A stretch of DNA of 64,000 nucleotides, taken from positions 186,001 to 250,000 of the forward strand of contig NZ_KB823013.1 of NCBI RefSeq assembly GCF_000365025.1, in the 5' to 3' direction. Below, piece by piece: positions 1-64,000 of this stretch (position 1 is the first letter of the stretch; every line of letters starts with the position of its first letter). The position numbers were made by a program, and so were the translations under genes. Under the pieces are notes generated by a model. The model ran no database searches. It saw only the letters and a list, made by a program, of their open reading frames with translations, and was not told the DNA's origin. Source of the DNA: Robiginitomaculum antarcticum DSM 21748. Its GTDB lineage: Bacteria > Pseudomonadota > Alphaproteobacteria > Caulobacterales > Maricaulaceae.

Positions 1-1
1 G

Positions 2-562
2 CGCGTTGATATTGCCCGCAAAAATCTACTGCCAAAGTTGACATTATCCGGTGATGTCGGCCTGCAAGTCGGCGATATTAGCGATCTGCTCGATATTGAC
101 GGCATTATCGCCAGCATTGTCGGGGGGCTGACCGCTCCGATATTTCAAGCCGGTGCGTTAAAGGCGGAAGTCAAACGTAATGAAGCCGTGCTTCGCCAGC
201 AGGTTGAGAGCTATGTTAACACCGTGCTAACAGCCTATCTTGATGTTGAAAACGCTCTGGATGCAGAACGCCGCCTCGATGAGCGCGAAGCCGCTTTGCG
301 CGTGGCGTTAGAAGAAGCCCGCCAAGCCGAGTTGAGACTTGAACGTCAATACTCGCAAGGCCTGATTAATTTCCTGCCGCTGCTGGATGCACAATCCCGC
401 GCAATTAACGCAGAAAGCGCGCTCATCAGCGCGCGCAAAGAACGTCTTGCCAACCGCGTCAGATTGCATCTGGCTTTGGGCGGCGGGACTTACGGCGCAC
501 CAACAGATATACTGGTCGCGCAGACACTAACGGGCAATATTGCGGGTTCGACCCCGCGATAG
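2..562 (+). CDS. Outer-membrane efflux channel (TolC/NodT family), C-terminal part only
   Basis: This is the 3' end of an outer-membrane factor that would form the exit duct of a tripartite efflux pump. The frame is open from base 2, so the start lies outside the window. Visible parts are an IARKNLLPKLTLSG-type strand near the left edge, which is typical of NodT-like proteins, then a long alpha-helical stretch rich in Glu, Ala and Arg (about residues 50-120), and a closing QGLINFLPLLDAQ segment. The adaptor and pump genes follow on the same strand after about 120 bp, so an efflux operon is likely. The family is clear; the substrate is not. Confidence 0.85.
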   Translation, partial: RVDIARKNLLPKLTLSGDVGLQVGDISDLLDIDGIIASIVGGLTAPIFQAGALKAEVKRNEAVLRQQVESYVNTVLTAYLDVENALDAERRLDEREAALRVALEEARQAELRLERQYSQGLINFLPLLDAQSRAINAESALISARKERLANRVRLHLALGGGTYGAPTDILVAQTLTGNIAGSTPR

Positions 563-683
563 ACATAGAGAAATTCACGCGCGGTCATAAGGACGGCTTT
601 GAATTATTAAATATAATCCGTTTGACCGGATGCACCGTATTTATTCATACGTGTATTGGCGCGGCGTAATGAGGCTTAGGCGC

Positions 684-2297
684 ATGTTTAAGAGATTTAA
701 GAGAAAAAATCGACTTCAAACCAAAAACGCATCACTATTTGATAGCGCAAATCCGGCAGTTGATGACGATATAGTCCGCACGCCCCTGTCCAAACGCATC
801 CTGATAGGCGTAATCTGCATTATCATATTGCTGGTATTTTTTGGTGTTTTGAGCTTTATCAAAAAAGTCTATGATAAACCCGAAGATAAAGAGCGCAGCT
901 TTAACGCTCTGGCGGTTATGGCCGCGCCGGCACGAATCGAAGACGTCCAACTGACTGTTGAAGTGCAAGGCGAGTCGACGCCGCGCACCGAGATCAACCT
1001 CGTCCCGGAAGTGGCCGGTAAAATCGTATATGTCTCTCCGAACTTTGTCGAAGGTGGTATTATCAGCAAGGGCGAAACCTTGCTTCGCGTCGAAGACAGT
1101 GACTACCGCGTTGCCGTAATGCGCGCGCAGGCCCAAGTCGCGCAGGCCGAGCAGGTCTTGACCCGCGAAGCCGCTGAAGGCGAAATTGCCCGTCAGGATT
1201 GGGAGGAATTGGGTACCGGCGACGCCAGCCCGCTGACCTTGCGCGTCCCGCAACGCCAACAGGCCGAAGCCGCACTACAGGCCTCTAAAGGTGATCTTCA
1301 AGCCGCAAATCTGCAATTGCAGCGCACCTATGTGCGCGCGCCTTTTACAGGGCGTGTCCGCACAAAATCATCTGATATCGGTCAATATGTTACGCCGGGA
1401 TCAAGCTTGGGCCGTATTTTCTCGACCGACATTGTACAGGTTCGCCTGCCGCTATCCGATACGGATCTGTCGCGTCTGGTTCTGCCCATCGCCTTTGTTG
1501 CCGATTCGCGCAGTGTGGCCCCCAAAGTGACATTGTCCGCCACAGTAGGCGGTCAATATCAGGAGTGGCTGGGCAATATCATGCGCACTGACTCTACCTA
1601 TGACACACAGAGCCGCGCCTTGTTCGCCATTGTCGAAGTTGCAGACCCTTACGGTAAAGGCGCATCACAAAACGGCGTGCCGCTGGCGCCCGGCCTGTTC
1701 GTCAATGCCAAGATTCAAGGCCGCGAAGCGCTCAGCGCCTATGTCATTCCGCGTGATGGCCTGCGTCCAAATGATGAAATTTACGTTGTTGATGATAAAG
1801 GTAATGCTGAAATCCGTACGGCTGACGTCATTGATACCTATCCGGACCGCGCGATATTGCGCAGCGGCGTCAGCGAAGGCGAGCTTGTTGTGCTCTCCCC
1901 GATGGAGCGCTCGCGCGTCTCCACGCCTCTTAAAGTCCTCGATTTTAACGATCCGACAATCGTACTGGTTGAGCCGGAAAAACCGGAGTGGCTGATCGCT
2001 CAGGAAGCCGAGAAAGAAAAAGCTGAAAACGATAAAGACAAACCCAAAGATGACGGGCTGAGCGGCAAAGACAAAGAACTGCTAAACGTGATGTTTGCCA
2101 AGGAATATGCCGAAGTCAAATCCGAGATGACCGATGCGGATAACGATAAATTCCGTAAAATGAGCCCGCAGCAACGCAGTGCTTTCATGAAGCGTAAATT
2201 GGCTGAAAAAATGAAAGACAATGCCGAACGCCGCGAAAACGGCACGAAACCGGATACCGATAGTCAGACCAGCGCAACCGAAACTCAGGGAGAATAA
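684..2297 (+). CDS. RND efflux periplasmic adaptor (HlyD/MFP family) with charged C-terminal tail
   Basis: Membrane-fusion protein expected to link the inner-membrane RND pump to the outer-membrane channel. It has a basic N-terminus, one membrane anchor (RILIGVICIIILLVFFGVL), a split lipoyl/barrel-sandwich domain (EINLVPEVAGKIVYVSP and later RTYVRAPFTGRV), an alpha-hairpin rich in Ala/Gln/Glu between them, and a beta-barrel. The last roughly 110 residues are an unusual Lys/Glu/Asp-rich, probably helical tail that ordinary adaptors lack. The start is uncertain: in-frame ATGs exist at 630, 669 and 684. I prefer 684 because an AGG lies just upstream, but the evidence is weak. The pump gene begins 1 base after the stop. 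Confidence 0.88.
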   Translation: MFKRFKRKNRLQTKNASLFDSANPAVDDDIVRTPLSKRILIGVICIIILLVFFGVLSFIKKVYDKPEDKERSFNALAVMAAPARIEDVQLTVEVQGESTPRTEINLVPEVAGKIVYVSPNFVEGGIISKGETLLRVEDSDYRVAVMRAQAQVAQAEQVLTREAAEGEIARQDWEELGTGDASPLTLRVPQRQQAEAALQASKGDLQAANLQLQRTYVRAPFTGRVRTKSSDIGQYVTPGSSLGRIFSTDIVQVRLPLSDTDLSRLVLPIAFVADSRSVAPKVTLSATVGGQYQEWLGNIMRTDSTYDTQSRALFAIVEVADPYGKGASQNGVPLAPGLFVNAKIQGREALSAYVIPRDGLRPNDEIYVVDDKGNAEIRTADVIDTYPDRAILRSGVSEGELVVLSPMERSRVSTPLKVLDFNDPTIVLVEPEKPEWLIAQEAEKEKAENDKDKPKDDGLSGKDKELLNVMFAKEYAEVKSEMTDADNDKFRKMSPQQRSAFMKRKLAEKMKDNAERRENGTKPDTDSQTSATETQGE

Positions 2298-2298
2298 C

Positions 2299-5200
2299 AT
2301 GAAAAACCTCATCAGATGGTTTGTTCGTAACCCGGTCGCCGCAAACCTTATCATGGTCTTATTGTTCGTCGGCGGGATTGTCGGTTATTTTAAGCTCGAA
2401 CGTGAATTCATCCCGCAAACAACATTTAACGGCATGACCATTAGTGTGTCCTGGCCCGGTGCATCACCGCGGGATGTGAATGAGCAAATCATCGCCCGCG
2501 TGGAAGAAGCCATCGATGGTCTTGACGGGATCGATTACATTGAGAGCTCGGCTTATGAAGGCGGCGGCTCTATTAATGTCCGCACGAAACTGCGCATTGA
2601 TTATGAGAAAATGTATGATCAGGTGAAATCGCGCGTCGACGGGATTAACAACCTGCCGCCGGATATTTACCGCCCGCAGGTTTTTCGCTGGGATGCCCGC
2701 GTTGATATTATGTATTTGGCGCTACACGGCGATGTAGACCGCCTGACGCTACAGCGTTTGGGCAATGATATTCGTTTGAAGCTGACCAATCTTCCGGGAC
2801 TGCAGCTGACCAATCAGGTTTCGAAACTGCCCGAGCAGGTCACGATTGAAGTATCCGAAGAAGATCTTCGCCGCTACGACCTCACCTTTAGCCAGGTCTC
2901 ACAAGCCATTTCCGGTGCTTCAGTTAATCTCTCTGCGGGCTCGGTTGAAACCAGCTCCGGCAATCTGCAATTGCGCGCACGGTCACTGGCGGATTCCAAA
3001 GCCGACTTTGAAAATATTGTTGTGCGCCAGACTCCTGATGGCGGCAAAGTCTATGTACGCGATATCGCGACCGTTATTGACGGCTTTGATGATGAAAAAT
3101 TTAATGCAGAATTCCGGGGTGAACCCACGGCAATTTTCCAAGTTTTATCGCCTGACACATCTAATATTACCCAAGCCGGTAAAGAAATTCGCGAATTTGA
3201 ACGTAATATTCAAGACAGCCTGCCCCCGGGCGTGAGCTTTTCAATTTGGTTTGACGGCTCTAAAATGGTCGATAGCCGGATGAACTTAATTGGCAGTAAT
3301 GCTTTATTTGGCCTCCTGCTTGTTCTGATTACCCTTCTTTTATTCTTGCGTCCTGCTGTCGCCTTCTGGGTGACAATCGGTATCGCGACGACATTTGCCG
3401 GCGCGATTGCTGTGGCCCCTTATTTGGGCATTTCACTGAATATGATTTCGCTCTTTGCCTTCCTGTTGGTGATCGGGATCGTTGTTGATGACGCCATTGT
3501 TGTTGGCGAGTCCGCGCATTTTCATAACGAAAACGGCATAGGCGGCGCTGCAGGGGCTATTGGCGGAGCGAACATGGTCGTTAAACCCGTATTTTTCGCA
3601 GTTATTACAACCATTATGATGTTCGTCCCGTGGATGCTGATCACAGGGCCGATGAACTCAATTACCTCGCAAATCAGCCTTGTGGTGATTGCAGTCTTAG
3701 TATTCTCCTTGATCGAGGCTTTCTTCATATTGCCCGCGCATTTGCGTCATCTTAAACCGATTAAACATGACAAACTTGGCCCGGTAATGAAATTCCAACA
3801 GGGTCTAGCCAATAGCTTGAATACATTTGCAGCGCGGATTTTCCGCCCGCTTGTCGCCCTGCTGATCAAGTTCCGTTATTTCACGGTTGCCACCTTTATC
3901 GGCTTAATGGTGCTGGCTATCGGACTGCTAACCGCCGGGATTGCGCCGGTCTCTATGTTCCCCGAAGTTGATGGCGATATGGTCCAGTTTAATGCGCGCT
4001 TCCCCGAAGGCACGAATTACGAGCGTATTGAACAGGTGCGAGAGCAGCTTGATGCCGGGATCATGAAGTTTAACGCCAATGTTAAGAAGGATTTCGGCAT
4101 TGACGAACCGCTCATCTCCCATCCGGGAACTATGTCCAGCAGCCGTCAGGTTGAAGGCTATCTGGGCTTAATTGACGCCAATATCCGCAAAGAAATTCCA
4201 ACCAAAGATATTGCTGACAAACTCGAAGAATATGTCGGGCCGATTCCGGATGCTTACCGCGTTCAATACGGCTTTACCGAAGGCGGCAACGGGAATGGCG
4301 GTGGATTATGGTTTGCTGTTTCAGCTCCCAATGGCGATGATTTAAACGCTGCTGTGCTGGATATCAAAGGTGAAATGGAAACCTATGGCGCGGTGACGCG
4401 CGCATGGGACGGCCTGGAAAGTTCAGCCAAAGAGCTGCAATTTACTCTGCAACCCGGCGCGGAAACGCTCGGTATTACGCTTCAGGATCTGACGCGTCAG
4501 GTACGCGGCGCATTTTACGGCGTCGAAGTGCAGCGCCTGCCGCGCAACGGTCAAGACGTTCGCGTGATGGTTCGCTATCCCACTGACGCGCGCGAAAACA
4601 TAGACAGCCTGCGTAATCTGCGCATTCGCACGGCTGCAGGGGTCGAGGTTCCGCTTTATTCTGTGGCTGACGTTACCATCGTTGACGGCGTCTCGCGCAT
4701 TCGTCGCCGGGATCGTCAACAGGTCGAATACACCGGCGCGCGCGTACGCGGCGGACCGCAAGTGGTCACAGAGATCAAAAATGACATGGAAGAGAACTTC
4801 TTCCCGCAATGGGAGCTGCGTCATCCGCGGGTCAACCGCGTCCTTGTCGGTGATGACGAGATGACCCGTACTATGGGCGCAGAGCTCCGGCTCTACGGTA
4901 TTATGATCTTAGTGTTGATGTATATGCTGCTGGCGATCGCCTTTAAATCATATGCGCAGCCATTCTTGATTATGGTGGCCATCCCGTTCGCATTGGTGGG
5001 TATGATTTTCGGTAATATTATTACCGGCGTTCCGTTTGGAATGATGAGTCTGTTTGGCCTCTTTGCGGCGGCCGGGGTTGCGGTTAACGACAACCTTGTC
5101 CTCATCGATTATGTCAACAGATTGCGGTCCAGAGGAGTTGGGGCATATCAAGCTATGCTTGATTCCTGTGTTGCGCGGTTCCGCCCAATCCTGCTGACGT

Positions 5201-5508
5201 CCGTTACAACCTTTATCGGCGTAACGCCGATCCTGTTTGAAACATCGGCGCAGGCCGAATTTCTCAAGCCGATGGTTGTCGCTCTGGCTTACGGCGTTTT
5301 ATTCGACTTCTTCCTGACCTTGATGTTGGTTCCGGCCATGTATGGTATTGGCGTTGACATCACCCGCATGTTCCGTGGATGGTGGCACGGTGAGCGTCAA
5401 CCGGGTCTCGGGTCATTTTATAATCCTGAGATCACACTCGCTCTGGATGATCTGGACATAACTGATATTGAAAGTGATCCACACGGAGATCCTGTTCCTG
5501 CAGAATAA
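2299..5508 (+). CDS. RND-family efflux pump permease
   Basis: Inner-membrane proton-driven pump of the AcrB/HAE family, 1069 residues, close to the usual length. The N-terminal FVRNPVAANLIMV helix, the large periplasmic loops, and the TM4 motif GIVVDDAIVVGE with the paired aspartates of proton relay are visible. The second half repeats the fold, with GVAVNDNLVLIDYVNR at TM10. The start at 2299 is chosen because GGGAGA sits at a good distance upstream and the adaptor stop is only 2 bases away; in-frame codons further upstream overlap the adaptor. Substrate cannot be read from sequence. Drug, bile-acid-like or lipid substrates are all possible; heavy-metal (CusA-type) use is less likely because no Met triad was recognised. 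Confidence 0.92.
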   Translation: MKNLIRWFVRNPVAANLIMVLLFVGGIVGYFKLEREFIPQTTFNGMTISVSWPGASPRDVNEQIIARVEEAIDGLDGIDYIESSAYEGGGSINVRTKLRIDYEKMYDQVKSRVDGINNLPPDIYRPQVFRWDARVDIMYLALHGDVDRLTLQRLGNDIRLKLTNLPGLQLTNQVSKLPEQVTIEVSEEDLRRYDLTFSQVSQAISGASVNLSAGSVETSSGNLQLRARSLADSKADFENIVVRQTPDGGKVYVRDIATVIDGFDDEKFNAEFRGEPTAIFQVLSPDTSNITQAGKEIREFERNIQDSLPPGVSFSIWFDGSKMVDSRMNLIGSNALFGLLLVLITLLLFLRPAVAFWVTIGIATTFAGAIAVAPYLGISLNMISLFAFLLVIGIVVDDAIVVGESAHFHNENGIGGAAGAIGGANMVVKPVFFAVITTIMMFVPWMLITGPMNSITSQISLVVIAVLVFSLIEAFFILPAHLRHLKPIKHDKLGPVMKFQQGLANSLNTFAARIFRPLVALLIKFRYFTVATFIGLMVLAIGLLTAGIAPVSMFPEVDGDMVQFNARFPEGTNYERIEQVREQLDAGIMKFNANVKKDFGIDEPLISHPGTMSSSRQVEGYLGLIDANIRKEIPTKDIADKLEEYVGPIPDAYRVQYGFTEGGNGNGGGLWFAVSAPNGDDLNAAVLDIKGEMETYGAVTRAWDGLESSAKELQFTLQPGAETLGITLQDLTRQVRGAFYGVEVQRLPRNGQDVRVMVRYPTDARENIDSLRNLRIRTAAGVEVPLYSVADVTIVDGVSRIRRRDRQQVEYTGARVRGGPQVVTEIKNDMEENFFPQWELRHPRVNRVLVGDDEMTRTMGAELRLYGIMILVLMYMLLAIAFKSYAQPFLIMVAIPFALVGMIFGNIITGVPFGMMSLFGLFAAAGVAVNDNLVLIDYVNRLRSRGVGAYQAMLDSCVARFRPILLTSVTTFIGVTPILFETSAQAEFLKPMVVALAYGVLFDFFLTLMLVPAMYGIGVDITRMFRGWWHGERQPGLGSFYNPEITLALDDLDITDIESDPHGDPVPAE

Positions 5509-5523
5509 AACAGAAAGCATTCT

Positions 5524-7593
5524 ATGACTTTTAAATCCCTACTTCTTGGTTCAGCGCTTGCGCTGGGCTCAGCCAGCCTTATGAGCGCGTGTAATAAAGA
5601 GCCCGCCATTACCGAAGCCCCGGCCCCGGTTAACGCCAAGCTCGGCAGCTTCGGTATCGCTTTAGAAAATATCGACGAGACCGTAAAGCCCGGCGATGAT
5701 TTCTTCCGTTATGTAAACGGCAAATGGCTAGATAATACCGAAATCCCTGCTGACCGTTCCAGCTATGGATCGTTCCATATTCTAGCCGATCAGGCTGAGC
5801 TGCGCGTTCGTGATATTATCGAATCTGCGGCCGAAACAGGCGGCAATGCGGGTAGCGCAGAGCAGCGTATTGGTGATCTGTTCTCATCCTTTATGGACGC
5901 GGACAATATCGAGACAAAAGGCATGGCGCCATTGCAGGCTGACCTGGATGCAATCTACGCACTCGGCAGTCACGAAGATATTGCTCTGGCTTTTGCGGAT
6001 CGCTCTAATGATTTGACTCTGCCGTTCGGTCCCTATGTCTATATCGACAGTAAGGACACCACTCAATATATCACTTATATGGGACAGGGCGGACTGGCGC
6101 TGCCGGACCGCAGCTATTATCTCGACGACAAGCCCAGCAATATCGAAATCCGCGCGGCTTATCTGGACTATATGACGACGGTGTTTGAAGCCGCCGGAAA
6201 AGATAATCCGCGGGAGCGCGCCGAAAATGTTTTGGCGTTTGAGACCGATATTGCCCGCGCGCACTGGACGCGCGAGAAGCGCCGTGAACGGGATCTGACC
6301 TACAATAAAATGACGATGGAGGAGCTGGATAGTTACGCCCCCGGTCTGCCTTGGGCCGAGATGATGAAACTGATGAATATCGGCGACATTGACGATATCG
6401 TTTTGACCCAAAATACTGCGGTTAAAGACAGCGCAAAAGTTGTTGTGGCTACTCCGGTTCCTGTATTGCAGGACTATATGGCGTTTCATTTGATCAATGA
6501 TTATTCGCAATATTTGCCGTCAAAAGTCGATAATGCCAGTTTTGATTTCTTCGGTACAGCGCTTCGCGGCACGAAAGAACAGCGTCCGCGCTGGAAACGC
6601 GGCGTTTCCTTTGTCAACGGCACAGTCGGCGAACTGGTCGGTAAGATTTACGTCCAGGACCATTTCCCCGAAAGTTCCAAAGCGCAAATGCAAGATCTTG
6701 TCGAGAACCTTCGCGCTGTATTCAAAGAAGGTATTGATGACCTGGAATGGATGAGCGAGGATACCAAAACGCAGGCCCAATATAAGCTGGCCAAGTTCAA
6801 TCCCAAGATCGGATATCCTGATAAGTGGGAAGATTATGACGGCCTGAATGTTGATAAGGACGACCTTATCGGGACTGTAAAATCTGCGCGACTTTGGCGT
6901 TGGAATGACCGCGTTGGCAAGCTTGGGCAGCCAATTGACCGCGATGTCTGGGGCATGACGCCGCAAACGGTAAATGCCTATTATAACAGCTCGCTCAACG
7001 AGATTGTTTTTCCCGCCGCTATATTGGACGCGCCTTTCTTTGACCCCAATGCAGATCCGGCTGTAAATTACGGCGGTATCGGCGCAGTCATTGGCCATGA
7101 AATGGGTCACGGCTTTGACGATCAGGGCCGAAAAACTACAGGCGATGGCATGCTTGAAGATTGGTGGACTGAGCAGGACGCTGAGAACTTTAAAGCCCGG
7201 GCCTCGCGTTTAGGCACGCAATATGACGCCTTTGAACCGCTGCCGGGTGAATTTGTTAACGGCACGATGACAATGGGCGAAAATATCGGTGATCTGACCG
7301 GTATCACCATGGCTTATAAAGCCTATAAACGCTCTTTAGGCGGACAAGAGGCCCCTATGATTGACGGATTGACCGGCGATCAGCGGTTCTTCCTTGCTTA
7401 TGCGCAAATCTGGCAGGCAAAATACCTTGAAAAAGCCGCTCTGTCGCGCCTGAAAACGGATGTACATAGCCCGGGCCAATACCGCGCAAATGGAATCGTG
7501 CGTAACTTTGACCCGTGGTACGAAGCCTTCAATATCACGACGGAAGACGAGCTTTATTTGCCGCCTGAAGAACGGGTGCGCATCTGGGAATAA
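5524..7593 (+). CDS. M13 (neprilysin-like) zinc metallopeptidase, lipoprotein
   Basis: Zinc endopeptidase of the PepO/neprilysin family, 689 residues, a full-length member. A lipoprotein signal ends at LMSAC (Cys near residue 23), so it should be anchored in the periplasm facing a membrane. The zinc site HEMGH is at residues 525-529 and the third ligand Glu586 lies in ENIGD; the substrate-binding NAYY motif precedes it. It begins 15 bases after the RND pump stop and may be co-transcribed, but a functional link to efflux is not evident. It probably degrades peptides of up to a few dozen residues. Confidence 0.93.
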   Translation: MTFKSLLLGSALALGSASLMSACNKEPAITEAPAPVNAKLGSFGIALENIDETVKPGDDFFRYVNGKWLDNTEIPADRSSYGSFHILADQAELRVRDIIESAAETGGNAGSAEQRIGDLFSSFMDADNIETKGMAPLQADLDAIYALGSHEDIALAFADRSNDLTLPFGPYVYIDSKDTTQYITYMGQGGLALPDRSYYLDDKPSNIEIRAAYLDYMTTVFEAAGKDNPRERAENVLAFETDIARAHWTREKRRERDLTYNKMTMEELDSYAPGLPWAEMMKLMNIGDIDDIVLTQNTAVKDSAKVVVATPVPVLQDYMAFHLINDYSQYLPSKVDNASFDFFGTALRGTKEQRPRWKRGVSFVNGTVGELVGKIYVQDHFPESSKAQMQDLVENLRAVFKEGIDDLEWMSEDTKTQAQYKLAKFNPKIGYPDKWEDYDGLNVDKDDLIGTVKSARLWRWNDRVGKLGQPIDRDVWGMTPQTVNAYYNSSLNEIVFPAAILDAPFFDPNADPAVNYGGIGAVIGHEMGHGFDDQGRKTTGDGMLEDWWTEQDAENFKARASRLGTQYDAFEPLPGEFVNGTMTMGENIGDLTGITMAYKAYKRSLGGQEAPMIDGLTGDQRFFLAYAQIWQAKYLEKAALSRLKTDVHSPGQYRANGIVRNFDPWYEAFNITTEDELYLPPEERVRIWE

Positions 7594-7615
7594 TCCGTTA
7601 CGGGTTTAGATTATG

Positions 7616-7649
7616 TGCCGGGATATCTCAGGATTTCCCGGCATTTTTT
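7616..7649 (+). terminator. Rho-independent terminator behind the M13 gene
   Basis: TGCCGGGA (7616-7623) pairs with TCCCGGCA (7636-7643), leaving a 12-base loop, and six T follow. It ends the rightward RND/M13 unit. Its right arm lies inside the last codons of the leftward acyltransferase gene, so the two convergent genes share this sequence. Confidence 0.8.
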
Positions 7650-8782
7650 ATGGCTGATAGCATAGCCAGGGCGCGTCCACTGGCTGTTGGGTCACAGGCT
7701 GCTATCTGCGAGTAACGGCGCCGAAACTTGCCGGGAAGTTTGCCCAGACCGCCAAGAGGCACGCTTTCCCCGAAGCGTTCAGCGGCGTCATAAACCTTTG
7801 ACAAGGTCGCCGCAGGCCCCGACGCGGCGATCATTCCGGATTGCGCGCTTATATCTATCCCGGCATAATGTTTCTTATAACCCTCAATTCCGGAGCCGAG
7901 ATCAAGCCTATCATAACCGAGAGTTTTTGATGAATCGATTAGCTGCTCGAGCAGTTGAGAGCCGGGAGAGTATGCGTGAAATTGTTCGTCATATCCGACG
8001 ATCCAGCTGTGGAAGGTTTTACCATCGGTAAGTCCCAAATCCGCCGCCGCCATAGTGTCGCCAATATAAAGCACGTGTAATTCACAGCGTAGATCCGGGG
8101 CGCGGCGGGCATATAGGTTTCGCAAAAGTGTCTCTGTCCACTCCGTGCCTAGCACATTATATTTCCCGGTCGCCGCAAATTTTTCCTTCTTCCACCGCAA
8201 TGCAGTTAAGAATGCCTCTTCATCCCGCACGTCAAATTCGGTGCGCACGGGGCCGATTTCAGCTTCTGCTTTACGCATACGGCGGTTATTGCCTTTTATC
8301 ATGTTACGATAAGACTTCCCGCGGGCAGCGCGCCAAGCTTCTGCACCTATCGAAATGTCTGTGGCCGCGATTTTTTCGCTGCGAGTGTGAGGCACCGCGT
8401 TTGAATGAATTAAACCGGAAAAGTGGTAAGCGCCAATATCGGCCGTCCCCAGCATATCTTTGATATCAACATTGCTATCGGGATGGCATATCATGCCGTG
8501 GTAATCCGTCATGGGAGCGCCAACCGGACGGGCAAATTGCTTGCCCTGTACGGGTAAAAATGCAGCCACCTCGCCGCATTGATAGGCCACGATAATCCGG
8601 ACGTCGCCGCGAAGCTTGGCAACTTCAAGCGTGTAATCAAGGTTGAAATAGGGGCTGTAGAGGGCCGGATTAGCGGCCTGCATGTGACTCCACTTTGCTT
8701 TAAGCGGTTCAGTGATCTCCTTAGCGCTTAAGACGGAAAACTGCACTGCGCGTTTCACTTTGCTATGATTGGTCGTCGTCAT
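7628..8782 (-). CDS. GNAT-family acyltransferase (CelD/BioF2-like, Acetyltransf_6)
   Basis: A 384-residue protein of the CelD/FemAB-like branch of the acetyltransferase superfamily, often found near exopolysaccharide or cell-surface genes. Recognisable segments are KSYRNMIKGNNRRMRKAEAE, a DEEAFLTALRWKKEKFAATG helix, HVLYIGDTMAAADLGL (acyl-CoA fold core) and SPGSQLLEQLIDSSKTLGYDRLDLGSGIEGYKKHYAG near the C-terminus, the last being characteristic of the family. There is no signal peptide. It stands alone between a convergent terminator and a divergent-free upstream stretch. The acceptor substrate is unknown. Confidence 0.75.
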   Translation of the reverse strand: MTTTNHSKVKRAVQFSVLSAKEITEPLKAKWSHMQAANPALYSPYFNLDYTLEVAKLRGDVRIIVAYQCGEVAAFLPVQGKQFARPVGAPMTDYHGMICHPDSNVDIKDMLGTADIGAYHFSGLIHSNAVPHTRSEKIAATDISIGAEAWRAARGKSYRNMIKGNNRRMRKAEAEIGPVRTEFDVRDEEAFLTALRWKKEKFAATGKYNVLGTEWTETLLRNLYARRAPDLRCELHVLYIGDTMAAADLGLTDGKTFHSWIVGYDEQFHAYSPGSQLLEQLIDSSKTLGYDRLDLGSGIEGYKKHYAGIDISAQSGMIAASGPAATLSKVYDAAERFGESVPLGGLGKLPGKFRRRYSQIAACDPTASGRALAMLSAIKNAGKS

Positions 8783-8875
8783 GCAGCCCTACCGCCCGGC
8801 ATTATCTAATCAAGTCCTCATCTTACACATATTTGGTTTCTGCAGCCTTAAGGCACGCGCTTTAAACGAGGCCAT

Positions 8876-8903
8876 AAAAAACCCCGCACAAGGCGGGGTT
8901 TTT
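8876..8903 (-). terminator. Terminator downstream of the S9 peptidase gene
   Basis: CCCCGC (8882-8887) pairs with GCGGGG (8893-8898) around a short loop. A-rich sequence lies on the left and T-rich on the right, so the hairpin can stop transcription in both directions. It sits 19 bases beyond the stop of the leftward S9 peptidase gene. Confidence 0.85.
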
Positions 8904-8921
8904 ATTACAATATGGGTGGGG

Positions 8922-10919
8922 CTACAGGCCGCCGGGACCGCAATCTTTTTGTAAGAAGTCCAGAATTTCAGTGTAATATGTAATATTATGATCGTAACGA
9001 TGCGAGAACAGGAAGTGATCGGCTTTATCTAAAACCAGTGTTTTCACATTATCCATTTTACCCGCTTTTTTTAATGCCGAAGTATAGTCCTCAAAATGGT
9101 AGAACATGACGCGGCGATCCTGGCGCGGATGAATAAGAAGCATAGGCACATTCACATTCGTAACTTCTTTCATAGGATCAATGCCGGAAACCGTGCCTCG
9201 CTGTGCTGACAGCTCATCAAAATACTTAATTGTATCATCAGAACGGTTCTTATGTTGCTTGGACACATTCGCAACGAACGCTGCAGGAATAGTGCACTGA
9301 TAAATTTGATCTTCGCGGGAGGCTGCGACCAGCGCTGCATAACCGCCATAGGACCAACCAAACATGCCGACGCGATCTGCGTCTACATCACCGCGTTTGA
9401 TCAGGAATTTTGCCGCATCATCTTTATCATCCTGCATGGCCAAACCATGCTCATTCCACATTTTGATGTAGTGATTGTACCCATGAGCCAATGACCCGCG
9501 ATATTGTGGTTGCACGACCATGTAGCCGTTATTAGCCAGCATTTGACTCCATTCATCATATACAATGACTTCGGGAACATAAGGGCCACCATGCGGGAGT
9601 ACGATGAGCGGATGCGGACCGTCACCTTTGGGGTGGGTCACATAAGCGGGAATAGTCAAACCATCGCGTGCCGGAAATTCGACATACTCTACTTTGGAGT
9701 AGTCTTCTGATCCAAGTAAAGGGTTGCGGCTTCCCAATTTAAGAAGCTTGCCATCTTTAATCAGATAATAGGTCCCGCTATCCATATCACTCGTATTCCT
9801 AGCGATCATAGTACGGTCATCTTCTGATCGGCTAACAATTGAGAGCGTTGTGAGGTCGGACCCTGGAACTGCAGCCATGATCTTTTCGAGCATAGACTTT
9901 TCATCTTGGTCGAAGAAATGACGCTCAACGCCGTCGGCAAACCAGTAAACACTTTTAATTTCATCATCGCCAGCACGTATATTACCGCGGCTAACACCCA
10001 TAATGTCGTATTTATCATTGCCATAAACTTTGTTGAGAAATTTAGAATTTACAAAGTCGTATTCCCATAGCGCAACCGTATCCTCGTTATTGCGGGCCAA
10101 GACATGACCTACAGTGCCGTCGCCGCCCGGTACATCACCAACCCAGTTGAAATCTAATTTTGTATACTCTTCAGCCGGGACGCGCAGGAATTCCCGCCAG
10201 GATGTATCGCTTGGTGAGCGGTAATAATACATATGCTCATCTGATGTAACATCCCACCCTTCAGAAAACCTGACATTGCCGTTAATATCGAAATCGGCCT
10301 GACGCTGTTTGCCACCGCCACGATACACGAGTTGTTTAGCCCCTGTCTTTGTATTTACGCGAAAATAGGACCGTGGACGGTTACCCGCATATGGGTCGCC
10401 TGAAGAAACTGCAGCAGGACCATTACTCTCAGCCAGCAAAACATGGTCAGGCTCGTTAGGGAGTGAAGACACAAGCTCAAAACTACCGTCAATCTGCTTA
10501 AACTTCTTCTTATTTACGTCATAAAAGAAGCCTTTATAACCAAAAATATGATCTTCTGGTTGCTTGACGGTGGTTTTTACAATTTTGCGAGACACACCGA
10601 ACAAACGGTCATTGGTGATCCAAGAAATGGATTCAAATTCCATAGGCTTTGCGTTTGACCGTGACACGGGCTCTGATAGATCAGATGTGTCGTAAACTTC
10701 TATGAAGGGATCTCCATCGCGGCTTTCGATTTTCATTAGTGCCATATATTTGCCGTCAGGCGATACTGACACATTGGATAATGCATCCCGTACAGCCCAG
10801 TATTCCAGCGGTACAGGTTCAGCGGCTGTATAACCATTAGCTGCAGTTGAAGCGAATGCCGCGCCTGGCACAGAAAGCATGGCCGTAGCGGCGCATGTTG
10901 CGATAAGAAACTTTTTCAT
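8922..10919 (-). CDS. S9 family (prolyl oligopeptidase-like) serine peptidase, secreted
   Basis: A 665-residue peptidase with an N-terminal signal peptide ending around AFA|ST, an N-terminal beta-propeller, and a C-terminal alpha/beta-hydrolase domain. The nucleophile motif GWSYGG places Ser523; HPRQDRRV supplies the likely Asp and DKADHFLF the likely His. The layout matches acylaminoacyl-peptidase/dipeptidyl-peptidase relatives that trim peptides in the periplasm. The gene lies directly downstream of a TonB receptor on the same strand but is separated from it by a terminator, so the two probably have separate promoters. Together they suggest peptide scavenging, which is an inference. Confidence 0.9.
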   Translation of the reverse strand: MKKFLIATCAATAMLSVPGAAFASTAANGYTAAEPVPLEYWAVRDALSNVSVSPDGKYMALMKIESRDGDPFIEVYDTSDLSEPVSRSNAKPMEFESISWITNDRLFGVSRKIVKTTVKQPEDHIFGYKGFFYDVNKKKFKQIDGSFELVSSLPNEPDHVLLAESNGPAAVSSGDPYAGNRPRSYFRVNTKTGAKQLVYRGGGKQRQADFDINGNVRFSEGWDVTSDEHMYYYRSPSDTSWREFLRVPAEEYTKLDFNWVGDVPGGDGTVGHVLARNNEDTVALWEYDFVNSKFLNKVYGNDKYDIMGVSRGNIRAGDDEIKSVYWFADGVERHFFDQDEKSMLEKIMAAVPGSDLTTLSIVSRSEDDRTMIARNTSDMDSGTYYLIKDGKLLKLGSRNPLLGSEDYSKVEYVEFPARDGLTIPAYVTHPKGDGPHPLIVLPHGGPYVPEVIVYDEWSQMLANNGYMVVQPQYRGSLAHGYNHYIKMWNEHGLAMQDDKDDAAKFLIKRGDVDADRVGMFGWSYGGYAALVAASREDQIYQCTIPAAFVANVSKQHKNRSDDTIKYFDELSAQRGTVSGIDPMKEVTNVNVPMLLIHPRQDRRVMFYHFEDYTSALKKAGKMDNVKTLVLDKADHFLFSHRYDHNITYYTEILDFLQKDCGPGGL

Positions 10920-10961
10920 AGATTTACCCGTTTTATTATCGGAGATGTGTTCTCCTTATTG

Positions 10962-11019
10962 TTTATCGATAACACATATATTCCGATGAAATCAAGCAGT
11001 ATTTATTGTTAAACGATAA
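10962..11019. promoter_or_regulatory. Candidate operator region upstream of the S9 peptidase (TTATCGTTTAAC element)
   Basis: The stretch between the S9 start and the receptor terminator holds TTTATCGATAAC (10962-10973) and GTTAAACGATAA (11008-11019). The latter is the exact reverse complement of TTATCGTTTAAC at 39632-39643 upstream of the Oar-like receptor, and 11 of 12 bases match 14914-14925. The shared element suggests a common regulator; which one is unknown. Confidence 0.4.
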
Positions 11020-11104
11020 TTATTTGCAGCTACCCTTCATCCAAAAGCATGATGGCCAACTTTGCAGGACGGGTTAAATCTACTTTTCAGCCAAGACACA
11101 GGCA

Positions 11105-11135
11105 TAAAAAAACCCGCAGGCAAAGCCTACGGGTT
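11105..11135 (-). terminator. Terminator of the 1141-residue TonB receptor gene
   Basis: Read on the minus strand, AACCCGTAGGC pairs with GCCTGCGGGTT around a TTT loop (one mismatch) and is followed by a run of T. It lies 22 bases past the receptor stop and isolates it from the S9 gene downstream. Confidence 0.85.
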
Positions 11136-11157
11136 CAAGTCTTAGAGCGCTAAAAGA

Positions 11158-14100
11158 CTAGCGGAATGTTTTATTCAAGCGAATAAAGTATTCACGACCT
11201 TCAAGGTCGTAACCATAACCAAGAGGTGTATTTGAAATACCGAACTGTTCACGCGTATCAATCCGAGGCGGCTCTTCGTTCAAAATATTGCTAACTCCGA
11301 CAACTGCGTTCCAATCATCTCCACGGTAACGCACAGACAGGCTGTGTGTGAAGTAAGAGTCTGCGAAGAAGACCGGGCGACAATTCACATCACCCGCAGC
11401 AGGACCGGCACATGTTACTGCGTCATTGTTGCTGTCATTGTAGTTTGTAAATGCTGCAACTGTACGAAGCGGTGTGACACCATCTGATTCAAACTCACGT
11501 GTCTCAACTTCGCTTTGGAAGAATGTAGACAGCGTTAGACGCCAGCGGTCAAAATCAACATAATTCGTCCATGACCCGCGCCATTCAGAGTAACCGAAGC
11601 TTCCTTTAAACTCAGTCACATCACGCAAACCTTCATCATTCAGATCTTCAAGATTACGCTCAAGCAGATGATTGGCTTGGAGGCGTGACCGGAAATCGAA
11701 GGATTTACCCAAGGCATTGATGTTGTTTTTGCTCAATACAGCGTTGATATCTACACCTTCCGCGGTTTCAAGGTCGCGGTTTGAGAAGATTGTATCAACA
11801 AGCGTAACTCTGCCGGGATTGTTTGCCGCAGTTACCGGGTTCCGTGTAAATGAGTTACAAAATGCTGACTGCGTTGGACCGCGTCTATAGCAATCCCCCA
11901 AAACAGAGGATGCGGTAGGCTCAATCACTGTGTTTTCAATCTCAATTTTGTAATAAGTCGCCCCAAATTCGAGATCAAATTTATCAGTGAATGGCTGTTC
12001 GAACGAGAAGCCAAGTGTGTAGCTGTCTGACTCTTCCGGATCAAGATCAAGATTACCTGCGCTTAGAACCTCAGAGTTGTACACGGCTCCCTGCGTGGAC
12101 CCAAATAAATCCGGTGTTAAGCCTGCCGCCGCGCAATTTGCGATAACTGCATCATCACGTTGGTCAAGTGTTGGATCATAAACAAAGTTGGGTGGATCGC
12201 CGATTGTGGTCGTTATGTTTCTGAAGGCTGCACCGCCTGCAACACATGGGTCAACAATATTAGTAAAGCCTGTTTGGCGTTTCAAGAACAGTTCACGCAA
12301 ATTCGGCGCGCGGAATGATGTGCCAATAGTACCACGAAGCAAAAGAGAATCGATCGGGCGATAGCCTGCCTTCACATTATAAGTGCTGTTCGTACCGTAG
12401 AACTCGTCATCCGTAACACGGCCCGCAAGATCAACATTAAATTCGCGGAAACCAACGGTACCCGTTCCGAAAGGAATTGAGAGCTCACCATAAACTTCGG
12501 AAATGTCTCTCTTGCCTTGCGCGCCCTGATCCCCGGCAAAGCCAAAGAACAAGCCTTGCGATGCCACGAGATTAGGCGTTGAATTCACATCATCACGACG
12601 GAATTGCGCGCCTAAAAGCATGGAAACGTCGCCGCCCGGCAATTGATACACATCACCTTGGACGATCGCATCAAAGATCAGCTGGCTGGTTTGTGTTGCG
12701 AAGCTGCGCTTATCAAACAGATAATCTGTCTCAGCTTGACTTGCGAAAGAGTTGCCGGCCGGACTTTGATAAAGTGACGGTGCAAACATATTTACGGGCA
12801 CACATCCATCAGACACGTCAGGGGTAATATTAAACCCTGTCGTATCACAGGGTTGGTTAGTGGATAATGCAGTCACCGGGTCAATACCCAGTCCCAAAGC
12901 AAGCGCCAGACGGTCACCGCGAACACCAAGACGTTCGGATGTACTGTCAGACCATGAGTAAGAGCCGCTAACATCGAAGGACCAATCAGAGAATGTTCCA
13001 AAGTTAATGCCCGGAAGGTCACCATTAAGTCCTGTCACAAGACGGGATTGAGCAAGCTGGATATCATTGACATTACGGTCATTAAGAACGCCGACAACCG
13101 GTTGGAAGCCGATTGGGCCGGCCGGGCCGTTAAGAGCGCCAAATGCAGCAGGGGAACATGCGGCGGTAAAGCCGCGGCCAAAACAGTTGTCCGTACCAAA
13201 GGCATTAAGATTGATATTGTTCAATACAGCTTGGAATTGAGTAACGTATTCAGGGGTTTGCACCAGTTGATCATAAACGAGGCCGCAATCCTGACCGCCG
13301 GCTGCAGCCGGATTACACGGGTTAAACGGGTTATTGCCTGGAACTTCGGGGAAGAGCTGGCCTTGGAAACCGCGGCTTTTAATATTGTTTTGAGAATATA
13401 AAAACTCAAAATATGGCGTGATATTCATCTCGCCTTCAAATGTATATTGGCCGTTAAAGAACACGCTCGTGCGCGCTTGCTCACTCTGAAGCTGCTGCAA
13501 TTCGTTTTGGCGACCATTAGTTGTTAAATTGGAAAGCGGAGTATCATAGACGCCATCACCATCCTGATCCAAAGCCGCGCCGAATGGACGCGCAAATGTA
13601 TCAAATCCGGGAACACCTGAATTACCACCAGCCGGATTGGCAAAGAGGAAGGAGAGCGGACTTGCAACGAGTGGGGCCAGATAGCCGGCTTGACGGGAGA
13701 TACTTCCGCCGTCACGACATGACGTGGCTGGATAGCTTAGGCCTTGTTCTGTGTAGCGCTCAGTATCTTCAAGGTTGATGCTGCGGATTTCACCGTTAGT
13801 TGTGACTTCTTGATATTCATCACAGCCTTGCAGGAATTTACGGTCAGCAAGCGTCCATGGATCAGTATAACTGTATTCTACAGCGCCGCCGATGAAGCCG
13901 CGGTCAATAGACTTACCGTAGCTGGCGCCAATCGTGTAATCCTGACCGTCGCCATATTCTGGCGAATCAGCACGGATATCGAGCTCCAGACCATCAAAGT
14001 CTGTTTTTGTGATTACGTTAATCACACCGGAAACAGCGTCCGAACCATAAACTGAGGATGCACCGTCAGTCAGAATTTCGTACCGGTCAATCATTGTTTC

Positions 14101-14583
14101 CGGGATTAGGTTGATCGACACTTGAGTCGGCGCACCTTCAACACCCGCAGGGGCTAAGCGGCGGCTATTCATCAAGACGAGCGTCCGGTTAGCACCGAGG
14201 CCGCGAAGATCAACTGTTTCAGAGCCGGGGCCGTTATCCAGCACAAAACCGGAGAAAGTTGAGTCAATTTGCTGACCGGAAGCCGTAGAAGAGGTCTGCA
14301 GAATTTCTACAGGACTAAACAATCCTGAATCAGCGGCCAAATCTGTATCAATAACCTGTAGCGGTGTGATACTGTTGAACGTCGATTTTTTCAGGCGCGA
14401 ACCTGTGACGACAACTTCGTCATCTTCGCGAACATCGTCATTCTCATTAATAGTCTCAACTCTTATAGGGTCTTCGACTTGGTCAACAGTCTGCGCATAT
14501 ACAGGAGCGGCAAAGCTCACGGCCGCGAAACCTGCTAAAACGCTAGTGCCGAGCAAAAGCTTCTTAAGGTCTAGGTGTGTCAT
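11158..14583 (-). CDS. TonB-dependent outer-membrane receptor
   Basis: A 1141-residue TonB-dependent receptor, longer than the 700-900 usual for siderophore receptors and in the range of receptors for larger substrates such as peptides or glycans. A signal peptide ends near VYA|QT. A plug domain follows, with DDEVVVTGSRL, VDLRGLGANRTLVLMNSRR and EILTDGASSVYGSDAVSGVINV, then the 22-strand barrel with loops rich in Asn, Gly and paired Cys, closing in FIRLNKTFR. The start at 14583 is preferred over an in-frame codon at 14604 because AGAGAG precedes it. The neighbour S9 peptidase hints at peptide uptake. Confidence 0.93.
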   Translation of the reverse strand: MTHLDLKKLLLGTSVLAGFAAVSFAAPVYAQTVDQVEDPIRVETINENDDVREDDEVVVTGSRLKKSTFNSITPLQVIDTDLAADSGLFSPVEILQTSSTASGQQIDSTFSGFVLDNGPGSETVDLRGLGANRTLVLMNSRRLAPAGVEGAPTQVSINLIPETMIDRYEILTDGASSVYGSDAVSGVINVITKTDFDGLELDIRADSPEYGDGQDYTIGASYGKSIDRGFIGGAVEYSYTDPWTLADRKFLQGCDEYQEVTTNGEIRSINLEDTERYTEQGLSYPATSCRDGGSISRQAGYLAPLVASPLSFLFANPAGGNSGVPGFDTFARPFGAALDQDGDGVYDTPLSNLTTNGRQNELQQLQSEQARTSVFFNGQYTFEGEMNITPYFEFLYSQNNIKSRGFQGQLFPEVPGNNPFNPCNPAAAGGQDCGLVYDQLVQTPEYVTQFQAVLNNINLNAFGTDNCFGRGFTAACSPAAFGALNGPAGPIGFQPVVGVLNDRNVNDIQLAQSRLVTGLNGDLPGINFGTFSDWSFDVSGSYSWSDSTSERLGVRGDRLALALGLGIDPVTALSTNQPCDTTGFNITPDVSDGCVPVNMFAPSLYQSPAGNSFASQAETDYLFDKRSFATQTSQLIFDAIVQGDVYQLPGGDVSMLLGAQFRRDDVNSTPNLVASQGLFFGFAGDQGAQGKRDISEVYGELSIPFGTGTVGFREFNVDLAGRVTDDEFYGTNSTYNVKAGYRPIDSLLLRGTIGTSFRAPNLRELFLKRQTGFTNIVDPCVAGGAAFRNITTTIGDPPNFVYDPTLDQRDDAVIANCAAAGLTPDLFGSTQGAVYNSEVLSAGNLDLDPEESDSYTLGFSFEQPFTDKFDLEFGATYYKIEIENTVIEPTASSVLGDCYRRGPTQSAFCNSFTRNPVTAANNPGRVTLVDTIFSNRDLETAEGVDINAVLSKNNINALGKSFDFRSRLQANHLLERNLEDLNDEGLRDVTEFKGSFGYSEWRGSWTNYVDFDRWRLTLSTFFQSEVETREFESDGVTPLRTVAAFTNYNDSNNDAVTCAGPAAGDVNCRPVFFADSYFTHSLSVRYRGDDWNAVVGVSNILNEEPPRIDTREQFGISNTPLGYGYDLEGREYFIRLNKTFR

Positions 14584-14929
14584 AAATCTCTCTTTTAACG
14601 CCAAAGTGGAGCCGGATGTCCCCGAGCGGAACCATCACAGATTACGAACGTTTAATTATCACATTAATATATGGCAAGCTTTCACATCATTAATCTGCAT
14701 ATAATCTTGAACCGTGTCATTTTGGTCACAAAAATCACACTAGATATGGCAATACGTAACTCAAAATACCAAGATTTCTGCAATTTTATGCCTTCAGCTT
14801 AACAAATGTTGCATACACCTACCGCTTATATATTCAGATAAGTGAGCGTGATTCCAAAATTCAGCAGAAATTCACTTTTTAAGTTTGATATTGATAAACA
14901 GATAGTATATACTGATAAACGATAAATAA
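14584..14929. promoter_or_regulatory. Divergent intergenic region with phased TGATAAAC repeats
   Basis: About 345 AT-rich bases separate the receptor from the DUF547 gene and must hold both promoters. TGATAAAC occurs at 14892-14899 and 14913-14920, exactly 21 bp (two helical turns) apart. The second copy belongs to GATAAACGATAA (14914-14925), whose complement matches TTATCGTTTAAC at 39632 in 11 of 12 bases. An AATACCA lies near 14764. No small gene was seen here. Confidence 0.4.
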
Positions 14930-16258
14930 ATGACTGCGTTCAAGCGGTTTAATACCCATTATACATTATATATGCAAAAGGCTGTTCCGATGATGTCCAA
15001 ATATTCAAATACCATATCATGGCGCAGTTGCGCCTCGTGCCTCGCCATAAGCACCGCACTTACTTTTGCCCCTTCTGGACTTGCCGCTCAACCCGAAAGC
15101 GCAGCTTCGGCTAATCGTGCGGATACGGCTCAATCTCATGATTATGTCCAATTAGCAGCCGCACCGCAAAAAGCTATAATGACAACACAGGCTGGTTTCG
15201 AAAAGTTCGCGCCGCAAACAAATACGAAATCAACACGCATCGACTATGAGATTTGGGATGAAGCCCTTAAGAATGTAGTTTTAGATCTCGGACCATCAAT
15301 ACGCGTCCGCGCACCACGTCCACAAGCCCAAGTTGGCTCAAGAATGGTAAAGGGGCACAAGAGCGCTTATCGTCTTGAAGGCTCACGATTCACCTTTGCT
15401 TATATTACGGACGAATATCGCGCCGGCCTAACAGAATACCGCAAGGACTTGCAGAGCCTTCCGGACCGGGTTGATTTGACCTCCCTATCCCGCGATGAGC
15501 AATTGGCTTATTGGTTTAACCTGCATAATGTCTCGGTGATTGAGCAGATCGCCATTGCTTATCCCACTAAAAGACCTGCGGACATCAAAATCAAGATGGA
15601 TGACCGCAAAGTGAAGCTTGATGAGGCAAAATTTATTGAGGTCAGCGGCATAAAAATGTCCCCGCGCGACATCCGTACCCAGATTGTTTATCCGAACTGG
15701 TCTAATTCAAACGTGATTTACGGCTTTTACCGGGGCGACATCGGCAGTCCAATGTTGCCGCGCTACGCTTACGAAGCGTCGAACTTGAACTATACGCTCA
15801 ATGATAACGGGTATGAATTTGCAAATTCTCTGCGGGGTTTTAACCGCACGCTCGGCCACCGCAATGTTTCAGCTGTCTATCAGGAAGCCGCGCCTTACTA
15901 TTTCCCGGATTGGGATCATGATCTGACCGCCCATTTGTCGACCCATATTGACGATGACAAATTGCTGGCTGATCTGAATAATGGCGAGCCCATCCGTATT
16001 GACCGTTATGACACAATGGTTGCCGACCTATCCGGGGGGCAACGTCTGGGGAGTTCTGGCGCTCCGATTAGCGGGCAACTGAGTATGTCAGCTGATACAC
16101 AAAGGCTTTTAACGGAGGTGCGTAAGAAGCAGGACATTCTTCGCGGCCGCGGCGTTATTGGCCAGCAGCCTAAAGGCTGGGTGGTCATCGAAGATCTTTA
16201 CGCCGTTGACCCTGACAAACCCGTAGAGCCGAAACCGGAGACGGAAAGCGATCAATAG
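14930..16258 (+). CDS. DUF547-domain secreted protein
   Basis: A 442-residue exported protein. The N-terminus has a basic stretch and a hydrophobic core ending near GLA|AQ, consistent with a signal peptide; starts at 14975 and 14990 would give a more normal leader than 14930, which sits only 4 bases from the GATAAACGATAA element. The DUF547 domain (about residues 150-320) is recognised by LSRDEQLAYWFNLHNVSVIEQI, by SPRDIRTQIVYPNW, and by a later FANSLRGFN segment. Biochemical function is unknown for the family. It is divergent from the TonB receptor and has its own terminator. Confidence 0.8.
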   Translation: MTAFKRFNTHYTLYMQKAVPMMSKYSNTISWRSCASCLAISTALTFAPSGLAAQPESAASANRADTAQSHDYVQLAAAPQKAIMTTQAGFEKFAPQTNTKSTRIDYEIWDEALKNVVLDLGPSIRVRAPRPQAQVGSRMVKGHKSAYRLEGSRFTFAYITDEYRAGLTEYRKDLQSLPDRVDLTSLSRDEQLAYWFNLHNVSVIEQIAIAYPTKRPADIKIKMDDRKVKLDEAKFIEVSGIKMSPRDIRTQIVYPNWSNSNVIYGFYRGDIGSPMLPRYAYEASNLNYTLNDNGYEFANSLRGFNRTLGHRNVSAVYQEAAPYYFPDWDHDLTAHLSTHIDDDKLLADLNNGEPIRIDRYDTMVADLSGGQRLGSSGAPISGQLSMSADTQRLLTEVRKKQDILRGRGVIGQQPKGWVVIEDLYAVDPDKPVEPKPETESDQ

Positions 16259-16283
16259 TCTAAATATCATTACCATTTAAAAG

Positions 16284-16307
16284 CCGTCTGTTTCAGGCGG
16301 TTTTTTT
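16284..16307 (+). terminator. Terminator of the DUF547 gene
   Basis: CCGTCTG pairs with CAGGCGG (one G-T wobble) around TTT and is followed by seven T. It lies about 25 bases past the DUF547 stop. Confidence 0.85.
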
Positions 16308-16395
16308 ATATAATTTGAGTGCGTATTAAATTAATATTCACCACAGGCTGGCAGGTTCACGTTACGCGGTGCCTGTACCCCTTAAAGTCTGTACA

Positions 16396-16423
16396 TTGAC
16401 AAATACCAAGGGGGGGGTATAAA
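16396..16423 (+). promoter_or_regulatory. Promoter with embedded CsoR-type operator at the head of the copper island
   Basis: TTGACA (16396-16401) and TATAAA (16418-16423) are separated by 16 bp and form a near-consensus sigma-70 promoter. The spacer carries ATACC-N8-GGTAT (16403-16420) with a run of eight G. This is the A/T-flanked G/C-tract layout of CsoR/RcnR/FrmR-family operators, so a copper-released repressor would block the promoter directly. No gene of that repressor family is present in the window. CueR-type control is less likely because MerR-family promoters have 19-20 bp spacers. Confidence 0.6.
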
Positions 16424-16450
16424 TCGGTACGAATTCGGGATTTATACTCT

Positions 16451-16891
16451 ATGCCAATGGGATATATCAGAGCAGGACTGATCGCAGCTTTCGCTATTAT
16501 GTTCGGTATTGTGCAGCTTATTTGCGCCTGTATGCCTGTGGCTTCGGGCGGCATCATGGCCGCTCATCCGTCTTTTGCAACTGACCACATGAGCAGCCAT
16601 GATATGAATCAGATGGCGAACAATGATGCCTCCCCGCCCAACCACGGCCAGCACGAACATAAAGCGAAATGCTCACATTGTGACGATACAGTTGCCTTAT
16701 CGGTGATTCTGGATACGACGCCATATGTTTATAACGTGCCGACAATATATGTGGCGCGATATTCTCTTCCGGCTCCCAGGGTTTACGCATTCGTGGCAGA
16801 CATAAATCGCTCCGGACTCCGATGGCATAACCCGCCCCGACCGCTCTCCAGCCCCGGCCCGGTTAAGCTACAAACACGCTCCCTGATTTAG
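16451..16891 (+). CDS. Small His/Met-rich exported protein (DUF2946-like layout)
   Basis: A 146-residue protein with a hydrophobic N-terminal segment (AGLIAAFAIMFGIVQLICAC), a His/Met-rich middle (DHMSSHDMNQM, HGQHEHK) and a CSHC pair directly after it. Export plus metal ligands, and its place as the first gene behind the CsoR-type promoter, argue for copper binding or sensing. The hydrophobic leader, His-rich stretch and CxxC order resembles DUF2946 proteins, some of which act as copper-sensing upstream reading frames. I could not confirm membership. The C-terminal third is Pro/Arg-rich and featureless. Confidence 0.6.
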   Translation: MPMGYIRAGLIAAFAIMFGIVQLICACMPVASGGIMAAHPSFATDHMSSHDMNQMANNDASPPNHGQHEHKAKCSHCDDTVALSVILDTTPYVYNVPTIYVARYSLPAPRVYAFVADINRSGLRWHNPPRPLSSPGPVKLQTRSLI

Positions 16892-16986
16892 ACGTGCACC
16901 TATGCGATTGCGTAAGGCTCTAAGCTTTTCGCAATTTCAGCTGTGCGTGTTTTGCCGCCCCACATTGGCATATTCGCGCCCAGCAT

Positions 16987-17052
16987 CGGCAATGCCAAGG
17001 TGGCATGGCGCGTGTTTATCACTCCCCAAATTTTGATCCCTTGGCATTGCCG
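16987..17052. repeat. Perfect 14-bp inverted repeat between the leader gene and the CusF-like gene
   Basis: CGGCAATGCCAAGG (16987-17000) is matched exactly by its complement at 17039-17052, with 38 bases between. The left arm also opens a smaller palindrome, TGCCA-AGG-TGGCA. There is no T-run after the right arm, so it is not a simple terminator. It fills most of the 228-base gap ahead of the CusF-like gene and could be a protein-binding site or an mRNA structure that separates expression of the first gene from the rest. Confidence 0.55.
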
Positions 17053-17119
17053 CACTTTTCACAGTGGTCGATTGACCCGCCAATAATCCCGAAAAATAAC
17101 CCTATTTCAGGAAAATAAC

Positions 17120-17698
17120 ATGACTTTAACAACCCGTTTAATAGCTTCCGCTATAACTGCTACGCTAATCAGCGCCACCGCTCTCGCACAAATGAGCGGC
17201 CACTCAGACCATGATATGAGCCAGGCGGATAAACCCGAATTGAACCACGCCGACATGCAGCACGGTAAAATGGAGCAGGGTTCAATGACCCATGACGCCA
17301 TGATGGAAGCCCGCGCCAAGCACATGATCGAAGTTTTGGGAACTATAAAAAAAGTGGATAGAAAAAAACGTATTGTCAACCTCGCGCATAGCGCCATCCC
17401 TGCGGTTAGTTGGCCTGCCATGACGATGAATTTCTCCGTCGGCAAAGACGTTGATTTGAAAAATTTGAAAAAAGGTCAAACCGTACAGTTTACTTTGCAC
17501 CGCGCCCAAGACGGTAGCCTGCCGCTTGTTGAAATCTGCCCAACCACAAACACCAATGTCATTGCAGGATTATGCGCCGCCGACATGAAGCACGGCTCCG
17601 ACAAGCATAAAATGGACCATGACGGCATGAAACATGACGACATGAAGTCCGGGGAACAAAAACACGAAGGCATGAGCCACGACGGCATGAAGCATTAA
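17120..17698 (+). CDS. Periplasmic copper-binding protein, CusF-like, with His/Met tail
   Basis: A 192-residue periplasmic protein with a signal peptide ending at ALA|QM. The CusF fold (about residues 70-145) shows the diagnostic SWPAMTMNF segment, where Trp98, Met101 and Met103 correspond to the Cu(I) ligands and capping Trp of CusF. Both flanks are rich in His, Met and Asp; the tail repeats DGMKH/DDMKS-type units. It probably carries or buffers Cu(I)/Ag(I) for the CopA oxidase encoded 45 bases downstream. AGGA sits at proper distance upstream. No CusCBA pump was recognised in the window. Confidence 0.85.
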   Translation: MTLTTRLIASAITATLISATALAQMSGHSDHDMSQADKPELNHADMQHGKMEQGSMTHDAMMEARAKHMIEVLGTIKKVDRKKRIVNLAHSAIPAVSWPAMTMNFSVGKDVDLKNLKKGQTVQFTLHRAQDGSLPLVEICPTTNTNVIAGLCAADMKHGSDKHKMDHDGMKHDDMKSGEQKHEGMSHDGMKH

Positions 17699-17743
17699 AG
17701 CTACACCGCCGCATCTTTCACGCAATATTATAAGGATTGCACT

Positions 17744-25965: not shown

Positions 25966-27315
25966 ATGGAAATGAACAAGGACAGCTATAAGGCGGGGTC
26001 TCTGAGTTTGTCAGGGGCCGTTGCTATGGGAACCGGCGTCATGATTGGCGCCGGGATATTCGCTCTGACCGGGCAGATCGCCGAACTTGCCGGTCCCTCT
26101 TTTCCGATAGCATTTCTTGTTGCAGCCTTCATTAGCGGGTTTAGCGCTTACTCTTATGTAAAAGTTTCAAATAAATATCCGTCGTCCGGCGGCATCGCTA
26201 TGATCCTGAAAAAAGCCTACGGCCCTTCCGTGATCACCGGTGCAGCGTCGCTCCTGATGGTTTTTTCCATGATTATCAATGAGAGCTTAGTCGCCCGAAC
26301 ATTTGCGTCCTACAGTTTGCAGCTTTTCGATGTAAAAAATACGGCCCTTCTCGTTCCAGCCCTGGCTTTAGGCCTGATATTTTTAGCCTTTCTGGTAAAT
26401 ATTGCGGGCAATAAATTTATTGGCGGCATATCCAAATTAACCGCAATTTTGAAGATCGGCGGCATCCTTGTTTTTGCATTTATTATCTTATGGGGGAGCG
26501 GGTTGTCTTCGGCATCCGGCGTGCAAGCAGGCGGTGACACAACTGTAACACCGATGAGTTTTATCGCGGGCATGGCTCTGGCAATTCTGGCTTTCAAAGG
26601 CTTTACGACAATTACGAATTCGGGTGGTGAAATCACCAATCCCAAAAAAAATGTGGGCCGGGCAATCATTATATCACTGGCAATATGCCTCATTGTGTAT
26701 TTGGCTGTGGCCCTCGCAGTCGGGAGCGCACTCGACATAGACGCTATTATTGCCGCGAAAGACTTCTCGCTGGCAGAAGCCGCGCGTCCGACACTCGGCC
26801 AGACCGGCGTAATCTTTACCGTCATCATTGCAATTATTGCGACGTCTTCCGGCCTGCTCGCCAGTGTATTTGCGGTATCTCGAATGCTAACAATGCTCAC
26901 AAAGATGAAGCTGATACCGCACAGGCACTTTGGTTTGCCCGGAGGTCTGCAAACGCATTTGCTGATTTATACGGTCGTTATGGCAGGGCTACTGGCCGCT
27001 TTCTTTGATTTAACCCGCATTGCTTCTTTAGGCGCTATTTTTTACTTGCTGATGGACATTGTCATTCATTGGGGCGTTTTCAAATATCTTCGCGACGATG
27101 TCGGGGCGAGACCCACTATATTAATTTTGGCGATCATATTTGATGCCATTGCGCTGACAGCTTTTATCATCATGAAGGCGATGAACGATCCCCTTATCCT
27201 TGGCATCGCGGCGGTTGGCCTTGTCGGCATTTACGTATTGGAATCCTATTATCTCAAAAAAATGAGAGAAGTTGGAATTGGCTTAGAAACCACTCACATG
27301 GACTCGCACTCATGA
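25966..27315 (+). CDS. APC-superfamily amino-acid permease
   Basis: A 449-residue transporter with about twelve membrane helices. The N-terminal SGAVAMGTGVMIGAGIFALTGQ is the APC helix-1 signature with its unwound GAGIF site. Substrate is probably an amino acid or amine; nothing in the sequence decides which. It lies between the copper ATPase and a channel gene whose start overlaps its stop (ATGA), so it appears part of the copper-island transcript. Cysteine, histidine or glutathione-precursor supply under copper stress would be logical but is only a guess. Confidence 0.88.
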   Translation: MEMNKDSYKAGSLSLSGAVAMGTGVMIGAGIFALTGQIAELAGPSFPIAFLVAAFISGFSAYSYVKVSNKYPSSGGIAMILKKAYGPSVITGAASLLMVFSMIINESLVARTFASYSLQLFDVKNTALLVPALALGLIFLAFLVNIAGNKFIGGISKLTAILKIGGILVFAFIILWGSGLSSASGVQAGGDTTVTPMSFIAGMALAILAFKGFTTITNSGGEITNPKKNVGRAIIISLAICLIVYLAVALAVGSALDIDAIIAAKDFSLAEAARPTLGQTGVIFTVIIAIIATSSGLLASVFAVSRMLTMLTKMKLIPHRHFGLPGGLQTHLLIYTVVMAGLLAAFFDLTRIASLGAIFYLLMDIVIHWGVFKYLRDDVGARPTILILAIIFDAIALTAFIIMKAMNDPLILGIAAVGLVGIYVLESYYLKKMREVGIGLETTHMDSHS

Positions 27316-27746
27316 TAGGCGCCGTCTTTATAACGCTCATTTTATACGGGTTGTGCGGCGCGGTGCATTACGGCGTTATGTCAGCACTCATGACCCATCT
27401 GACAAGATTGCCTATGGCACGGGGGTTACGCGTACAGCTTGGCCTTATCGGGGTGGCCTGCGCGCATGTTTTTGAAGCGGGGCTTTATGCCGCCGGATTT
27501 GAGGTCGGACAGGCTTTCGGTCTGGGAAGCTTTAAGGAGGTCGATGCGCCTATGACATTTATGGACACGTTCTACTTCTCATTAGTGAACTACACATCTC
27601 TCGGTCTCGGCGATATTTACCCGACCGGGCACTTAAGATTTATTGCAGGCGCAGAATCGCTGAACGGCTTTTTACTTATCTCCTGCTCTGCGGCTTTCCT
27701 TTTCATGCTGATGAAAAAGCAGTCGCCTCAGAATAACGGCAACTAG
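27312..27746 (+). CDS. Two-helix potassium-channel-like protein
   Basis: A 144-residue membrane protein with the helix, pore-loop and helix layout of bacterial two-TM potassium channels. The pore loop reads DTFYFSLVNYTSLGLGDIYP; the filter TSLGLGD at residues 95-101 replaces the common TVGYGD, with Leu at the Tyr position. This changes the filter wall only through side chains, so potassium selectivity is possible but not assured. An extra N-terminal helix is present. Its start overlaps the permease stop, which makes coupled translation and perhaps joint function likely. Confidence 0.7.
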   Translation: MIGAVFITLILYGLCGAVHYGVMSALMTHLTRLPMARGLRVQLGLIGVACAHVFEAGLYAAGFEVGQAFGLGSFKEVDAPMTFMDTFYFSLVNYTSLGLGDIYPTGHLRFIAGAESLNGFLLISCSAAFLFMLMKKQSPQNNGN

Positions 27747-27757
27747 TGCTGTATTTA

Positions 27758-27792
27758 TTCGTATTGGTTCTTGCGGCGCCGCCCAATACGAA
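27758..27792. repeat. Perfect 10-bp inverted repeat with palindromic loop
   Basis: TTCGTATTGG (27758-27767) is matched exactly by CCAATACGAA (27783-27792); the 15-base loop contains the perfect palindrome GCGGCGCCGC. There is no T-run after it. It lies 12 bases past the channel stop and 46 bases before the DUF305 gene, so it may be an operator, a processing hairpin or a 3' stabiliser. Confidence 0.55.
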
Positions 27793-27837
27793 GGTGTTTA
27801 AAAAAGGCGCGAAAATTTAAATGTGAAGGAAATATCA

Positions 27838-28380
27838 ATGGAAAACGAAATGAAACACGCAAAAATGAGCGGCAATTATGGCACGTTCTTTGCTATGATC
27901 GCAACATCCACCGTGGTCATGCTGGGCCTGATGTATCTGAACAGTTATGAATTAAGTCATGTCCGCTTTAGCGAAACCCGCACCTATATGGCCATCTATA
28001 TGGGCGCGGCCATGGCGATCATTATGCTCGCCTTCATGCTGGGAATGTATAAAAACAAGACCGCAAATTTAGCTATTTTTGCGGGCAGTGTACTCATCTT
28101 TATTGCCGCGCTTTTTCTGGTGCGCAGTCAGGAGACGGTTCAGGACAGTGCATGGATGAAAGCGATGATCCCGCATCATTCCATTGCAATTTTGACAAGT
28201 GAACGGGCTGAAATATCAGACGTCCGCGTTCGCGAATTAGCCAATGAGATCATCAAAGCCCAACGCCGGGAAATCAAGGAAATGGAATGGTTAATTAACG
28301 ACATCAGTGCCAATGGAAAAGCCACAAGTAAAGTCGAAGCGGAAACACGGTCCGTGCCTAATTTCGAAGGCAAACTTTAA
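27838..28380 (+). CDS. DUF305 membrane protein
   Basis: A 180-residue protein with about three N-terminal membrane helices and a C-terminal DUF305 domain recognised by WMKAMIPHHSIAILTSERAE and by KAQRREIKEMEWLI. DUF305 proteins are helical, ferritin-like in fold, and frequently tied to copper resistance (for example CopM of cyanobacteria). The ATG at 27838 is preferred to a GTG at 27823 because GAAGGA precedes it at the right distance. The glutaredoxin-MauE gene follows after 25 bases. Confidence 0.85.
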   Translation: MENEMKHAKMSGNYGTFFAMIATSTVVMLGLMYLNSYELSHVRFSETRTYMAIYMGAAMAIIMLAFMLGMYKNKTANLAIFAGSVLIFIAALFLVRSQETVQDSAWMKAMIPHHSIAILTSERAEISDVRVRELANEIIKAQRREIKEMEWLINDISANGKATSKVEAETRSVPNFEGKL

Positions 28381-28405
28381 AGCGAATTAAGAAAAAGAGA
28401 CAGAT

Positions 28406-29188
28406 ATGAGCATCACAGAAGAATTGGTTGTAAAAGGCACTGGTCAAAATAAAAAGGCCGTCGTTTACCGCATGGTGATGGATAAGCATATCTGTCCCTT
28501 TGGCCTTAAAACGGTCGATCTCTTGAAGCGTAAGGGCTTCGAAGTCGAAGATAACTGGCTGACAAGCCGCGAAGAGACAGACGCGTTTAAACAAAAGCAT
28601 GACGTTGAAACCACACCGCAAACCTTCATTAAGGGGGAGCGCATTGGCGGCTTTGAAAGTCTGCGCAAATATTTTGGATATGAAATTAAAGACCCTGAAG
28701 CCAAAACTTATACCCCTGTTTTAGTTGTTTTTGCGGTTTCAGCGCTGCTCGCTCTGGCCGCGAGCTGGGCGACGCTGGGCAATATCTTTAACCTGCGGTC
28801 ACTGGAGTGGTTTATCGCCTTTTCGATGGGCATGCTTGCCATGCTGAAATTACGCGATCTGGAAGCCTTTGCGAATATGTTTCTGGGCTACGATGTTCTG
28901 GCGCGCCGCGTTGTCAGATATGCTTATATCTATCCGTTCGGAGAAGCCTTTGCGGCGATTTTGATGGTGGCCGGCGGTATATTTGGCCTTATAGCTGCGC
29001 CTGTGGCGCTATTTATAGGAACCATTGGCGCGGTATCCGTTGTCAAAGCCGTTTATATTGACAAGCGCGATCTGAAATGTGCCTGCGTTGGCGGCGGAGC
29101 GAATGTCCCCCTCGGCTTTATTTCGCTAACTGAAAACCTTGCCATGATGGGCATGGGTCTCTGGATGATTGTCAAAGCGCTGATCTAA
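28406..29188 (+). CDS. Glutaredoxin-MauE fusion membrane protein
   Basis: A 260-residue fusion. Residues about 15-95 are a glutaredoxin domain with active site CPFG (Cys30), thus monothiol-like since the second Cys is absent, and TTPQTFIKGERIGGFESLRKY carrying the cis-Pro and glutathione-site region. Residues about 105-260 form a four-helix MauE/DoxX-like redox membrane domain; a KCACVGG segment near the end may be a second thiol site. The likely role is thiol exchange at the inner membrane, for instance keeping copper ligands or periplasmic disulphides in order. It is the last gene of the copper island, followed by a hairpin. Confidence 0.85.
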   Translation: MSITEELVVKGTGQNKKAVVYRMVMDKHICPFGLKTVDLLKRKGFEVEDNWLTSREETDAFKQKHDVETTPQTFIKGERIGGFESLRKYFGYEIKDPEAKTYTPVLVVFAVSALLALAASWATLGNIFNLRSLEWFIAFSMGMLAMLKLRDLEAFANMFLGYDVLARRVVRYAYIYPFGEAFAAILMVAGGIFGLIAAPVALFIGTIGAVSVVKAVYIDKRDLKCACVGGGANVPLGFISLTENLAMMGMGLWMIVKALI

Positions 29189-29193
29189 AGATG

Positions 29194-29221
29194 ACGGGCG
29201 GCTTGGCAGCAAACCGCCCGT
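29194..29221 (+). terminator. Strong GC hairpin ending the copper island
   Basis: ACGGGCGG (29194-29201) pairs with CCGCCCGT (29214-29221) just past the glutaredoxin-MauE stop. No clear T-run follows, so termination may be weak or the hairpin may instead protect the 3' end of the mRNA. Confidence 0.5.
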
Positions 29222-29829
29222 ATATCCGCTTCAAATGGTATCAGACTTGGGGCTTTCGGTAATAAAATTGGAGGTAACATTGTTAATTTAATTCCATATC
29301 TACCAAATCAGGAACCGAATGATGATTTCTGAGTACGGTAGCAAAACAACTTTATTGAAAAGGGTTTCTGAATGAAGAAGAGGTTGTTTTCATTTTTAGT
29401 TTGCCTGCTAATATTTATATTTATTACGCTGGCTGCTAGAGGGCTGAATTATTTTTCAACTATTGACGAACAGCGAGTTCGTTGGTTTTTGGCGTTAGTT
29501 TTTGTTGCTGGTTTAATTACACTACTTCCCAAAAAAAGACTTTAGTCTGCGTCTCGACCGCAGAAATTACGTATGTTTTATATTGGATGACAAATCCATA
29601 TGAAAATCTAGACTATGTGAAATGGAATTAACGAAAAAAGGATAGAATAGCATTGTAGCAAGATAAAGCGAAGTGGGTCAGGTGACCGACTTCAACGTTA
29701 TCAGGACCTCACAAAGCCCTTTCCGCACATTATAGAGCTTTTGCTCCAATGCGCGCCGCTTATTTGATTTGCCTGATAACATTCGACGCTGCGTTTCTAG
29801 GGAGACCGCTATGTTGTTCAAAATTGGCC
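29222..29829. other. AT-rich gap between the copper and murein islands
   Basis: About 600 bases with lower GC than both neighbours. Apart from one short possible membrane-protein gene (29372-29545) I see no coding sequence, repeat or RNA structure that I can support. It may be the seam between two separately acquired blocks. Confidence 0.4.
29372..29545 (+). CDS. Possible 57-residue two-helix membrane protein
   Basis: A 57-codon frame starting KKRLFSFLVCLLIF, with two hydrophobic helices separated by a short polar link (STIDEQRVRW) and a basic end (PKKRL). GAAAAGGG precedes the ATG at good distance. Positive-charge placement fits a small hairpin membrane protein. It is alone in an AT-rich gap, and without homologues it may not be real. 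Confidence 0.35.
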   Translation: MKKRLFSFLVCLLIFIFITLAARGLNYFSTIDEQRVRWFLALVFVAGLITLLPKKRL

Positions 29830-30207
29830 TCACTCGTTATTCACAATCACAGTTTGAGTATACTCTAAGCCTTCACGTATCACGGTAAATCTCACCCGTC
29901 CTGCGCGTTTAGCGTCATTGAATAATAGCCTGAATTCAAGTCGGCCTTGCGTAATATCTTCACTTATAACAGCAGTGATCACATCACCGCTGCGCAAGAT
30001 ATACCGCGATAGATCAGCCCTCGAAATACGCTCGGTAATCCGGTAACCTTGCACGGCTCTATCGTCGCCGCGTACGGGCGTATTATTCGTTTTATAATTG
30101 AAATGTGACCCCTCAATTGGTACATGCGTAGATTCTAACTTGTAGAGTTGAGGCGTCTCTGTGATGAGAAAATGATGAATTTTGTAAAGCTTATTCTCCT
30201 CTTGATG
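29830..30207 (-). pseudogene. Orphan PDZ-like C-terminal fragment without a start
   Basis: The minus-strand frame is open for about 126 codons from 30207 to the stop at 29830 but contains no ATG; the only GTG, at 30054, falls inside the apparent domain. The product reads GYRITERISRADLSRYILRS then GDVITAVI and ends in VRFTVIREGLEYTQTVIV, the pattern of a PDZ domain (carboxylate loop, GDVI strand, final strand) as found in GspC, HtrA or PDZ proteases. The 5' part overlaps the start of the rightward namZ gene. I read it as the remnant of a longer gene cut off when the murein block joined. A short functional protein from GTG is possible. Confidence 0.45.
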
Positions 30208-31392
30208 TTATGTCTTTTTTACACGGCTTGCTCCAGCTATAGCCCGGTTCAAAAAGATATAAGCGCTATGCGCGAGACCCAAATGCATATGCCGAATGTT
30301 AAAGTCGGGGCCGAACGCTTTGAGGCCTATCTTCCCTTGCTTGAAGATAAATCTGTTGCTGTTATTGCCAATTCGACATCTGTCATAGGCGACACGCATT
30401 TAGTTGATGTGCTTTTGAAGCACAATATCCGGGTTCAGAAGATATTTGCCCCTGAACATGGGTTTCGCGGTCAAGCGGATGCGGGGCAACGGGTGGAGAC
30501 CGAACAGGATGCCACTACAGGATTACCGATATTGTCGCTTTATGGGAGCCAGAAAAAGCCATCATCAGCATTACTGAGCGACGTGGACGTTATGGTTTTT
30601 GACATTCAGGATGTCGGCGTCCGGTTTTACACCTATTTGAGTACGCTGCATTATGTTATGGAATCATGCGCGGAAAATGATGTTCCTCTAGTCTTGCTCG
30701 ACCGGCCCAATCCCAACGGATTTTATATCGACGGCCCAGTGTTGAAGCCTGAATATTCATCCTTTATCGGGCTTCACCCTGTACCCTTGGTCTACGGCAT
30801 GACAATAGGGGAATACGCCAAAATGATAAATGGCGAGGGATGGATGAAAGACGCAGTGCACTGCGATCTGACGGTCGTGACATTAGAGGGATATTCGCAT
30901 GATGTGAAATATGCTTTGCCTGTGAAGCCGTCGCCCAATCTCCCTAATATGACATCAATTTACCTCTATCCATCATTAGCGCTCTTTGAGGGCACAGTCG
31001 TGAGCATAGGCCGGGGAACGGAGTTTCCCTTCCAGGTTATTGGCCACCCTCAGAATGAGCAGGGACATTTTGCTTTTACGCCGCGTCCGGTTCAAGGGGC
31101 GATGAGGCCAAAACTGGACGGCCAAATTTGCCGCGGCATTGATCTGCGGGACACAGGAGAAGCGCGCGCTACGGCCCAACTCACACTGGACTGGATTATA
31201 GAATTTTATAAGGCCCTTCCCGACAAAGACAGCTTCTTTTTAGCCAATAATTTTTTTAACAAATTGGCGGGCAATGATACATTAATGGCGCAGATAAAAA
31301 ACGGTATGACAAGCGCTGAAATTAAGGAAACTTGGCAGGCTGATCTTGAAGAGTTTCGGACAGTTAGAGAGAAATATCTCCTTTACAAGTGA
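30172..31392 (+). CDS. namZ: Exo-beta-N-acetylmuramidase NamZ (DUF1343), lipoprotein
   Basis: A 406-residue lipoprotein of the DUF1343 family, whose characterised member NamZ releases MurNAc from the non-reducing end of peptidoglycan chains. A lipobox FYTAC lies at the end of the leader. Family motifs are AVIANSTSVIGDTHLVDVLL, KIFAPEHGFRG with the catalytic-region Glu, VFDIQDVGVRFYTYLSTLHYVMES, LVLLDRPNPNG and GRGTEFPFQVIGHP. The start at 30172 is chosen because the TTG at 30148 adds residues before the leader. murQ follows after 69 bases, so the released MurNAc can enter the cytoplasmic MurQ route. Confidence 0.88.
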   Translation: MMNFVKLILLLMLCLFYTACSSYSPVQKDISAMRETQMHMPNVKVGAERFEAYLPLLEDKSVAVIANSTSVIGDTHLVDVLLKHNIRVQKIFAPEHGFRGQADAGQRVETEQDATTGLPILSLYGSQKKPSSALLSDVDVMVFDIQDVGVRFYTYLSTLHYVMESCAENDVPLVLLDRPNPNGFYIDGPVLKPEYSSFIGLHPVPLVYGMTIGEYAKMINGEGWMKDAVHCDLTVVTLEGYSHDVKYALPVKPSPNLPNMTSIYLYPSLALFEGTVVSIGRGTEFPFQVIGHPQNEQGHFAFTPRPVQGAMRPKLDGQICRGIDLRDTGEARATAQLTLDWIIEFYKALPDKDSFFLANNFFNKLAGNDTLMAQIKNGMTSAEIKETWQADLEEFRTVREKYLLYK

Positions 31393-31461
31393 CCTTCCAA
31401 GCATTGACTCATACACAGGCAAGTTTAGTCTATCCGTCTATAAAGAACGTTGGAAACCGGG

Positions 31462-32352
31462 ATGACGGAAGAGATTAGCCGTAAATATACGAACCTCGAT
31501 ATATGGCCGGTTCGGGATATTGTTGATGCTATGTATGATGGCCAAATAGAGGCGATTAAAGCTGTATCTCCCGCGCTCGATAAAATTGCTGAAGCGGCTG
31601 AAGCCGCAGCCCGAAAACTTGGAGAAAGCGGCAGACTGATCTATGTTGGCGCCGGGACTTCGGGTCGCTTAGCGGTGCTGGATGGGTCTGAATTAGGGCC
31701 GACATTTGGGTGGCCTCATGATCGCACCGAATTTTGCATGGCGGGCGGCAAAGAAGCCTTAATGCGGAGCCAAGAAGGCGCGGAAGATATAGCCGAAGAC
31801 GGTCAGTCCGCGCTGCAAAACATTAACGCAGGATCCGAGGATGTTGTCATTTGCGTGTCCGCAAGTGGCCGGACGCCTTTCACATTAGGCGCGTTGAAAG
31901 AGGCTAAGGCGCGCGGAGCGATGACTATCGGTGTGGCCAATAATTCAGGAACGCCTATTTTGGCCGAAGCAAATTATTCAATCCTCGCCGAGACCGGCAG
32001 TGAAATTATTGCCGGGTCAACGCGGATGAAGGCGGGGACGGCTCAGAAAGTCATTCTGAATATGCTGTCCACAGCAATTATGACCCGGCTTGGCCGTGTT
32101 CATGACGGGCTTATGGTGGACATGATTGTATCCAATGCAAAACTTGAGATACGGGCGGCAAATATTGTTAGCCAAATTGCGCAATGCTCGCCCGACTTGG
32201 CACGCTCAGCGTTAAGGGATACACATAATAACATCAAGAAAGCTGTCCTTGTTTGTACGGGTGCCAATGTTTATGATAGCGAGGCAATATTGCAGAAGGT
32301 CGGTGGAAACTTACGTCAAGGTTTGGCGCATCTTCAAAACCGCGATTCCTGA
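31462..32352 (+). CDS. murQ: N-acetylmuramic acid 6-phosphate etherase
   Basis: A 296-residue cytoplasmic enzyme that removes the lactyl ether from MurNAc-6-P to give GlcNAc-6-P and D-lactate. The SIS domain is clear: YVGAGTSGRLAVLDGSELGPTF with the catalytic Glu, SQEGAEDIAED with the second acidic site, CVSASGRTPF, and GSTRMKAGTAQK. Length equals the family norm. The ATG at 31462 fits the conserved start better than a TTG at 31450. It is downstream of namZ and upstream of the GntR regulator on the same strand. The product feeds the NagA encoded on the opposite strand. Confidence 0.95.
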   Translation: MTEEISRKYTNLDIWPVRDIVDAMYDGQIEAIKAVSPALDKIAEAAEAAARKLGESGRLIYVGAGTSGRLAVLDGSELGPTFGWPHDRTEFCMAGGKEALMRSQEGAEDIAEDGQSALQNINAGSEDVVICVSASGRTPFTLGALKEAKARGAMTIGVANNSGTPILAEANYSILAETGSEIIAGSTRMKAGTAQKVILNMLSTAIMTRLGRVHDGLMVDMIVSNAKLEIRAANIVSQIAQCSPDLARSALRDTHNNIKKAVLVCTGANVYDSEAILQKVGGNLRQGLAHLQNRDS

Positions 32353-32504
32353 TTTTTCAGACCTTTAAGGCTGCGAAATATTTTTGCTAATATCGTCGCG
32401 GACTAGGCCTGTCTTTGCATAGCCCACCTTAAGTGGGGATGTATGGGTTAGAGTTCTAGAAAAATTTGAAGCAGGTCGAAGAAAACTTGAAAGGGTATGT
32501 CTTG

Positions 32505-33245
32505 ATGAATATGATCAATATCAGCCCTGACAAATCCATGGCGACTCCACACTATATACAAATCGCCAAAAACATACGCGCTTTCATAAATAATAGTGAT
32601 ATTGACGCGGGCGAGGCCCTGCCCTCAGAGAGAGAATTATGCCAGAAAACAGGGGTGTCGCGTGTTACAATTCGAAAAGCGTTAGACGTTTTAGTTGCCG
32701 ATAGGGTTGTTGAACGCAAACATGGAGCGGGGACTTTTGTGCTGCCGCGAATTGAGCACCTTGGATCAAGCCTTAAAGGGTTTACCGGAAATGCCCATAT
32801 TAAAGGCCACAATCCTCAAGCAATATGGATTGTTAAGGCTTATGGTACCCCGACAACAGAAGAAGCTGCGATATTACAAATATCAGTAAAAGATAAAGTT
32901 GTCCGCCTTGGCCGCGTGCGTCAGTTTGAAAATCAACCGGTCGCGATTGAACACGCGGTGATTGCGGCCCGTCTTTTGCCGGATATCGAAGATATAAAAG
33001 AATCGCTTTATCAAGCGTTGGAGATCAAAGGAAACCGCCCGGTTAAAGGCACGCAAAAGGTCAGGGCTTCATTGGCCTCACCAACCGAAGCGGCGCTCCT
33101 GTCTGTGGAAGAATTTAGCGAAGTTCTTCGGATCGAACGCAGGTCTTTTTTGCAGGACGATACCCCGGTTGAGCTCACCCGGTCGGCTTATAGAGGGGAT
33201 CGCTATGATATTTTAATGAACCTTGAAACCAATCAACTGAGCTAG
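32505..33245 (+). CDS. GntR/HutC-family regulator (UTRA domain)
   Basis: A 246-residue transcription factor. The N-terminal winged helix shows LPSERELCQKTGVSRVTIRK and ERKHGAGTFV; the remaining part is a UTRA ligand domain. HutC-branch members near nag genes (NagQ/NagR/YvoA) sense GlcNAc-6-P or GlcN-6-P, and this is the likely signal here. AAAGGG precedes the ATG at 32505. It is convergent with nagA and separated by 4 bases. Candidate binding sites are the AATACCA pairs at 35486-35503 and 39676-39693. A small CCCAC-N5-GTGGG hairpin lies upstream of it. Confidence 0.88.
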   Translation: MNMINISPDKSMATPHYIQIAKNIRAFINNSDIDAGEALPSERELCQKTGVSRVTIRKALDVLVADRVVERKHGAGTFVLPRIEHLGSSLKGFTGNAHIKGHNPQAIWIVKAYGTPTTEEAAILQISVKDKVVRLGRVRQFENQPVAIEHAVIAARLLPDIEDIKESLYQALEIKGNRPVKGTQKVRASLASPTEAALLSVEEFSEVLRIERRSFLQDDTPVELTRSAYRGDRYDILMNLETNQLS

Positions 33246-33249
33246 AGAA

Positions 33250-34395
33250 TTAGACTGTATGGGATCGCCCATTTATCCAGCTCTCCTTAATCTCCAACTT
33301 TTCATTTACGACAATAAAGTCGGCCTGTTGACCAACTTTAATTTCACCAACTTGGTGGCCAAGACCTAGAAATTGGGCTGGAAGTGTACTGGCCATGCGC
33401 ACAGCCTGCTGAAACGAAACACCCAACATGTCCCGCGCATATCGAACCGCGCGGATCATATCCAAATCCGAACCCGCGAGGGTACCCGCCTGCGTTAAGC
33501 ATTTGCCATCCGCAACCGTGATTTTAATGTTTCCAAGTGAAAATTGTTTGTCTTCAGCGCCGACGCTTGGCATGGCATCCGTCACAAGGAAAACCTGATC
33601 TCCAATCTTTGCGCGCAAAGCCAGCCGTAACACGGCGGGATGGACATGGTGCCCGTCCGCGATGATGCTGCACCAGGCACGCGGGTCCTCAAGCGCAGCC
33701 GCAATAACGCCCGGGTGCCGACTTTCCAGCGGCGTCATAGCATTAAATAAATGCGTGAACCCGGTCAGTCCTGCGTCAAGCGCGGTCAGTGTCTCCGCGT
33801 AACTGGCCTCTGTGTGGCCTGCCGAAACGATCACGCCCTTATCCCGAAGCGCTTTAATGATTTCAGGAGTTGTCATTTCGGGTGCCAATGTGACTAAGGT
33901 TTTGCCGCGCTTCAAGCTGGACAGAAGCCGGACTTGCTCCTCGCCAATTTTCCTGAATTTTGACGCATCATGAACGCCCCGGCGTTTCTCATTTAAAAAC
34001 GGGCCTTCAAGATGAATTCCGAGAACCCCGGGGACGCCTTGCGCGATAGCGTCGTCGACGGCAGCAATTGCGGCCGACATGACATTCGGGTTGTCGCTGA
34101 TAAGTGTCGGCAAAAAGCCGGTGGTTCCGAAAGCGCGGTGGGCGTTGCCAATAGTTTTAATGCTGTCAATGCCGGGATTATCATTAAATAGAATGCCCCC
34201 GCCTCCATTGACCTGCACGTCAATAAATCCGGGGAGCAACATTAAGCCTTCAAGGTTGCGTTCGATAGTCGCGGTTTTTGGACATTGGGCATCATCACAT
34301 ATGCGCGTTATACGGCCCTGATCAAACAAGACACTCTGTTGGTCTTTAAACCCCTCCGGCGTTAAGACATTTGCATTTATGAGCGCCTTATTCAT
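33250..34395 (-). CDS. nagA: N-acetylglucosamine-6-phosphate deacetylase
   Basis: A 381-residue metal-dependent amidohydrolase that deacetylates GlcNAc-6-P to GlcN-6-P. Conserved elements are PGFIDVQVNGGGG, HLEGPFLNEKRRGVHD with the metal-ligand Glu, SAGHTEASY and GFTHLFNAM with the His ligands, and LVTDAMPSVG with the catalytic Asp. Its start overlaps the stop of the upstream deaminase gene (ATGA), so the two are translated together. It receives the product of MurQ and of the kinase encoded nearby. Confidence 0.95.
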   Translation of the reverse strand: MNKALINANVLTPEGFKDQQSVLFDQGRITRICDDAQCPKTATIERNLEGLMLLPGFIDVQVNGGGGILFNDNPGIDSIKTIGNAHRAFGTTGFLPTLISDNPNVMSAAIAAVDDAIAQGVPGVLGIHLEGPFLNEKRRGVHDASKFRKIGEEQVRLLSSLKRGKTLVTLAPEMTTPEIIKALRDKGVIVSAGHTEASYAETLTALDAGLTGFTHLFNAMTPLESRHPGVIAAALEDPRAWCSIIADGHHVHPAVLRLALRAKIGDQVFLVTDAMPSVGAEDKQFSLGNIKITVADGKCLTQAGTLAGSDLDMIRAVRYARDMLGVSFQQAVRMASTLPAQFLGLGHQVGEIKVGQQADFIVVNEKLEIKESWINGRSHTV

Positions 34396-35435
34396 CAGAC
34401 TGTCTTAGTAATTTTGCTGAGATATTCAGGCATATCCGGGTCTAATCCCCGGCGGAAAGACAATGCATTTATGAAGCGATAAAAAGTCTGAATCGAAATA
34501 ATCGGTAAGAGTTCGGGCAGAGCGCTTTCAACGGTCGGGAGCCTTACGCTACCGTTATAACTCCGGCCCGTCGCAAATATATGCGACTCGCGGGAGATGA
34601 ATAGCTGGGCAACATCATCTATGCTGGACTGTGAATTATCGGACGTAGAGAAGATCATGACCGGAAACCCCTTATTAACAAGCGCCATAGGCCCGTGTTT
34701 TATCTCGGCCGCGCTAAAGGCTTCGGCATGTATGCCGCATGTTTCTTTAAATTTGAGCGCAGCCTCTTTGGCGATGCCCAGTCCAAATCCACGACTTATA
34801 ACAAATAAGGACTGGGTATTTTCCAGATCATTCACGGTTGTGTCCCAATTTATTTGAAACGCTTTCTTCAGTTTAACCGGCAAAGAATTAAGTCCTTCGC
34901 TCAATTTCGAAATTTTCCCCCACCGGGCAACTAGGTCCGCTATGGCAGAGAGCGTGCAAATAAAGGTCTTCGTGGCGGCCACGCTCTTCTCTTCTCCAGC
35001 ATGGATAGGGATGACCATATGGGACAGGGCGGCCAATGGTGATGCTTCGTTATTCACGATAGCGACAACATATGCGCCGCCGGACTTTGCGGCTTGTGCG
35101 GAGGCTAAAATATCCGGGCTTTCGCCTGATTGTGAAATAGCTAAAAATAAAACGCCGTCCAGCTTCTGTTTGACGGCATAAACAGAATTTAATGACGGCG
35201 CCGCAGGAAGAACGGGGATTCCTAATTGGGTTTCAATCAGATAGCGCGCATATACCCCGGCATGGGATGAACTCCCCCGTCCGCAGGTCATCACAAATTG
35301 CGGAGGGCTGCGCTGTAACTGCGAGGCAAGGCGGGACATATCGGGTTTATTGAGCATCAGTTGATCTCGAACCCTCATGTGAGCTTCACCGGCCTCTTTG
35401 AACATTTTGCTTTTATGCTCGGGCTTATTCGACAT
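34395..35435 (-). CDS. nagB-II: SIS-domain glucosamine-6-phosphate deaminase (NagB-II type)
   Basis: A 346-residue protein with two SIS domains, homologous to the isomerase half of GlmS but lacking the glutaminase domain. Signature segments are TCGRGSSSHAGVYARYLIE, FLAISQSGESPDILASA, and EEKSVAATKTFICTL, ending LDPDMPEYLSKITKTV. In nag clusters of Shewanella, Caulobacter and Xanthomonas such proteins replace NagB and convert GlcN-6-P to fructose-6-P plus ammonia. The gene is first of the leftward nagB-II-nagA pair. An AgaS-like role on galactosamine-6-P is the main alternative. Confidence 0.88.
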   Translation of the reverse strand: MSNKPEHKSKMFKEAGEAHMRVRDQLMLNKPDMSRLASQLQRSPPQFVMTCGRGSSSHAGVYARYLIETQLGIPVLPAAPSLNSVYAVKQKLDGVLFLAISQSGESPDILASAQAAKSGGAYVVAIVNNEASPLAALSHMVIPIHAGEEKSVAATKTFICTLSAIADLVARWGKISKLSEGLNSLPVKLKKAFQINWDTTVNDLENTQSLFVISRGFGLGIAKEAALKFKETCGIHAEAFSAAEIKHGPMALVNKGFPVMIFSTSDNSQSSIDDVAQLFISRESHIFATGRSYNGSVRLPTVESALPELLPIISIQTFYRFINALSFRRGLDPDMPEYLSKITKTV

Positions 35436-35630
35436 GACCTCGCCTTCTCATCACGACTACTAATAGTAATAGTAATAGTAATAGTAATACCAATATAATA
35501 CCACTATTGGCAAGTCTTTGTAATTCAATTATTTACGTTCAGCGATTGGCTGTGTATCTTAATACCAGTGCAGGCTTAATACTACGACTGCGGGATACGA
35601 ATCGGGCATATTTAGCGGCGGGGTCGGGTG
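35436..35630. promoter_or_regulatory. Divergent nag control region with TAATAG repeats and AATACCA boxes
   Basis: The gap between the leftward deaminase and the rightward kinase begins with four TAATAG copies and one TAATAC (35461-35490). AATACCA occurs at 35486-35492 and 35497-35503, 11 bp apart, with CCAATA-N9-TATTGG (35490-35510) overlapping, and again at 35561-35567. The 11-bp-phased pair recurs at 39676-39693 upstream of the Oar-like receptor. These are the best candidates for binding of the GntR regulator. Confidence 0.5.
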
Positions 35631-36494
35631 ATGTATTATTTAGGAATTGATGCGGGCGGTACAAAAACCAGGGCGCGCCTGATTAATGAATCCGGCGAGA
35701 TAATTGGTGAAGGTCTGTCAGGTCCCGGAAATGCCCGGCTTGGTGTTCCGTTGGTTTTTGCGTCGATATCAGCGGCTTACACGCAGGCTATTAAGGCCGC
35801 GGGGCTCTCAACAAAAGATATTGCTTCAATTCGGGCCGGATTTGGCGTGGCGGGTATCGGGCGGATTGGCGCTTTAGAACAATTGCATGCGCAGCCCTTT
35901 CCCTTTCATAAAACAACCATCGTCAATGATGCCAAAATTGCAAATATTGGAGCTCATTCCGGCGAAGACGGCGGGATCGTTATTATCGGAACCGGTAGCA
36001 TTGGTATTGCACGTTTGGACGGCAAAGACATACGCGCCGGAGGATATGGCTTTCCCATATCAGATGAAGGCAGCGGAGCATATATCGGACTCCAAGCGGT
36101 TCGCATAACGCTGCGCGCCTCAGATGGCCGTCTTGAACATTCCGATCTGACCCAAAAGATTTTCGATAAATTCGATCGTGATACACATGCAATTGTCAGC
36201 TGGATGGATCAAGCCACAGCTACAGAATATGCCACAATGGCACCGGATGTTGTGGATGCCGCAGAGTCCGGCGATTATCACGGCCGTTTGATTACAAGCC
36301 ATGCGGCGTGGCATATCGAAATAATTGTGCGCGGCTTATTTGGTTTGGGCGTCCCAAGAGTTGCCCTTCTCGGCGGGCTAGCCTCACGAATTGAGCCGTG
36401 GATGTCACCCGATATTCGTTTGAAACTTACCCAGCCTCAGGGCGATGCCTTAGACGGGGCGCTGTGGCTGGCCCGGCAATCTAATATAGATTAG
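35631..36494 (+). CDS. Amino-sugar kinase of the BadF/BadG family (GlcNAc/MurNAc kinase)
   Basis: A 287-residue ASKHA-fold kinase. Phosphate-1 motif GIDAGGTKTRARL, GFGVAGIGR, VNDAKIANIGAH, GTGSIGIARL and a C-terminal GGLASRIEPW are visible. Family members include GlcNAc kinases and clostridial MurK, which phosphorylates both MurNAc and GlcNAc. Because murQ is present and no MurP-type PTS, AnmK or AmgK is seen, this enzyme is a reasonable source of MurNAc-6-P; that is inference. A GTG lies directly before the ATG at 35631 and could serve as start. Confidence 0.85.
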   Translation: MYYLGIDAGGTKTRARLINESGEIIGEGLSGPGNARLGVPLVFASISAAYTQAIKAAGLSTKDIASIRAGFGVAGIGRIGALEQLHAQPFPFHKTTIVNDAKIANIGAHSGEDGGIVIIGTGSIGIARLDGKDIRAGGYGFPISDEGSGAYIGLQAVRITLRASDGRLEHSDLTQKIFDKFDRDTHAIVSWMDQATATEYATMAPDVVDAAESGDYHGRLITSHAAWHIEIIVRGLFGLGVPRVALLGGLASRIEPWMSPDIRLKLTQPQGDALDGALWLARQSNID

Positions 36495-36502
36495 GTAAAA
36501 AA

Positions 36503-36525
36503 AAACCGGCCCCGAGGGCCGGTTT
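36503..36525. terminator. Bidirectional terminator between the kinase and the Oar-like receptor
   Basis: CCGGCCC pairs with GGGCCGG around CGA, flanked by A-runs on the left and TTTT on the right. It lies 9 bases past the kinase stop and 21 bases past the receptor stop, serving both convergent genes. Confidence 0.88.
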
Positions 36526-36545
36526 TGAAAAATTTCATTTTTAAA

Positions 36546-39530
36546 CTAGAAAGAAGCCTTGACTGCAAGCCGCAAACGACGCGGATTAAAGGCGCTAAGC
36601 GGCTGCCCGTATAGCGAGGAATTGAACCGCGGCTGAATGTTATATCCGGTCTGCTTGTTAAAGACGTTGAACAAGTCAGCACGGAATTGAACATTATATC
36701 CATTCAACACTTCGAAGTTCTGCGTATAGTTCATATCCAGTTGATAATGGGCATCACTGCGGTTGGAACCAGCAGGCTCGGCAAACCGGATCGTTGTGCT
36801 TCTGCTTGAATTGTTTGAAGATCCAGGCCGTATTACGCCGAGGTAGGGGTTAAAGTCCCATGTTTCCCAAGGCTTACCGGACTGATAAATCGCAAATCCA
36901 CCGATTTGAGCATCCCAAGGGAGCTCATAAACGCCGTATACTTTGAACTGATGCGGTCGGTCTCCAGACAGCGTGCCGTCTTTCATATCCCAAACCTGAC
37001 GTCCGGCACCATCGGCAATATTGGATGACCCAATAAAGATGTTTTGGTCATTATTGCCCGTTGTGTTGTCTTGGTCAAAGTTACCGCGATATTGTGACCA
37101 CACATAAGACCCGGTGATAAGGAAGTTATCTGTACGGTAATCGGCCTCAAAGCCCAGCTCGTTATACTCCGTGTAAGCGTTATCCAACGTCGCAACGACA
37201 TAAGACGAGCCGCTACCTATTTGCGCGCGTTGCGCATCCAGGTCTGGAATGTAGAGACCCAAGGCCTGAATATCGGCCGGCGCGCCACCATTGCCCAGCG
37301 CATTGTCTTGATATAGACGGGCATTGTTTGGTGTATCTTCCCAGAAGTTACCAGCTTCGCGATAGCGATAGTGGACACGGACGCCCAGCTCATCAGAAAC
37401 CTGTTTGTTCGCACCCAAGAGATACTCATCCACAAAGCGCGGATCCATATCTGGTACGAATAGCTTACCTGATGAACTTCCGATTGGGTTATCCGCGATG
37501 AAATTACCATTAATGTCAAAATCCCATTCTGTACGACGACCCAGAATATTCCGATCCCAAGATGCCGCGCGAGCTAGAGAGGATGCGGACGGATTATAAC
37601 GCGCATAATTGGCGTAAAGTTCAGTCGTGTCATTATACTCATAATTCACGCCCAAACGCGGTTGGATCATCTTACTCCATTCGGTTTCATACATTTTATA
37701 TTTCGTGCCCGGTGAAAGGGCATAACCGGAAAGGGTAGATGAGTCTTCTCTTAAGCCCTGGCCGAACAGGGTATCATTGCTAAACAAAATACCAACATTG
37801 AATGTCCAAGGACCCGTCTCTATAGTGTCGTTGATCTCAAAACTTTGGAGCTCAGAAGACGAGCGCAGCACTTGCCCGACCCCAGCTGCAACCGGTTGAG
37901 TGAAGGTTGCACGGTAATGGATTGGCGTGCCTGAAGTCGGATCCGTTGCAACCCCACCGATGAAGTCGATCGATCCGAAACCATTAGAAGACCGTGATAG
38001 GACTTCTTCGATTTCCATGAACTGATACCCCAAGTGGATTTCGTGGCTTGCCGCCCCAAGTGTAAACACCCGGTTATAATTGGCTTCAAAACTTGTCCGG
38101 TAGAAATCTTGCTCATTGATTGTTGTACCGGCACCAATACCGATGCCTTCTTGACCGTAGAGTGCAATTACCGGAGCGGCAGCAGCGTTAAAGGCTAAAT
38201 CATCAGGGGTCGTCCCCGTCCGCAATGTCGGCACACGGAAAAAGCCCTGAGTATCAAGACCTAAAACGTCAAGACTTTGCCCTGTTGTCGGCGTAAAGCC
38301 AATTATAGTGTCAGGGCGGCTTGATGTCTGTAGATCAAAATCCGTGAATTTAAAGCTCGCATTGCTGACATCATCAATAATCCAGGATCCTTCGATAATG
38401 GCAATATCCTGCTGGGCATCACTTCCCTCAGATGTAGATACGCGATCCAATGCCCCAATACTGGCGTTCGTAACCTCACGATCAGATGTCCGGTAGCTCG
38501 CATCAAATGTGAGGTTTGATGCTGGAGAGAATGTCAGCTTACCAAAATACTCATCGCGCGTACTTTCGTAATCCGGAACATTTCCGAGCGCGTTCGTACC
38601 GTTTTCACGTGTCACTTCCGGACGATAATAAGACCCGTAGAAGTAGAGGCGATCTCTGATGACTGGACCGCCAATATTTGCTGTAAGCCAGCTACGATCC
38701 TCGTCAAAGCTAGTAAGTGTCTGGTTGTCACGATCGGCGGTCATTCCAGAGGTCTGAATTTTATATTGGATCTCGCCAGTGAATTCGTTTGTACCGCGCT
38801 TAGAGATTGTATTGATTGTAAAGCCGCCGGAACGGTTAAAGCCAATCGCAGTCGCGCCGCCTCTGACGACCGAGACTTGATCAATATCATGGGTGGAAGG
38901 CTCAGCCGACAAATTACCGAATAAAGGCAGGGACACATCCACCCCGTCGAACTGATAAGTGTTGTCCTGCCCGCTACCGCCTGCGCTTGGCCCGCGGACC
39001 TGATCCTCAGAATACTGAACACCGGGGATCAGCTTTTGCAAATCGCGATATTCCTGACCGACAGGCACACCTTCAATAATTTGATTGGAAATGGAGTTTT
39101 TAAGAGACGCGCTTGCCGTATCGATTTCAATTTTCTGGCCAATGACAATAATTTCGTCGCCGCCACCCAGAGTGATATCAATATCCCGGCGCTGTTGCAG
39201 CAAAACCATGGTGGAGCGGCGCGTTACATTACCGTCGCCATCGCGGAAGGTTATTTCGTACTCGCCCGGCGGGAGGAGCGGTAATTGATACCGGCCATTC
39301 GCGTCTGTGACGGTCGTCCGGGCCTGCGGCAAGACCGGGCTACTGGCTTCAATGGTAACGCCCGAGGCGATAGAGCCGTCAGCCTGCGTCACCGTGCCGA
39401 CAACTGAACCGGCCTGCTGCGCATAGGCTGTCGTGGCCATGCTCCCCACCGTCGTGGCAAAAACCATGCCTGTAAGAAGCCGGTTATATTTGAAAAAAAA
39501 CTGAAGTGATTTCCGTGAACTCTTAGACAT
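36546..39530 (-). CDS. Oar-like TonB-dependent receptor with carboxypeptidase-regulatory domain
   Basis: A 994-residue outer-membrane receptor. After a signal peptide ending near AYA|QQ comes a carboxypeptidase-regulatory-like beta-sandwich (GSVVGTVTQADGSIASGVTI, then LPPGEYEITFRDG), a plug domain with DEIIVIGQ, YQFDGVDVSLPL and SVVRGGATAIGFNRSGG, and a barrel ending LRLAVKASF. Such Oar-type receptors take up larger substrates or support protein export. GGGAGGA sits before the start. Lying between the kinase and the amidase operon, it is the likely entry port for muropeptides or GlcNAc-MurNAc saccharides, although this is inferred from position only. Confidence 0.92.
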   Translation of the reverse strand: MSKSSRKSLQFFFKYNRLLTGMVFATTVGSMATTAYAQQAGSVVGTVTQADGSIASGVTIEASSPVLPQARTTVTDANGRYQLPLLPPGEYEITFRDGDGNVTRRSTMVLLQQRRDIDITLGGGDEIIVIGQKIEIDTASASLKNSISNQIIEGVPVGQEYRDLQKLIPGVQYSEDQVRGPSAGGSGQDNTYQFDGVDVSLPLFGNLSAEPSTHDIDQVSVVRGGATAIGFNRSGGFTINTISKRGTNEFTGEIQYKIQTSGMTADRDNQTLTSFDEDRSWLTANIGGPVIRDRLYFYGSYYRPEVTRENGTNALGNVPDYESTRDEYFGKLTFSPASNLTFDASYRTSDREVTNASIGALDRVSTSEGSDAQQDIAIIEGSWIIDDVSNASFKFTDFDLQTSSRPDTIIGFTPTTGQSLDVLGLDTQGFFRVPTLRTGTTPDDLAFNAAAAPVIALYGQEGIGIGAGTTINEQDFYRTSFEANYNRVFTLGAASHEIHLGYQFMEIEEVLSRSSNGFGSIDFIGGVATDPTSGTPIHYRATFTQPVAAGVGQVLRSSSELQSFEINDTIETGPWTFNVGILFSNDTLFGQGLREDSSTLSGYALSPGTKYKMYETEWSKMIQPRLGVNYEYNDTTELYANYARYNPSASSLARAASWDRNILGRRTEWDFDINGNFIADNPIGSSSGKLFVPDMDPRFVDEYLLGANKQVSDELGVRVHYRYREAGNFWEDTPNNARLYQDNALGNGGAPADIQALGLYIPDLDAQRAQIGSGSSYVVATLDNAYTEYNELGFEADYRTDNFLITGSYVWSQYRGNFDQDNTTGNNDQNIFIGSSNIADGAGRQVWDMKDGTLSGDRPHQFKVYGVYELPWDAQIGGFAIYQSGKPWETWDFNPYLGVIRPGSSNNSSRSTTIRFAEPAGSNRSDAHYQLDMNYTQNFEVLNGYNVQFRADLFNVFNKQTGYNIQPRFNSSLYGQPLSAFNPRRLRLAVKASF

Positions 39531-39804
39531 TGCTGTCCTCCCCTATCAATACAAACGCCGCAGCCATAAGCGGAATTAATAGAATGATAAGGTCAAAATT
39601 AATTGAAAGTCAAATACCAATTCGTCATTACTTATCGTTTAACGGTAAATATGCCTTAATTATTCCAATTTATATAATACCATTCTACTACCAATTTCTG
39701 CTTTCCATTTGCACTCAATTCGTAGTAACGAGAGCTTATTCAGGGTTGGAATAGTCATATCTGCCACATTAGCATGGCGATCGCCCGTATTATGAGATGA
39801 AAAA
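39531..39804. promoter_or_regulatory. Divergent control region of the Oar-like receptor and amidase operon
   Basis: This gap carries AATACCA at 39613-39619 and 39676-39682, plus ACTACCA at 39687-39693; the last two are 11 bp apart exactly like the pair in the nag control region. TTATCGTTTAAC at 39632-39643 is identical to the complement at 11008-11019. The region must hold the receptor promoter and the promoter of the rightward peptide-degradation operon. Confidence 0.45.
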
Positions 39805-40803
39805 ATGCCAAGCCAAATGCAGTATTTACGGTCTTTCACTATAGTAAGTAGGGTTCGCATAGGGATTGCAGTACTCTTGCTACCCTTTTTAGCGGCCTGC
39901 AGCACAACACGAAGTGTACCTTCCGAAAACTTCAATGAGCGGAAAGACTCAATCAGTATTCTTGTCATTCACCACACGTCGTCAAATTTTGAGGACTCTC
40001 TCAACATTCTCACAAAACCCTCATCCAACTCTGTGAGCTCGCACTATCTGGTTCCGGATCCTAGCGATAGCACCTATGCAGACGATACAATACGCGTTTA
40101 TAAATTGGTGGATGAATCAAAACGCGCTTGGCATGCGGGTCGCAGTTACTGGGCCGGAAAGAGTTCCCTTAATGATAGCTCTATAGGCATTGAAGTCGTG
40201 AACCAGACCTATTGTGTCAAACCTGATGCTCCGGCCATGGATAAAGGCGATACAGCTTTGAGTGTGCGGTCCGTCAAGCGGTTCTGTTTCTATCCGGACT
40301 TTCCGGAATCACAGCTTCTCGTTCTAACGGGCCTTATTGACAATATTATAAAACGGAACCCGCAAATTACGCCCGTCAATATCGTTGGGCATTCAGACAT
40401 TGCGCCGGACCGGAAAATCGATCCCGGTCCGCGCTTCCCTTGGCAGCGGCTTTACAAACTCGGCTATGGGGCATGGTTTGATGATGAGACTGCTGTCAAA
40501 TATTGGAATAGATTTATCGAAAGCCCGGTCCCCATATCCAATGTTCAAGCGGCGCTAAACGCCTATGGGTATAAGGTCGAGGTAACCGGACTTCATGACA
40601 CGCAAACCCGAAATGCTTTGCAAGCCTTTCAATTGCACTTCCGGCCATCAGAAATCACCGGGGATCCGTCAATCGAAAGCACCGCAATTCTATATGCCCT
40701 TATCGAAAAATACCGACCGGAGAGGCTTGAAGAGCTTCTGCTCTATCCACAAGGCATTCCGCAGGCGGTGGCGATGTTGGGACTTCCGCCACAGAATAAT
40801 TAA
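39805..40803 (+). CDS. N-acetylmuramoyl-L-alanine amidase (AmiD-like), lipoprotein
   Basis: A 332-residue zinc amidase that splits MurNAc from the L-Ala of stem peptides. A lipobox FLAAC ends the leader. The Amidase_2 domain (about residues 50-215) has zinc-site candidates His56/His57 in VIHHTSS, His196 in GHSDIAPDRK and Asp206 in DPGPRFPW, plus SSHYLVP and SIGIEVVNQ. A C-terminal peptidoglycan-binding domain follows (ISNVQAALNAYGYKVEVTG, then TRNALQAFQLHF). AmiD of E. coli has the same plan and acts on anhydro-muropeptides in the outer membrane. The dipeptidase gene follows after 10 bases. Confidence 0.93.
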   Translation: MPSQMQYLRSFTIVSRVRIGIAVLLLPFLAACSTTRSVPSENFNERKDSISILVIHHTSSNFEDSLNILTKPSSNSVSSHYLVPDPSDSTYADDTIRVYKLVDESKRAWHAGRSYWAGKSSLNDSSIGIEVVNQTYCVKPDAPAMDKGDTALSVRSVKRFCFYPDFPESQLLVLTGLIDNIIKRNPQITPVNIVGHSDIAPDRKIDPGPRFPWQRLYKLGYGAWFDDETAVKYWNRFIESPVPISNVQAALNAYGYKVEVTGLHDTQTRNALQAFQLHFRPSEITGDPSIESTAILYALIEKYRPERLEELLLYPQGIPQAVAMLGLPPQNN

Positions 40804-40813
40804 GGACGGCATT

Positions 40814-42064
40814 ATGTTGGCTTTTAAGCAAATACTCGCTGTGGCCTTAACCGGATTGGCCTGCGCGGCCTGCGGGATAGACACAGAGACAAAGACAGAG
40901 ACAGAACGGCCCAGCGTGAATGACGCGCCTGTCATTCACGATAAAGCCCTTGTTCTGGATAGCCATATCGATCTCGAACTTGATCTCATAGCTGATGATA
41001 TGGATCCGTGGTCAAGCGGAGAAAGCCGCGCGAATATACAGAAAATGCAAGCCGGCGGCATGGATGGCGCCTTTCTGATTGTATTTTCACCTCAAGGTGA
41101 GGATACACCTGCGGGAATTGCCACGGCATCGCAAGTCGCCGAAACGCGGTTTGACGCCATATCGCGGCTGACAGAAAAACATGCCGGCGAGATCGAACTA
41201 GCCTTAACCGCCGCAGACGCCCGGCGCATTCACACTTCCGGAAAACGTATAGCCTTAATCGGCGTCGAAAATGCCTTTCCATTTGGTCATTCCACGGCGG
41301 ATGTGGAGACATGGGCCGCGCGCGGCGTGCGCTATGTCGGCATCACTCATGTCGGTCATAACCAGTTCGCGGATAGCTCCAATCCGAGCTATAGCCGGGG
41401 CGAAAAAGACGCCCTGCATGGCGGTCTATCCCCGCTTGGCGAAGAGCTTGTTACCACATTAAATGAGGCTGGCATCATTGTGGATGTATCCCATGCTTCT
41501 AAGGCGGCATCCCTCCAAGCAATGGAGCGCTCAAAGGTGCCCGTCATCGCGTCGCATTCCGGTGTGACAGGCGTATCGAACAATCTGCGCAATTTGGATG
41601 ATGAACAATTATTGGCGCTAAAGAATAATGGCGGCGTCATACATATTGTCGCTTACGGCCCATATCTGAAAGATAAAACCCCGGAGCAAATGGCCTTTGA
41701 GACTAAAATTCGCAAAGAAATGGGTCTCGAAGATGATTTTGCATTCATGGCCATGAACGCAGAAACCGAAGACGCATTTGATAAAAAAATGGCTCCGGCA
41801 AAGGCCCTCTCAACACCGGCCAATGTCAACGATCTCATAAATCATATTGATTATGTCGTGGCGACAATCGGTATCGACCATGTCGGGATCGCGTCCGATT
41901 TTGATGGCGGCGGCCGGATTGAAGGCTGGATGGACGCTTCGGAAACACTCAATGTCACCAAAGCACTGATCGCGCGCGGCTATTCTGAAGACGACATTAA
42001 GAAGATCTGGAGTGGAAACTTACTTCGTGTTCTTGAGAACGTCCAGGCTTACGCAAATCCATGA
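40814..42064 (+). CDS. M19 membrane dipeptidase (renal dipeptidase family), lipoprotein
   Basis: A 416-residue zinc dipeptidase. Lipobox CAAC (near residue 20) shows membrane anchoring. The first metal pair is HID at residues 51-53; the bridging Glu is in LIGVENAFPFG; further ligands lie in YVGITHVGHNQFADS and VPVIASHSGVTG; DHVGIASDFDGGG closes the barrel. M19 enzymes cleave dipeptides, including L-D or D-amino-acid-containing ones such as L-Ala-D-Glu or D-Ala-D-Ala. The start at 40814 is preferred because upstream in-frame codons lie within the amidase gene. Its stop overlaps the DUF819 start. Confidence 0.92.
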   Translation: MLAFKQILAVALTGLACAACGIDTETKTETERPSVNDAPVIHDKALVLDSHIDLELDLIADDMDPWSSGESRANIQKMQAGGMDGAFLIVFSPQGEDTPAGIATASQVAETRFDAISRLTEKHAGEIELALTAADARRIHTSGKRIALIGVENAFPFGHSTADVETWAARGVRYVGITHVGHNQFADSSNPSYSRGEKDALHGGLSPLGEELVTTLNEAGIIVDVSHASKAASLQAMERSKVPVIASHSGVTGVSNNLRNLDDEQLLALKNNGGVIHIVAYGPYLKDKTPEQMAFETKIRKEMGLEDDFAFMAMNAETEDAFDKKMAPAKALSTPANVNDLINHIDYVVATIGIDHVGIASDFDGGGRIEGWMDASETLNVTKALIARGYSEDDIKKIWSGNLLRVLENVQAYANP

Positions 42065-43224
42065 TAACATCCGGTTTTAGTTATCTCGCCATATTGTTTT
42101 TTATAAGCGGCATAATTGCAGCCCTTGAAGGCACAGGAAAATACCGGCTTTTCAAAATTCTTCCCGGCATTGTCATTCTCTATTTCGCCGTCATGCTGCT
42201 CTCGACATTCGGGCTGTGGAGTAAAACAGAAAGCGTCAACACAGCCTATAGTGCGGTCAAGGGTAATCTGTTGCCTGCCATGATTTTCCTCCTGCTGCTT
42301 AAAGGAGACATTCGGCAGATTGCCGCTTTAGGTCCGAAAATGATCCTCGCCTTTGTCACCGCCAGCATCAGTATTGGCATAGGCTTCGTTATCACATTTT
42401 TGATTTTAAAGTCCTGGCTTCCGGATACGGCCTGGATGACCTTTTCCGCGCTCAGCGGAAGCTGGATGGGCGGAACGGGGAATATGGTCGCGGTTCAGGG
42501 CGCGCTCGGCATTCCCGACTCCAGCATGGGCTACACCCTCCTGATGGATTCAATTGATTACGCCATCTGGGTCATGTTGCTGTTGGCCTTCGTGCCGCTC
42601 GCCCCGAAGTTTAACGCTTGGACCAAAAGCAACACCCAACTCATTGATGATATCAGTGCCAAAATAGAGGCCAATGCCAAAAACCCGAACGGTAAAATTG
42701 ATATGGGATCGCTGGCCTTTCTGATCGGCGCGGGACTGGCGGCTGCCGCGCTCGCACAATATTTGGCCGGATTTTTGCCTGTATCGGACTTCTTTTCAAA
42801 AACCACATGGACTGTTCTGATTGTAACGGCCATGGGCATTGCCGGAGCCATGACGCGCCTCGGCGGCGTGCCGGGGTCGGCAGAGCTGGGCAATGTCCTG
42901 CTTTACGGAATTGTCGCTCTGATCGCCTCGCGGGCTAATTTCGCCGAGCTAACCCAAGCGCCGCTTTTCATCACAGCTGGGTTTATCATTCTCGGCATTC
43001 ATGGCTTCATCATGATCTTAGCCGCTAAACTCTTCCGGCTGGATTTATTCTCCTGCGGTGTGGCCTCACTGGCCAATATAGGCGGGGTCGCATCTGCGCC
43101 CATATTGGCGGCCGCTTATTCACGCGCGCTCATCCCGATTGGGGTTCTGATGGCTATGCTGGGCTACATCATCGGCACGGGCGGCGGGCTGCTGGTTGGC
43201 AAAATCCTATCTTCAATGTTATGA
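42061..43224 (+). CDS. DUF819 (YjcL-like) membrane protein, candidate permease
   Basis: A 387-residue protein with about ten to eleven membrane helices in two halves. Conserved parts are SGSWMGGTGNMVAVQGALGIPDSSMG in the first half and FSCGVASLANIGGVASAPILAAAYSR in the second, which match DUF819. The repeat of Gly/Asn/Ala-rich re-entrant-like segments resembles secondary transporters, but no DUF819 substrate is firmly known to me. It is translated in coupled fashion with the dipeptidase (ATGA) and stands 7 bases before the NlpC/P60 gene, so uptake of murein-derived amino acids or peptides is a sensible hypothesis. Confidence 0.85.
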   Translation: MITSGFSYLAILFFISGIIAALEGTGKYRLFKILPGIVILYFAVMLLSTFGLWSKTESVNTAYSAVKGNLLPAMIFLLLLKGDIRQIAALGPKMILAFVTASISIGIGFVITFLILKSWLPDTAWMTFSALSGSWMGGTGNMVAVQGALGIPDSSMGYTLLMDSIDYAIWVMLLLAFVPLAPKFNAWTKSNTQLIDDISAKIEANAKNPNGKIDMGSLAFLIGAGLAAAALAQYLAGFLPVSDFFSKTTWTVLIVTAMGIAGAMTRLGGVPGSAELGNVLLYGIVALIASRANFAELTQAPLFITAGFIILGIHGFIMILAAKLFRLDLFSCGVASLANIGGVASAPILAAAYSRALIPIGVLMAMLGYIIGTGGGLLVGKILSSML

Positions 43225-43231
43225 GGTAAAG

Positions 43232-44638
43232 ATGACCCTACGAATACTTTGCGCCGCATTTATAACAGCCGCTATAAGCTATGGCTGCGCCTCGACTGTT
43301 ACTCCCCCATCCGCGCTTGAATTTGATGACCCCTTTGTATCGGATGTGATTGGAGTTACGGAAAAGCATTTAGCGCCGGACTATTGGATCACACCGGGTA
43401 TGGATAAAACGCTGATGAGCGAGGCCGAAATCAAGGCTTTCAACGCGGCGAATACAAAGACGGAAAAATATCTCTACGATATTAAGTCTGAACCTCAGAC
43501 TCTGTCCAAAACCGAGCTGACCGAGCATTTGCGTTCGATCAGTAAGAAGCCCGGCTATCCCCGGATTTATACAGATGGTATAGAGCTGACCGATGCTGAT
43601 TTCGCACGGTATGAAAGCCAGCTCAATCTCGACGCCATTGGCGATACAAACCCTGTACGCTACGCTCTGGCGGTGCGGCGCACTTCGATACGCACCTATC
43701 CGACATTTGACCTGTTGTTCAGCCATGATGCGACTGACCGCGACATTGAACGCTTTCAAGAATCCGCTTTATTTCCAGGTGATGCCCTGCGGGTCCTGCA
43801 TGAGAGCACGGACGGACAATGGGCATTAATTCAGTCCTATAATTATATCGCGTGGGTTCCCTTGGCAGATATTGCAATGGGCAGGCGCGACCAAGTCTTT
43901 AGCTATGGGGACACGGATAATTTTCTGATTATAACGGGCGACAAGGTGCTGACCGTTTTTAATCCCGAGCTTCCTGCGGTTTCAGAATTGCAGCTCGATA
44001 TGGGGGTAAAGGTGCCTCTATCGCGGCCGGACAGTTTGAAGGCCAATTTATATGGGCAAAATCCGTATCTGAGTCACATGGTGTTGTTACCGATACGCAA
44101 AACTGATGGCACGCTCGAATTCAAACACGCTCTTATTCAACGAAACCAAGATGTTCATGTGGGATATTTGCCTTACACCGAAGCCAATATTATCCGTCAG
44201 GCGTTTAAATTTCTTGGCGAGCGCTATGGCTGGGGACACCGGTTTAACGGCAGGGATTGTACGGGCTTTGTCTCGGAAATTTACCAAACTTTTGGGATTA
44301 AATTGCCTCGCAATTCCAGCGATCAAAGGGACAGTAATATTGGTGTGAATGACCGGTTTGAACGCGGCGGGGACCATGCCAGTAAAGTCACGCGCTTAAA
44401 CACAGCCAAGGTAGGGGATCTAGTCTATATTCCCGGTCATGTCCTCATGGTTCTGGGGCAGTCCGGCGGCGAGCCCTTTGCGATCCATGACGTGCACGGA
44501 ATGCGGTATAAAAACCCTGACGGATCGCTGTATGAAGGGACGCTGAACGGCGTCTCTGTCACGCCGATAACCCCCCTGCAGTTCAATTCAGATGAGTCTT
44601 ATATCGACCGGATACTCGCGGTTAAAACGATACGATGA
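43232..44638 (+). CDS. SH3-NlpC/P60 (C40) peptidase, lipoprotein
   Basis: A 468-residue lipoprotein (lipobox SYGC) of the YkfC-like group that cleaves the gamma-D-Glu-diaminopimelate bond in murein peptides. Two SH3b-like modules precede the catalytic domain. Cys343 lies in GRDCTGFVSEIYQTFG and His403 in PGHVLMVLG; a further His in AIHDVHG can complete the triad. GAGG before 43232 fixes the start; the in-frame TTG at 43196 lies inside the DUF819 gene. The D-aminoacylase start overlaps its stop. B. subtilis ykf genes show a comparable grouping of C40 peptidase with other murein-peptide enzymes. Confidence 0.92.
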   Translation: MTLRILCAAFITAAISYGCASTVTPPSALEFDDPFVSDVIGVTEKHLAPDYWITPGMDKTLMSEAEIKAFNAANTKTEKYLYDIKSEPQTLSKTELTEHLRSISKKPGYPRIYTDGIELTDADFARYESQLNLDAIGDTNPVRYALAVRRTSIRTYPTFDLLFSHDATDRDIERFQESALFPGDALRVLHESTDGQWALIQSYNYIAWVPLADIAMGRRDQVFSYGDTDNFLIITGDKVLTVFNPELPAVSELQLDMGVKVPLSRPDSLKANLYGQNPYLSHMVLLPIRKTDGTLEFKHALIQRNQDVHVGYLPYTEANIIRQAFKFLGERYGWGHRFNGRDCTGFVSEIYQTFGIKLPRNSSDQRDSNIGVNDRFERGGDHASKVTRLNTAKVGDLVYIPGHVLMVLGQSGGEPFAIHDVHGMRYKNPDGSLYEGTLNGVSVTPITPLQFNSDESYIDRILAVKTIR

Positions 44639-46188
44639 CCCTGTTGCGCGCGTTTTGGATGAGTTTTGTCATCTGTCTGTTGACTGCCTGCGCGTCACCC
44701 TCTGAGGGGCCTGATTACGCCAAAAATTATGACATCTATATTCACGGCGGTACAGTGGTCGACGGCACAGGTAGGCAGCCTTTCAAGGGTGATATTTTGG
44801 TGCGCGGCGACACAATTATGTATGTCGGGCCCGTCAGCGCGCAGGTGGTAAACGCCGCGTCGACGATAGACGCAACCGGTAAAACCGTAACGCCGGGCTT
44901 TATCGACGCCCATGCTCACGGCGCGCCATTACAAAATAATAACGACTTCATGAAAAGCTTTCTGAGGCAGGGCGTGACTACGGTTATTTTGGGCCAGGAC
45001 GGGTCAAGTCCCGGGCGCGATATTGCGCTTTCCGATTGGCTCGCCGCAGTCGAGTCTCACGGCGCAGGTCCGAATGTAGCCGCTTTAGTGGGACATGGCA
45101 GTTTGCGTAATCAGTGGGGCGGCGGCGAGAAAGATTCGGTTACGCCGGCAGACCAAGCGCGGATGGAACAGATGCTGGCGGAGGCTATGATGTCGGGTGC
45201 TTACGGTCTTTCGACCGGGCTTGAATATCTCCCGGGCCGGTATGCGGATGCAGCGGAATTAAACGGTTTGGCTAAAGTCGTGGGCCGTTATGACGGGTTG
45301 ATCTCCAGCCATATACGCAATGAAGATGATGACAAAGTTGCGCAATCGGTCGCCGAAGTTATTCAGCAAGCCCGCTTTGCCCGCGTGAACATCACGCATA
45401 TCAAAGTGGTATATGGAAAAACCAAAGAACAAGGCGAGGCGGTGATGCAGCAAATCCGTGAGGCCCGAAACCGCGATATGACTGTCACGGCTGACGTTTA
45501 TCCTTATCTGGCGAGCTATGGCAGCCTGATTTATCTTTATCCGGAATGGGCCAAACGCAAGAGTGAATTTGATGATGCTGTTCTTAATCGACGCGGGGAG
45601 CTTGAGGCGTATCTACGCGCTAAAATCAAACGCCGCAACGGAGCGGACGCCATCCTGATATCCGCCGGAGATTATGCTGGGAAAACCTTGGGCGAAATTG
45701 CCGCGATCAATGGTGTCTCCCCCGAGCAGCAAATTATTGCGTTCGGCCATAGTGGCCCCTCAACGGCGCATTTTATAATGACCAAGGCGACGCAGGATGT
45801 GTTTGTGACCGCGCCGGATGTGTCCATTTCCTCCGATGGGAGTCCCACCATGCGACATCCGCGCTCCTTTGGATCTTTTCCAAAAATTATTGAAGACTAT
45901 GTCGTCCGCGATAAACAAATAACGATTGAACAGGCCATATATAAAATGTCCGGACTCACAGCGCAGACATTCGGTATTCAATCGCGGGGAACATTGAAAG
46001 CAGGTCTGGCCGCAGACATTCTGATCTTTGACCCGGTGGCGATAAAAGCCAATACGGGATGGTCAGATATTAGCGCGCAGCCGACAGGGTTTGACGCGGT
46101 CATCGTCAACGGCCATGTCACGGATATTGCGCAAAAATCAGGCGGCCCTGTCTATGGGAAGGTTTTACGCAAAACCCGCGGAGATTAA
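44635..46188 (+). CDS. N-acyl-D-amino-acid deacylase (D-aminoacylase family), lipoprotein
   Basis: A 517-residue amidohydrolase with lipobox LLTAC. Metal-site motifs are VTPGFIDAHAHG near residue 90, SSHIRNEDDD, NITHIKVVYG, IIAFGHSGPS and SISSDGSPTMRHPRSFGSFPK; a small beta-sandwich wraps the barrel at both ends. The family removes acyl or amino-acyl groups from D-amino acids or D-dipeptides. Being exported and encoded last in the amidase, dipeptidase, DUF819, C40 operon, it likely works on D-Glu, D-Ala or diaminopimelate-containing leftovers. The gene overlaps the convergent serine hydrolase by 4 bases. Confidence 0.9.
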   Translation: MTLLRAFWMSFVICLLTACASPSEGPDYAKNYDIYIHGGTVVDGTGRQPFKGDILVRGDTIMYVGPVSAQVVNAASTIDATGKTVTPGFIDAHAHGAPLQNNNDFMKSFLRQGVTTVILGQDGSSPGRDIALSDWLAAVESHGAGPNVAALVGHGSLRNQWGGGEKDSVTPADQARMEQMLAEAMMSGAYGLSTGLEYLPGRYADAAELNGLAKVVGRYDGLISSHIRNEDDDKVAQSVAEVIQQARFARVNITHIKVVYGKTKEQGEAVMQQIREARNRDMTVTADVYPYLASYGSLIYLYPEWAKRKSEFDDAVLNRRGELEAYLRAKIKRRNGADAILISAGDYAGKTLGEIAAINGVSPEQQIIAFGHSGPSTAHFIMTKATQDVFVTAPDVSISSDGSPTMRHPRSFGSFPKIIEDYVVRDKQITIEQAIYKMSGLTAQTFGIQSRGTLKAGLAADILIFDPVAIKANTGWSDISAQPTGFDAVIVNGHVTDIAQKSGGPVYGKVLRKTRGD

Positions 46189-47804
46189 TTCGAAACCCGG
46201 GTAAAATTTAAATCCTGAAAATCGAAACTCCAGTCGCCATCCGGATCAATATGGCGGATCGTGGCGCCGCTGACCCTGCCGTCACCATCTGTTTCAAATT
46301 GCATATAAGCATCGGCCCGAAATTCGCGGTCATCCCACATTACCTTGAACGTGTTGAGATCAAAGGGCGTCATTGTACCGACCATTTTTATCATTTCGCG
46401 TGAGCTAAAGCGCAGCGCCGCGCCCGATTGGATAATGTCAACTTTTCCAAACCAAGGATCTTCATAGACGCCCACATAATTTTCAATCGGCTGGCTAACC
46501 GTGCCCGTTCCCTGATGATTATCATTAGAGGCTTCGTGTTGAGTTTTTTGCTCCGCTTTCCGCTTCGCCTGCTCATCCACATTAAACTTTACCCAGTCCA
46601 CTGAGGGCTGATTCATGTATATTTTTACAACGGTTTGCATCAAAGCGTTTCGGGCGCCCGAATTCGATCCATTATTTAAAATAATCACGCCAAGATCAAG
46701 CTCGGGCACAAGTGTCACATAGGCTTGGAACCCTGACAAAGTGCCGGTGTGGGAAATGACCTCATATCCGTGCATGTCTTCTTTGCGCCATCCCAAGGCA
46801 TAGGTTTTAAAATGTGTTCGGTCCAATTTGTGCTCTAAATCACTAACGCTTAAAATTGTTTGTGAGGTCCACATTTCATCGCGCTGCTTTTCGCTGAAAA
46901 TGCGGTATCCATTCGGGCCAACGCCGCCGGCAAGCTGAGTCAGCATCCACCGATTCATCCCGTCAACATTACAAACAAGTCCGCCTGCCGCCGCCGAAAT
47001 ATTGGACGCGTTCTCGATCCTGTTGCGTGTGACCTCGGTCATTTTTTTATCAATTAAGCCGTAAGGTATGGCGGTTTGGTTGCGCTTGGATCGGGGGACA
47101 TCTCCCGCATAACACTGCATTTCAAGGGGGTCGAGGATCCGGGTTTGGACAAGGTTTTCCCAAGACGTATCCGCCGCAGCGGCGGCGACTTCTCCGGCCA
47201 CAATATACAGAAGATTGTCATAAGCATATGCGCTGCGAAAACTGCTGACGGGCTTAAGGTAGCGAAGATTATGGATTAATTCCGCCCTCGAAAAACCGGA
47301 CGGCTCAGGCCAAAGCATCAAATCTCCCGCCCCGAGCCCTAACCCGCTACGATGGGTGAGAAGATCTCGAATGGTAAATTCCTGTGTGACCCACGGGTCC
47401 GACATTTGAAAACCGGGAAGGTAATCTATTACTTTATCGTCCCAGTCCAGAACGCCGTCATCTACGAGAATTGCGAGCGCTGCGGAGGTGAAGGCTTTCG
47501 TCGTCGAAGCGATTCGAAACAATGTCTGCGCATTGACCGGCGCGCCGCTGACAATGTCGCGTTGCCCAACACCGCCGGAATAAATGACTTGGCCGTTGTG
47601 AACAATTCCGGCCACCATGCCGGGGGTGTCAAAGGCCGCAATGGCATTTTGCGCCGTGCTCTCAATGAGCGCGGGACTGAGGGCAGGCGAAGCGGCAGTT
47701 AAGGCCGGAGCGGGGTTCGAATGCGATTGGGCATGCGCTGAATTTGGCGGGCTAAACGCCGTAATCAATAATCCGCTGGCCAACACAGCTATCTTTAGTC
47801 TCAT
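46185..47804 (-). CDS. Serine hydrolase of the beta-lactamase/penicillin-binding fold, exported
   Basis: A 539-residue exported protein with signal peptide ending near AHA|QS. The class C-like SxxK motif is in RIASTTKAFTS and the YxN-like motif in SAYAYDNLLY; HTGTLSGFQAY supplies the third element (H-x-G). A C-terminal lipocalin-like domain of about 130 residues follows a Gln/Lys-rich linker. Relatives include D-aminopeptidases, DD-peptidases and esterases, so a D-amino-acid peptide substrate would suit this locus. It is coupled by ATGA overlap to the upstream symporter gene. Confidence 0.88.
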   Translation of the reverse strand: MRLKIAVLASGLLITAFSPPNSAHAQSHSNPAPALTAASPALSPALIESTAQNAIAAFDTPGMVAGIVHNGQVIYSGGVGQRDIVSGAPVNAQTLFRIASTTKAFTSAALAILVDDGVLDWDDKVIDYLPGFQMSDPWVTQEFTIRDLLTHRSGLGLGAGDLMLWPEPSGFSRAELIHNLRYLKPVSSFRSAYAYDNLLYIVAGEVAAAAADTSWENLVQTRILDPLEMQCYAGDVPRSKRNQTAIPYGLIDKKMTEVTRNRIENASNISAAAGGLVCNVDGMNRWMLTQLAGGVGPNGYRIFSEKQRDEMWTSQTILSVSDLEHKLDRTHFKTYALGWRKEDMHGYEVISHTGTLSGFQAYVTLVPELDLGVIILNNGSNSGARNALMQTVVKIYMNQPSVDWVKFNVDEQAKRKAEQKTQHEASNDNHQGTGTVSQPIENYVGVYEDPWFGKVDIIQSGAALRFSSREMIKMVGTMTPFDLNTFKVMWDDREFRADAYMQFETDGDGRVSGATIRHIDPDGDWSFDFQDLNFTRVSN

Positions 47805-49366
47805 GCCGCACTCCTTTTCGTCAATTGATTGTTATTCCCGGCAAGGCAGACCAAAAAGGCGATGGCCGTGCCGATGCAAAGCTTCCATGAAAAGGCCAGA
47901 CCTTTCCAGCTCTCCGGCAGTCCAAGCGTGTCCACAATATAGGGCTGCTGGACGAGGGTGACGAGAAAACCGACAGCCAGCGCCAGCATGACAGAGCGCG
48001 GAGATCCGCGCCGGGTAAAGATGACGGTAAAATAAACACCGAGCAGTCCCGAATAGGAAAATACCATAACGGACAGGGCAAAATCCAAAAGCGGCGTGTC
48101 AGAATATTGCTGCCAATAAAAACACAAGACCGACATAAGAAAGAGCGCGATACCGACAACGCCCATGAAGATCTGGCCCGCGCGAACAAAATGTTTGTCA
48201 GTCGGCTGGCCTTGTGATTCACGCCACGGCCGGTAGAAATCCTCGACAATGACAGACGACATGGAATTCAGGCCGGAATTTATTGTTGAGACCGCCGCCG
48301 CGACAACCCCCACTGTTACCAATCCGCGTATGCCCGCGGGCAGTTCGCGCAATATATAATGCATAAAGACCGTAATTTTCTCACCGTTAAATTCGCTATT
48401 GGCGGCACTGGCGACATCTGCGCCCATAAGATCAGGCCGCTCGTAGAAAACATATAGAAGCTCTCCGATAGACACAAATATCCAAATTACCGGGATTGCA
48501 ACGATGGCGGAAATTAAGAGAGCGCGTCCGCCCTCATTTGCATTTTTGCAGGTTAAAACCCGCTGGGTCATATCCTGATCAAGGCCAAAACTGCCAATAC
48601 CTAAAAGCGTTAGTCCTGTGACCACTGAAATCATTGCGAACGGCGCTGAGAAATCCATATCCCAATTAAAGAATTGAAGTTTGTTTATCCCCTCGGGTGT
48701 GTTTCTAAGGCCGGTCATAATTTCATCAGTGTCAGCCGGAATAGAATTCCACAGAATAAATAAAACGCTTAACGCGGCGATTGTGTAAATTAAAAATTGA
48801 ATCAGGTCACTCCATATAACTGAATTTATCCCGCCGAGAAATGTGATTAGAAAGCCAAGCGCCATCATCAAAAAGGCCGCAATTACAATGCTGCTAGCAT
48901 CAATATTGGAAAATAAAATCATGGATACAGCAATGGCAGCCAGGAACAGCCGCGAGCCACTCGCGAACACCCGGCCAATTAAATACATCCCGCCTGCGGC
49001 TCTCATTGTATTGGCGCTAAAGCGGATCGCGAGCAGCTCATAAACCGTCGTGACTTTGTGCTGGTAGAATTTTGGGATGAGGACCCGGGCGACAAATATA
49101 GCCGCTATAATTGTGCCTATATTTGTCGATAAATAGGTAAAATCGCTGCGATAGCCTTGATCAGGGCCGCCCAAAAATGTTGCCGCCGATTGCGAAGTCG
49201 CCAACACTGAGATCGCAACCACCCAATAGGGCATAGTATTGCCACCGAGAAAATACTCCCGTGAGTTTTCAGATTTACGTTTCGAAAACACCCACGCCAT
49301 TATGAATAAAAGCGCAATATAGGCTGCAGTCACAAACCAATCCAAAAATACAAAACTTTGTGCCAT
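47801..49366 (-). CDS. Sodium:solute symporter (SSS family)
   Basis: A 521-residue transporter with thirteen or more helices. Typical parts are KSENSREYFLGGNTMPYWVVAISVLATSQSAATFLG at the front, the FLGGINSVIWSDLIQFLIY segment, GSFGLDQDMTQRVL, and GVVAAAVSTINSGLNSMSSVIVEDFY. These mark Na+-coupled uptake of sugars, amino acids or other organic solutes. The ATG at 49366 is chosen because a full AGGAGG precedes it; an in-frame codon at 49429 lacks one. Pairing with the serine hydrolase suggests import of the hydrolase product. The divergent NhaC-type gene could restore the sodium gradient. Confidence 0.92.
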   Translation of the reverse strand: MAQSFVFLDWFVTAAYIALLFIMAWVFSKRKSENSREYFLGGNTMPYWVVAISVLATSQSAATFLGGPDQGYRSDFTYLSTNIGTIIAAIFVARVLIPKFYQHKVTTVYELLAIRFSANTMRAAGGMYLIGRVFASGSRLFLAAIAVSMILFSNIDASSIVIAAFLMMALGFLITFLGGINSVIWSDLIQFLIYTIAALSVLFILWNSIPADTDEIMTGLRNTPEGINKLQFFNWDMDFSAPFAMISVVTGLTLLGIGSFGLDQDMTQRVLTCKNANEGGRALLISAIVAIPVIWIFVSIGELLYVFYERPDLMGADVASAANSEFNGEKITVFMHYILRELPAGIRGLVTVGVVAAAVSTINSGLNSMSSVIVEDFYRPWRESQGQPTDKHFVRAGQIFMGVVGIALFLMSVLCFYWQQYSDTPLLDFALSVMVFSYSGLLGVYFTVIFTRRGSPRSVMLALAVGFLVTLVQQPYIVDTLGLPESWKGLAFSWKLCIGTAIAFLVCLAGNNNQLTKRSAA

Positions 49367-49508
49367 TTGGCCTCCTATAAGCATTCTAACTACTGCACTT
49401 AAAAACGGAAGTGAATCATTTTCGAACAAATTTATTAGATTGGATAAATGGGTCTATAGTTCGCGATGAGCCTATGATACCCATATTTGACTCTGAAGGG
49501 GAAATCAT

Positions 49509-50885
49509 ATGGACTGGGTAAAGATTTTGCCGCCGCTTGTTGCGATCGCATTTGTGTTGTGGCGCAAAGAAGTCATTTTGGCGTTGTTTCTTGCCATTTT
49601 GACATCCGAAATATTGATGATCGCAAATCCGGGAATTGACCTGCCTTTGACGGGATTTTTAAATTCCCTTGAACGGATTGCAGACGTCTTCTCCGATGCG
49701 GGCAATACGCGCATCCTGATGTTTAGTTTGATGATCGGGGCGTTGCTTGCATTTATGCGCGTGTCCGGCGGCGTGACGGCCATGGTGGATAAACTCGTCC
49801 ACAGCGGCCTTGCCCGTGGCAAACGCTCTGTTGGTTTGCTGACAATGCTGACAGGGCTTGTTGTCTTTATAGAATCAAATCTCAGCGTTTTGACCGCAGG
49901 GATTCTATCGCGGGGCTTATTTGATAAGTTCGGGATGAGCCGGGCGCGTTTGGCCTATATAATCGACAGCACAAGTGCGCCGGTGTGCATTCTGATCCTT
50001 CTTAACGGATGGGGGGCGTATATATTGGCCTTACTGTCGGGTTATGACTTAGAGCAATCTGCGGCGCAGCTCCTCTGGCAGACCGTGCCGTTTAATTTCT
50101 ATGCGATCATTACGCTTGCAATCGTCTTTTACACCGTGATGAGCACCAAAGTATATGGGCCGATGAAAAAGTCTGAACTCGGGGCCGAAGATGCTTTTGA
50201 AGATTATGAGCATGAATATCCGCCTACCAAATCACGATATATGCTTATTCCGCTTCTCATTATGGTCTTTGGGATGGTCGCATTTATGTTTTGGACGGGC
50301 GGCGGTGATATCGCAGCGGGCAGTGGATCTAAATCTGTCCTATACGCAACTGCGCTGGCCTGTCTTGCCGCTTATCTGATGATGCTCGCCAGCCGCAAAT
50401 TCAGCCACGTTAAACTTGTTAAAATTGGGTTTGACGGCATGGGCGAGCTCTTACCGCTTGTCACGATTGTGCTGTTTTCGCTTGCTTTGGGGGCGAGTTT
50501 GAAGGGGCTGGGTACGGGCGTATTTATTGCGGGCATGGTCGGGGAGTTCTTGCCGCTGTTTTTGGTTGTTCCCTTATTATTCGTCGCCGGCGGCTTTATG
50601 TCGTTTACGACAGGAACATCATGGGGAACATTTGCTATTCTTATCCCCATTGGCATCCCGCTAATCCAGACGCTCGGTCTGCCCCCGGCTCTTGTGCTTT
50701 CGGCTATTTTGGGCGGCGGCGTCTTCGGCGATCACTGCTCCCCGATTTCAGACACAACAGCGGTTTCGGCAATCGCGAGTGGAAGCGATCTTCTTGAGCA
50801 TGTGCGTACGCAATTGCCATACGCTTTAACAGCCGGAGGCCTCACAATTGTATTTTATATTATTGCGAGCTTGATAATGATTTAA
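49509..50885 (+). CDS. NhaC-family Na+/H+ antiporter-like protein
   Basis: A 458-residue protein with about twelve helices. The family signatures FIESNLSVLTAGILSRGLFDKFGMSR-type central region and GGGVFGDHCSPISDTT near the C-terminus are clear, the latter with the SDTT motif shared by NhaC and related Na+/metabolite antiporters. Some relatives move malate, lactate or amino acids, so lactate, a product of MurQ, is an attractive alternative substrate. AAGGGGAAA lies upstream of the start. It is divergent from the symporter gene, with 142 bases between. Confidence 0.85.
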   Translation: MDWVKILPPLVAIAFVLWRKEVILALFLAILTSEILMIANPGIDLPLTGFLNSLERIADVFSDAGNTRILMFSLMIGALLAFMRVSGGVTAMVDKLVHSGLARGKRSVGLLTMLTGLVVFIESNLSVLTAGILSRGLFDKFGMSRARLAYIIDSTSAPVCILILLNGWGAYILALLSGYDLEQSAAQLLWQTVPFNFYAIITLAIVFYTVMSTKVYGPMKKSELGAEDAFEDYEHEYPPTKSRYMLIPLLIMVFGMVAFMFWTGGGDIAAGSGSKSVLYATALACLAAYLMMLASRKFSHVKLVKIGFDGMGELLPLVTIVLFSLALGASLKGLGTGVFIAGMVGEFLPLFLVVPLLFVAGGFMSFTTGTSWGTFAILIPIGIPLIQTLGLPPALVLSAILGGGVFGDHCSPISDTTAVSAIASGSDLLEHVRTQLPYALTAGGLTIVFYIIASLIMI

Positions 50886-50936
50886 ACGTGGCGGCATTTA
50901 AAATAAAATTTAATTCCCTTAAAGGTTTGTTCTTCA

Positions 50937-52499
50937 ATGGCTTTATTGACCTTTGACACAGCGATGAAACTTCTGGCGCAGAAGAAGTATCAAGCCGTCT
51001 ATGACCTTGCCATCGCGGCGTTGCGGCAGAATGAGAAAAACGCCTTAGCCTTCTTTGTCTTGGGACTCGTCGCCTCTGATAATGGGCATCTAAGCAAGGC
51101 GTTGGAGTTTTTTGCAAAAGCAAGCGAGCACGACCCCAAAAACGCCCGGTATCAGGCATATTGCGCCAAAACGCTGATAAATTTGGGACGTCATATCGAG
51201 GCCAAACGCCGTGCTGACCACGCCGCAGCCTTGACCCAAAAGGATGCATTTCTCGCGGATATGATTGGCACGGTTTACAGCCGGTCAGGGTATCATGACC
51301 TTGCCTTGCCAATGTTCAAGACAGCGGCAAGGCTCAATCCTAACTGGCCCATATTCCAATTTAATCTTGCCGCATCCGCACAGTTTTCAGGCCATATCAA
51401 GACGGCGAAAACGGCGTATCAAAAAGCTGTTGCCCTTAATCCTCAATTCTACCGCGCGTGGTTTGCCTTAATATCTTTGGAAACACAAACTGCCGATACC
51501 CAGCTTGAAACTTTAAAGCCATTATTTGAAGCGGCGGGTCAAGATGCGGGGGGGCGGTTGATGGTGGGGCACGCAATTGCGAAGACGCTCGAAGACTTAG
51601 GGCGGTACCCGGAAAGCCTGGAGTGGCTGCACAAAGCCAAAGAGATGAGCAGGGCCCGCATTCGGCATGATCCCTCTGACGTGAAAAATATATTTAAATC
51701 TGCCAGATCTACATCCTCATCTAATCTACAGCATATGCCCCATAAAAACGGCGTAAAGCCTATCTTTATCATCGGAATGCCGCGCACTGGCACAACATTG
51801 CTCGACCGGATATTGTCCTCCCACCCCGAAGTCACATCTGCAGGCGAACTGGATGTATTCAGTCATTTGGTGAAAGAAAAAATAGATGGAGGGCTGTCTA
51901 AGCAGCTCGACGCCCAAACATTTTTGAGTGCCTCAAAATTGAATTTGAAAGAAATCGGCCAAGACTATTCGCATCGGATCGCCGAAATGTCTAACGGCGC
52001 GCAGATGGTCATTGACAGTACGCCGTTAAACTTTCTTTATGCGGGTTTGATCCATCAAGCGCTTCCTGATGCCAAGATTATTGGGCTTCGCCGCGGCGCG
52101 ATGGATACATGCCTGTCAAATTACCGCCAGCTCTTCGCATTGGACGATAACCGGTACACCTATACTTTGAGCCTTGACGATACAGCCGAATTTTACCGGG
52201 AATTTGACGCCTTGACGACTCATTGGCGCGGTGCCCTTCCAGCGTCGCGCTTTTTAGAAATGCGCTATGAGGACATGGTTCATGAGCAAGAGTCCGAAAC
52301 CCGGCGCTTGCTTTCATTTTGCGGCCTTGACTGGGACGCCGCCTGCCTGAGGTTTCATGAGAACGCCGCGCCTGTTGATACGGCCAGTTCCGTGCAGGTC
52401 AGACGGCCGCTCTATTCCGGCTCAATTAATCGGTGGAAAAAATACGGGGATCATCTGGACGGCCTGAAAGCGGCGCTGGGGGAATTGGCCAAACCTTAA
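50937..52499 (+). CDS. TPR-sulfotransferase, copy 1
   Basis: A 520-residue protein with N-terminal tetratricopeptide repeats (about residues 10-210) and a C-terminal sulfotransferase domain. The PAPS 5'-phosphosulfate loop is GMPRTGTTLLDRILSSHPEV near residue 280; LRRGAMDTCLSNYRQLF matches the 3'-phosphate region; RYEDMVHEQE and RRPLYSGSINRWKKY close the fold. No signal peptide, so it acts in the cytoplasm or at the membrane on an unknown acceptor. It aligns over its whole length with the second copy at 60536-62098, which has the same size. The stop overlaps the convergent broken hydrolase gene. Confidence 0.88.
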   Translation: MALLTFDTAMKLLAQKKYQAVYDLAIAALRQNEKNALAFFVLGLVASDNGHLSKALEFFAKASEHDPKNARYQAYCAKTLINLGRHIEAKRRADHAAALTQKDAFLADMIGTVYSRSGYHDLALPMFKTAARLNPNWPIFQFNLAASAQFSGHIKTAKTAYQKAVALNPQFYRAWFALISLETQTADTQLETLKPLFEAAGQDAGGRLMVGHAIAKTLEDLGRYPESLEWLHKAKEMSRARIRHDPSDVKNIFKSARSTSSSNLQHMPHKNGVKPIFIIGMPRTGTTLLDRILSSHPEVTSAGELDVFSHLVKEKIDGGLSKQLDAQTFLSASKLNLKEIGQDYSHRIAEMSNGAQMVIDSTPLNFLYAGLIHQALPDAKIIGLRRGAMDTCLSNYRQLFALDDNRYTYTLSLDDTAEFYREFDALTTHWRGALPASRFLEMRYEDMVHEQESETRRLLSFCGLDWDAACLRFHENAAPVDTASSVQVRRPLYSGSINRWKKYGDHLDGLKAALGELAKP

Positions 52500-53721
52500 A
52501 GCCCGAGCGCCTGCATAGCTTCATTCAGAAACAGCCGGATTTCCGCCGCAATGGCGGGCGGTCCGGGATGAGCCGCTTTGGGGGGCTGCGGCGTTCCGGT
52601 CACAGCGTAGACGATTTGCGCATTTATTTGCGGTAGATGCCACAGCCCGCCATACATGCCGTAAGCTTCGCCGTGATGTCCTACCATCATCTGTCCAGGA
52701 ATTGGCGAGAGATCCGGCGGGTAGACATAGAGTCCGGGGCCAAAACTGACGAAATGGCCATGATCTGCGGCTCCATTATGGCCGTCATATATCCAGTCAA
52801 CGCGGTGAAGGTCGGGGTAATCGCCTAAATCCTTCGCAATCTTGAGCAAATCATAAAGACTGGCGCGCAGTCCGCCCTGAGGAGACAGCAGGGTACCATT
52901 GCGGCCGGCTCGTAATTTTCAAAAACAAAATCCGGATCATCTCCGTATAAGACAGGCCCGCTCTTTGCTAATATATCAGGGCCGTCTGTTTGTACGCGCA
53001 TCTCTCCGTCCACTTTGCGATATAGCGTAGCGCCTCTCTGGCGTTTGGCGTCGCTGACATCGGCCCAGTTAAATCCGGCGTCGAGCCCAAGGGGTGTAAG
53101 GACATAGCGCTGCGTCAACTGATCAAATCGCTCGCCTGATCTAGCTTCCATGACCGTGGCGGCAATGCCGTAATTAATATTGGCGTATTCAAACCATTCC
53201 CCGGGGCGGCCGCCTTTAAACATATCCGGCGATAACAGATCCCGAATGTCGCCTGAGGGCTGGGTCCAATAAACAGCCGGATCGGAAATGCCCGAACGAT
53301 GTGACAGCAGATTTTGCAAGGTGATGGGCTGATTTGGAAAATTGGGATGCCGAAGCGCGACGCCCATGACATCACTAATGCCGGCGTCCAGTTGTAGCAC
53401 GCCCGCACCCGCCATGGATTTTGCGGTCAGCAATGTGACAACCTTGGACATGGACGCCACCCGAAAGGGAGAACGCGCTGTGAATGCGCGTTTGGCGATG
53501 TTTTCATCACGGTCCAGTCCGGCCGCGACTCCTTCCCAGCGTTCCACAACTTTGCCCCCGTTCTGATGAACAAGAATCCCGGCTCCTGCAAGCGGCTCAA
53601 ACCCCTTTATAGTTTCACCTACTGCGGGCGTCATTTGTCTGTCATGTATGCAGGCCGACAAACCCGTTGCCCCACATGCAGCTAGGGTCAAAGAAAGGGT
53701 CTCTCGTCGTGTGATCCGCAT
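52496..53721 (-). pseudogene. Serine hydrolase (beta-lactamase family) broken by a one-base deletion
   Basis: Two minus-strand frames (53721-52825 and 52849-52496) join into one protein of about 408 residues if a single base is restored near 52905-52908. Before that point the frame reads ENYEP; after it the other frame reads GRNGTLLSPQGGLRAS followed by LYDLLKIAKDLGDYP, so one C in CCGGCC is missing. The first part has a leader ending GLSACI, an SxxK motif (VASMSKVVTLLTAKS), and YANINYG; the second carries the VGHHGEAYG HxG-type motif. With the shift the C-terminal third is lost. It may be a young pseudogene or a sequencing error; no slippery site suggests programmed shifting. Confidence 0.85.
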
Positions 53722-54112
53722 GCCATTATTTAATCTCTACCCATCTTCATATACAAGGCATAAAATACGCCTTTTTTACAGCTGATATAAAATGAAACAA
53801 AAACCGTATTATATGAACAACGGACATTAGAGAATACGTTGCAGAACGTGATTTAGACAGGTCGAGAGAAGCAATTCAGTTCTTGACAAATTGACCGTAT
53901 TAGCGGGTCGCTATGACGTTCAACCATTCCACACGAGCAATCAATCGGAACGGTAAAGGCGATGCAAGCTCCATGGCAGGCATGACTAATTTTAATCATA
54001 CCGGAAAACACACTAAGCGATACCAAGCATGAAAGTGTTAGCTAAAACGGCCATAAGACTAGCAGGGTATAATTAAAAGCTTTAGGCTACTCCAAAATAA
54101 CGGAGTCACAGC
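53722..54112. other. Intergenic region upstream of the M1 peptidase
   Basis: About 390 AT-rich bases between the start of the broken hydrolase and the M1 gene. TTGACA at 53883-53888 could be a -35 box, but no good -10 follows at the usual spacing. I see no coding frame, repeat or RNA gene. Confidence 0.3.
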
Positions 54113-56026
54113 ATGACGTATACGCGCTTAATCCCCCTCACCTTTTTTGCGGCAGTCGGCGTTACGCTTTCTGCGTGCTCACCAAATACGTCAACGACGG
54201 CGCCAGCAGATGTGAGCGCCGTTCAGACTGTGGTCCCCTCCGAGCGGTTCTTTACGGCTGACCAGTTTACCTATGCCAATTACCAAGAGGTAATCGTCAA
54301 GCACGCCGCGCTGGATTTGGACGTTGATTTTGACCGTAAGGTTCTCGACGGCGCTGTCACATTGCGTTTTGAGCGTATCGAAGCGGGAGCCCGGACGTTA
54401 ACACTCGATACCAAAGATCTTGTGATTAAAGACGTAGCGCTTGAGACGGGAGAGGGCTGGACGCTCGCAGATTACACATTGGCGGATGCAGACCCCGTCT
54501 TAGGGTCAGCCATGAGCATCGACATTGGCCCTGACGCGACGCAGCTTCGCATTACTTACGAGACCAGCCCTAATGCAGAAGGTCTGCAGTGGCTGACCCC
54601 TGCGCAGACTGCGGGCAAGGAAAAGCCCTATCTCTTCTCCCAAGCCCAAGCGATCAATGCCCGTACGATGCTGCCTATCCAAGATACGCCCGCTGTGCGC
54701 ATGACATATGAAGCTTCTCTGCGCGTGCCTGATGGCCTGCTCCCGCTGATGAGTGCTTCACAAGACGGGAAAGACGGCGATGGCAATTGGACATTCTCTA
54801 TGCCGCAGCCCATCCCGAGTTATCTTATCGCGATTGCGGTTGGCGATATTAAATTCAAAGCCATTAATGACACAATCGGTGTCTATGCCGAGGATTATAT
54901 CCTTGATGCCGCTGCCGAAGAGTTTGCGGAAACGCCCATGATGGAAGTTGCCAACACAGAGCTTTACGGGCCCTATCGTTGGGGCCGCTATGATTTGATC
55001 GTCCTGCCGCCAAGTTTCCCTTTTGGCGGGATGGAAAACCCGCGCCTGTCCTTTATGACACCAACATTAATCGCAGGTGACAAATCCCTCACCAATGTTG
55101 TCGCGCATGAGCTGGCCCATAGCTGGTCCGGCAATCTTGTGACGAACGCCAGTTGGCGCGATGCATGGCTAAATGAGGGATTTACCAGTTATGTGGAAAA
55201 CCGCGTCATGGAAGACTTATACGGCGAAAACCGCGCCATCATGGAACAAGCTCTCGGGCTTGAGGATCTAAAGCGCGATATTGCGGGGGCCGAGCGGCCA
55301 AGCTTGACGCAGCTCAAATTCACGGATGATTTAACCCACCCTGACGAGGCGTTTTCACAAGTTACCTATGTTAAAGGACAATTCTTTCTAAACTTCCTCG
55401 AAGACCGTTTTGGACGGGCCGCATTTGATCCGTTCCTGAAATCCTATTTCAATGCCTATGCGTTTGACAGTATCACAACAGAGGATTTTCTCGGATTTAT
55501 GAATGCCAATCTGCGCAATCAAAACCCTGATGCCGTCACAGATGCCGAAATCCAAGACTGGGTTTATGGCCAAGGCCTTCCCGCCACTATCCGCAATCCG
55601 CAATCAGATGCGTTTAATAAAGTCGCAGCGGCGTCTGCACGCTGGTCGAGCGGGGACATTACGGCAGCGCAGCTGCCGACAGCGGATTGGTCAACGCATG
55701 AATGGCTACATTTCCTCAACGGTCTGCCGGATTTAACGCAGGCCCAATATAAGGCCCTCGACGATACATTTAGCTTAACAGGCACGCAAAATGCCGAGAC
55801 CGCCTTCGCCTGGTACATGCAAGCCATCAAAGGCGGCTACGCCCCCGCCATGCCCGCGCTGGAAGAATTTTTGATGACCGTCGGACGGGGTAAGTTCATC
55901 TACCGCCTCTACGGCGCGCTCAATGATAACGGCCAGGCCGATATAGCCAATCGCGTCTTTGCCAAAGCTCAAGCGGGTTACCACCCCATCGCGCAGCGCC
56001 GCATCAGCGATATCCTGGCGAAGTAG
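54113..56026 (+). CDS. M1 family aminopeptidase, lipoprotein
   Basis: A 637-residue zinc aminopeptidase with lipobox LSAC. The zinc site HELAH is at residues 332-336, with Glu355 eighteen residues on (HExxH-X18-E), and FGGMENPRLSF is the exopeptidase GxMEN motif. A leukotriene-A4-hydrolase-like C-terminal helical domain completes it, and the size matches that subfamily. As a periplasmic lipoprotein it would release N-terminal residues from peptides. It is monocistronic and followed by the IS remnant 134 bases downstream. Confidence 0.93.
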   Translation: MTYTRLIPLTFFAAVGVTLSACSPNTSTTAPADVSAVQTVVPSERFFTADQFTYANYQEVIVKHAALDLDVDFDRKVLDGAVTLRFERIEAGARTLTLDTKDLVIKDVALETGEGWTLADYTLADADPVLGSAMSIDIGPDATQLRITYETSPNAEGLQWLTPAQTAGKEKPYLFSQAQAINARTMLPIQDTPAVRMTYEASLRVPDGLLPLMSASQDGKDGDGNWTFSMPQPIPSYLIAIAVGDIKFKAINDTIGVYAEDYILDAAAEEFAETPMMEVANTELYGPYRWGRYDLIVLPPSFPFGGMENPRLSFMTPTLIAGDKSLTNVVAHELAHSWSGNLVTNASWRDAWLNEGFTSYVENRVMEDLYGENRAIMEQALGLEDLKRDIAGAERPSLTQLKFTDDLTHPDEAFSQVTYVKGQFFLNFLEDRFGRAAFDPFLKSYFNAYAFDSITTEDFLGFMNANLRNQNPDAVTDAEIQDWVYGQGLPATIRNPQSDAFNKVAAASARWSSGDITAAQLPTADWSTHEWLHFLNGLPDLTQAQYKALDDTFSLTGTQNAETAFAWYMQAIKGGYAPAMPALEEFLMTVGRGKFIYRLYGALNDNGQADIANRVFAKAQAGYHPIAQRRISDILAK

Positions 56027-56160
56027 TTATCCAGGCCGCTTCGGGTATAGGGCTTCAATGATGAGACTATATCCACTCGTCATCGAGGCCGCCCGTCTCG
56101 TTTGCGCTCCCATCTCCTAGGACTTAAATCTGCACGAGATTTGGAGCATGGATATATCCC

Positions 56161-56177
56161 GTGGCTGTGTGAAAACG
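56161..56177 (+). repeat. Left inverted repeat of the IS
   Basis: GTGGCTGTGTGAAAACG, an exact inverted copy of the right end at 57702-57718, preceded by the duplicated TCCC. Confidence 0.88.
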
Positions 56178-56228
56178 CTCTGGGGGATGTCTCGATTTTA
56201 TCCGATTTAATTTCGGACGAGTTTTCCC

Positions 56229-57658
56229 TTAGGCTTGGATCACTCCGATAAGTTTCTTCACGCCATCATGCTGATCATCCGGCGGATATTATAGGCTAGA
56301 ACTGATAAACTCATCTCTATTTTAACGTTCGGCAGGCGTTTTGTCAGAAAGTGCGTTACGCCCATCCAAGATTTGAGCGTCCCTAACGGATGTTCAACTG
56401 TCGCCCTTCGGATGGCCATAGCTTCAGGAAGTTCATTCGGTTTAACATTGCGTCGATAATATCTTCATTGACCCAGCGTTTAATCCGCCTCTGTTTCCCC
56501 GTTGTGCATTTGGCTTTGACGGGACAGACATCACAGCCATCGGGCCAGTAGACCTGCATGTCCTTGCCTTGCTCAACGGACATGAAGCGATAAGTCATCT
56601 TCTGTCCGCCTGGACATTGATAGCTGTTGTCCTAAGGCTGATAGAGGAAGTCGTGTTTGCCAAAGCGGCCCGCAGCTTTAGAACCGGATGTGTAGGGCTT
56701 AGGTACATTAGTTGTCGCGCCCAGTTTTTCAGTCGCCATTATTTCTGCACCGCTAAAGTAACCGCGATCTGCAAAGACTTTGATATCCTTTCGGCCTATG
56801 GCGGCTTGGCCTTGTCCTGTCATCTTGGTCAATTGGACTTTATCCGAGACGATGTTGGTGACTTCATGCACAACAAACAGATGATGTTCTGTATCGACGA
56901 CGGTTTGTACGTTGTAGCCCACCATACCGGCCTTTGTGCTCGTCGCCATGGCAACTGAGTCCGGGTCCGTCAAAGATATTTGCTTCTTGGAAGACGTAAT
57001 CAGGTGGGCTTTCATATCTTTCAGTTCAGCCATTTTTTTCACGCATGGATGTGATCTTTTCCTTAAGGCGTTCCGTCTTGGCGTCTGCCGCATCTCCCTC
57101 CTGTAAATCTGTAGCGTCCAGGGCATGAAGATACTTCTCAATGGAATGCTCAATCTGACCGATGCGGCGCGTGAGCTTGCCTCTGGTGAAGTTCTTCTCT
57201 CTCGCATTCACAGCCTTGAACTTAGCCCCATCAATGGCAACCATCGTACGTGCGAACATGCCAAGTTCTCGGCACAGGGTAACAAACTGAGAACAGGCCA
57301 TCTGTATCGCAACGCCATTGTCTTTTCTAAAGTCAGAAATCGTTTTGAAGTCTGGAGCCAACGTGCCCATTAGCCACATAAGCTCAATATTACGGCCCGC
57401 TTCGCGTTCAAGCCGGCGGCTCGATTAAATGCAATTCAGATAACCGTAAATATAGAGTTTGAGCAAAATAGAAGGATAATAACCTGGACGTCACGTAGCC
57501 TTGGGCCGAACACGCTCGAAGCCCATTGTAAATAAATCCAGCTCATCAACATAGGCATCGACGACGCGAACGGTATTATCCTCGTCAATATACTCTTCCA
57601 GACTTTCAGGAAATAAAGTGGACTGGCTGCGGTCTTGCCCTTGGATAAAGCGCTTCAC
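56229..57658 (-). pseudogene. IS1182-type transposase, broken by nonsense codons and frameshifts
   Basis: Read from a GTG at 57658, the frame begins VKRFIQGQDRSQSTLFPESL and continues with the DUF772-like domain (RPGYYPSILLKLYIYGYLN, RNIELMWLMGTLAPDFKTIS) and the DDE part (GYNVQTVVDTEHHLFVVHEV, FADRGYFSGAEI, then CPVKAKCTTGKQRRIKRW). It contains TGA at 57491-57493, TAA at 57425-57427 and TAG at 56632-56634, each one substitution from a sense codon. One extra base in the T7 run at 57033-57039 shifts the frame, and two more shifts lie near 56435 and 56265. No active transposase can be made. Confidence 0.88.
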
Positions 57659-57701
57659 GATACATCTCCGATTCAGTCACCAGAACCATACCATAAAACG
57701 C

Positions 57702-57718
57702 CGTTTTCACACAGCCAC
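57702..57718 (-). repeat. Right inverted repeat of the IS
   Basis: Exact inverted copy of the left end, followed by the duplicated TCCC at 57719-57722. Confidence 0.88.
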
Positions 57719-57756
57719 TCCCCATTTCGGACGTAAGCTAACAGCAGAAAATTGTT

Positions 57757-57782
57757 TAAAAAAAGCGGGGCCGAACCCCGCT
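57757..57782 (-). terminator. Terminator of the 841-residue TonB receptor
   Basis: On the minus strand, AGCGGGG pairs with CCCCGCT around TTCGG and is followed by seven T. It lies 25 bases past the receptor stop, between that gene and the IS end. Confidence 0.88.
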
Positions 57783-57806
57783 TTATGGTAAACACCTTAA
57801 AGTATT

Positions 57807-60332
57807 CTACTGGAATCGGTACTTGAACCTCGCGCCAATGGACCGCGGCGGCAGGACATTGGTTCTGAACCGTCTTACATTGGCTGGATTGGGATCTCCG
57901 GCAAAAGCTGGCACTAACTGATTATTGAGCGGCGTGTTGGCTGCACTGGATTCTGAAAAGTCGTTAAACAGATTGTCTACAAAACTAATGAGTGACCAAT
58001 TCCCGGCCTCATACCCAATCGCCGCGTTGGCCCGGCCGTAGCTCGGCAGGGTATAGCTCCCGCCGCGGGCACCAACGACCGATAAGACCTCGCTTTGCCA
58101 AGCATAACCCACATTCACCAGCACACTAGCGCCGTTCGACAGCGGGTGCTTATAGTCTCCGAAGACAGAAAATTGTGTGTTCGGTGAGCCCGGTAAGCGA
58201 TCCCCATCCTGAGCGTTGATGGCATCCGTACCAAAACCGTAACCGAAATCTGGAGTGAAAGTTCCTTGGCCGTTAATGGCTCGCACCAAACCAGGGACGT
58301 CGGTTGTCAACTTCGCGTCTGTATAGCTGAAATTCCCTCGCATTAAAAAATGATCTGAAACTCGCCAGCTGCCATCCAGTTCGAAGCCTTTAGTTTCGGC
58401 AGATTCTGCGTTCACAGTAATGCTTGTACCCGCGTTGATTGACACTGTGTTTACCTGCGGGTTATTCCAATTAATGAAATACACCGCACCGTTTAATCGC
58501 ACCGCTCCATCAAGCCACGTTGTCTTGGCACCAAGTTCATAATTATCAACCGTATCAGATGAATAATTTCGCTCATCCAAGATAGCCGTTCCGCCGTCCC
58601 TAAGTTCTTGCCCGGGAGAGTGGAGACATAGCCCTTGGTTTTGATCATTAAGATAGTCACCTTCACAGAAATTTGTGCCGTTTGCCGCCCCAACTCGGAA
58701 GCCTTGGCTGAAGGTTGCATACACCGTATTACCGCCGCCAAATTGATAGGATGTGTTGAATTTGAATAATGTGCCATCATCCGACTGGTTCGGCGCAAGG
58801 GCGATCTGGTTCTTGATATCTGAAAGTGGGTAAGGATTAAAGTCGGCCGCCGTCGTGAAATATGGGAACTGCGTGTCACCAGCCGTTTCGTAAGCATAAT
58901 CATAATAACGCATGCCAAAGGTCACATCCCACGCCTCGGTGACATCAAGTCCAACCTCGCCGAACACTGCTTTTTCTTTGAGTTTTGTTCGGTCTGCCTC
59001 AAAATATTCCAGATCGTTCAAATCTTGACGAAAGCCAAAACCGGCATTGAAAGCCCCGATACCCGGAGTGAATTCTGAAGACAGTGCATTATATGCATTC
59101 TGGTTATAGAATGCGCCCAGAATCCAGTTGAAACGGCTCTCACCTTTAGATACGAGCCGGACTTCCTGATTGAAAATTTCGGTCTCTTCATCCTCAGCGG
59201 TAAAGCCCGTAAATGTTGGAAACGTTTCATAATAATAATCCAATGAAATCAGCAAATCCGTCTGATCCCGCTGCCCGTTTTCTTCCACCGTCGCATAGCC
59301 CGTTGCAGACGTTAGTTCCGCAAATCCAAGGTCAGCAATGACTTCAAGCGCGATGAGGTCACTATTGCGCTCATTGGGCTCCTCAACACGTCCTGCAAAT
59401 TCATATTCATCTGAGGCAAGATTAAGCGGGCTACCGAATGTAGCGGGGATATTGGCCGTGCGGAATGACGAGGTGTTCCGTCCGCCATATTCGCCTTCCT
59501 GGAAATAATAAGTCAGCGTCGCGTCTAACGCATCTGTTGGTTGCCAGCGAGCAGCCACGCGGCCCGAGAAAATTTCTTCAGTATTCGCATCTTTAACAGG
59601 CCGGAAATTACTTGCGTCTCCAAAACCATCCGGTTCTGAAATCCCAGGCGCGCGCACCACATAAGGATAATCAATAAACCCTTTGTCATTTTGGTAATCC
59701 AACGAACCGCGAAGCGCGAAACTGTCTGAAATAGGGGCGTTAAATGTGAAGCCGATGTCAGAACTGATACCGCTGCCAGAGCTGTACGTGTACGCGCCAG
59801 CCCGGACTTCAAATAAATCGTCCGTAAAGTCAGGTTTATTGGGAATATATCGGATCGCGCCGCCCATTGTGCCCGCCCCGTACAAAGTGCCTTGCGGCCC
59901 GAGCAGGACTTCAACCCGCTGCAGATCATTCAGTCGTAGATCAACAAAAAGCGGGATTTCCCCGACATAGGTCGCAACCGTACCGCCGCCATCTTCTTGG
60001 CCAAACCCATTTTGAATGTCCTCGACATTAAGCCCCCTCACCACGATTCGGTTCCCATCACGACCGCCTTGGTCAGCGATGTTGAGACCCGGGACAAAGG
60101 CGGCTAATTCGGAAATGTCTCCAAAGCCCTGTTGCTCAATTTGTGCCCCGCCAATTGCGGCGATGTTTATCGGGATATCTTGGATGGATTCTGAACGCCG
60201 CGTGGCTGTTACGATAATCTCATCATCGATTTGCGCATGGGCAGGAACCGAAATAGCCGTAGCTCCTAGCGGTAATGCCAGAAAGCTGACTGTCAATTTC
60301 AGTTGGGTTTTATACGTGATTTGGCGTTTCAT
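57807..60332 (-). CDS. TonB-dependent outer-membrane receptor
   Basis: An 841-residue receptor with signal peptide ending AHA|QI. The N-terminal DDEIIVTATRRSESIQDIPINI is the TonB-box/plug start typical of alphaproteobacterial receptors for organic nutrients; LRLNDLQRVEVLLGPQGTLYGAGTMGGAIRYI is the plug core; the barrel ends IGARFKYRFQ. Substrate is unknown. The TPR-sulfotransferase copy 2 is divergent from it, 203 bases away, a neighbour pair that suggests a link between receptor and sulfotransferase. Confidence 0.93.
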   Translation of the reverse strand: MKRQITYKTQLKLTVSFLALPLGATAISVPAHAQIDDEIIVTATRRSESIQDIPINIAAIGGAQIEQQGFGDISELAAFVPGLNIADQGGRDGNRIVVRGLNVEDIQNGFGQEDGGGTVATYVGEIPLFVDLRLNDLQRVEVLLGPQGTLYGAGTMGGAIRYIPNKPDFTDDLFEVRAGAYTYSSGSGISSDIGFTFNAPISDSFALRGSLDYQNDKGFIDYPYVVRAPGISEPDGFGDASNFRPVKDANTEEIFSGRVAARWQPTDALDATLTYYFQEGEYGGRNTSSFRTANIPATFGSPLNLASDEYEFAGRVEEPNERNSDLIALEVIADLGFAELTSATGYATVEENGQRDQTDLLISLDYYYETFPTFTGFTAEDEETEIFNQEVRLVSKGESRFNWILGAFYNQNAYNALSSEFTPGIGAFNAGFGFRQDLNDLEYFEADRTKLKEKAVFGEVGLDVTEAWDVTFGMRYYDYAYETAGDTQFPYFTTAADFNPYPLSDIKNQIALAPNQSDDGTLFKFNTSYQFGGGNTVYATFSQGFRVGAANGTNFCEGDYLNDQNQGLCLHSPGQELRDGGTAILDERNYSSDTVDNYELGAKTTWLDGAVRLNGAVYFINWNNPQVNTVSINAGTSITVNAESAETKGFELDGSWRVSDHFLMRGNFSYTDAKLTTDVPGLVRAINGQGTFTPDFGYGFGTDAINAQDGDRLPGSPNTQFSVFGDYKHPLSNGASVLVNVGYAWQSEVLSVVGARGGSYTLPSYGRANAAIGYEAGNWSLISFVDNLFNDFSESSAANTPLNNQLVPAFAGDPNPANVRRFRTNVLPPRSIGARFKYRFQ

Positions 60333-60535
60333 GGTTTCCCCTTTGTAGTACGTGTTGGCGACTCATTGCAATGATGTGCGTCTCTGGTAAGTAAATAGTT
60401 TAGAGAACTATCGACAAAATTTGCTTTCGAAAGCATGGCTATGCAGCCAAGATCATTGTTTAAACCCGCTCTGATGCAAAATTAGATTTTCAGTGGTACA
60501 TTTGGGCTACACATTAAGGCGAATATTACTAATAC

Positions 60536-62098
60536 ATGACCGAATTGACCCTAAAAACAGGTCTGAAGCTTTTGGGCGATAAAGCCTTTGAAAAGGTCCA
60601 TGCAGGTGCGATTGATCTAATCAAAAAACGCTTAGACGACCCGTTGCCATACTTTCTTCTTGGCGTTATCGCATCCGAACATCGTAATCATGGAAAGGCG
60701 TTAGAGCTATTTGAGCAAGCCGCTACCTATGAGCCGCGCAACATCTGTTACATCGCTCATCATGCCAAACAACTCTCGGCTATGGGACGTCAAAACGCGG
60801 CAAAGACTGTGGCGGATAAAGCCGCAAAATTACAGGTCGACGACGCTTATATCGCGGATACCATCGGCGTCGTTTACAGCCGAGCAGGATATCATAAAGA
60901 CGCTATCCCCCTGTTTGAAAAAGCGGTTGGTTTCAATCCCCGCCAAGCGAATTTCTATTATAATCTTGGGGCATCAGCGCAGTTCATCGGAGATTTTAAG
61001 ACCGCGAAAACAGCTTACGAAAAAGCACTAAATCTCGATAAAAGTTTTTATCGCGCCTGGTCATCGCTAATCTCGCTAAGCAAACAAACGCCTGATACGA
61101 ATCACTATGAAACTTTGAAGTCTTTGTTCGAAGCCGCTGTCGGCGATGCTGAAGGGCAACTTCAGCTTGGTCACGCGATCGCAAAAACACTCGAAGATTT
61201 ATCGCGTCATGAAGAGAGCCTGGACTGGCTTTTAGCAGGCAAAAAGGCCAAACGTAGTCAGCTGCGGTATGATAGGATTGTTGGGCAGGCATTGCTCGAA
61301 GCGGCAAAGCAAACGTCCGCAACGCCGTCAAAACCTGAAACAAATTATGCTCAGGATACCCCCATTCTCATCGTGGGTTTACCGCGAACAGGAACGACAT
61401 TGGTTGACCGCATTTTGTCTTCGCACCCTGATGTCGTGTCTGCGGGCGAGCTCAACATGTTTGCAGAACTTATCAAAGAAGAAACCGGAACAGATTCAAA
61501 TCTAGTCATGGACACTAAGACATTTCAGGAAGCGGCGCATCTGGATTTAGCCCGTGTCGGCAAATCCTATATCGATAACACCAAAGATCGCGCTGGCGAT
61601 TCAAAATACATGATTGATAAGATGCCACTTAATTTCTTTTATGCGGGACTTATTCATCGCGCTCTCCCTAATGCGCGTATTATCGCCCTTCGGCGAGGCG
61701 CGATGGATAGCTGCCTATCAAACTTCCGGCAACTCTTTTCGACGCAATATTCGTATTACAATTATACGTTTGATCTTGAGGACACAGCTTGGTTTTACCG
61801 ACAATTTGATGATTTGATGTCACATTGGCGAGCAACTATTCCCCAAGACCGCTTCATTGAAGTCCGATACGAAGACATCATCTTTGGTCAAGAAAACCAA
61901 ACGCGCCGTTTACTCGATTTTTGCGGATTGGATTGGGACGATGCCTGCATGCGTTTCCATGAAAACACAGCCCCGGTCTCTACGGCCAGCTCCGTGCAAG
62001 TCCGTCAGCCGCTTTATTCGGGGTCTATCGGACGTTGGAAGAAATACGGCGATAAACTTGATGGGCTCAAAGCCGCTCTGGGAAACCTTGCGGATTAA
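60536..62098 (+). CDS. TPR-sulfotransferase, copy 2
   Basis: A 520-residue paralogue of the protein at 50937-52499 with the same plan: tetratricopeptide repeats (about residues 10-210) then a sulfotransferase domain. The PAPS loop is GLPRTGTTLVDRILSSHPDV near residue 280, with LRRGAMDSCLSNFRQLF and RQPLYSGSIGRWKKY later. The two copies align without large gaps, which points to duplication in this lineage. The ribosome site is weak (AAGG too far upstream). It overlaps the convergent DUF917 gene by 4 bases. Acceptor unknown; no signal peptide. Confidence 0.88.
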   Translation: MTELTLKTGLKLLGDKAFEKVHAGAIDLIKKRLDDPLPYFLLGVIASEHRNHGKALELFEQAATYEPRNICYIAHHAKQLSAMGRQNAAKTVADKAAKLQVDDAYIADTIGVVYSRAGYHKDAIPLFEKAVGFNPRQANFYYNLGASAQFIGDFKTAKTAYEKALNLDKSFYRAWSSLISLSKQTPDTNHYETLKSLFEAAVGDAEGQLQLGHAIAKTLEDLSRHEESLDWLLAGKKAKRSQLRYDRIVGQALLEAAKQTSATPSKPETNYAQDTPILIVGLPRTGTTLVDRILSSHPDVVSAGELNMFAELIKEETGTDSNLVMDTKTFQEAAHLDLARVGKSYIDNTKDRAGDSKYMIDKMPLNFFYAGLIHRALPNARIIALRRGAMDSCLSNFRQLFSTQYSYYNYTFDLEDTAWFYRQFDDLMSHWRATIPQDRFIEVRYEDIIFGQENQTRRLLDFCGLDWDDACMRFHENTAPVSTASSVQVRQPLYSGSIGRWKKYGDKLDGLKAALGNLAD

Positions 62099-63183
62099 AG
62101 GTCTTCCAACGGCACGTAATCAATATTGAACCCAAAGCAGCGCGGTGCGACAACTTTTAAGGCGGCTTTTGATCTGTAAAATTCTGGGCATCCCGTTGCA
62201 AATACGCAGACTCTTTGACCGTAACGCAAGCGCTCGGCATTAATCGGAGCGCCTGTCTCAAAATCGACTATGGTGATGAGGTCAGGCACGCTGGCGACAA
62301 CTTTATCGCCAATTCTGGCCAGTAAATATTCGTTCTTAATATTGACACTAAGGTTTTCACCTATCCCGTCAAATGCTTCGATTGTCGCCTCGCCTATATC
62401 GTACCCACCGATAATGCGGGTGGCTTTATCAATGACCTTGCCTGTGCAGATTATGCGGCATTCGCCATATATCGACTTCGCGAAAACGTCTTGAAGCGGC
62501 TTCAAGAGCGAGTCGGCCTGACCGCGATTTTCGCGCAAAGTACGGCCGAGTTCGACAGAGAAGCTCAAAGTTCCAGGAATAACTGAGCGCTTAAGTTCTG
62601 CGCCCGTCATCGGATGTTCTGCCGCCGTAATCATACCGCCCGCCGCCATAGAATAGCTGCGAATGTGGCGTTCATAAATATCCGTCGTCGAGACTTCAAA
62701 GGTCGCCGTGTTTCCCGCGTAATCATAGGCAACAGCTGGCGTTGGTTTCACGCCCGCAATGGCGTATGACATCATTTGCGCTTCGGGTAGCGCGCGGCCC
62801 ATGCCGTCGCCATCAACAACGGGGATGCCTTTTCCCGCTGCAGCGACCAATGGAATAAGCGAATTTCCACCGCCGATTTCGAAAGATGCCACGGCGTCGA
62901 TTTTACGACCCACATATTTTTCGAAGGCGTCAATCGTCAACGCAGCGTCGTCAATTGACGGCAGAAGCTCGAGGCTTACGGTCGGCGCGCCGACGCTGCC
63001 AATTGGCACCACATAGGCATCATCGGCTAAATCTTCAGGCTGGATAAGGGCAACGGGGCCGTATTTTTTTATAGCTTCGCGCGCGATAAGTTTGGGGACA
63101 TGCGGATCGCCGCCGCCGCCGGTCGCAAGGAAAACGGAGCCCAGCGCGATGTCGTCAAGATGCTCTAAACCAATGGTCTTCAT
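62095..63183 (-). CDS. DUF917 protein (S-methyl-thiohydantoin desulfurase-like)
   Basis: A 362-residue cytoplasmic protein of the DUF917 family. Recognised parts are LATGGGGDPHVPKLIA near the start, VVPIGSVGAPTVSLELLP, FEIGGGNSLIPLVAA and VVDGDGMGRALPEAQMMSYA. The family almost always accompanies hydantoinase A, as here, and some members act on thiohydantoins. Its start overlaps the stop of the hydantoinase gene (ATGA). The pair is probably an operon for a cyclic amide or hydantoin-like substrate. Confidence 0.9.
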   Translation of the reverse strand: MKTIGLEHLDDIALGSVFLATGGGGDPHVPKLIAREAIKKYGPVALIQPEDLADDAYVVPIGSVGAPTVSLELLPSIDDAALTIDAFEKYVGRKIDAVASFEIGGGNSLIPLVAAAGKGIPVVDGDGMGRALPEAQMMSYAIAGVKPTPAVAYDYAGNTATFEVSTTDIYERHIRSYSMAAGGMITAAEHPMTGAELKRSVIPGTLSFSVELGRTLRENRGQADSLLKPLQDVFAKSIYGECRIICTGKVIDKATRIIGGYDIGEATIEAFDGIGENLSVNIKNEYLLARIGDKVVASVPDLITIVDFETGAPINAERLRYGQRVCVFATGCPEFYRSKAALKVVAPRCFGFNIDYVPLEDL

Positions 63184-64000
63184 GACATATCTCCCACTGA
63201 AAGGTCGCCTATGACTTTCACGCGCACGCGGGTCGCGCCCTCGTCCATATAAGGAATGGAGGTTTCTTCGATATCAACAGCTTTAATCGTCGCAATATCC
63301 GCGCCCGCTCTGAAGGCTCGCTCCGTCGCCACTTGCGTGATGAGTTTCAAAGCCTCCTCCCGCGGTGTCTCGCGGTAGGATATTATGCGTTCAGCCTCGG
63401 CCCCGATCTGCGCAATCGCCGCGCCAATCGCATTGGCAACGCCCGCATTTTCAGGGCGTTGGAGTTGGGAAGCGGCCTTGAGCCCCTGGGTCACCAAGAC
63501 AGCTCCCCCTCCAACAAGAATGACCGGCATGTCTTTTCCGCCTGGCTTCATCATCTCAATATTCTGGTCGAGCATAGCGTGCATCGTTGCGGTCGCAGCA
63601 TCGACAGTCGCTTTTGGGACATCGTTTATCTTTGAAACATCGCCAATTTTCGCGCCACCGCTCGCAACTAATATATCCGTCGTCGTTAGCGTCTTACCGC
63701 CAAAGACCAACCCTTCTGAGACGAGTTTATGTCCGACAGAAAGCGGACCAATAGTTTTGCCGCCGTCCAAAACTAGGCTGCCTCCGCCGAGGCCAACCGC
63801 CGTAATGTCTGGCATACGGAAATTTGTGCGCACGCCGCCAATTTCGATGACGACATTGGACTCGCGCGGGAAACCGCCTTGTAGGACACCAATGTCAGAC
63901 GTAGTGCCGCCAATGTCGACAACAATCGCATCTTTGAGACCAGTGAGTTTATAAGCGCCTCGCAGAGAATTGGTCGGCCCAGACGCGAATGTAAGCGCGG
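63180..64000 (-). CDS. Hydantoinase/oxoprolinase family protein (HyuA), 5' end outside window
   Basis: C-terminal 273 residues of a HyuA-type ATP-dependent hydantoinase/oxoprolinase. The frame is open to the right edge, so the start lies beyond the window. Visible are FASGPTNSLRGAYKL, VVDIGGTTSDIGVLQGGF (the ASKHA phosphate-binding core), RMPDITAVGLGGGSLV and MPVILVGGGAVLV. It would cleave a hydantoin, N-methylhydantoin or 5-oxoproline ring using ATP. It is coupled to the DUF917 gene downstream. Confidence 0.9.
   Translation of the reverse strand, partial: ALTFASGPTNSLRGAYKLTGLKDAIVVDIGGTTSDIGVLQGGFPRESNVVIEIGGVRTNFRMPDITAVGLGGGSLVLDGGKTIGPLSVGHKLVSEGLVFGGKTLTTTDILVASGGAKIGDVSKINDVPKATVDAATATMHAMLDQNIEMMKPGGKDMPVILVGGGAVLVTQGLKAASQLQRPENAGVANAIGAAIAQIGAEAERIISYRETPREEALKLITQVATERAFRAGADIATIKAVDIEETSIPYMDEGATRVRVKVIGDLSVGDMS

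Follow-up and report, generated by a model that had tools for sequence, protein, structure and literature searches.

A NagQ-type regulon probably serving the use of external peptidoglycan fragments in Robiginitomaculum antarcticum

Results

The window analysed here is a stretch of 64,000 nt from Robiginitomaculum antarcticum DSM 21748 (contig NZ_KB823013.1, positions 186,001-250,000, forward strand). Its own genome (G000) comprises 2.77 Mb; the relatives discussed are coded G006, G029, G059, G329, G441 and G442. Pfam and profile annotation of the window delineates a block of about 16 adjoining genes, for which an earlier note on this DNA had given an extent of 30172-50885. Domain and profile matches recover the genes named there, from NamZ to an NhaC-like gene, at or very near the positions assigned to them. 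The end needs correction: the conserved block continues past 50885 with a TPR-sulfotransferase gene (50937..52499, + strand; PF13469, 159.1 bits; orthologues in the G006, G029 and G441 blocks) and, at its edge, a shortened beta-lactamase-family gene (52825..53721, - strand; PF00144; 298 aa compared to 402 and 449 aa in relatives), both syntenic in G006 and G029.

The first gene encodes NamZ, also called YbbC, a predicted exo-beta-N-acetylmuramidase (30172..31392, + strand). Both domains of the family are present (PF07075, NamZ_N, 265 bits; PF20732, NamZ_C, 112.4 bits; PF07075 also matches in B. subtilis), and the protein resembles PDB 4jja (E=5.1e-117), which we take to be a Bacteroides protein. 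It is predicted to release MurNAc from the non-reducing end. A regular-expression test on N-termini, used for all lipobox calls here, gives LTGC/VAAC in the G006/G442 orthologues and a weak YTAC in the window; judged by these orthologues, NamZ is a predicted lipoprotein. MurQ, the MurNAc-6-phosphate etherase, whose reaction releases D-lactate, follows at 31450..32352 (+ strand; NF003915, 348.9 bits, cut-off 168; 274.3 bits against the equivalog TIGR00274, under its cut-off of 302). On the opposite strand lie the GlcNAc-6-P deacetylase NagA (33250..34395; TIGR00221, 302.6 bits, cut-off 225.65; PRK11170, 326.1 bits, under the cut-off of 483) and a NagB-II-like GlcN-6-P deaminase of the SIS type (34395..35435; NF046059, 353 bits, under the cut-off of 430), which overlap by one base at 34395. 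The sugar genes are completed by a BadF-type amino-sugar kinase (35628..36494, + strand; PF01869, 117 bits; NagK_SO3507, 247.1 bits, under the cut-off of 370). MurK is likewise a BadF-type kinase; in the PDB the block protein is closer to a probable GlcNAc kinase (1zc6, E=2.3e-40) than to a MurNAc/GlcNAc kinase (8zo3, E=9.9e-20), and its MurK/NagK-like substrate is a family prediction.

Beyond the divergent receptor gene described below begins a set of genes for peptide degradation. An AmiD-type N-acetylmuramoyl-L-alanine amidase (39805..40803, + strand; PF01510, Amidase_2, and PF01471, PG_binding_1; PDB AmpDh3, E=6.7e-54, and AmiD, E=6e-44) carries the lipobox LAAC. The adjacent M19 dipeptidase (40814..42064, + strand; PF01244, 306.5 bits; PDB 3b40, E=3.1e-64, and 3id7, E=3.5e-39), of a family that prefers L,D-dipeptides, is a probable lipoprotein, with a weak lipobox in the window and LAAC in the G441 orthologue. 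It is followed by a DUF819 transporter (42061..43224, + strand; PF05684, 320.7 bits), a candidate importer of murein-peptide products, which is 76-84% identical and adjoins the C40 gene in 4 of 4 relatives. A PDB sequence search gave no match for DUF819, the accessible parts of the literature examined name no substrate, and its Pfam entry reads 'unknown function'. The C40 (NlpC/P60) protein (43232..44638, + strand; PF12913, SH3_6, and PF00877, NLPC_P60; PDB 3m1u, E=1.1e-17) is by family a gamma-D-Glu-diamino acid endopeptidase. The catalytic residues of C40 enzymes are Cys-His-His, and Cys343, His403 and His419 are invariant in three sequences; a lipobox is found in four orthologues. Next comes a lipoprotein amidohydrolase (44635..46188, + strand; PF07969, Amidohydro_3; PDB 3gip, E=8.5e-55; lipobox LTAC) resembling D-aminoacylase, which has a metal-ligand Cys, and N-acyl-D-glutamate deacylase; we are unsure of its exact substrate, and it is absent from the stretches read in nine relatives. 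A secreted beta-lactamase-family serine hydrolase with a DUF3471 domain (46185..47804, - strand; PF00144, 210.4 bits; PF11954) is kept in G006, G029 and G441, and an NhaC-family antiporter (49509..50885, + strand; PF03553, Na_H_antiporter, 140 bits) has a 79% identical counterpart in the peptide cluster of G441. The ATGA-type overlaps pointed out in the earlier note are indeed found, as four-base overlaps of M19/DUF819 (42061-42064), C40/amidohydrolase (44635-44638) and the symporter/serine hydrolase (47801-47804). The lipobox-like N-termini seen on the hydrolases, or on their orthologues, agree with an extracytoplasmic site of cleavage.

Two further genes are predicted to serve uptake. The Oar-type outer-membrane receptor (36546..39530, - strand; PF25183, 71 bits, and PF13620, CarboxypepD_reg), with orthologues inside the G006, G029 and G441 blocks, would by family perform TonB import. 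The Na+ symporter (SSF; 47801..49429, - strand; PF00474) has as its nearest PDB entry 5nv9 (E=5.9e-40), which we take to be the sialic-acid symporter SiaT. SSF homologues stand near MurQ in 7/7 outside loci, these loci having been found by SSF similarity; the symporter is therefore likely a MurNAc importer. In family f4, four of five MurQ loci (15-20 kb read) are without an SSF or GntR relative, and MurQ therefore does not need an SSF of this kind.

The regulator (32466..33245, + strand) is a GntR/UTRA protein of the HutC type (PF00392, 67.5 bits; PF07702, 108.7 bits), assigned to the NagQ type by the match of its presumed operator motif to the published NagQ direct repeat. A search for 8-mers common to the promoters yielded the tandem repeat ATACCA-N5-ATACCA, which occurs exactly twice in the genome, both times in a divergent promoter of the block: as ATACCAATATAATACCA (35487..35503, + strand) between NagB-II and BadF, by position upstream of NagB-II-NagA, and as ATACCATTCTACTACCA (39677..39693, + strand) between Oar and the amidase. 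A simple inverted-repeat operator was discarded, as perfect 6-bp palindromes are not common to the promoters. NagQ, a GntR protein of the HutC type, binds direct TGGTATT repeats (accessible parts of PMC4494728 and PMC5343134), and tandem TGGTATT (AATACCA) is present at both block promoters, where binding is predicted. At up to one mismatch, no site precedes NamZ-MurQ or SSF in the window. Similar sites have been published for other GntR-family proteins, namely TGGTATAW repeats for NanR and ATACCA repeats for GabR; these two belong to the FadR and MocR types and not to the UTRA type.

Exact matches to WTACCAN5HTACCA were then counted in seven genomes with the reversed motif as control. As the motif gives 17 matches versus 11 for the control, the operator argument depends on the positions of the sites, and 9 of the 17 stand at genes of the system. 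Both matches in the window's genome fall inside the block. In G441, a Robiginitomaculum MAG, all three are at the system, two in the sugar/receptor block and one before DUF819, on a separate contig in a peptide cluster unlinked to the sugar block. G059 has two of two, one before TonB-SSF-MurQ-GntR and the other next to a separate BadF kinase, and G329 has its single match between a MurQ-like gene and BadF-GntR; the latter site and the BadF site of G059 were no part of the motif-discovery set. Away from the system lie six of seven matches in G006 and both in G442, and G029 contains no exact match genome-wide.

The earlier note had proposed comparing the gene order with that of related genomes, and in this comparison the block holds up: G006 and G029 have it nearly collinear, G441 in rearranged form and G442 partially, on two short contigs. 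The G006 block lacks NagB-II, only fragments of NamZ and BadF are left in G029, and the stretches read of both contain no M19, D-aminoacylase-like or NhaC-like gene; the peptide cluster of G441 carries M19 and NhaC, that of the fourth relative M19. The relatives also contribute genes of their own. A GlcD-type FAD oxidase lies between MurQ and GntR in G441/G442, a diaminopimelate decarboxylase stands beside DUF819/C40 in the G441 peptide cluster (TIGR01048, 456.7 bits, cut-off 297.9), to which a gene in the G442 peptide cluster is 64% identical, and sphingomonad MurQ-SSF clusters contain dld or an FAD oxidase together with NagA and SIS genes. The FAD oxidase and the decarboxylase would fit the by-products predicted for the block.

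Within family f1, MurQ exceeds its cut-off in 3 of 37 genomes (some incomplete), which are the three block carriers; MurQ is thus the novel element of the block relative to this family. Outside the block carriers, the order also has NamZ genes, with 34-43% identity, and the seven stretches around them (L084-L090) gave no match to a further block gene apart from L087, where a weak match of the beta-lactamase family adjoins NamZ and an amino-acid permease encoded in the window's flank also matches. A profile search of genome contigs with the C40 alignment returned four loci, one of them matching in the C40 domain only. Plasmid records matched DUF819 (one) and C40 (nine); among three of them that were compared, the two with annotation lack a comparable context and the third is unannotated.

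Discussion

The block is probably a NagQ-type regulon by which the cell uses peptidoglycan fragments from outside as food, in addition to ordinary recycling through AmpG/NagZ/AnmK. We infer activities, directions, substrates and effector from what is directly observed, i.e. gene content, conservation and the shared operator motif. Muropeptides would cross the outer membrane through the Oar-type receptor; in the periplasm, the lipoprotein amidase would remove the stem peptide and NamZ would cut MurNAc off the non-reducing end of the glycan. The SiaT-like symporter may then bring in MurNAc, perhaps also GlcNAc, for the BadF kinase to convert to the 6-phosphates, whereupon MurQ would turn MurNAc-6-P into GlcNAc-6-P and D-lactate, and NagA followed by NagB-II would yield fructose-6-P and ammonia. 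The freed stem peptide would be split at the D-Glu/diamino acid bond by the C40 lipoprotein and the remainder by M19 and the D-aminoacylase-like enzyme, with DUF819 importing the products. The effector type of NagQ is an amino-sugar phosphate, which releases the repressor; correspondingly, the GntR protein on the tandem ATACCA sites would repress the promoters until released by such a compound. Shared synteny, the shared operator motif and the metabolic add-on genes in relatives speak for the dedicated murein scavenging system, with sugar and stem-peptide routes and a receptor, that the earlier note had envisaged.

A more far-reaching version, for which we see the balance as even, is that a NagQ-type regulon has been widened from GlcNAc use to full peptidoglycan catabolism. 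A single regulator would then govern the receptor, sugar-peptide splitting, the SSF as MurNAc importer and the stem-peptide arm even where unlinked, DUF819 would import across the inner membrane, and the by-products would be burnt by LysA and a D-lactate oxidase.

It is unlikely that a NagQ regulon of the ordinary GlcNAc/chitin kind, comprising NagA, NagB-II, kinase and receptor, lies here by chance beside unrelated dipeptide-degradation genes. The published NagQ regulons are GlcNAc regulons with nagA and nagB, joined in one genome by chitinases (accessible part of PMC5343134), and M19, amidohydrolase and serine hydrolase are broad families. NamZ, MurQ and the MurNAc-L-Ala amidase, however, are murein-specific by family, the operator also precedes DUF819-C40 on the separate G441 contig, and Pfam detects no chitinase among the block genes.

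The earlier note had read the block as a murein scavenging or recycling system used rather than the classical AmpG/NagZ route; read as recycling, it would handle turnover of the cell's own wall in place of AmpG/NagZ. Products of this turnover could serve all of its enzymes as substrates, and the B. subtilis murQ-murR-murP-amiE-nagZ-ybbC cluster recycles its own wall (accessible part of PMC5061867). Yet the same genome encodes NagZ (C1:286658-287527; 209.9 bits, cut-off 207), AnmK (C1:763787-764860; 251.8 bits, cut-off 24) and an AmpG homologue of full length (C3:452751-454313; 330 bits, under the cut-off of 350), all outside the block. Each of the three exceeds its cut-off in 52 of 61 genomes, most of which are without the block; the block itself is patchy (3/37 in the family) and includes an outer-membrane receptor. 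Since an AmpG homologue and NagZ are both in the genome, replacement of AmpG/NagZ is rejected; the block is an addition to ordinary recycling, and own-wall turnover in place of AmpG/NagZ becomes a very improbable explanation; the interpretation in the earlier note is, as a whole, partly supported. Predation or competition, with nutrients secondary, is hardly credible: amidase, NamZ, C40 and serine hydrolase could jointly break a foreign wall, and Photobacterium secretes an NlpC/P60 enzyme that cleaves the wall of competitors (accessible part of PMC7860986), but the lipobox test suggests that the enzymes are membrane-anchored, the family of NamZ works on fragments in an exo fashion, and neither lytic transglycosylase nor secretion genes are detected in the block by Pfam.

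If the reading as a regulon for external fragments is correct, these alphaproteobacteria eat wall fragments via a dedicated system, beyond recycling of their own wall. As far as the accessible parts of the cited papers allow a comparison, the block shares with the NagQ regulon of Proteobacteria (PMC5343134, PMC4494728) the GntR/HutC regulator, the tandem TGGTATT operator and nagA and nagB-type genes; it differs in its predicted sites at the receptor and the murein amidase, as well as at the murein-peptide cluster of G441, and in having MurQ, NamZ and SSF as members. The main text of PMC5343134 contains neither 'murQ' nor 'muramic', and the receptors named there fall under NagR. NagQ-like sites, NagQ being a known GlcNAc regulator, thus appear at murein genes. 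The ampG-ybbC-murT-murK-murQ operon of Tannerella forsythia (PMC7670621, PMC5388701) likewise joins YbbC, a MurNAc kinase and MurQ for environmental MurNAc and muropeptides, and MurQ and a MurK-like kinase are in the block; the block, in contrast, has AmpG outside, GntR in place of a GppX two-component hybrid, and additionally NagA/NagB-II, the amidase and peptide enzymes. The B. subtilis cluster (PMC5061867) resembles it in MurQ, YbbC, a MurNAc-L-Ala amidase and extracytoplasmic processing, whereas the block lacks the PTS transporter MurP, MurR and NagZ and has a Gram-negative receptor, a kinase and a peptide arm. Caulobacter crescentus recycles via AmpG/NagZ/AmiR/AnmK-MupP-AmgK-MurU, of which the window's genome has an AmpG homologue, NagZ and AnmK; according to the same partial text it lacks MurQ and routes MurNAc to UDP-MurNAc, while through MurQ the block provides an additional route into central metabolism (PMC13046382). 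For mat bacteria, MurQ with a complete GlcNAc pathway was read from genomes as MurNAc use, with NamZ, SSF, NagQ and the peptide arm not mentioned in the accessible text (PMC5507952). The literature covered in part further includes PMC13055268, PMC8396727 and PMC12671195. Judged by titles and the start of abstracts, with subscription literature mostly outside this scope, none of the papers found pairs MurQ with an SSF, with TonB receptors, with NamZ in Alphaproteobacteria or with NagQ (PMC13046382, PMC10465942 and PMC5507952 included). DUF819 would, for the first time as far as the partly accessible literature was searched, gain a function, as importer of murein-peptide products.

The symporter sets the block apart from T. 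forsythia, where MurT takes its place. MurT would be MFS-like, given 35% identity to NagF and its grouping with the MFS permease NagP; Pfam finds neither a MurT-type permease nor an MFS domain in the proteins of the block, whose sugar-type permease is the SSF. If confirmed, a non-PTS, non-MurT MurNAc transporter family (SSF) would be named in Maricaulales and Sphingomonadales. Its closest solved structure is SiaT (PDB 5nv9), for which the accessible part of PMC5931594 gives Ser60/Thr63 as carboxylate contacts and Arg135 as a salt bridge; ten checked binding-site residues agree with the printed 5nv9 sequence. Ser60/Thr63 are identical in all six SSFs aligned. The Arg135 column, in contrast, is Ala in all six, with an Arg (IGR/VGR motif) three positions earlier and a second invariant Arg four later, and the gene neighbours suggest MurNAc and not Neu5Ac as substrate. 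SiaT itself carries another acidic amino sugar.

Results and Discussion

The gene cluster at 30172-50885 of the window, which extends to 53721, probably serves to scavenge and catabolise murein fragments from outside the cell under a NagQ-type regulator; the directly observed steps of this reading are gene content, conservation and an operator motif. ORF calling and profile searches on the window (G000:C3:186001-250000, from a 2.77-Mb genome with completeness rated 100%) recovered every gene that the earlier note had named. Hereby, NamZ, the MurNAc-6-phosphate etherase MurQ and a GntR/UTRA regulator are the leftmost three genes (+), followed to the right by NagA and NagB-II (-), the BadF kinase (+), an Oar-type outer-membrane receptor (-), an AmiD-type amidase, M19, DUF819, C40+SH3 and a D-aminoacylase-like gene (+), a serine hydrolase and the Na+ symporter SSF at 47801-49429 (-), and an NhaC-like gene (+). 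Neighbouring genes overlap by four bases each at M19/DUF819, C40/amidohydrolase and SSF/serine hydrolase. In the profile searches MurQ and NagA pass the cut-off of one model and fall short of the strictest one, and NagB-II and the BadF kinase score under the cut-off of the best equivalog model. A regular-expression search (no trained predictor) finds canonical lipoboxes in the amidase and the D-aminoacylase-like protein of the window; NamZ, M19 and C40 have canonical lipoboxes in their orthologues and weaker ones in the window copies, and the serine hydrolase shows a signal-like N-terminus without the lipobox Cys.

An alignment scan with C40 matched an uncultured Algimonas contig (Robiginitomaculaceae, Maricaulales), a Robiginitomaculum MAG, an Alphaproteobacteria MAG and, weakly, Paludibacteraceae. 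Among 61 genomes, three have a C40 relative of full length (E below 1e-200), namely the window's own genome (G000) and the relatives G006 and G029, and 22 show a C40-domain match of some kind. NamZ of the window's type is found in G000 and G006 (62%), with two fragments in G029, and a NamZ match of some kind in 14 of the 61. All three genomes keep the order NamZ-MurQ-GntR-NagA-(NagB-II)-BadF-Oar-amidase-DUF819-C40-serine hydrolase-SSF-TPR-sulfotransferase-beta-lactamase-like, without NagB-II in G006 and with NamZ and BadF as remnants only in G029. In the latter (stretches L024/L025) both fragments lack internal parts and MurQ, NagA, NagB-II and the peptide genes are still open, which suggests that MurNAc release and the kinase step have decayed together. 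M19, NhaC and the D-aminoacylase-like gene were not found in the G006 and G029 stretches read, the last in none of the relatives' stretches read.

Two MAGs reached through the C40 scan show the system in different forms. One contig of G441 reads serine hydrolase-SSF / MurQ-FAD oxidase-GntR / NagA-NagB-II / TPR-sulfotransferase-BadF / Oar / amidase-NamZ, and another M19-LysA-/NhaC/-DUF819-C40; its serine hydrolase and BadF each span two frames, left unmended here and probably an assembly error. On two short contigs G442 holds NamZ-MurQ-FAD oxidase-GntR-NagA and M19-LysA-DUF819-C40, respectively. The window's NamZ is 49% identical to PDB 4jja (151/309 aligned positions), compared to 34-43% for NamZ of the order's other genomes outside the block carriers, which hints at acquisition from elsewhere. 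The proposed scavenging function is weakest at three points: the D-aminoacylase-like protein, missing from the relatives' stretches read and with a metal loop QDG instead of the NCG of 3gip; the uncharacterised DUF819, candidate importer of murein-peptide products, although Neisseria has a pair of an M15 peptidase and DUF819 (PMC12671195); and G029, which has no intact NamZ or kinase.

To derive the operator motif, shared 8-mers were counted in the intergenic regions of the block in the window and its relatives. The commonest are AATACCA variants which, read in place, recur in tandem with a period of 11 bp (WTACCAN5HTACCA). Such repeats lie in the NagB-II/BadF promoter (35487-35503) and the Oar/amidase promoter (39677-39693) of the window and in the equivalent promoters of G441; those of G006 hold one exact site under the final pattern and one with a mismatch. 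The exact form TACCAN6TACCA occurs twice in the window against 0.02 expected from shuffling, and the one-mismatch form is weak there (3 against 0.72 expected, with 4 of 100 shuffles reaching 3). Across 15 stretches including the 64-kb window (321,794 bases), there are 8 exact sites, against which 60 column-permuted motifs average 0.18 and reach 5 at most.

Genome-wide, with neighbours assigned by tblastn, both exact sites of G000 fall inside the block and all three of G441 at system genes, one of them preceding DUF819 on an unlinked contig. Both sites of G059 are at the system, one before TonB-SSF-MurQ-GntR and the other next to a separate BadF kinase, and the single site of G329 lies between a MurQ-like gene and BadF-GntR. 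The proportion is 1/7 in G006 and 0/2 in G442, and G029 has no exact match, so that 9 of 17 sites pooled from the seven genomes are at the system's genes. Since the reversed pattern also gives 11 matches in these genomes (G000 4, G006 1, G029 0, G059 0, G329 1, G441 2, G442 3), it is the placement of the sites and not their number that is remarkable. Moreover, some of these sites, among them the one before DUF819, served to derive the motif; the matches independent of it are thus the one beside BadF in G059 and that of G329.

NagQ sites are described as tandem repeats (PMC5343134), the protein binding direct repeats of TGGTATT (PMC4494728), and NanR (TGGTATAW) and GabR (ATACCA) are likewise listed as repeat binders (PMC4494728, PMC5343134). 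NanR is, however, of the FadR type and GabR of the MocR type, whereas the block's GntR protein has a UTRA domain, taken as HutC type, the type of NagQ. Because of this domain and the NagQ-like repeats, the regulator was assigned as putatively NagQ-type.

The SSF is the candidate MurNAc importer. Among solved structures it comes closest to the sialic-acid symporter SiaT (5nv9, E=5.9e-40), with sugar and other symporters ranking behind. Ser60 and Thr63, which according to PMC5931594 hold the Neu5Ac carboxylate in SiaT, are conserved in 6/6 SSFs aligned; the Arg135 column holds no Arg in them, and two invariant Args lie close by. Outside the block carriers, SSF homologues found by similarity lie near MurQ in 7/7 loci, one in G329 (distance 8.4 kb) and six on plasmids of Novosphingobium, Sphingopyxis and Croceicoccus. 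Four of the plasmid records were examined in place and two judged by the MurQ named under the match; the three from Sphingopyxis appear near-identical. G059 supplies an eighth locus, with SSF and MurQ adjacent, which was found through MurQ and not through SSF similarity. Against the link we count the remaining four f4 loci of MurQ, where the 15-20 kb read hold no relative of the SSF. In the class-wide sample, an SSF at E<=1e-100 occurs in 2/385 genomes, own included.

A TonB receptor stands beside the SSF in the four examined plasmid loci, G059 and G329. The examined Sphingopyxis record has one operator where the receptor gene is annotated to start, some 200 bases ahead of its homology, and a second, mismatched one between its FAD oxidase and SIS genes; in Novosphingobium RL4 an operator (<=1 mismatch) lies upstream of the receptor. 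At <=1 mismatch, none is present in Novosphingobium EMRT-2, Croceicoccus or the G329 stretch L100. On the Sphingopyxis granuli plasmid pRW412b (L144, 6029-16221), typed as mobilizable, the cluster TonB receptor-SSF-MurQ-acetyltransferase (NagX-like)-FAD oxidase-SIS-NagA carries two ATACCA tandem sites, of which one has a mismatch, and is possibly a portable MurNAc-use module. L100 (3025-16404) holds SSF-TonB, GntR, AnmK-AmpG-like-GntR-MurQ and BadF-GH84 in one stretch, and contig C26 of G329 a second MurQ-like/BadF/GntR locus with that genome's only exact tandem site.

For the system as a whole, the reactions, the directions of transport and the effector are all inferred. MurQ is expected to release D-lactate, and C40 the diamino acid. 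A FAD_binding_4/FAD-oxidase_C protein is encoded between MurQ and GntR in G441 and G442 (276 bits against the glcD model, under its 567.9 cut-off). The Novosphingobium EMRT-2 and Sphingopyxis clusters also contain genes annotated dld or FAD-linked oxidase: by tblastn against the G442 protein, the EMRT-2 gene, cut at the stretch end, gave no match and the Sphingopyxis one 26% identity; the Croceicoccus FAD oxidase is 46% identical. The G441 gene after M19 is a diaminopimelate decarboxylase (TIGR01048, 456.7 bits, cut-off 297.9), and G442 has a 64% identical LysA gene at the equivalent place plus another LysA elsewhere. In the window's genome, LysA has one close homologue (63%) and the FAD oxidase one homologue (34%), neither of them linked to the block.

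The block had been proposed to act instead of the classical AmpG/NagZ route, a view that does not hold. NagZ exceeds its cut-off in 52/61 genomes, own included (209.9 vs 207 bits), as does AmpG in 52/61, the own match being full length at 330 bits, under the 350 cut-off; AnmK is present in 52/61, own included. With all three homologues in its own genome, the block is thus no replacement for that route. MurQ is over its cut-off in 8/61 genomes, 5/6 in family f4 and 3/37 in family f1, the latter exactly the block carriers, some f1 genomes being only 67-76% complete. Compared to Caulobacter crescentus, which is described as lacking MurQ and sending anhydro-MurNAc via MupP/AmgK/MurU (PMC13046382), MurQ would here add a catabolic exit. 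In L079-L081 (genomes G055, G039 and G047, from a different family of the order), MurQ adjoins a protein of about 700 aa, GH3 by Pfam in G039, the one checked; this context has no SSF or GntR relatives and differs from that of the block.

Several parts are known from the sources consulted: NagQ regulons (PMC5343134, PMC4494728), the Tannerella YbbC-MurT-MurK-MurQ operon (PMC7670621, PMC5388701) and the B. subtilis MurQ-AmiE-NagZ-YbbC cluster (PMC5061867); MurNAc use has been predicted from genomes by MurQ before (PMC5507952). Our literature search found no earlier description of the block's combination, its SSF or NagQ-type sites at murein genes, and the system is therefore regarded as a variant on known parts.

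Some neighbouring genes deserve mention. The beta-lactamase-family gene at 52825-53721 (-) encodes 298 aa, compared to 402 aa (G006) and 449 aa (G029) in orthologues, and looks truncated. Of two TPR-Sulfotransfer_3 proteins, that at 50937-52499 shares synteny with the Oar block, adjoining BadF near Oar in G441, and that at 60536-62098 adjoins a TonB receptor (57807-60332); both may be receptor-associated. Copper genes (multicopper oxidase, CopA-type P-ATPase) lie 5' of the block at 17744-25954, and in G441 a multicopper-oxidase/CopB pair likewise comes after the block.
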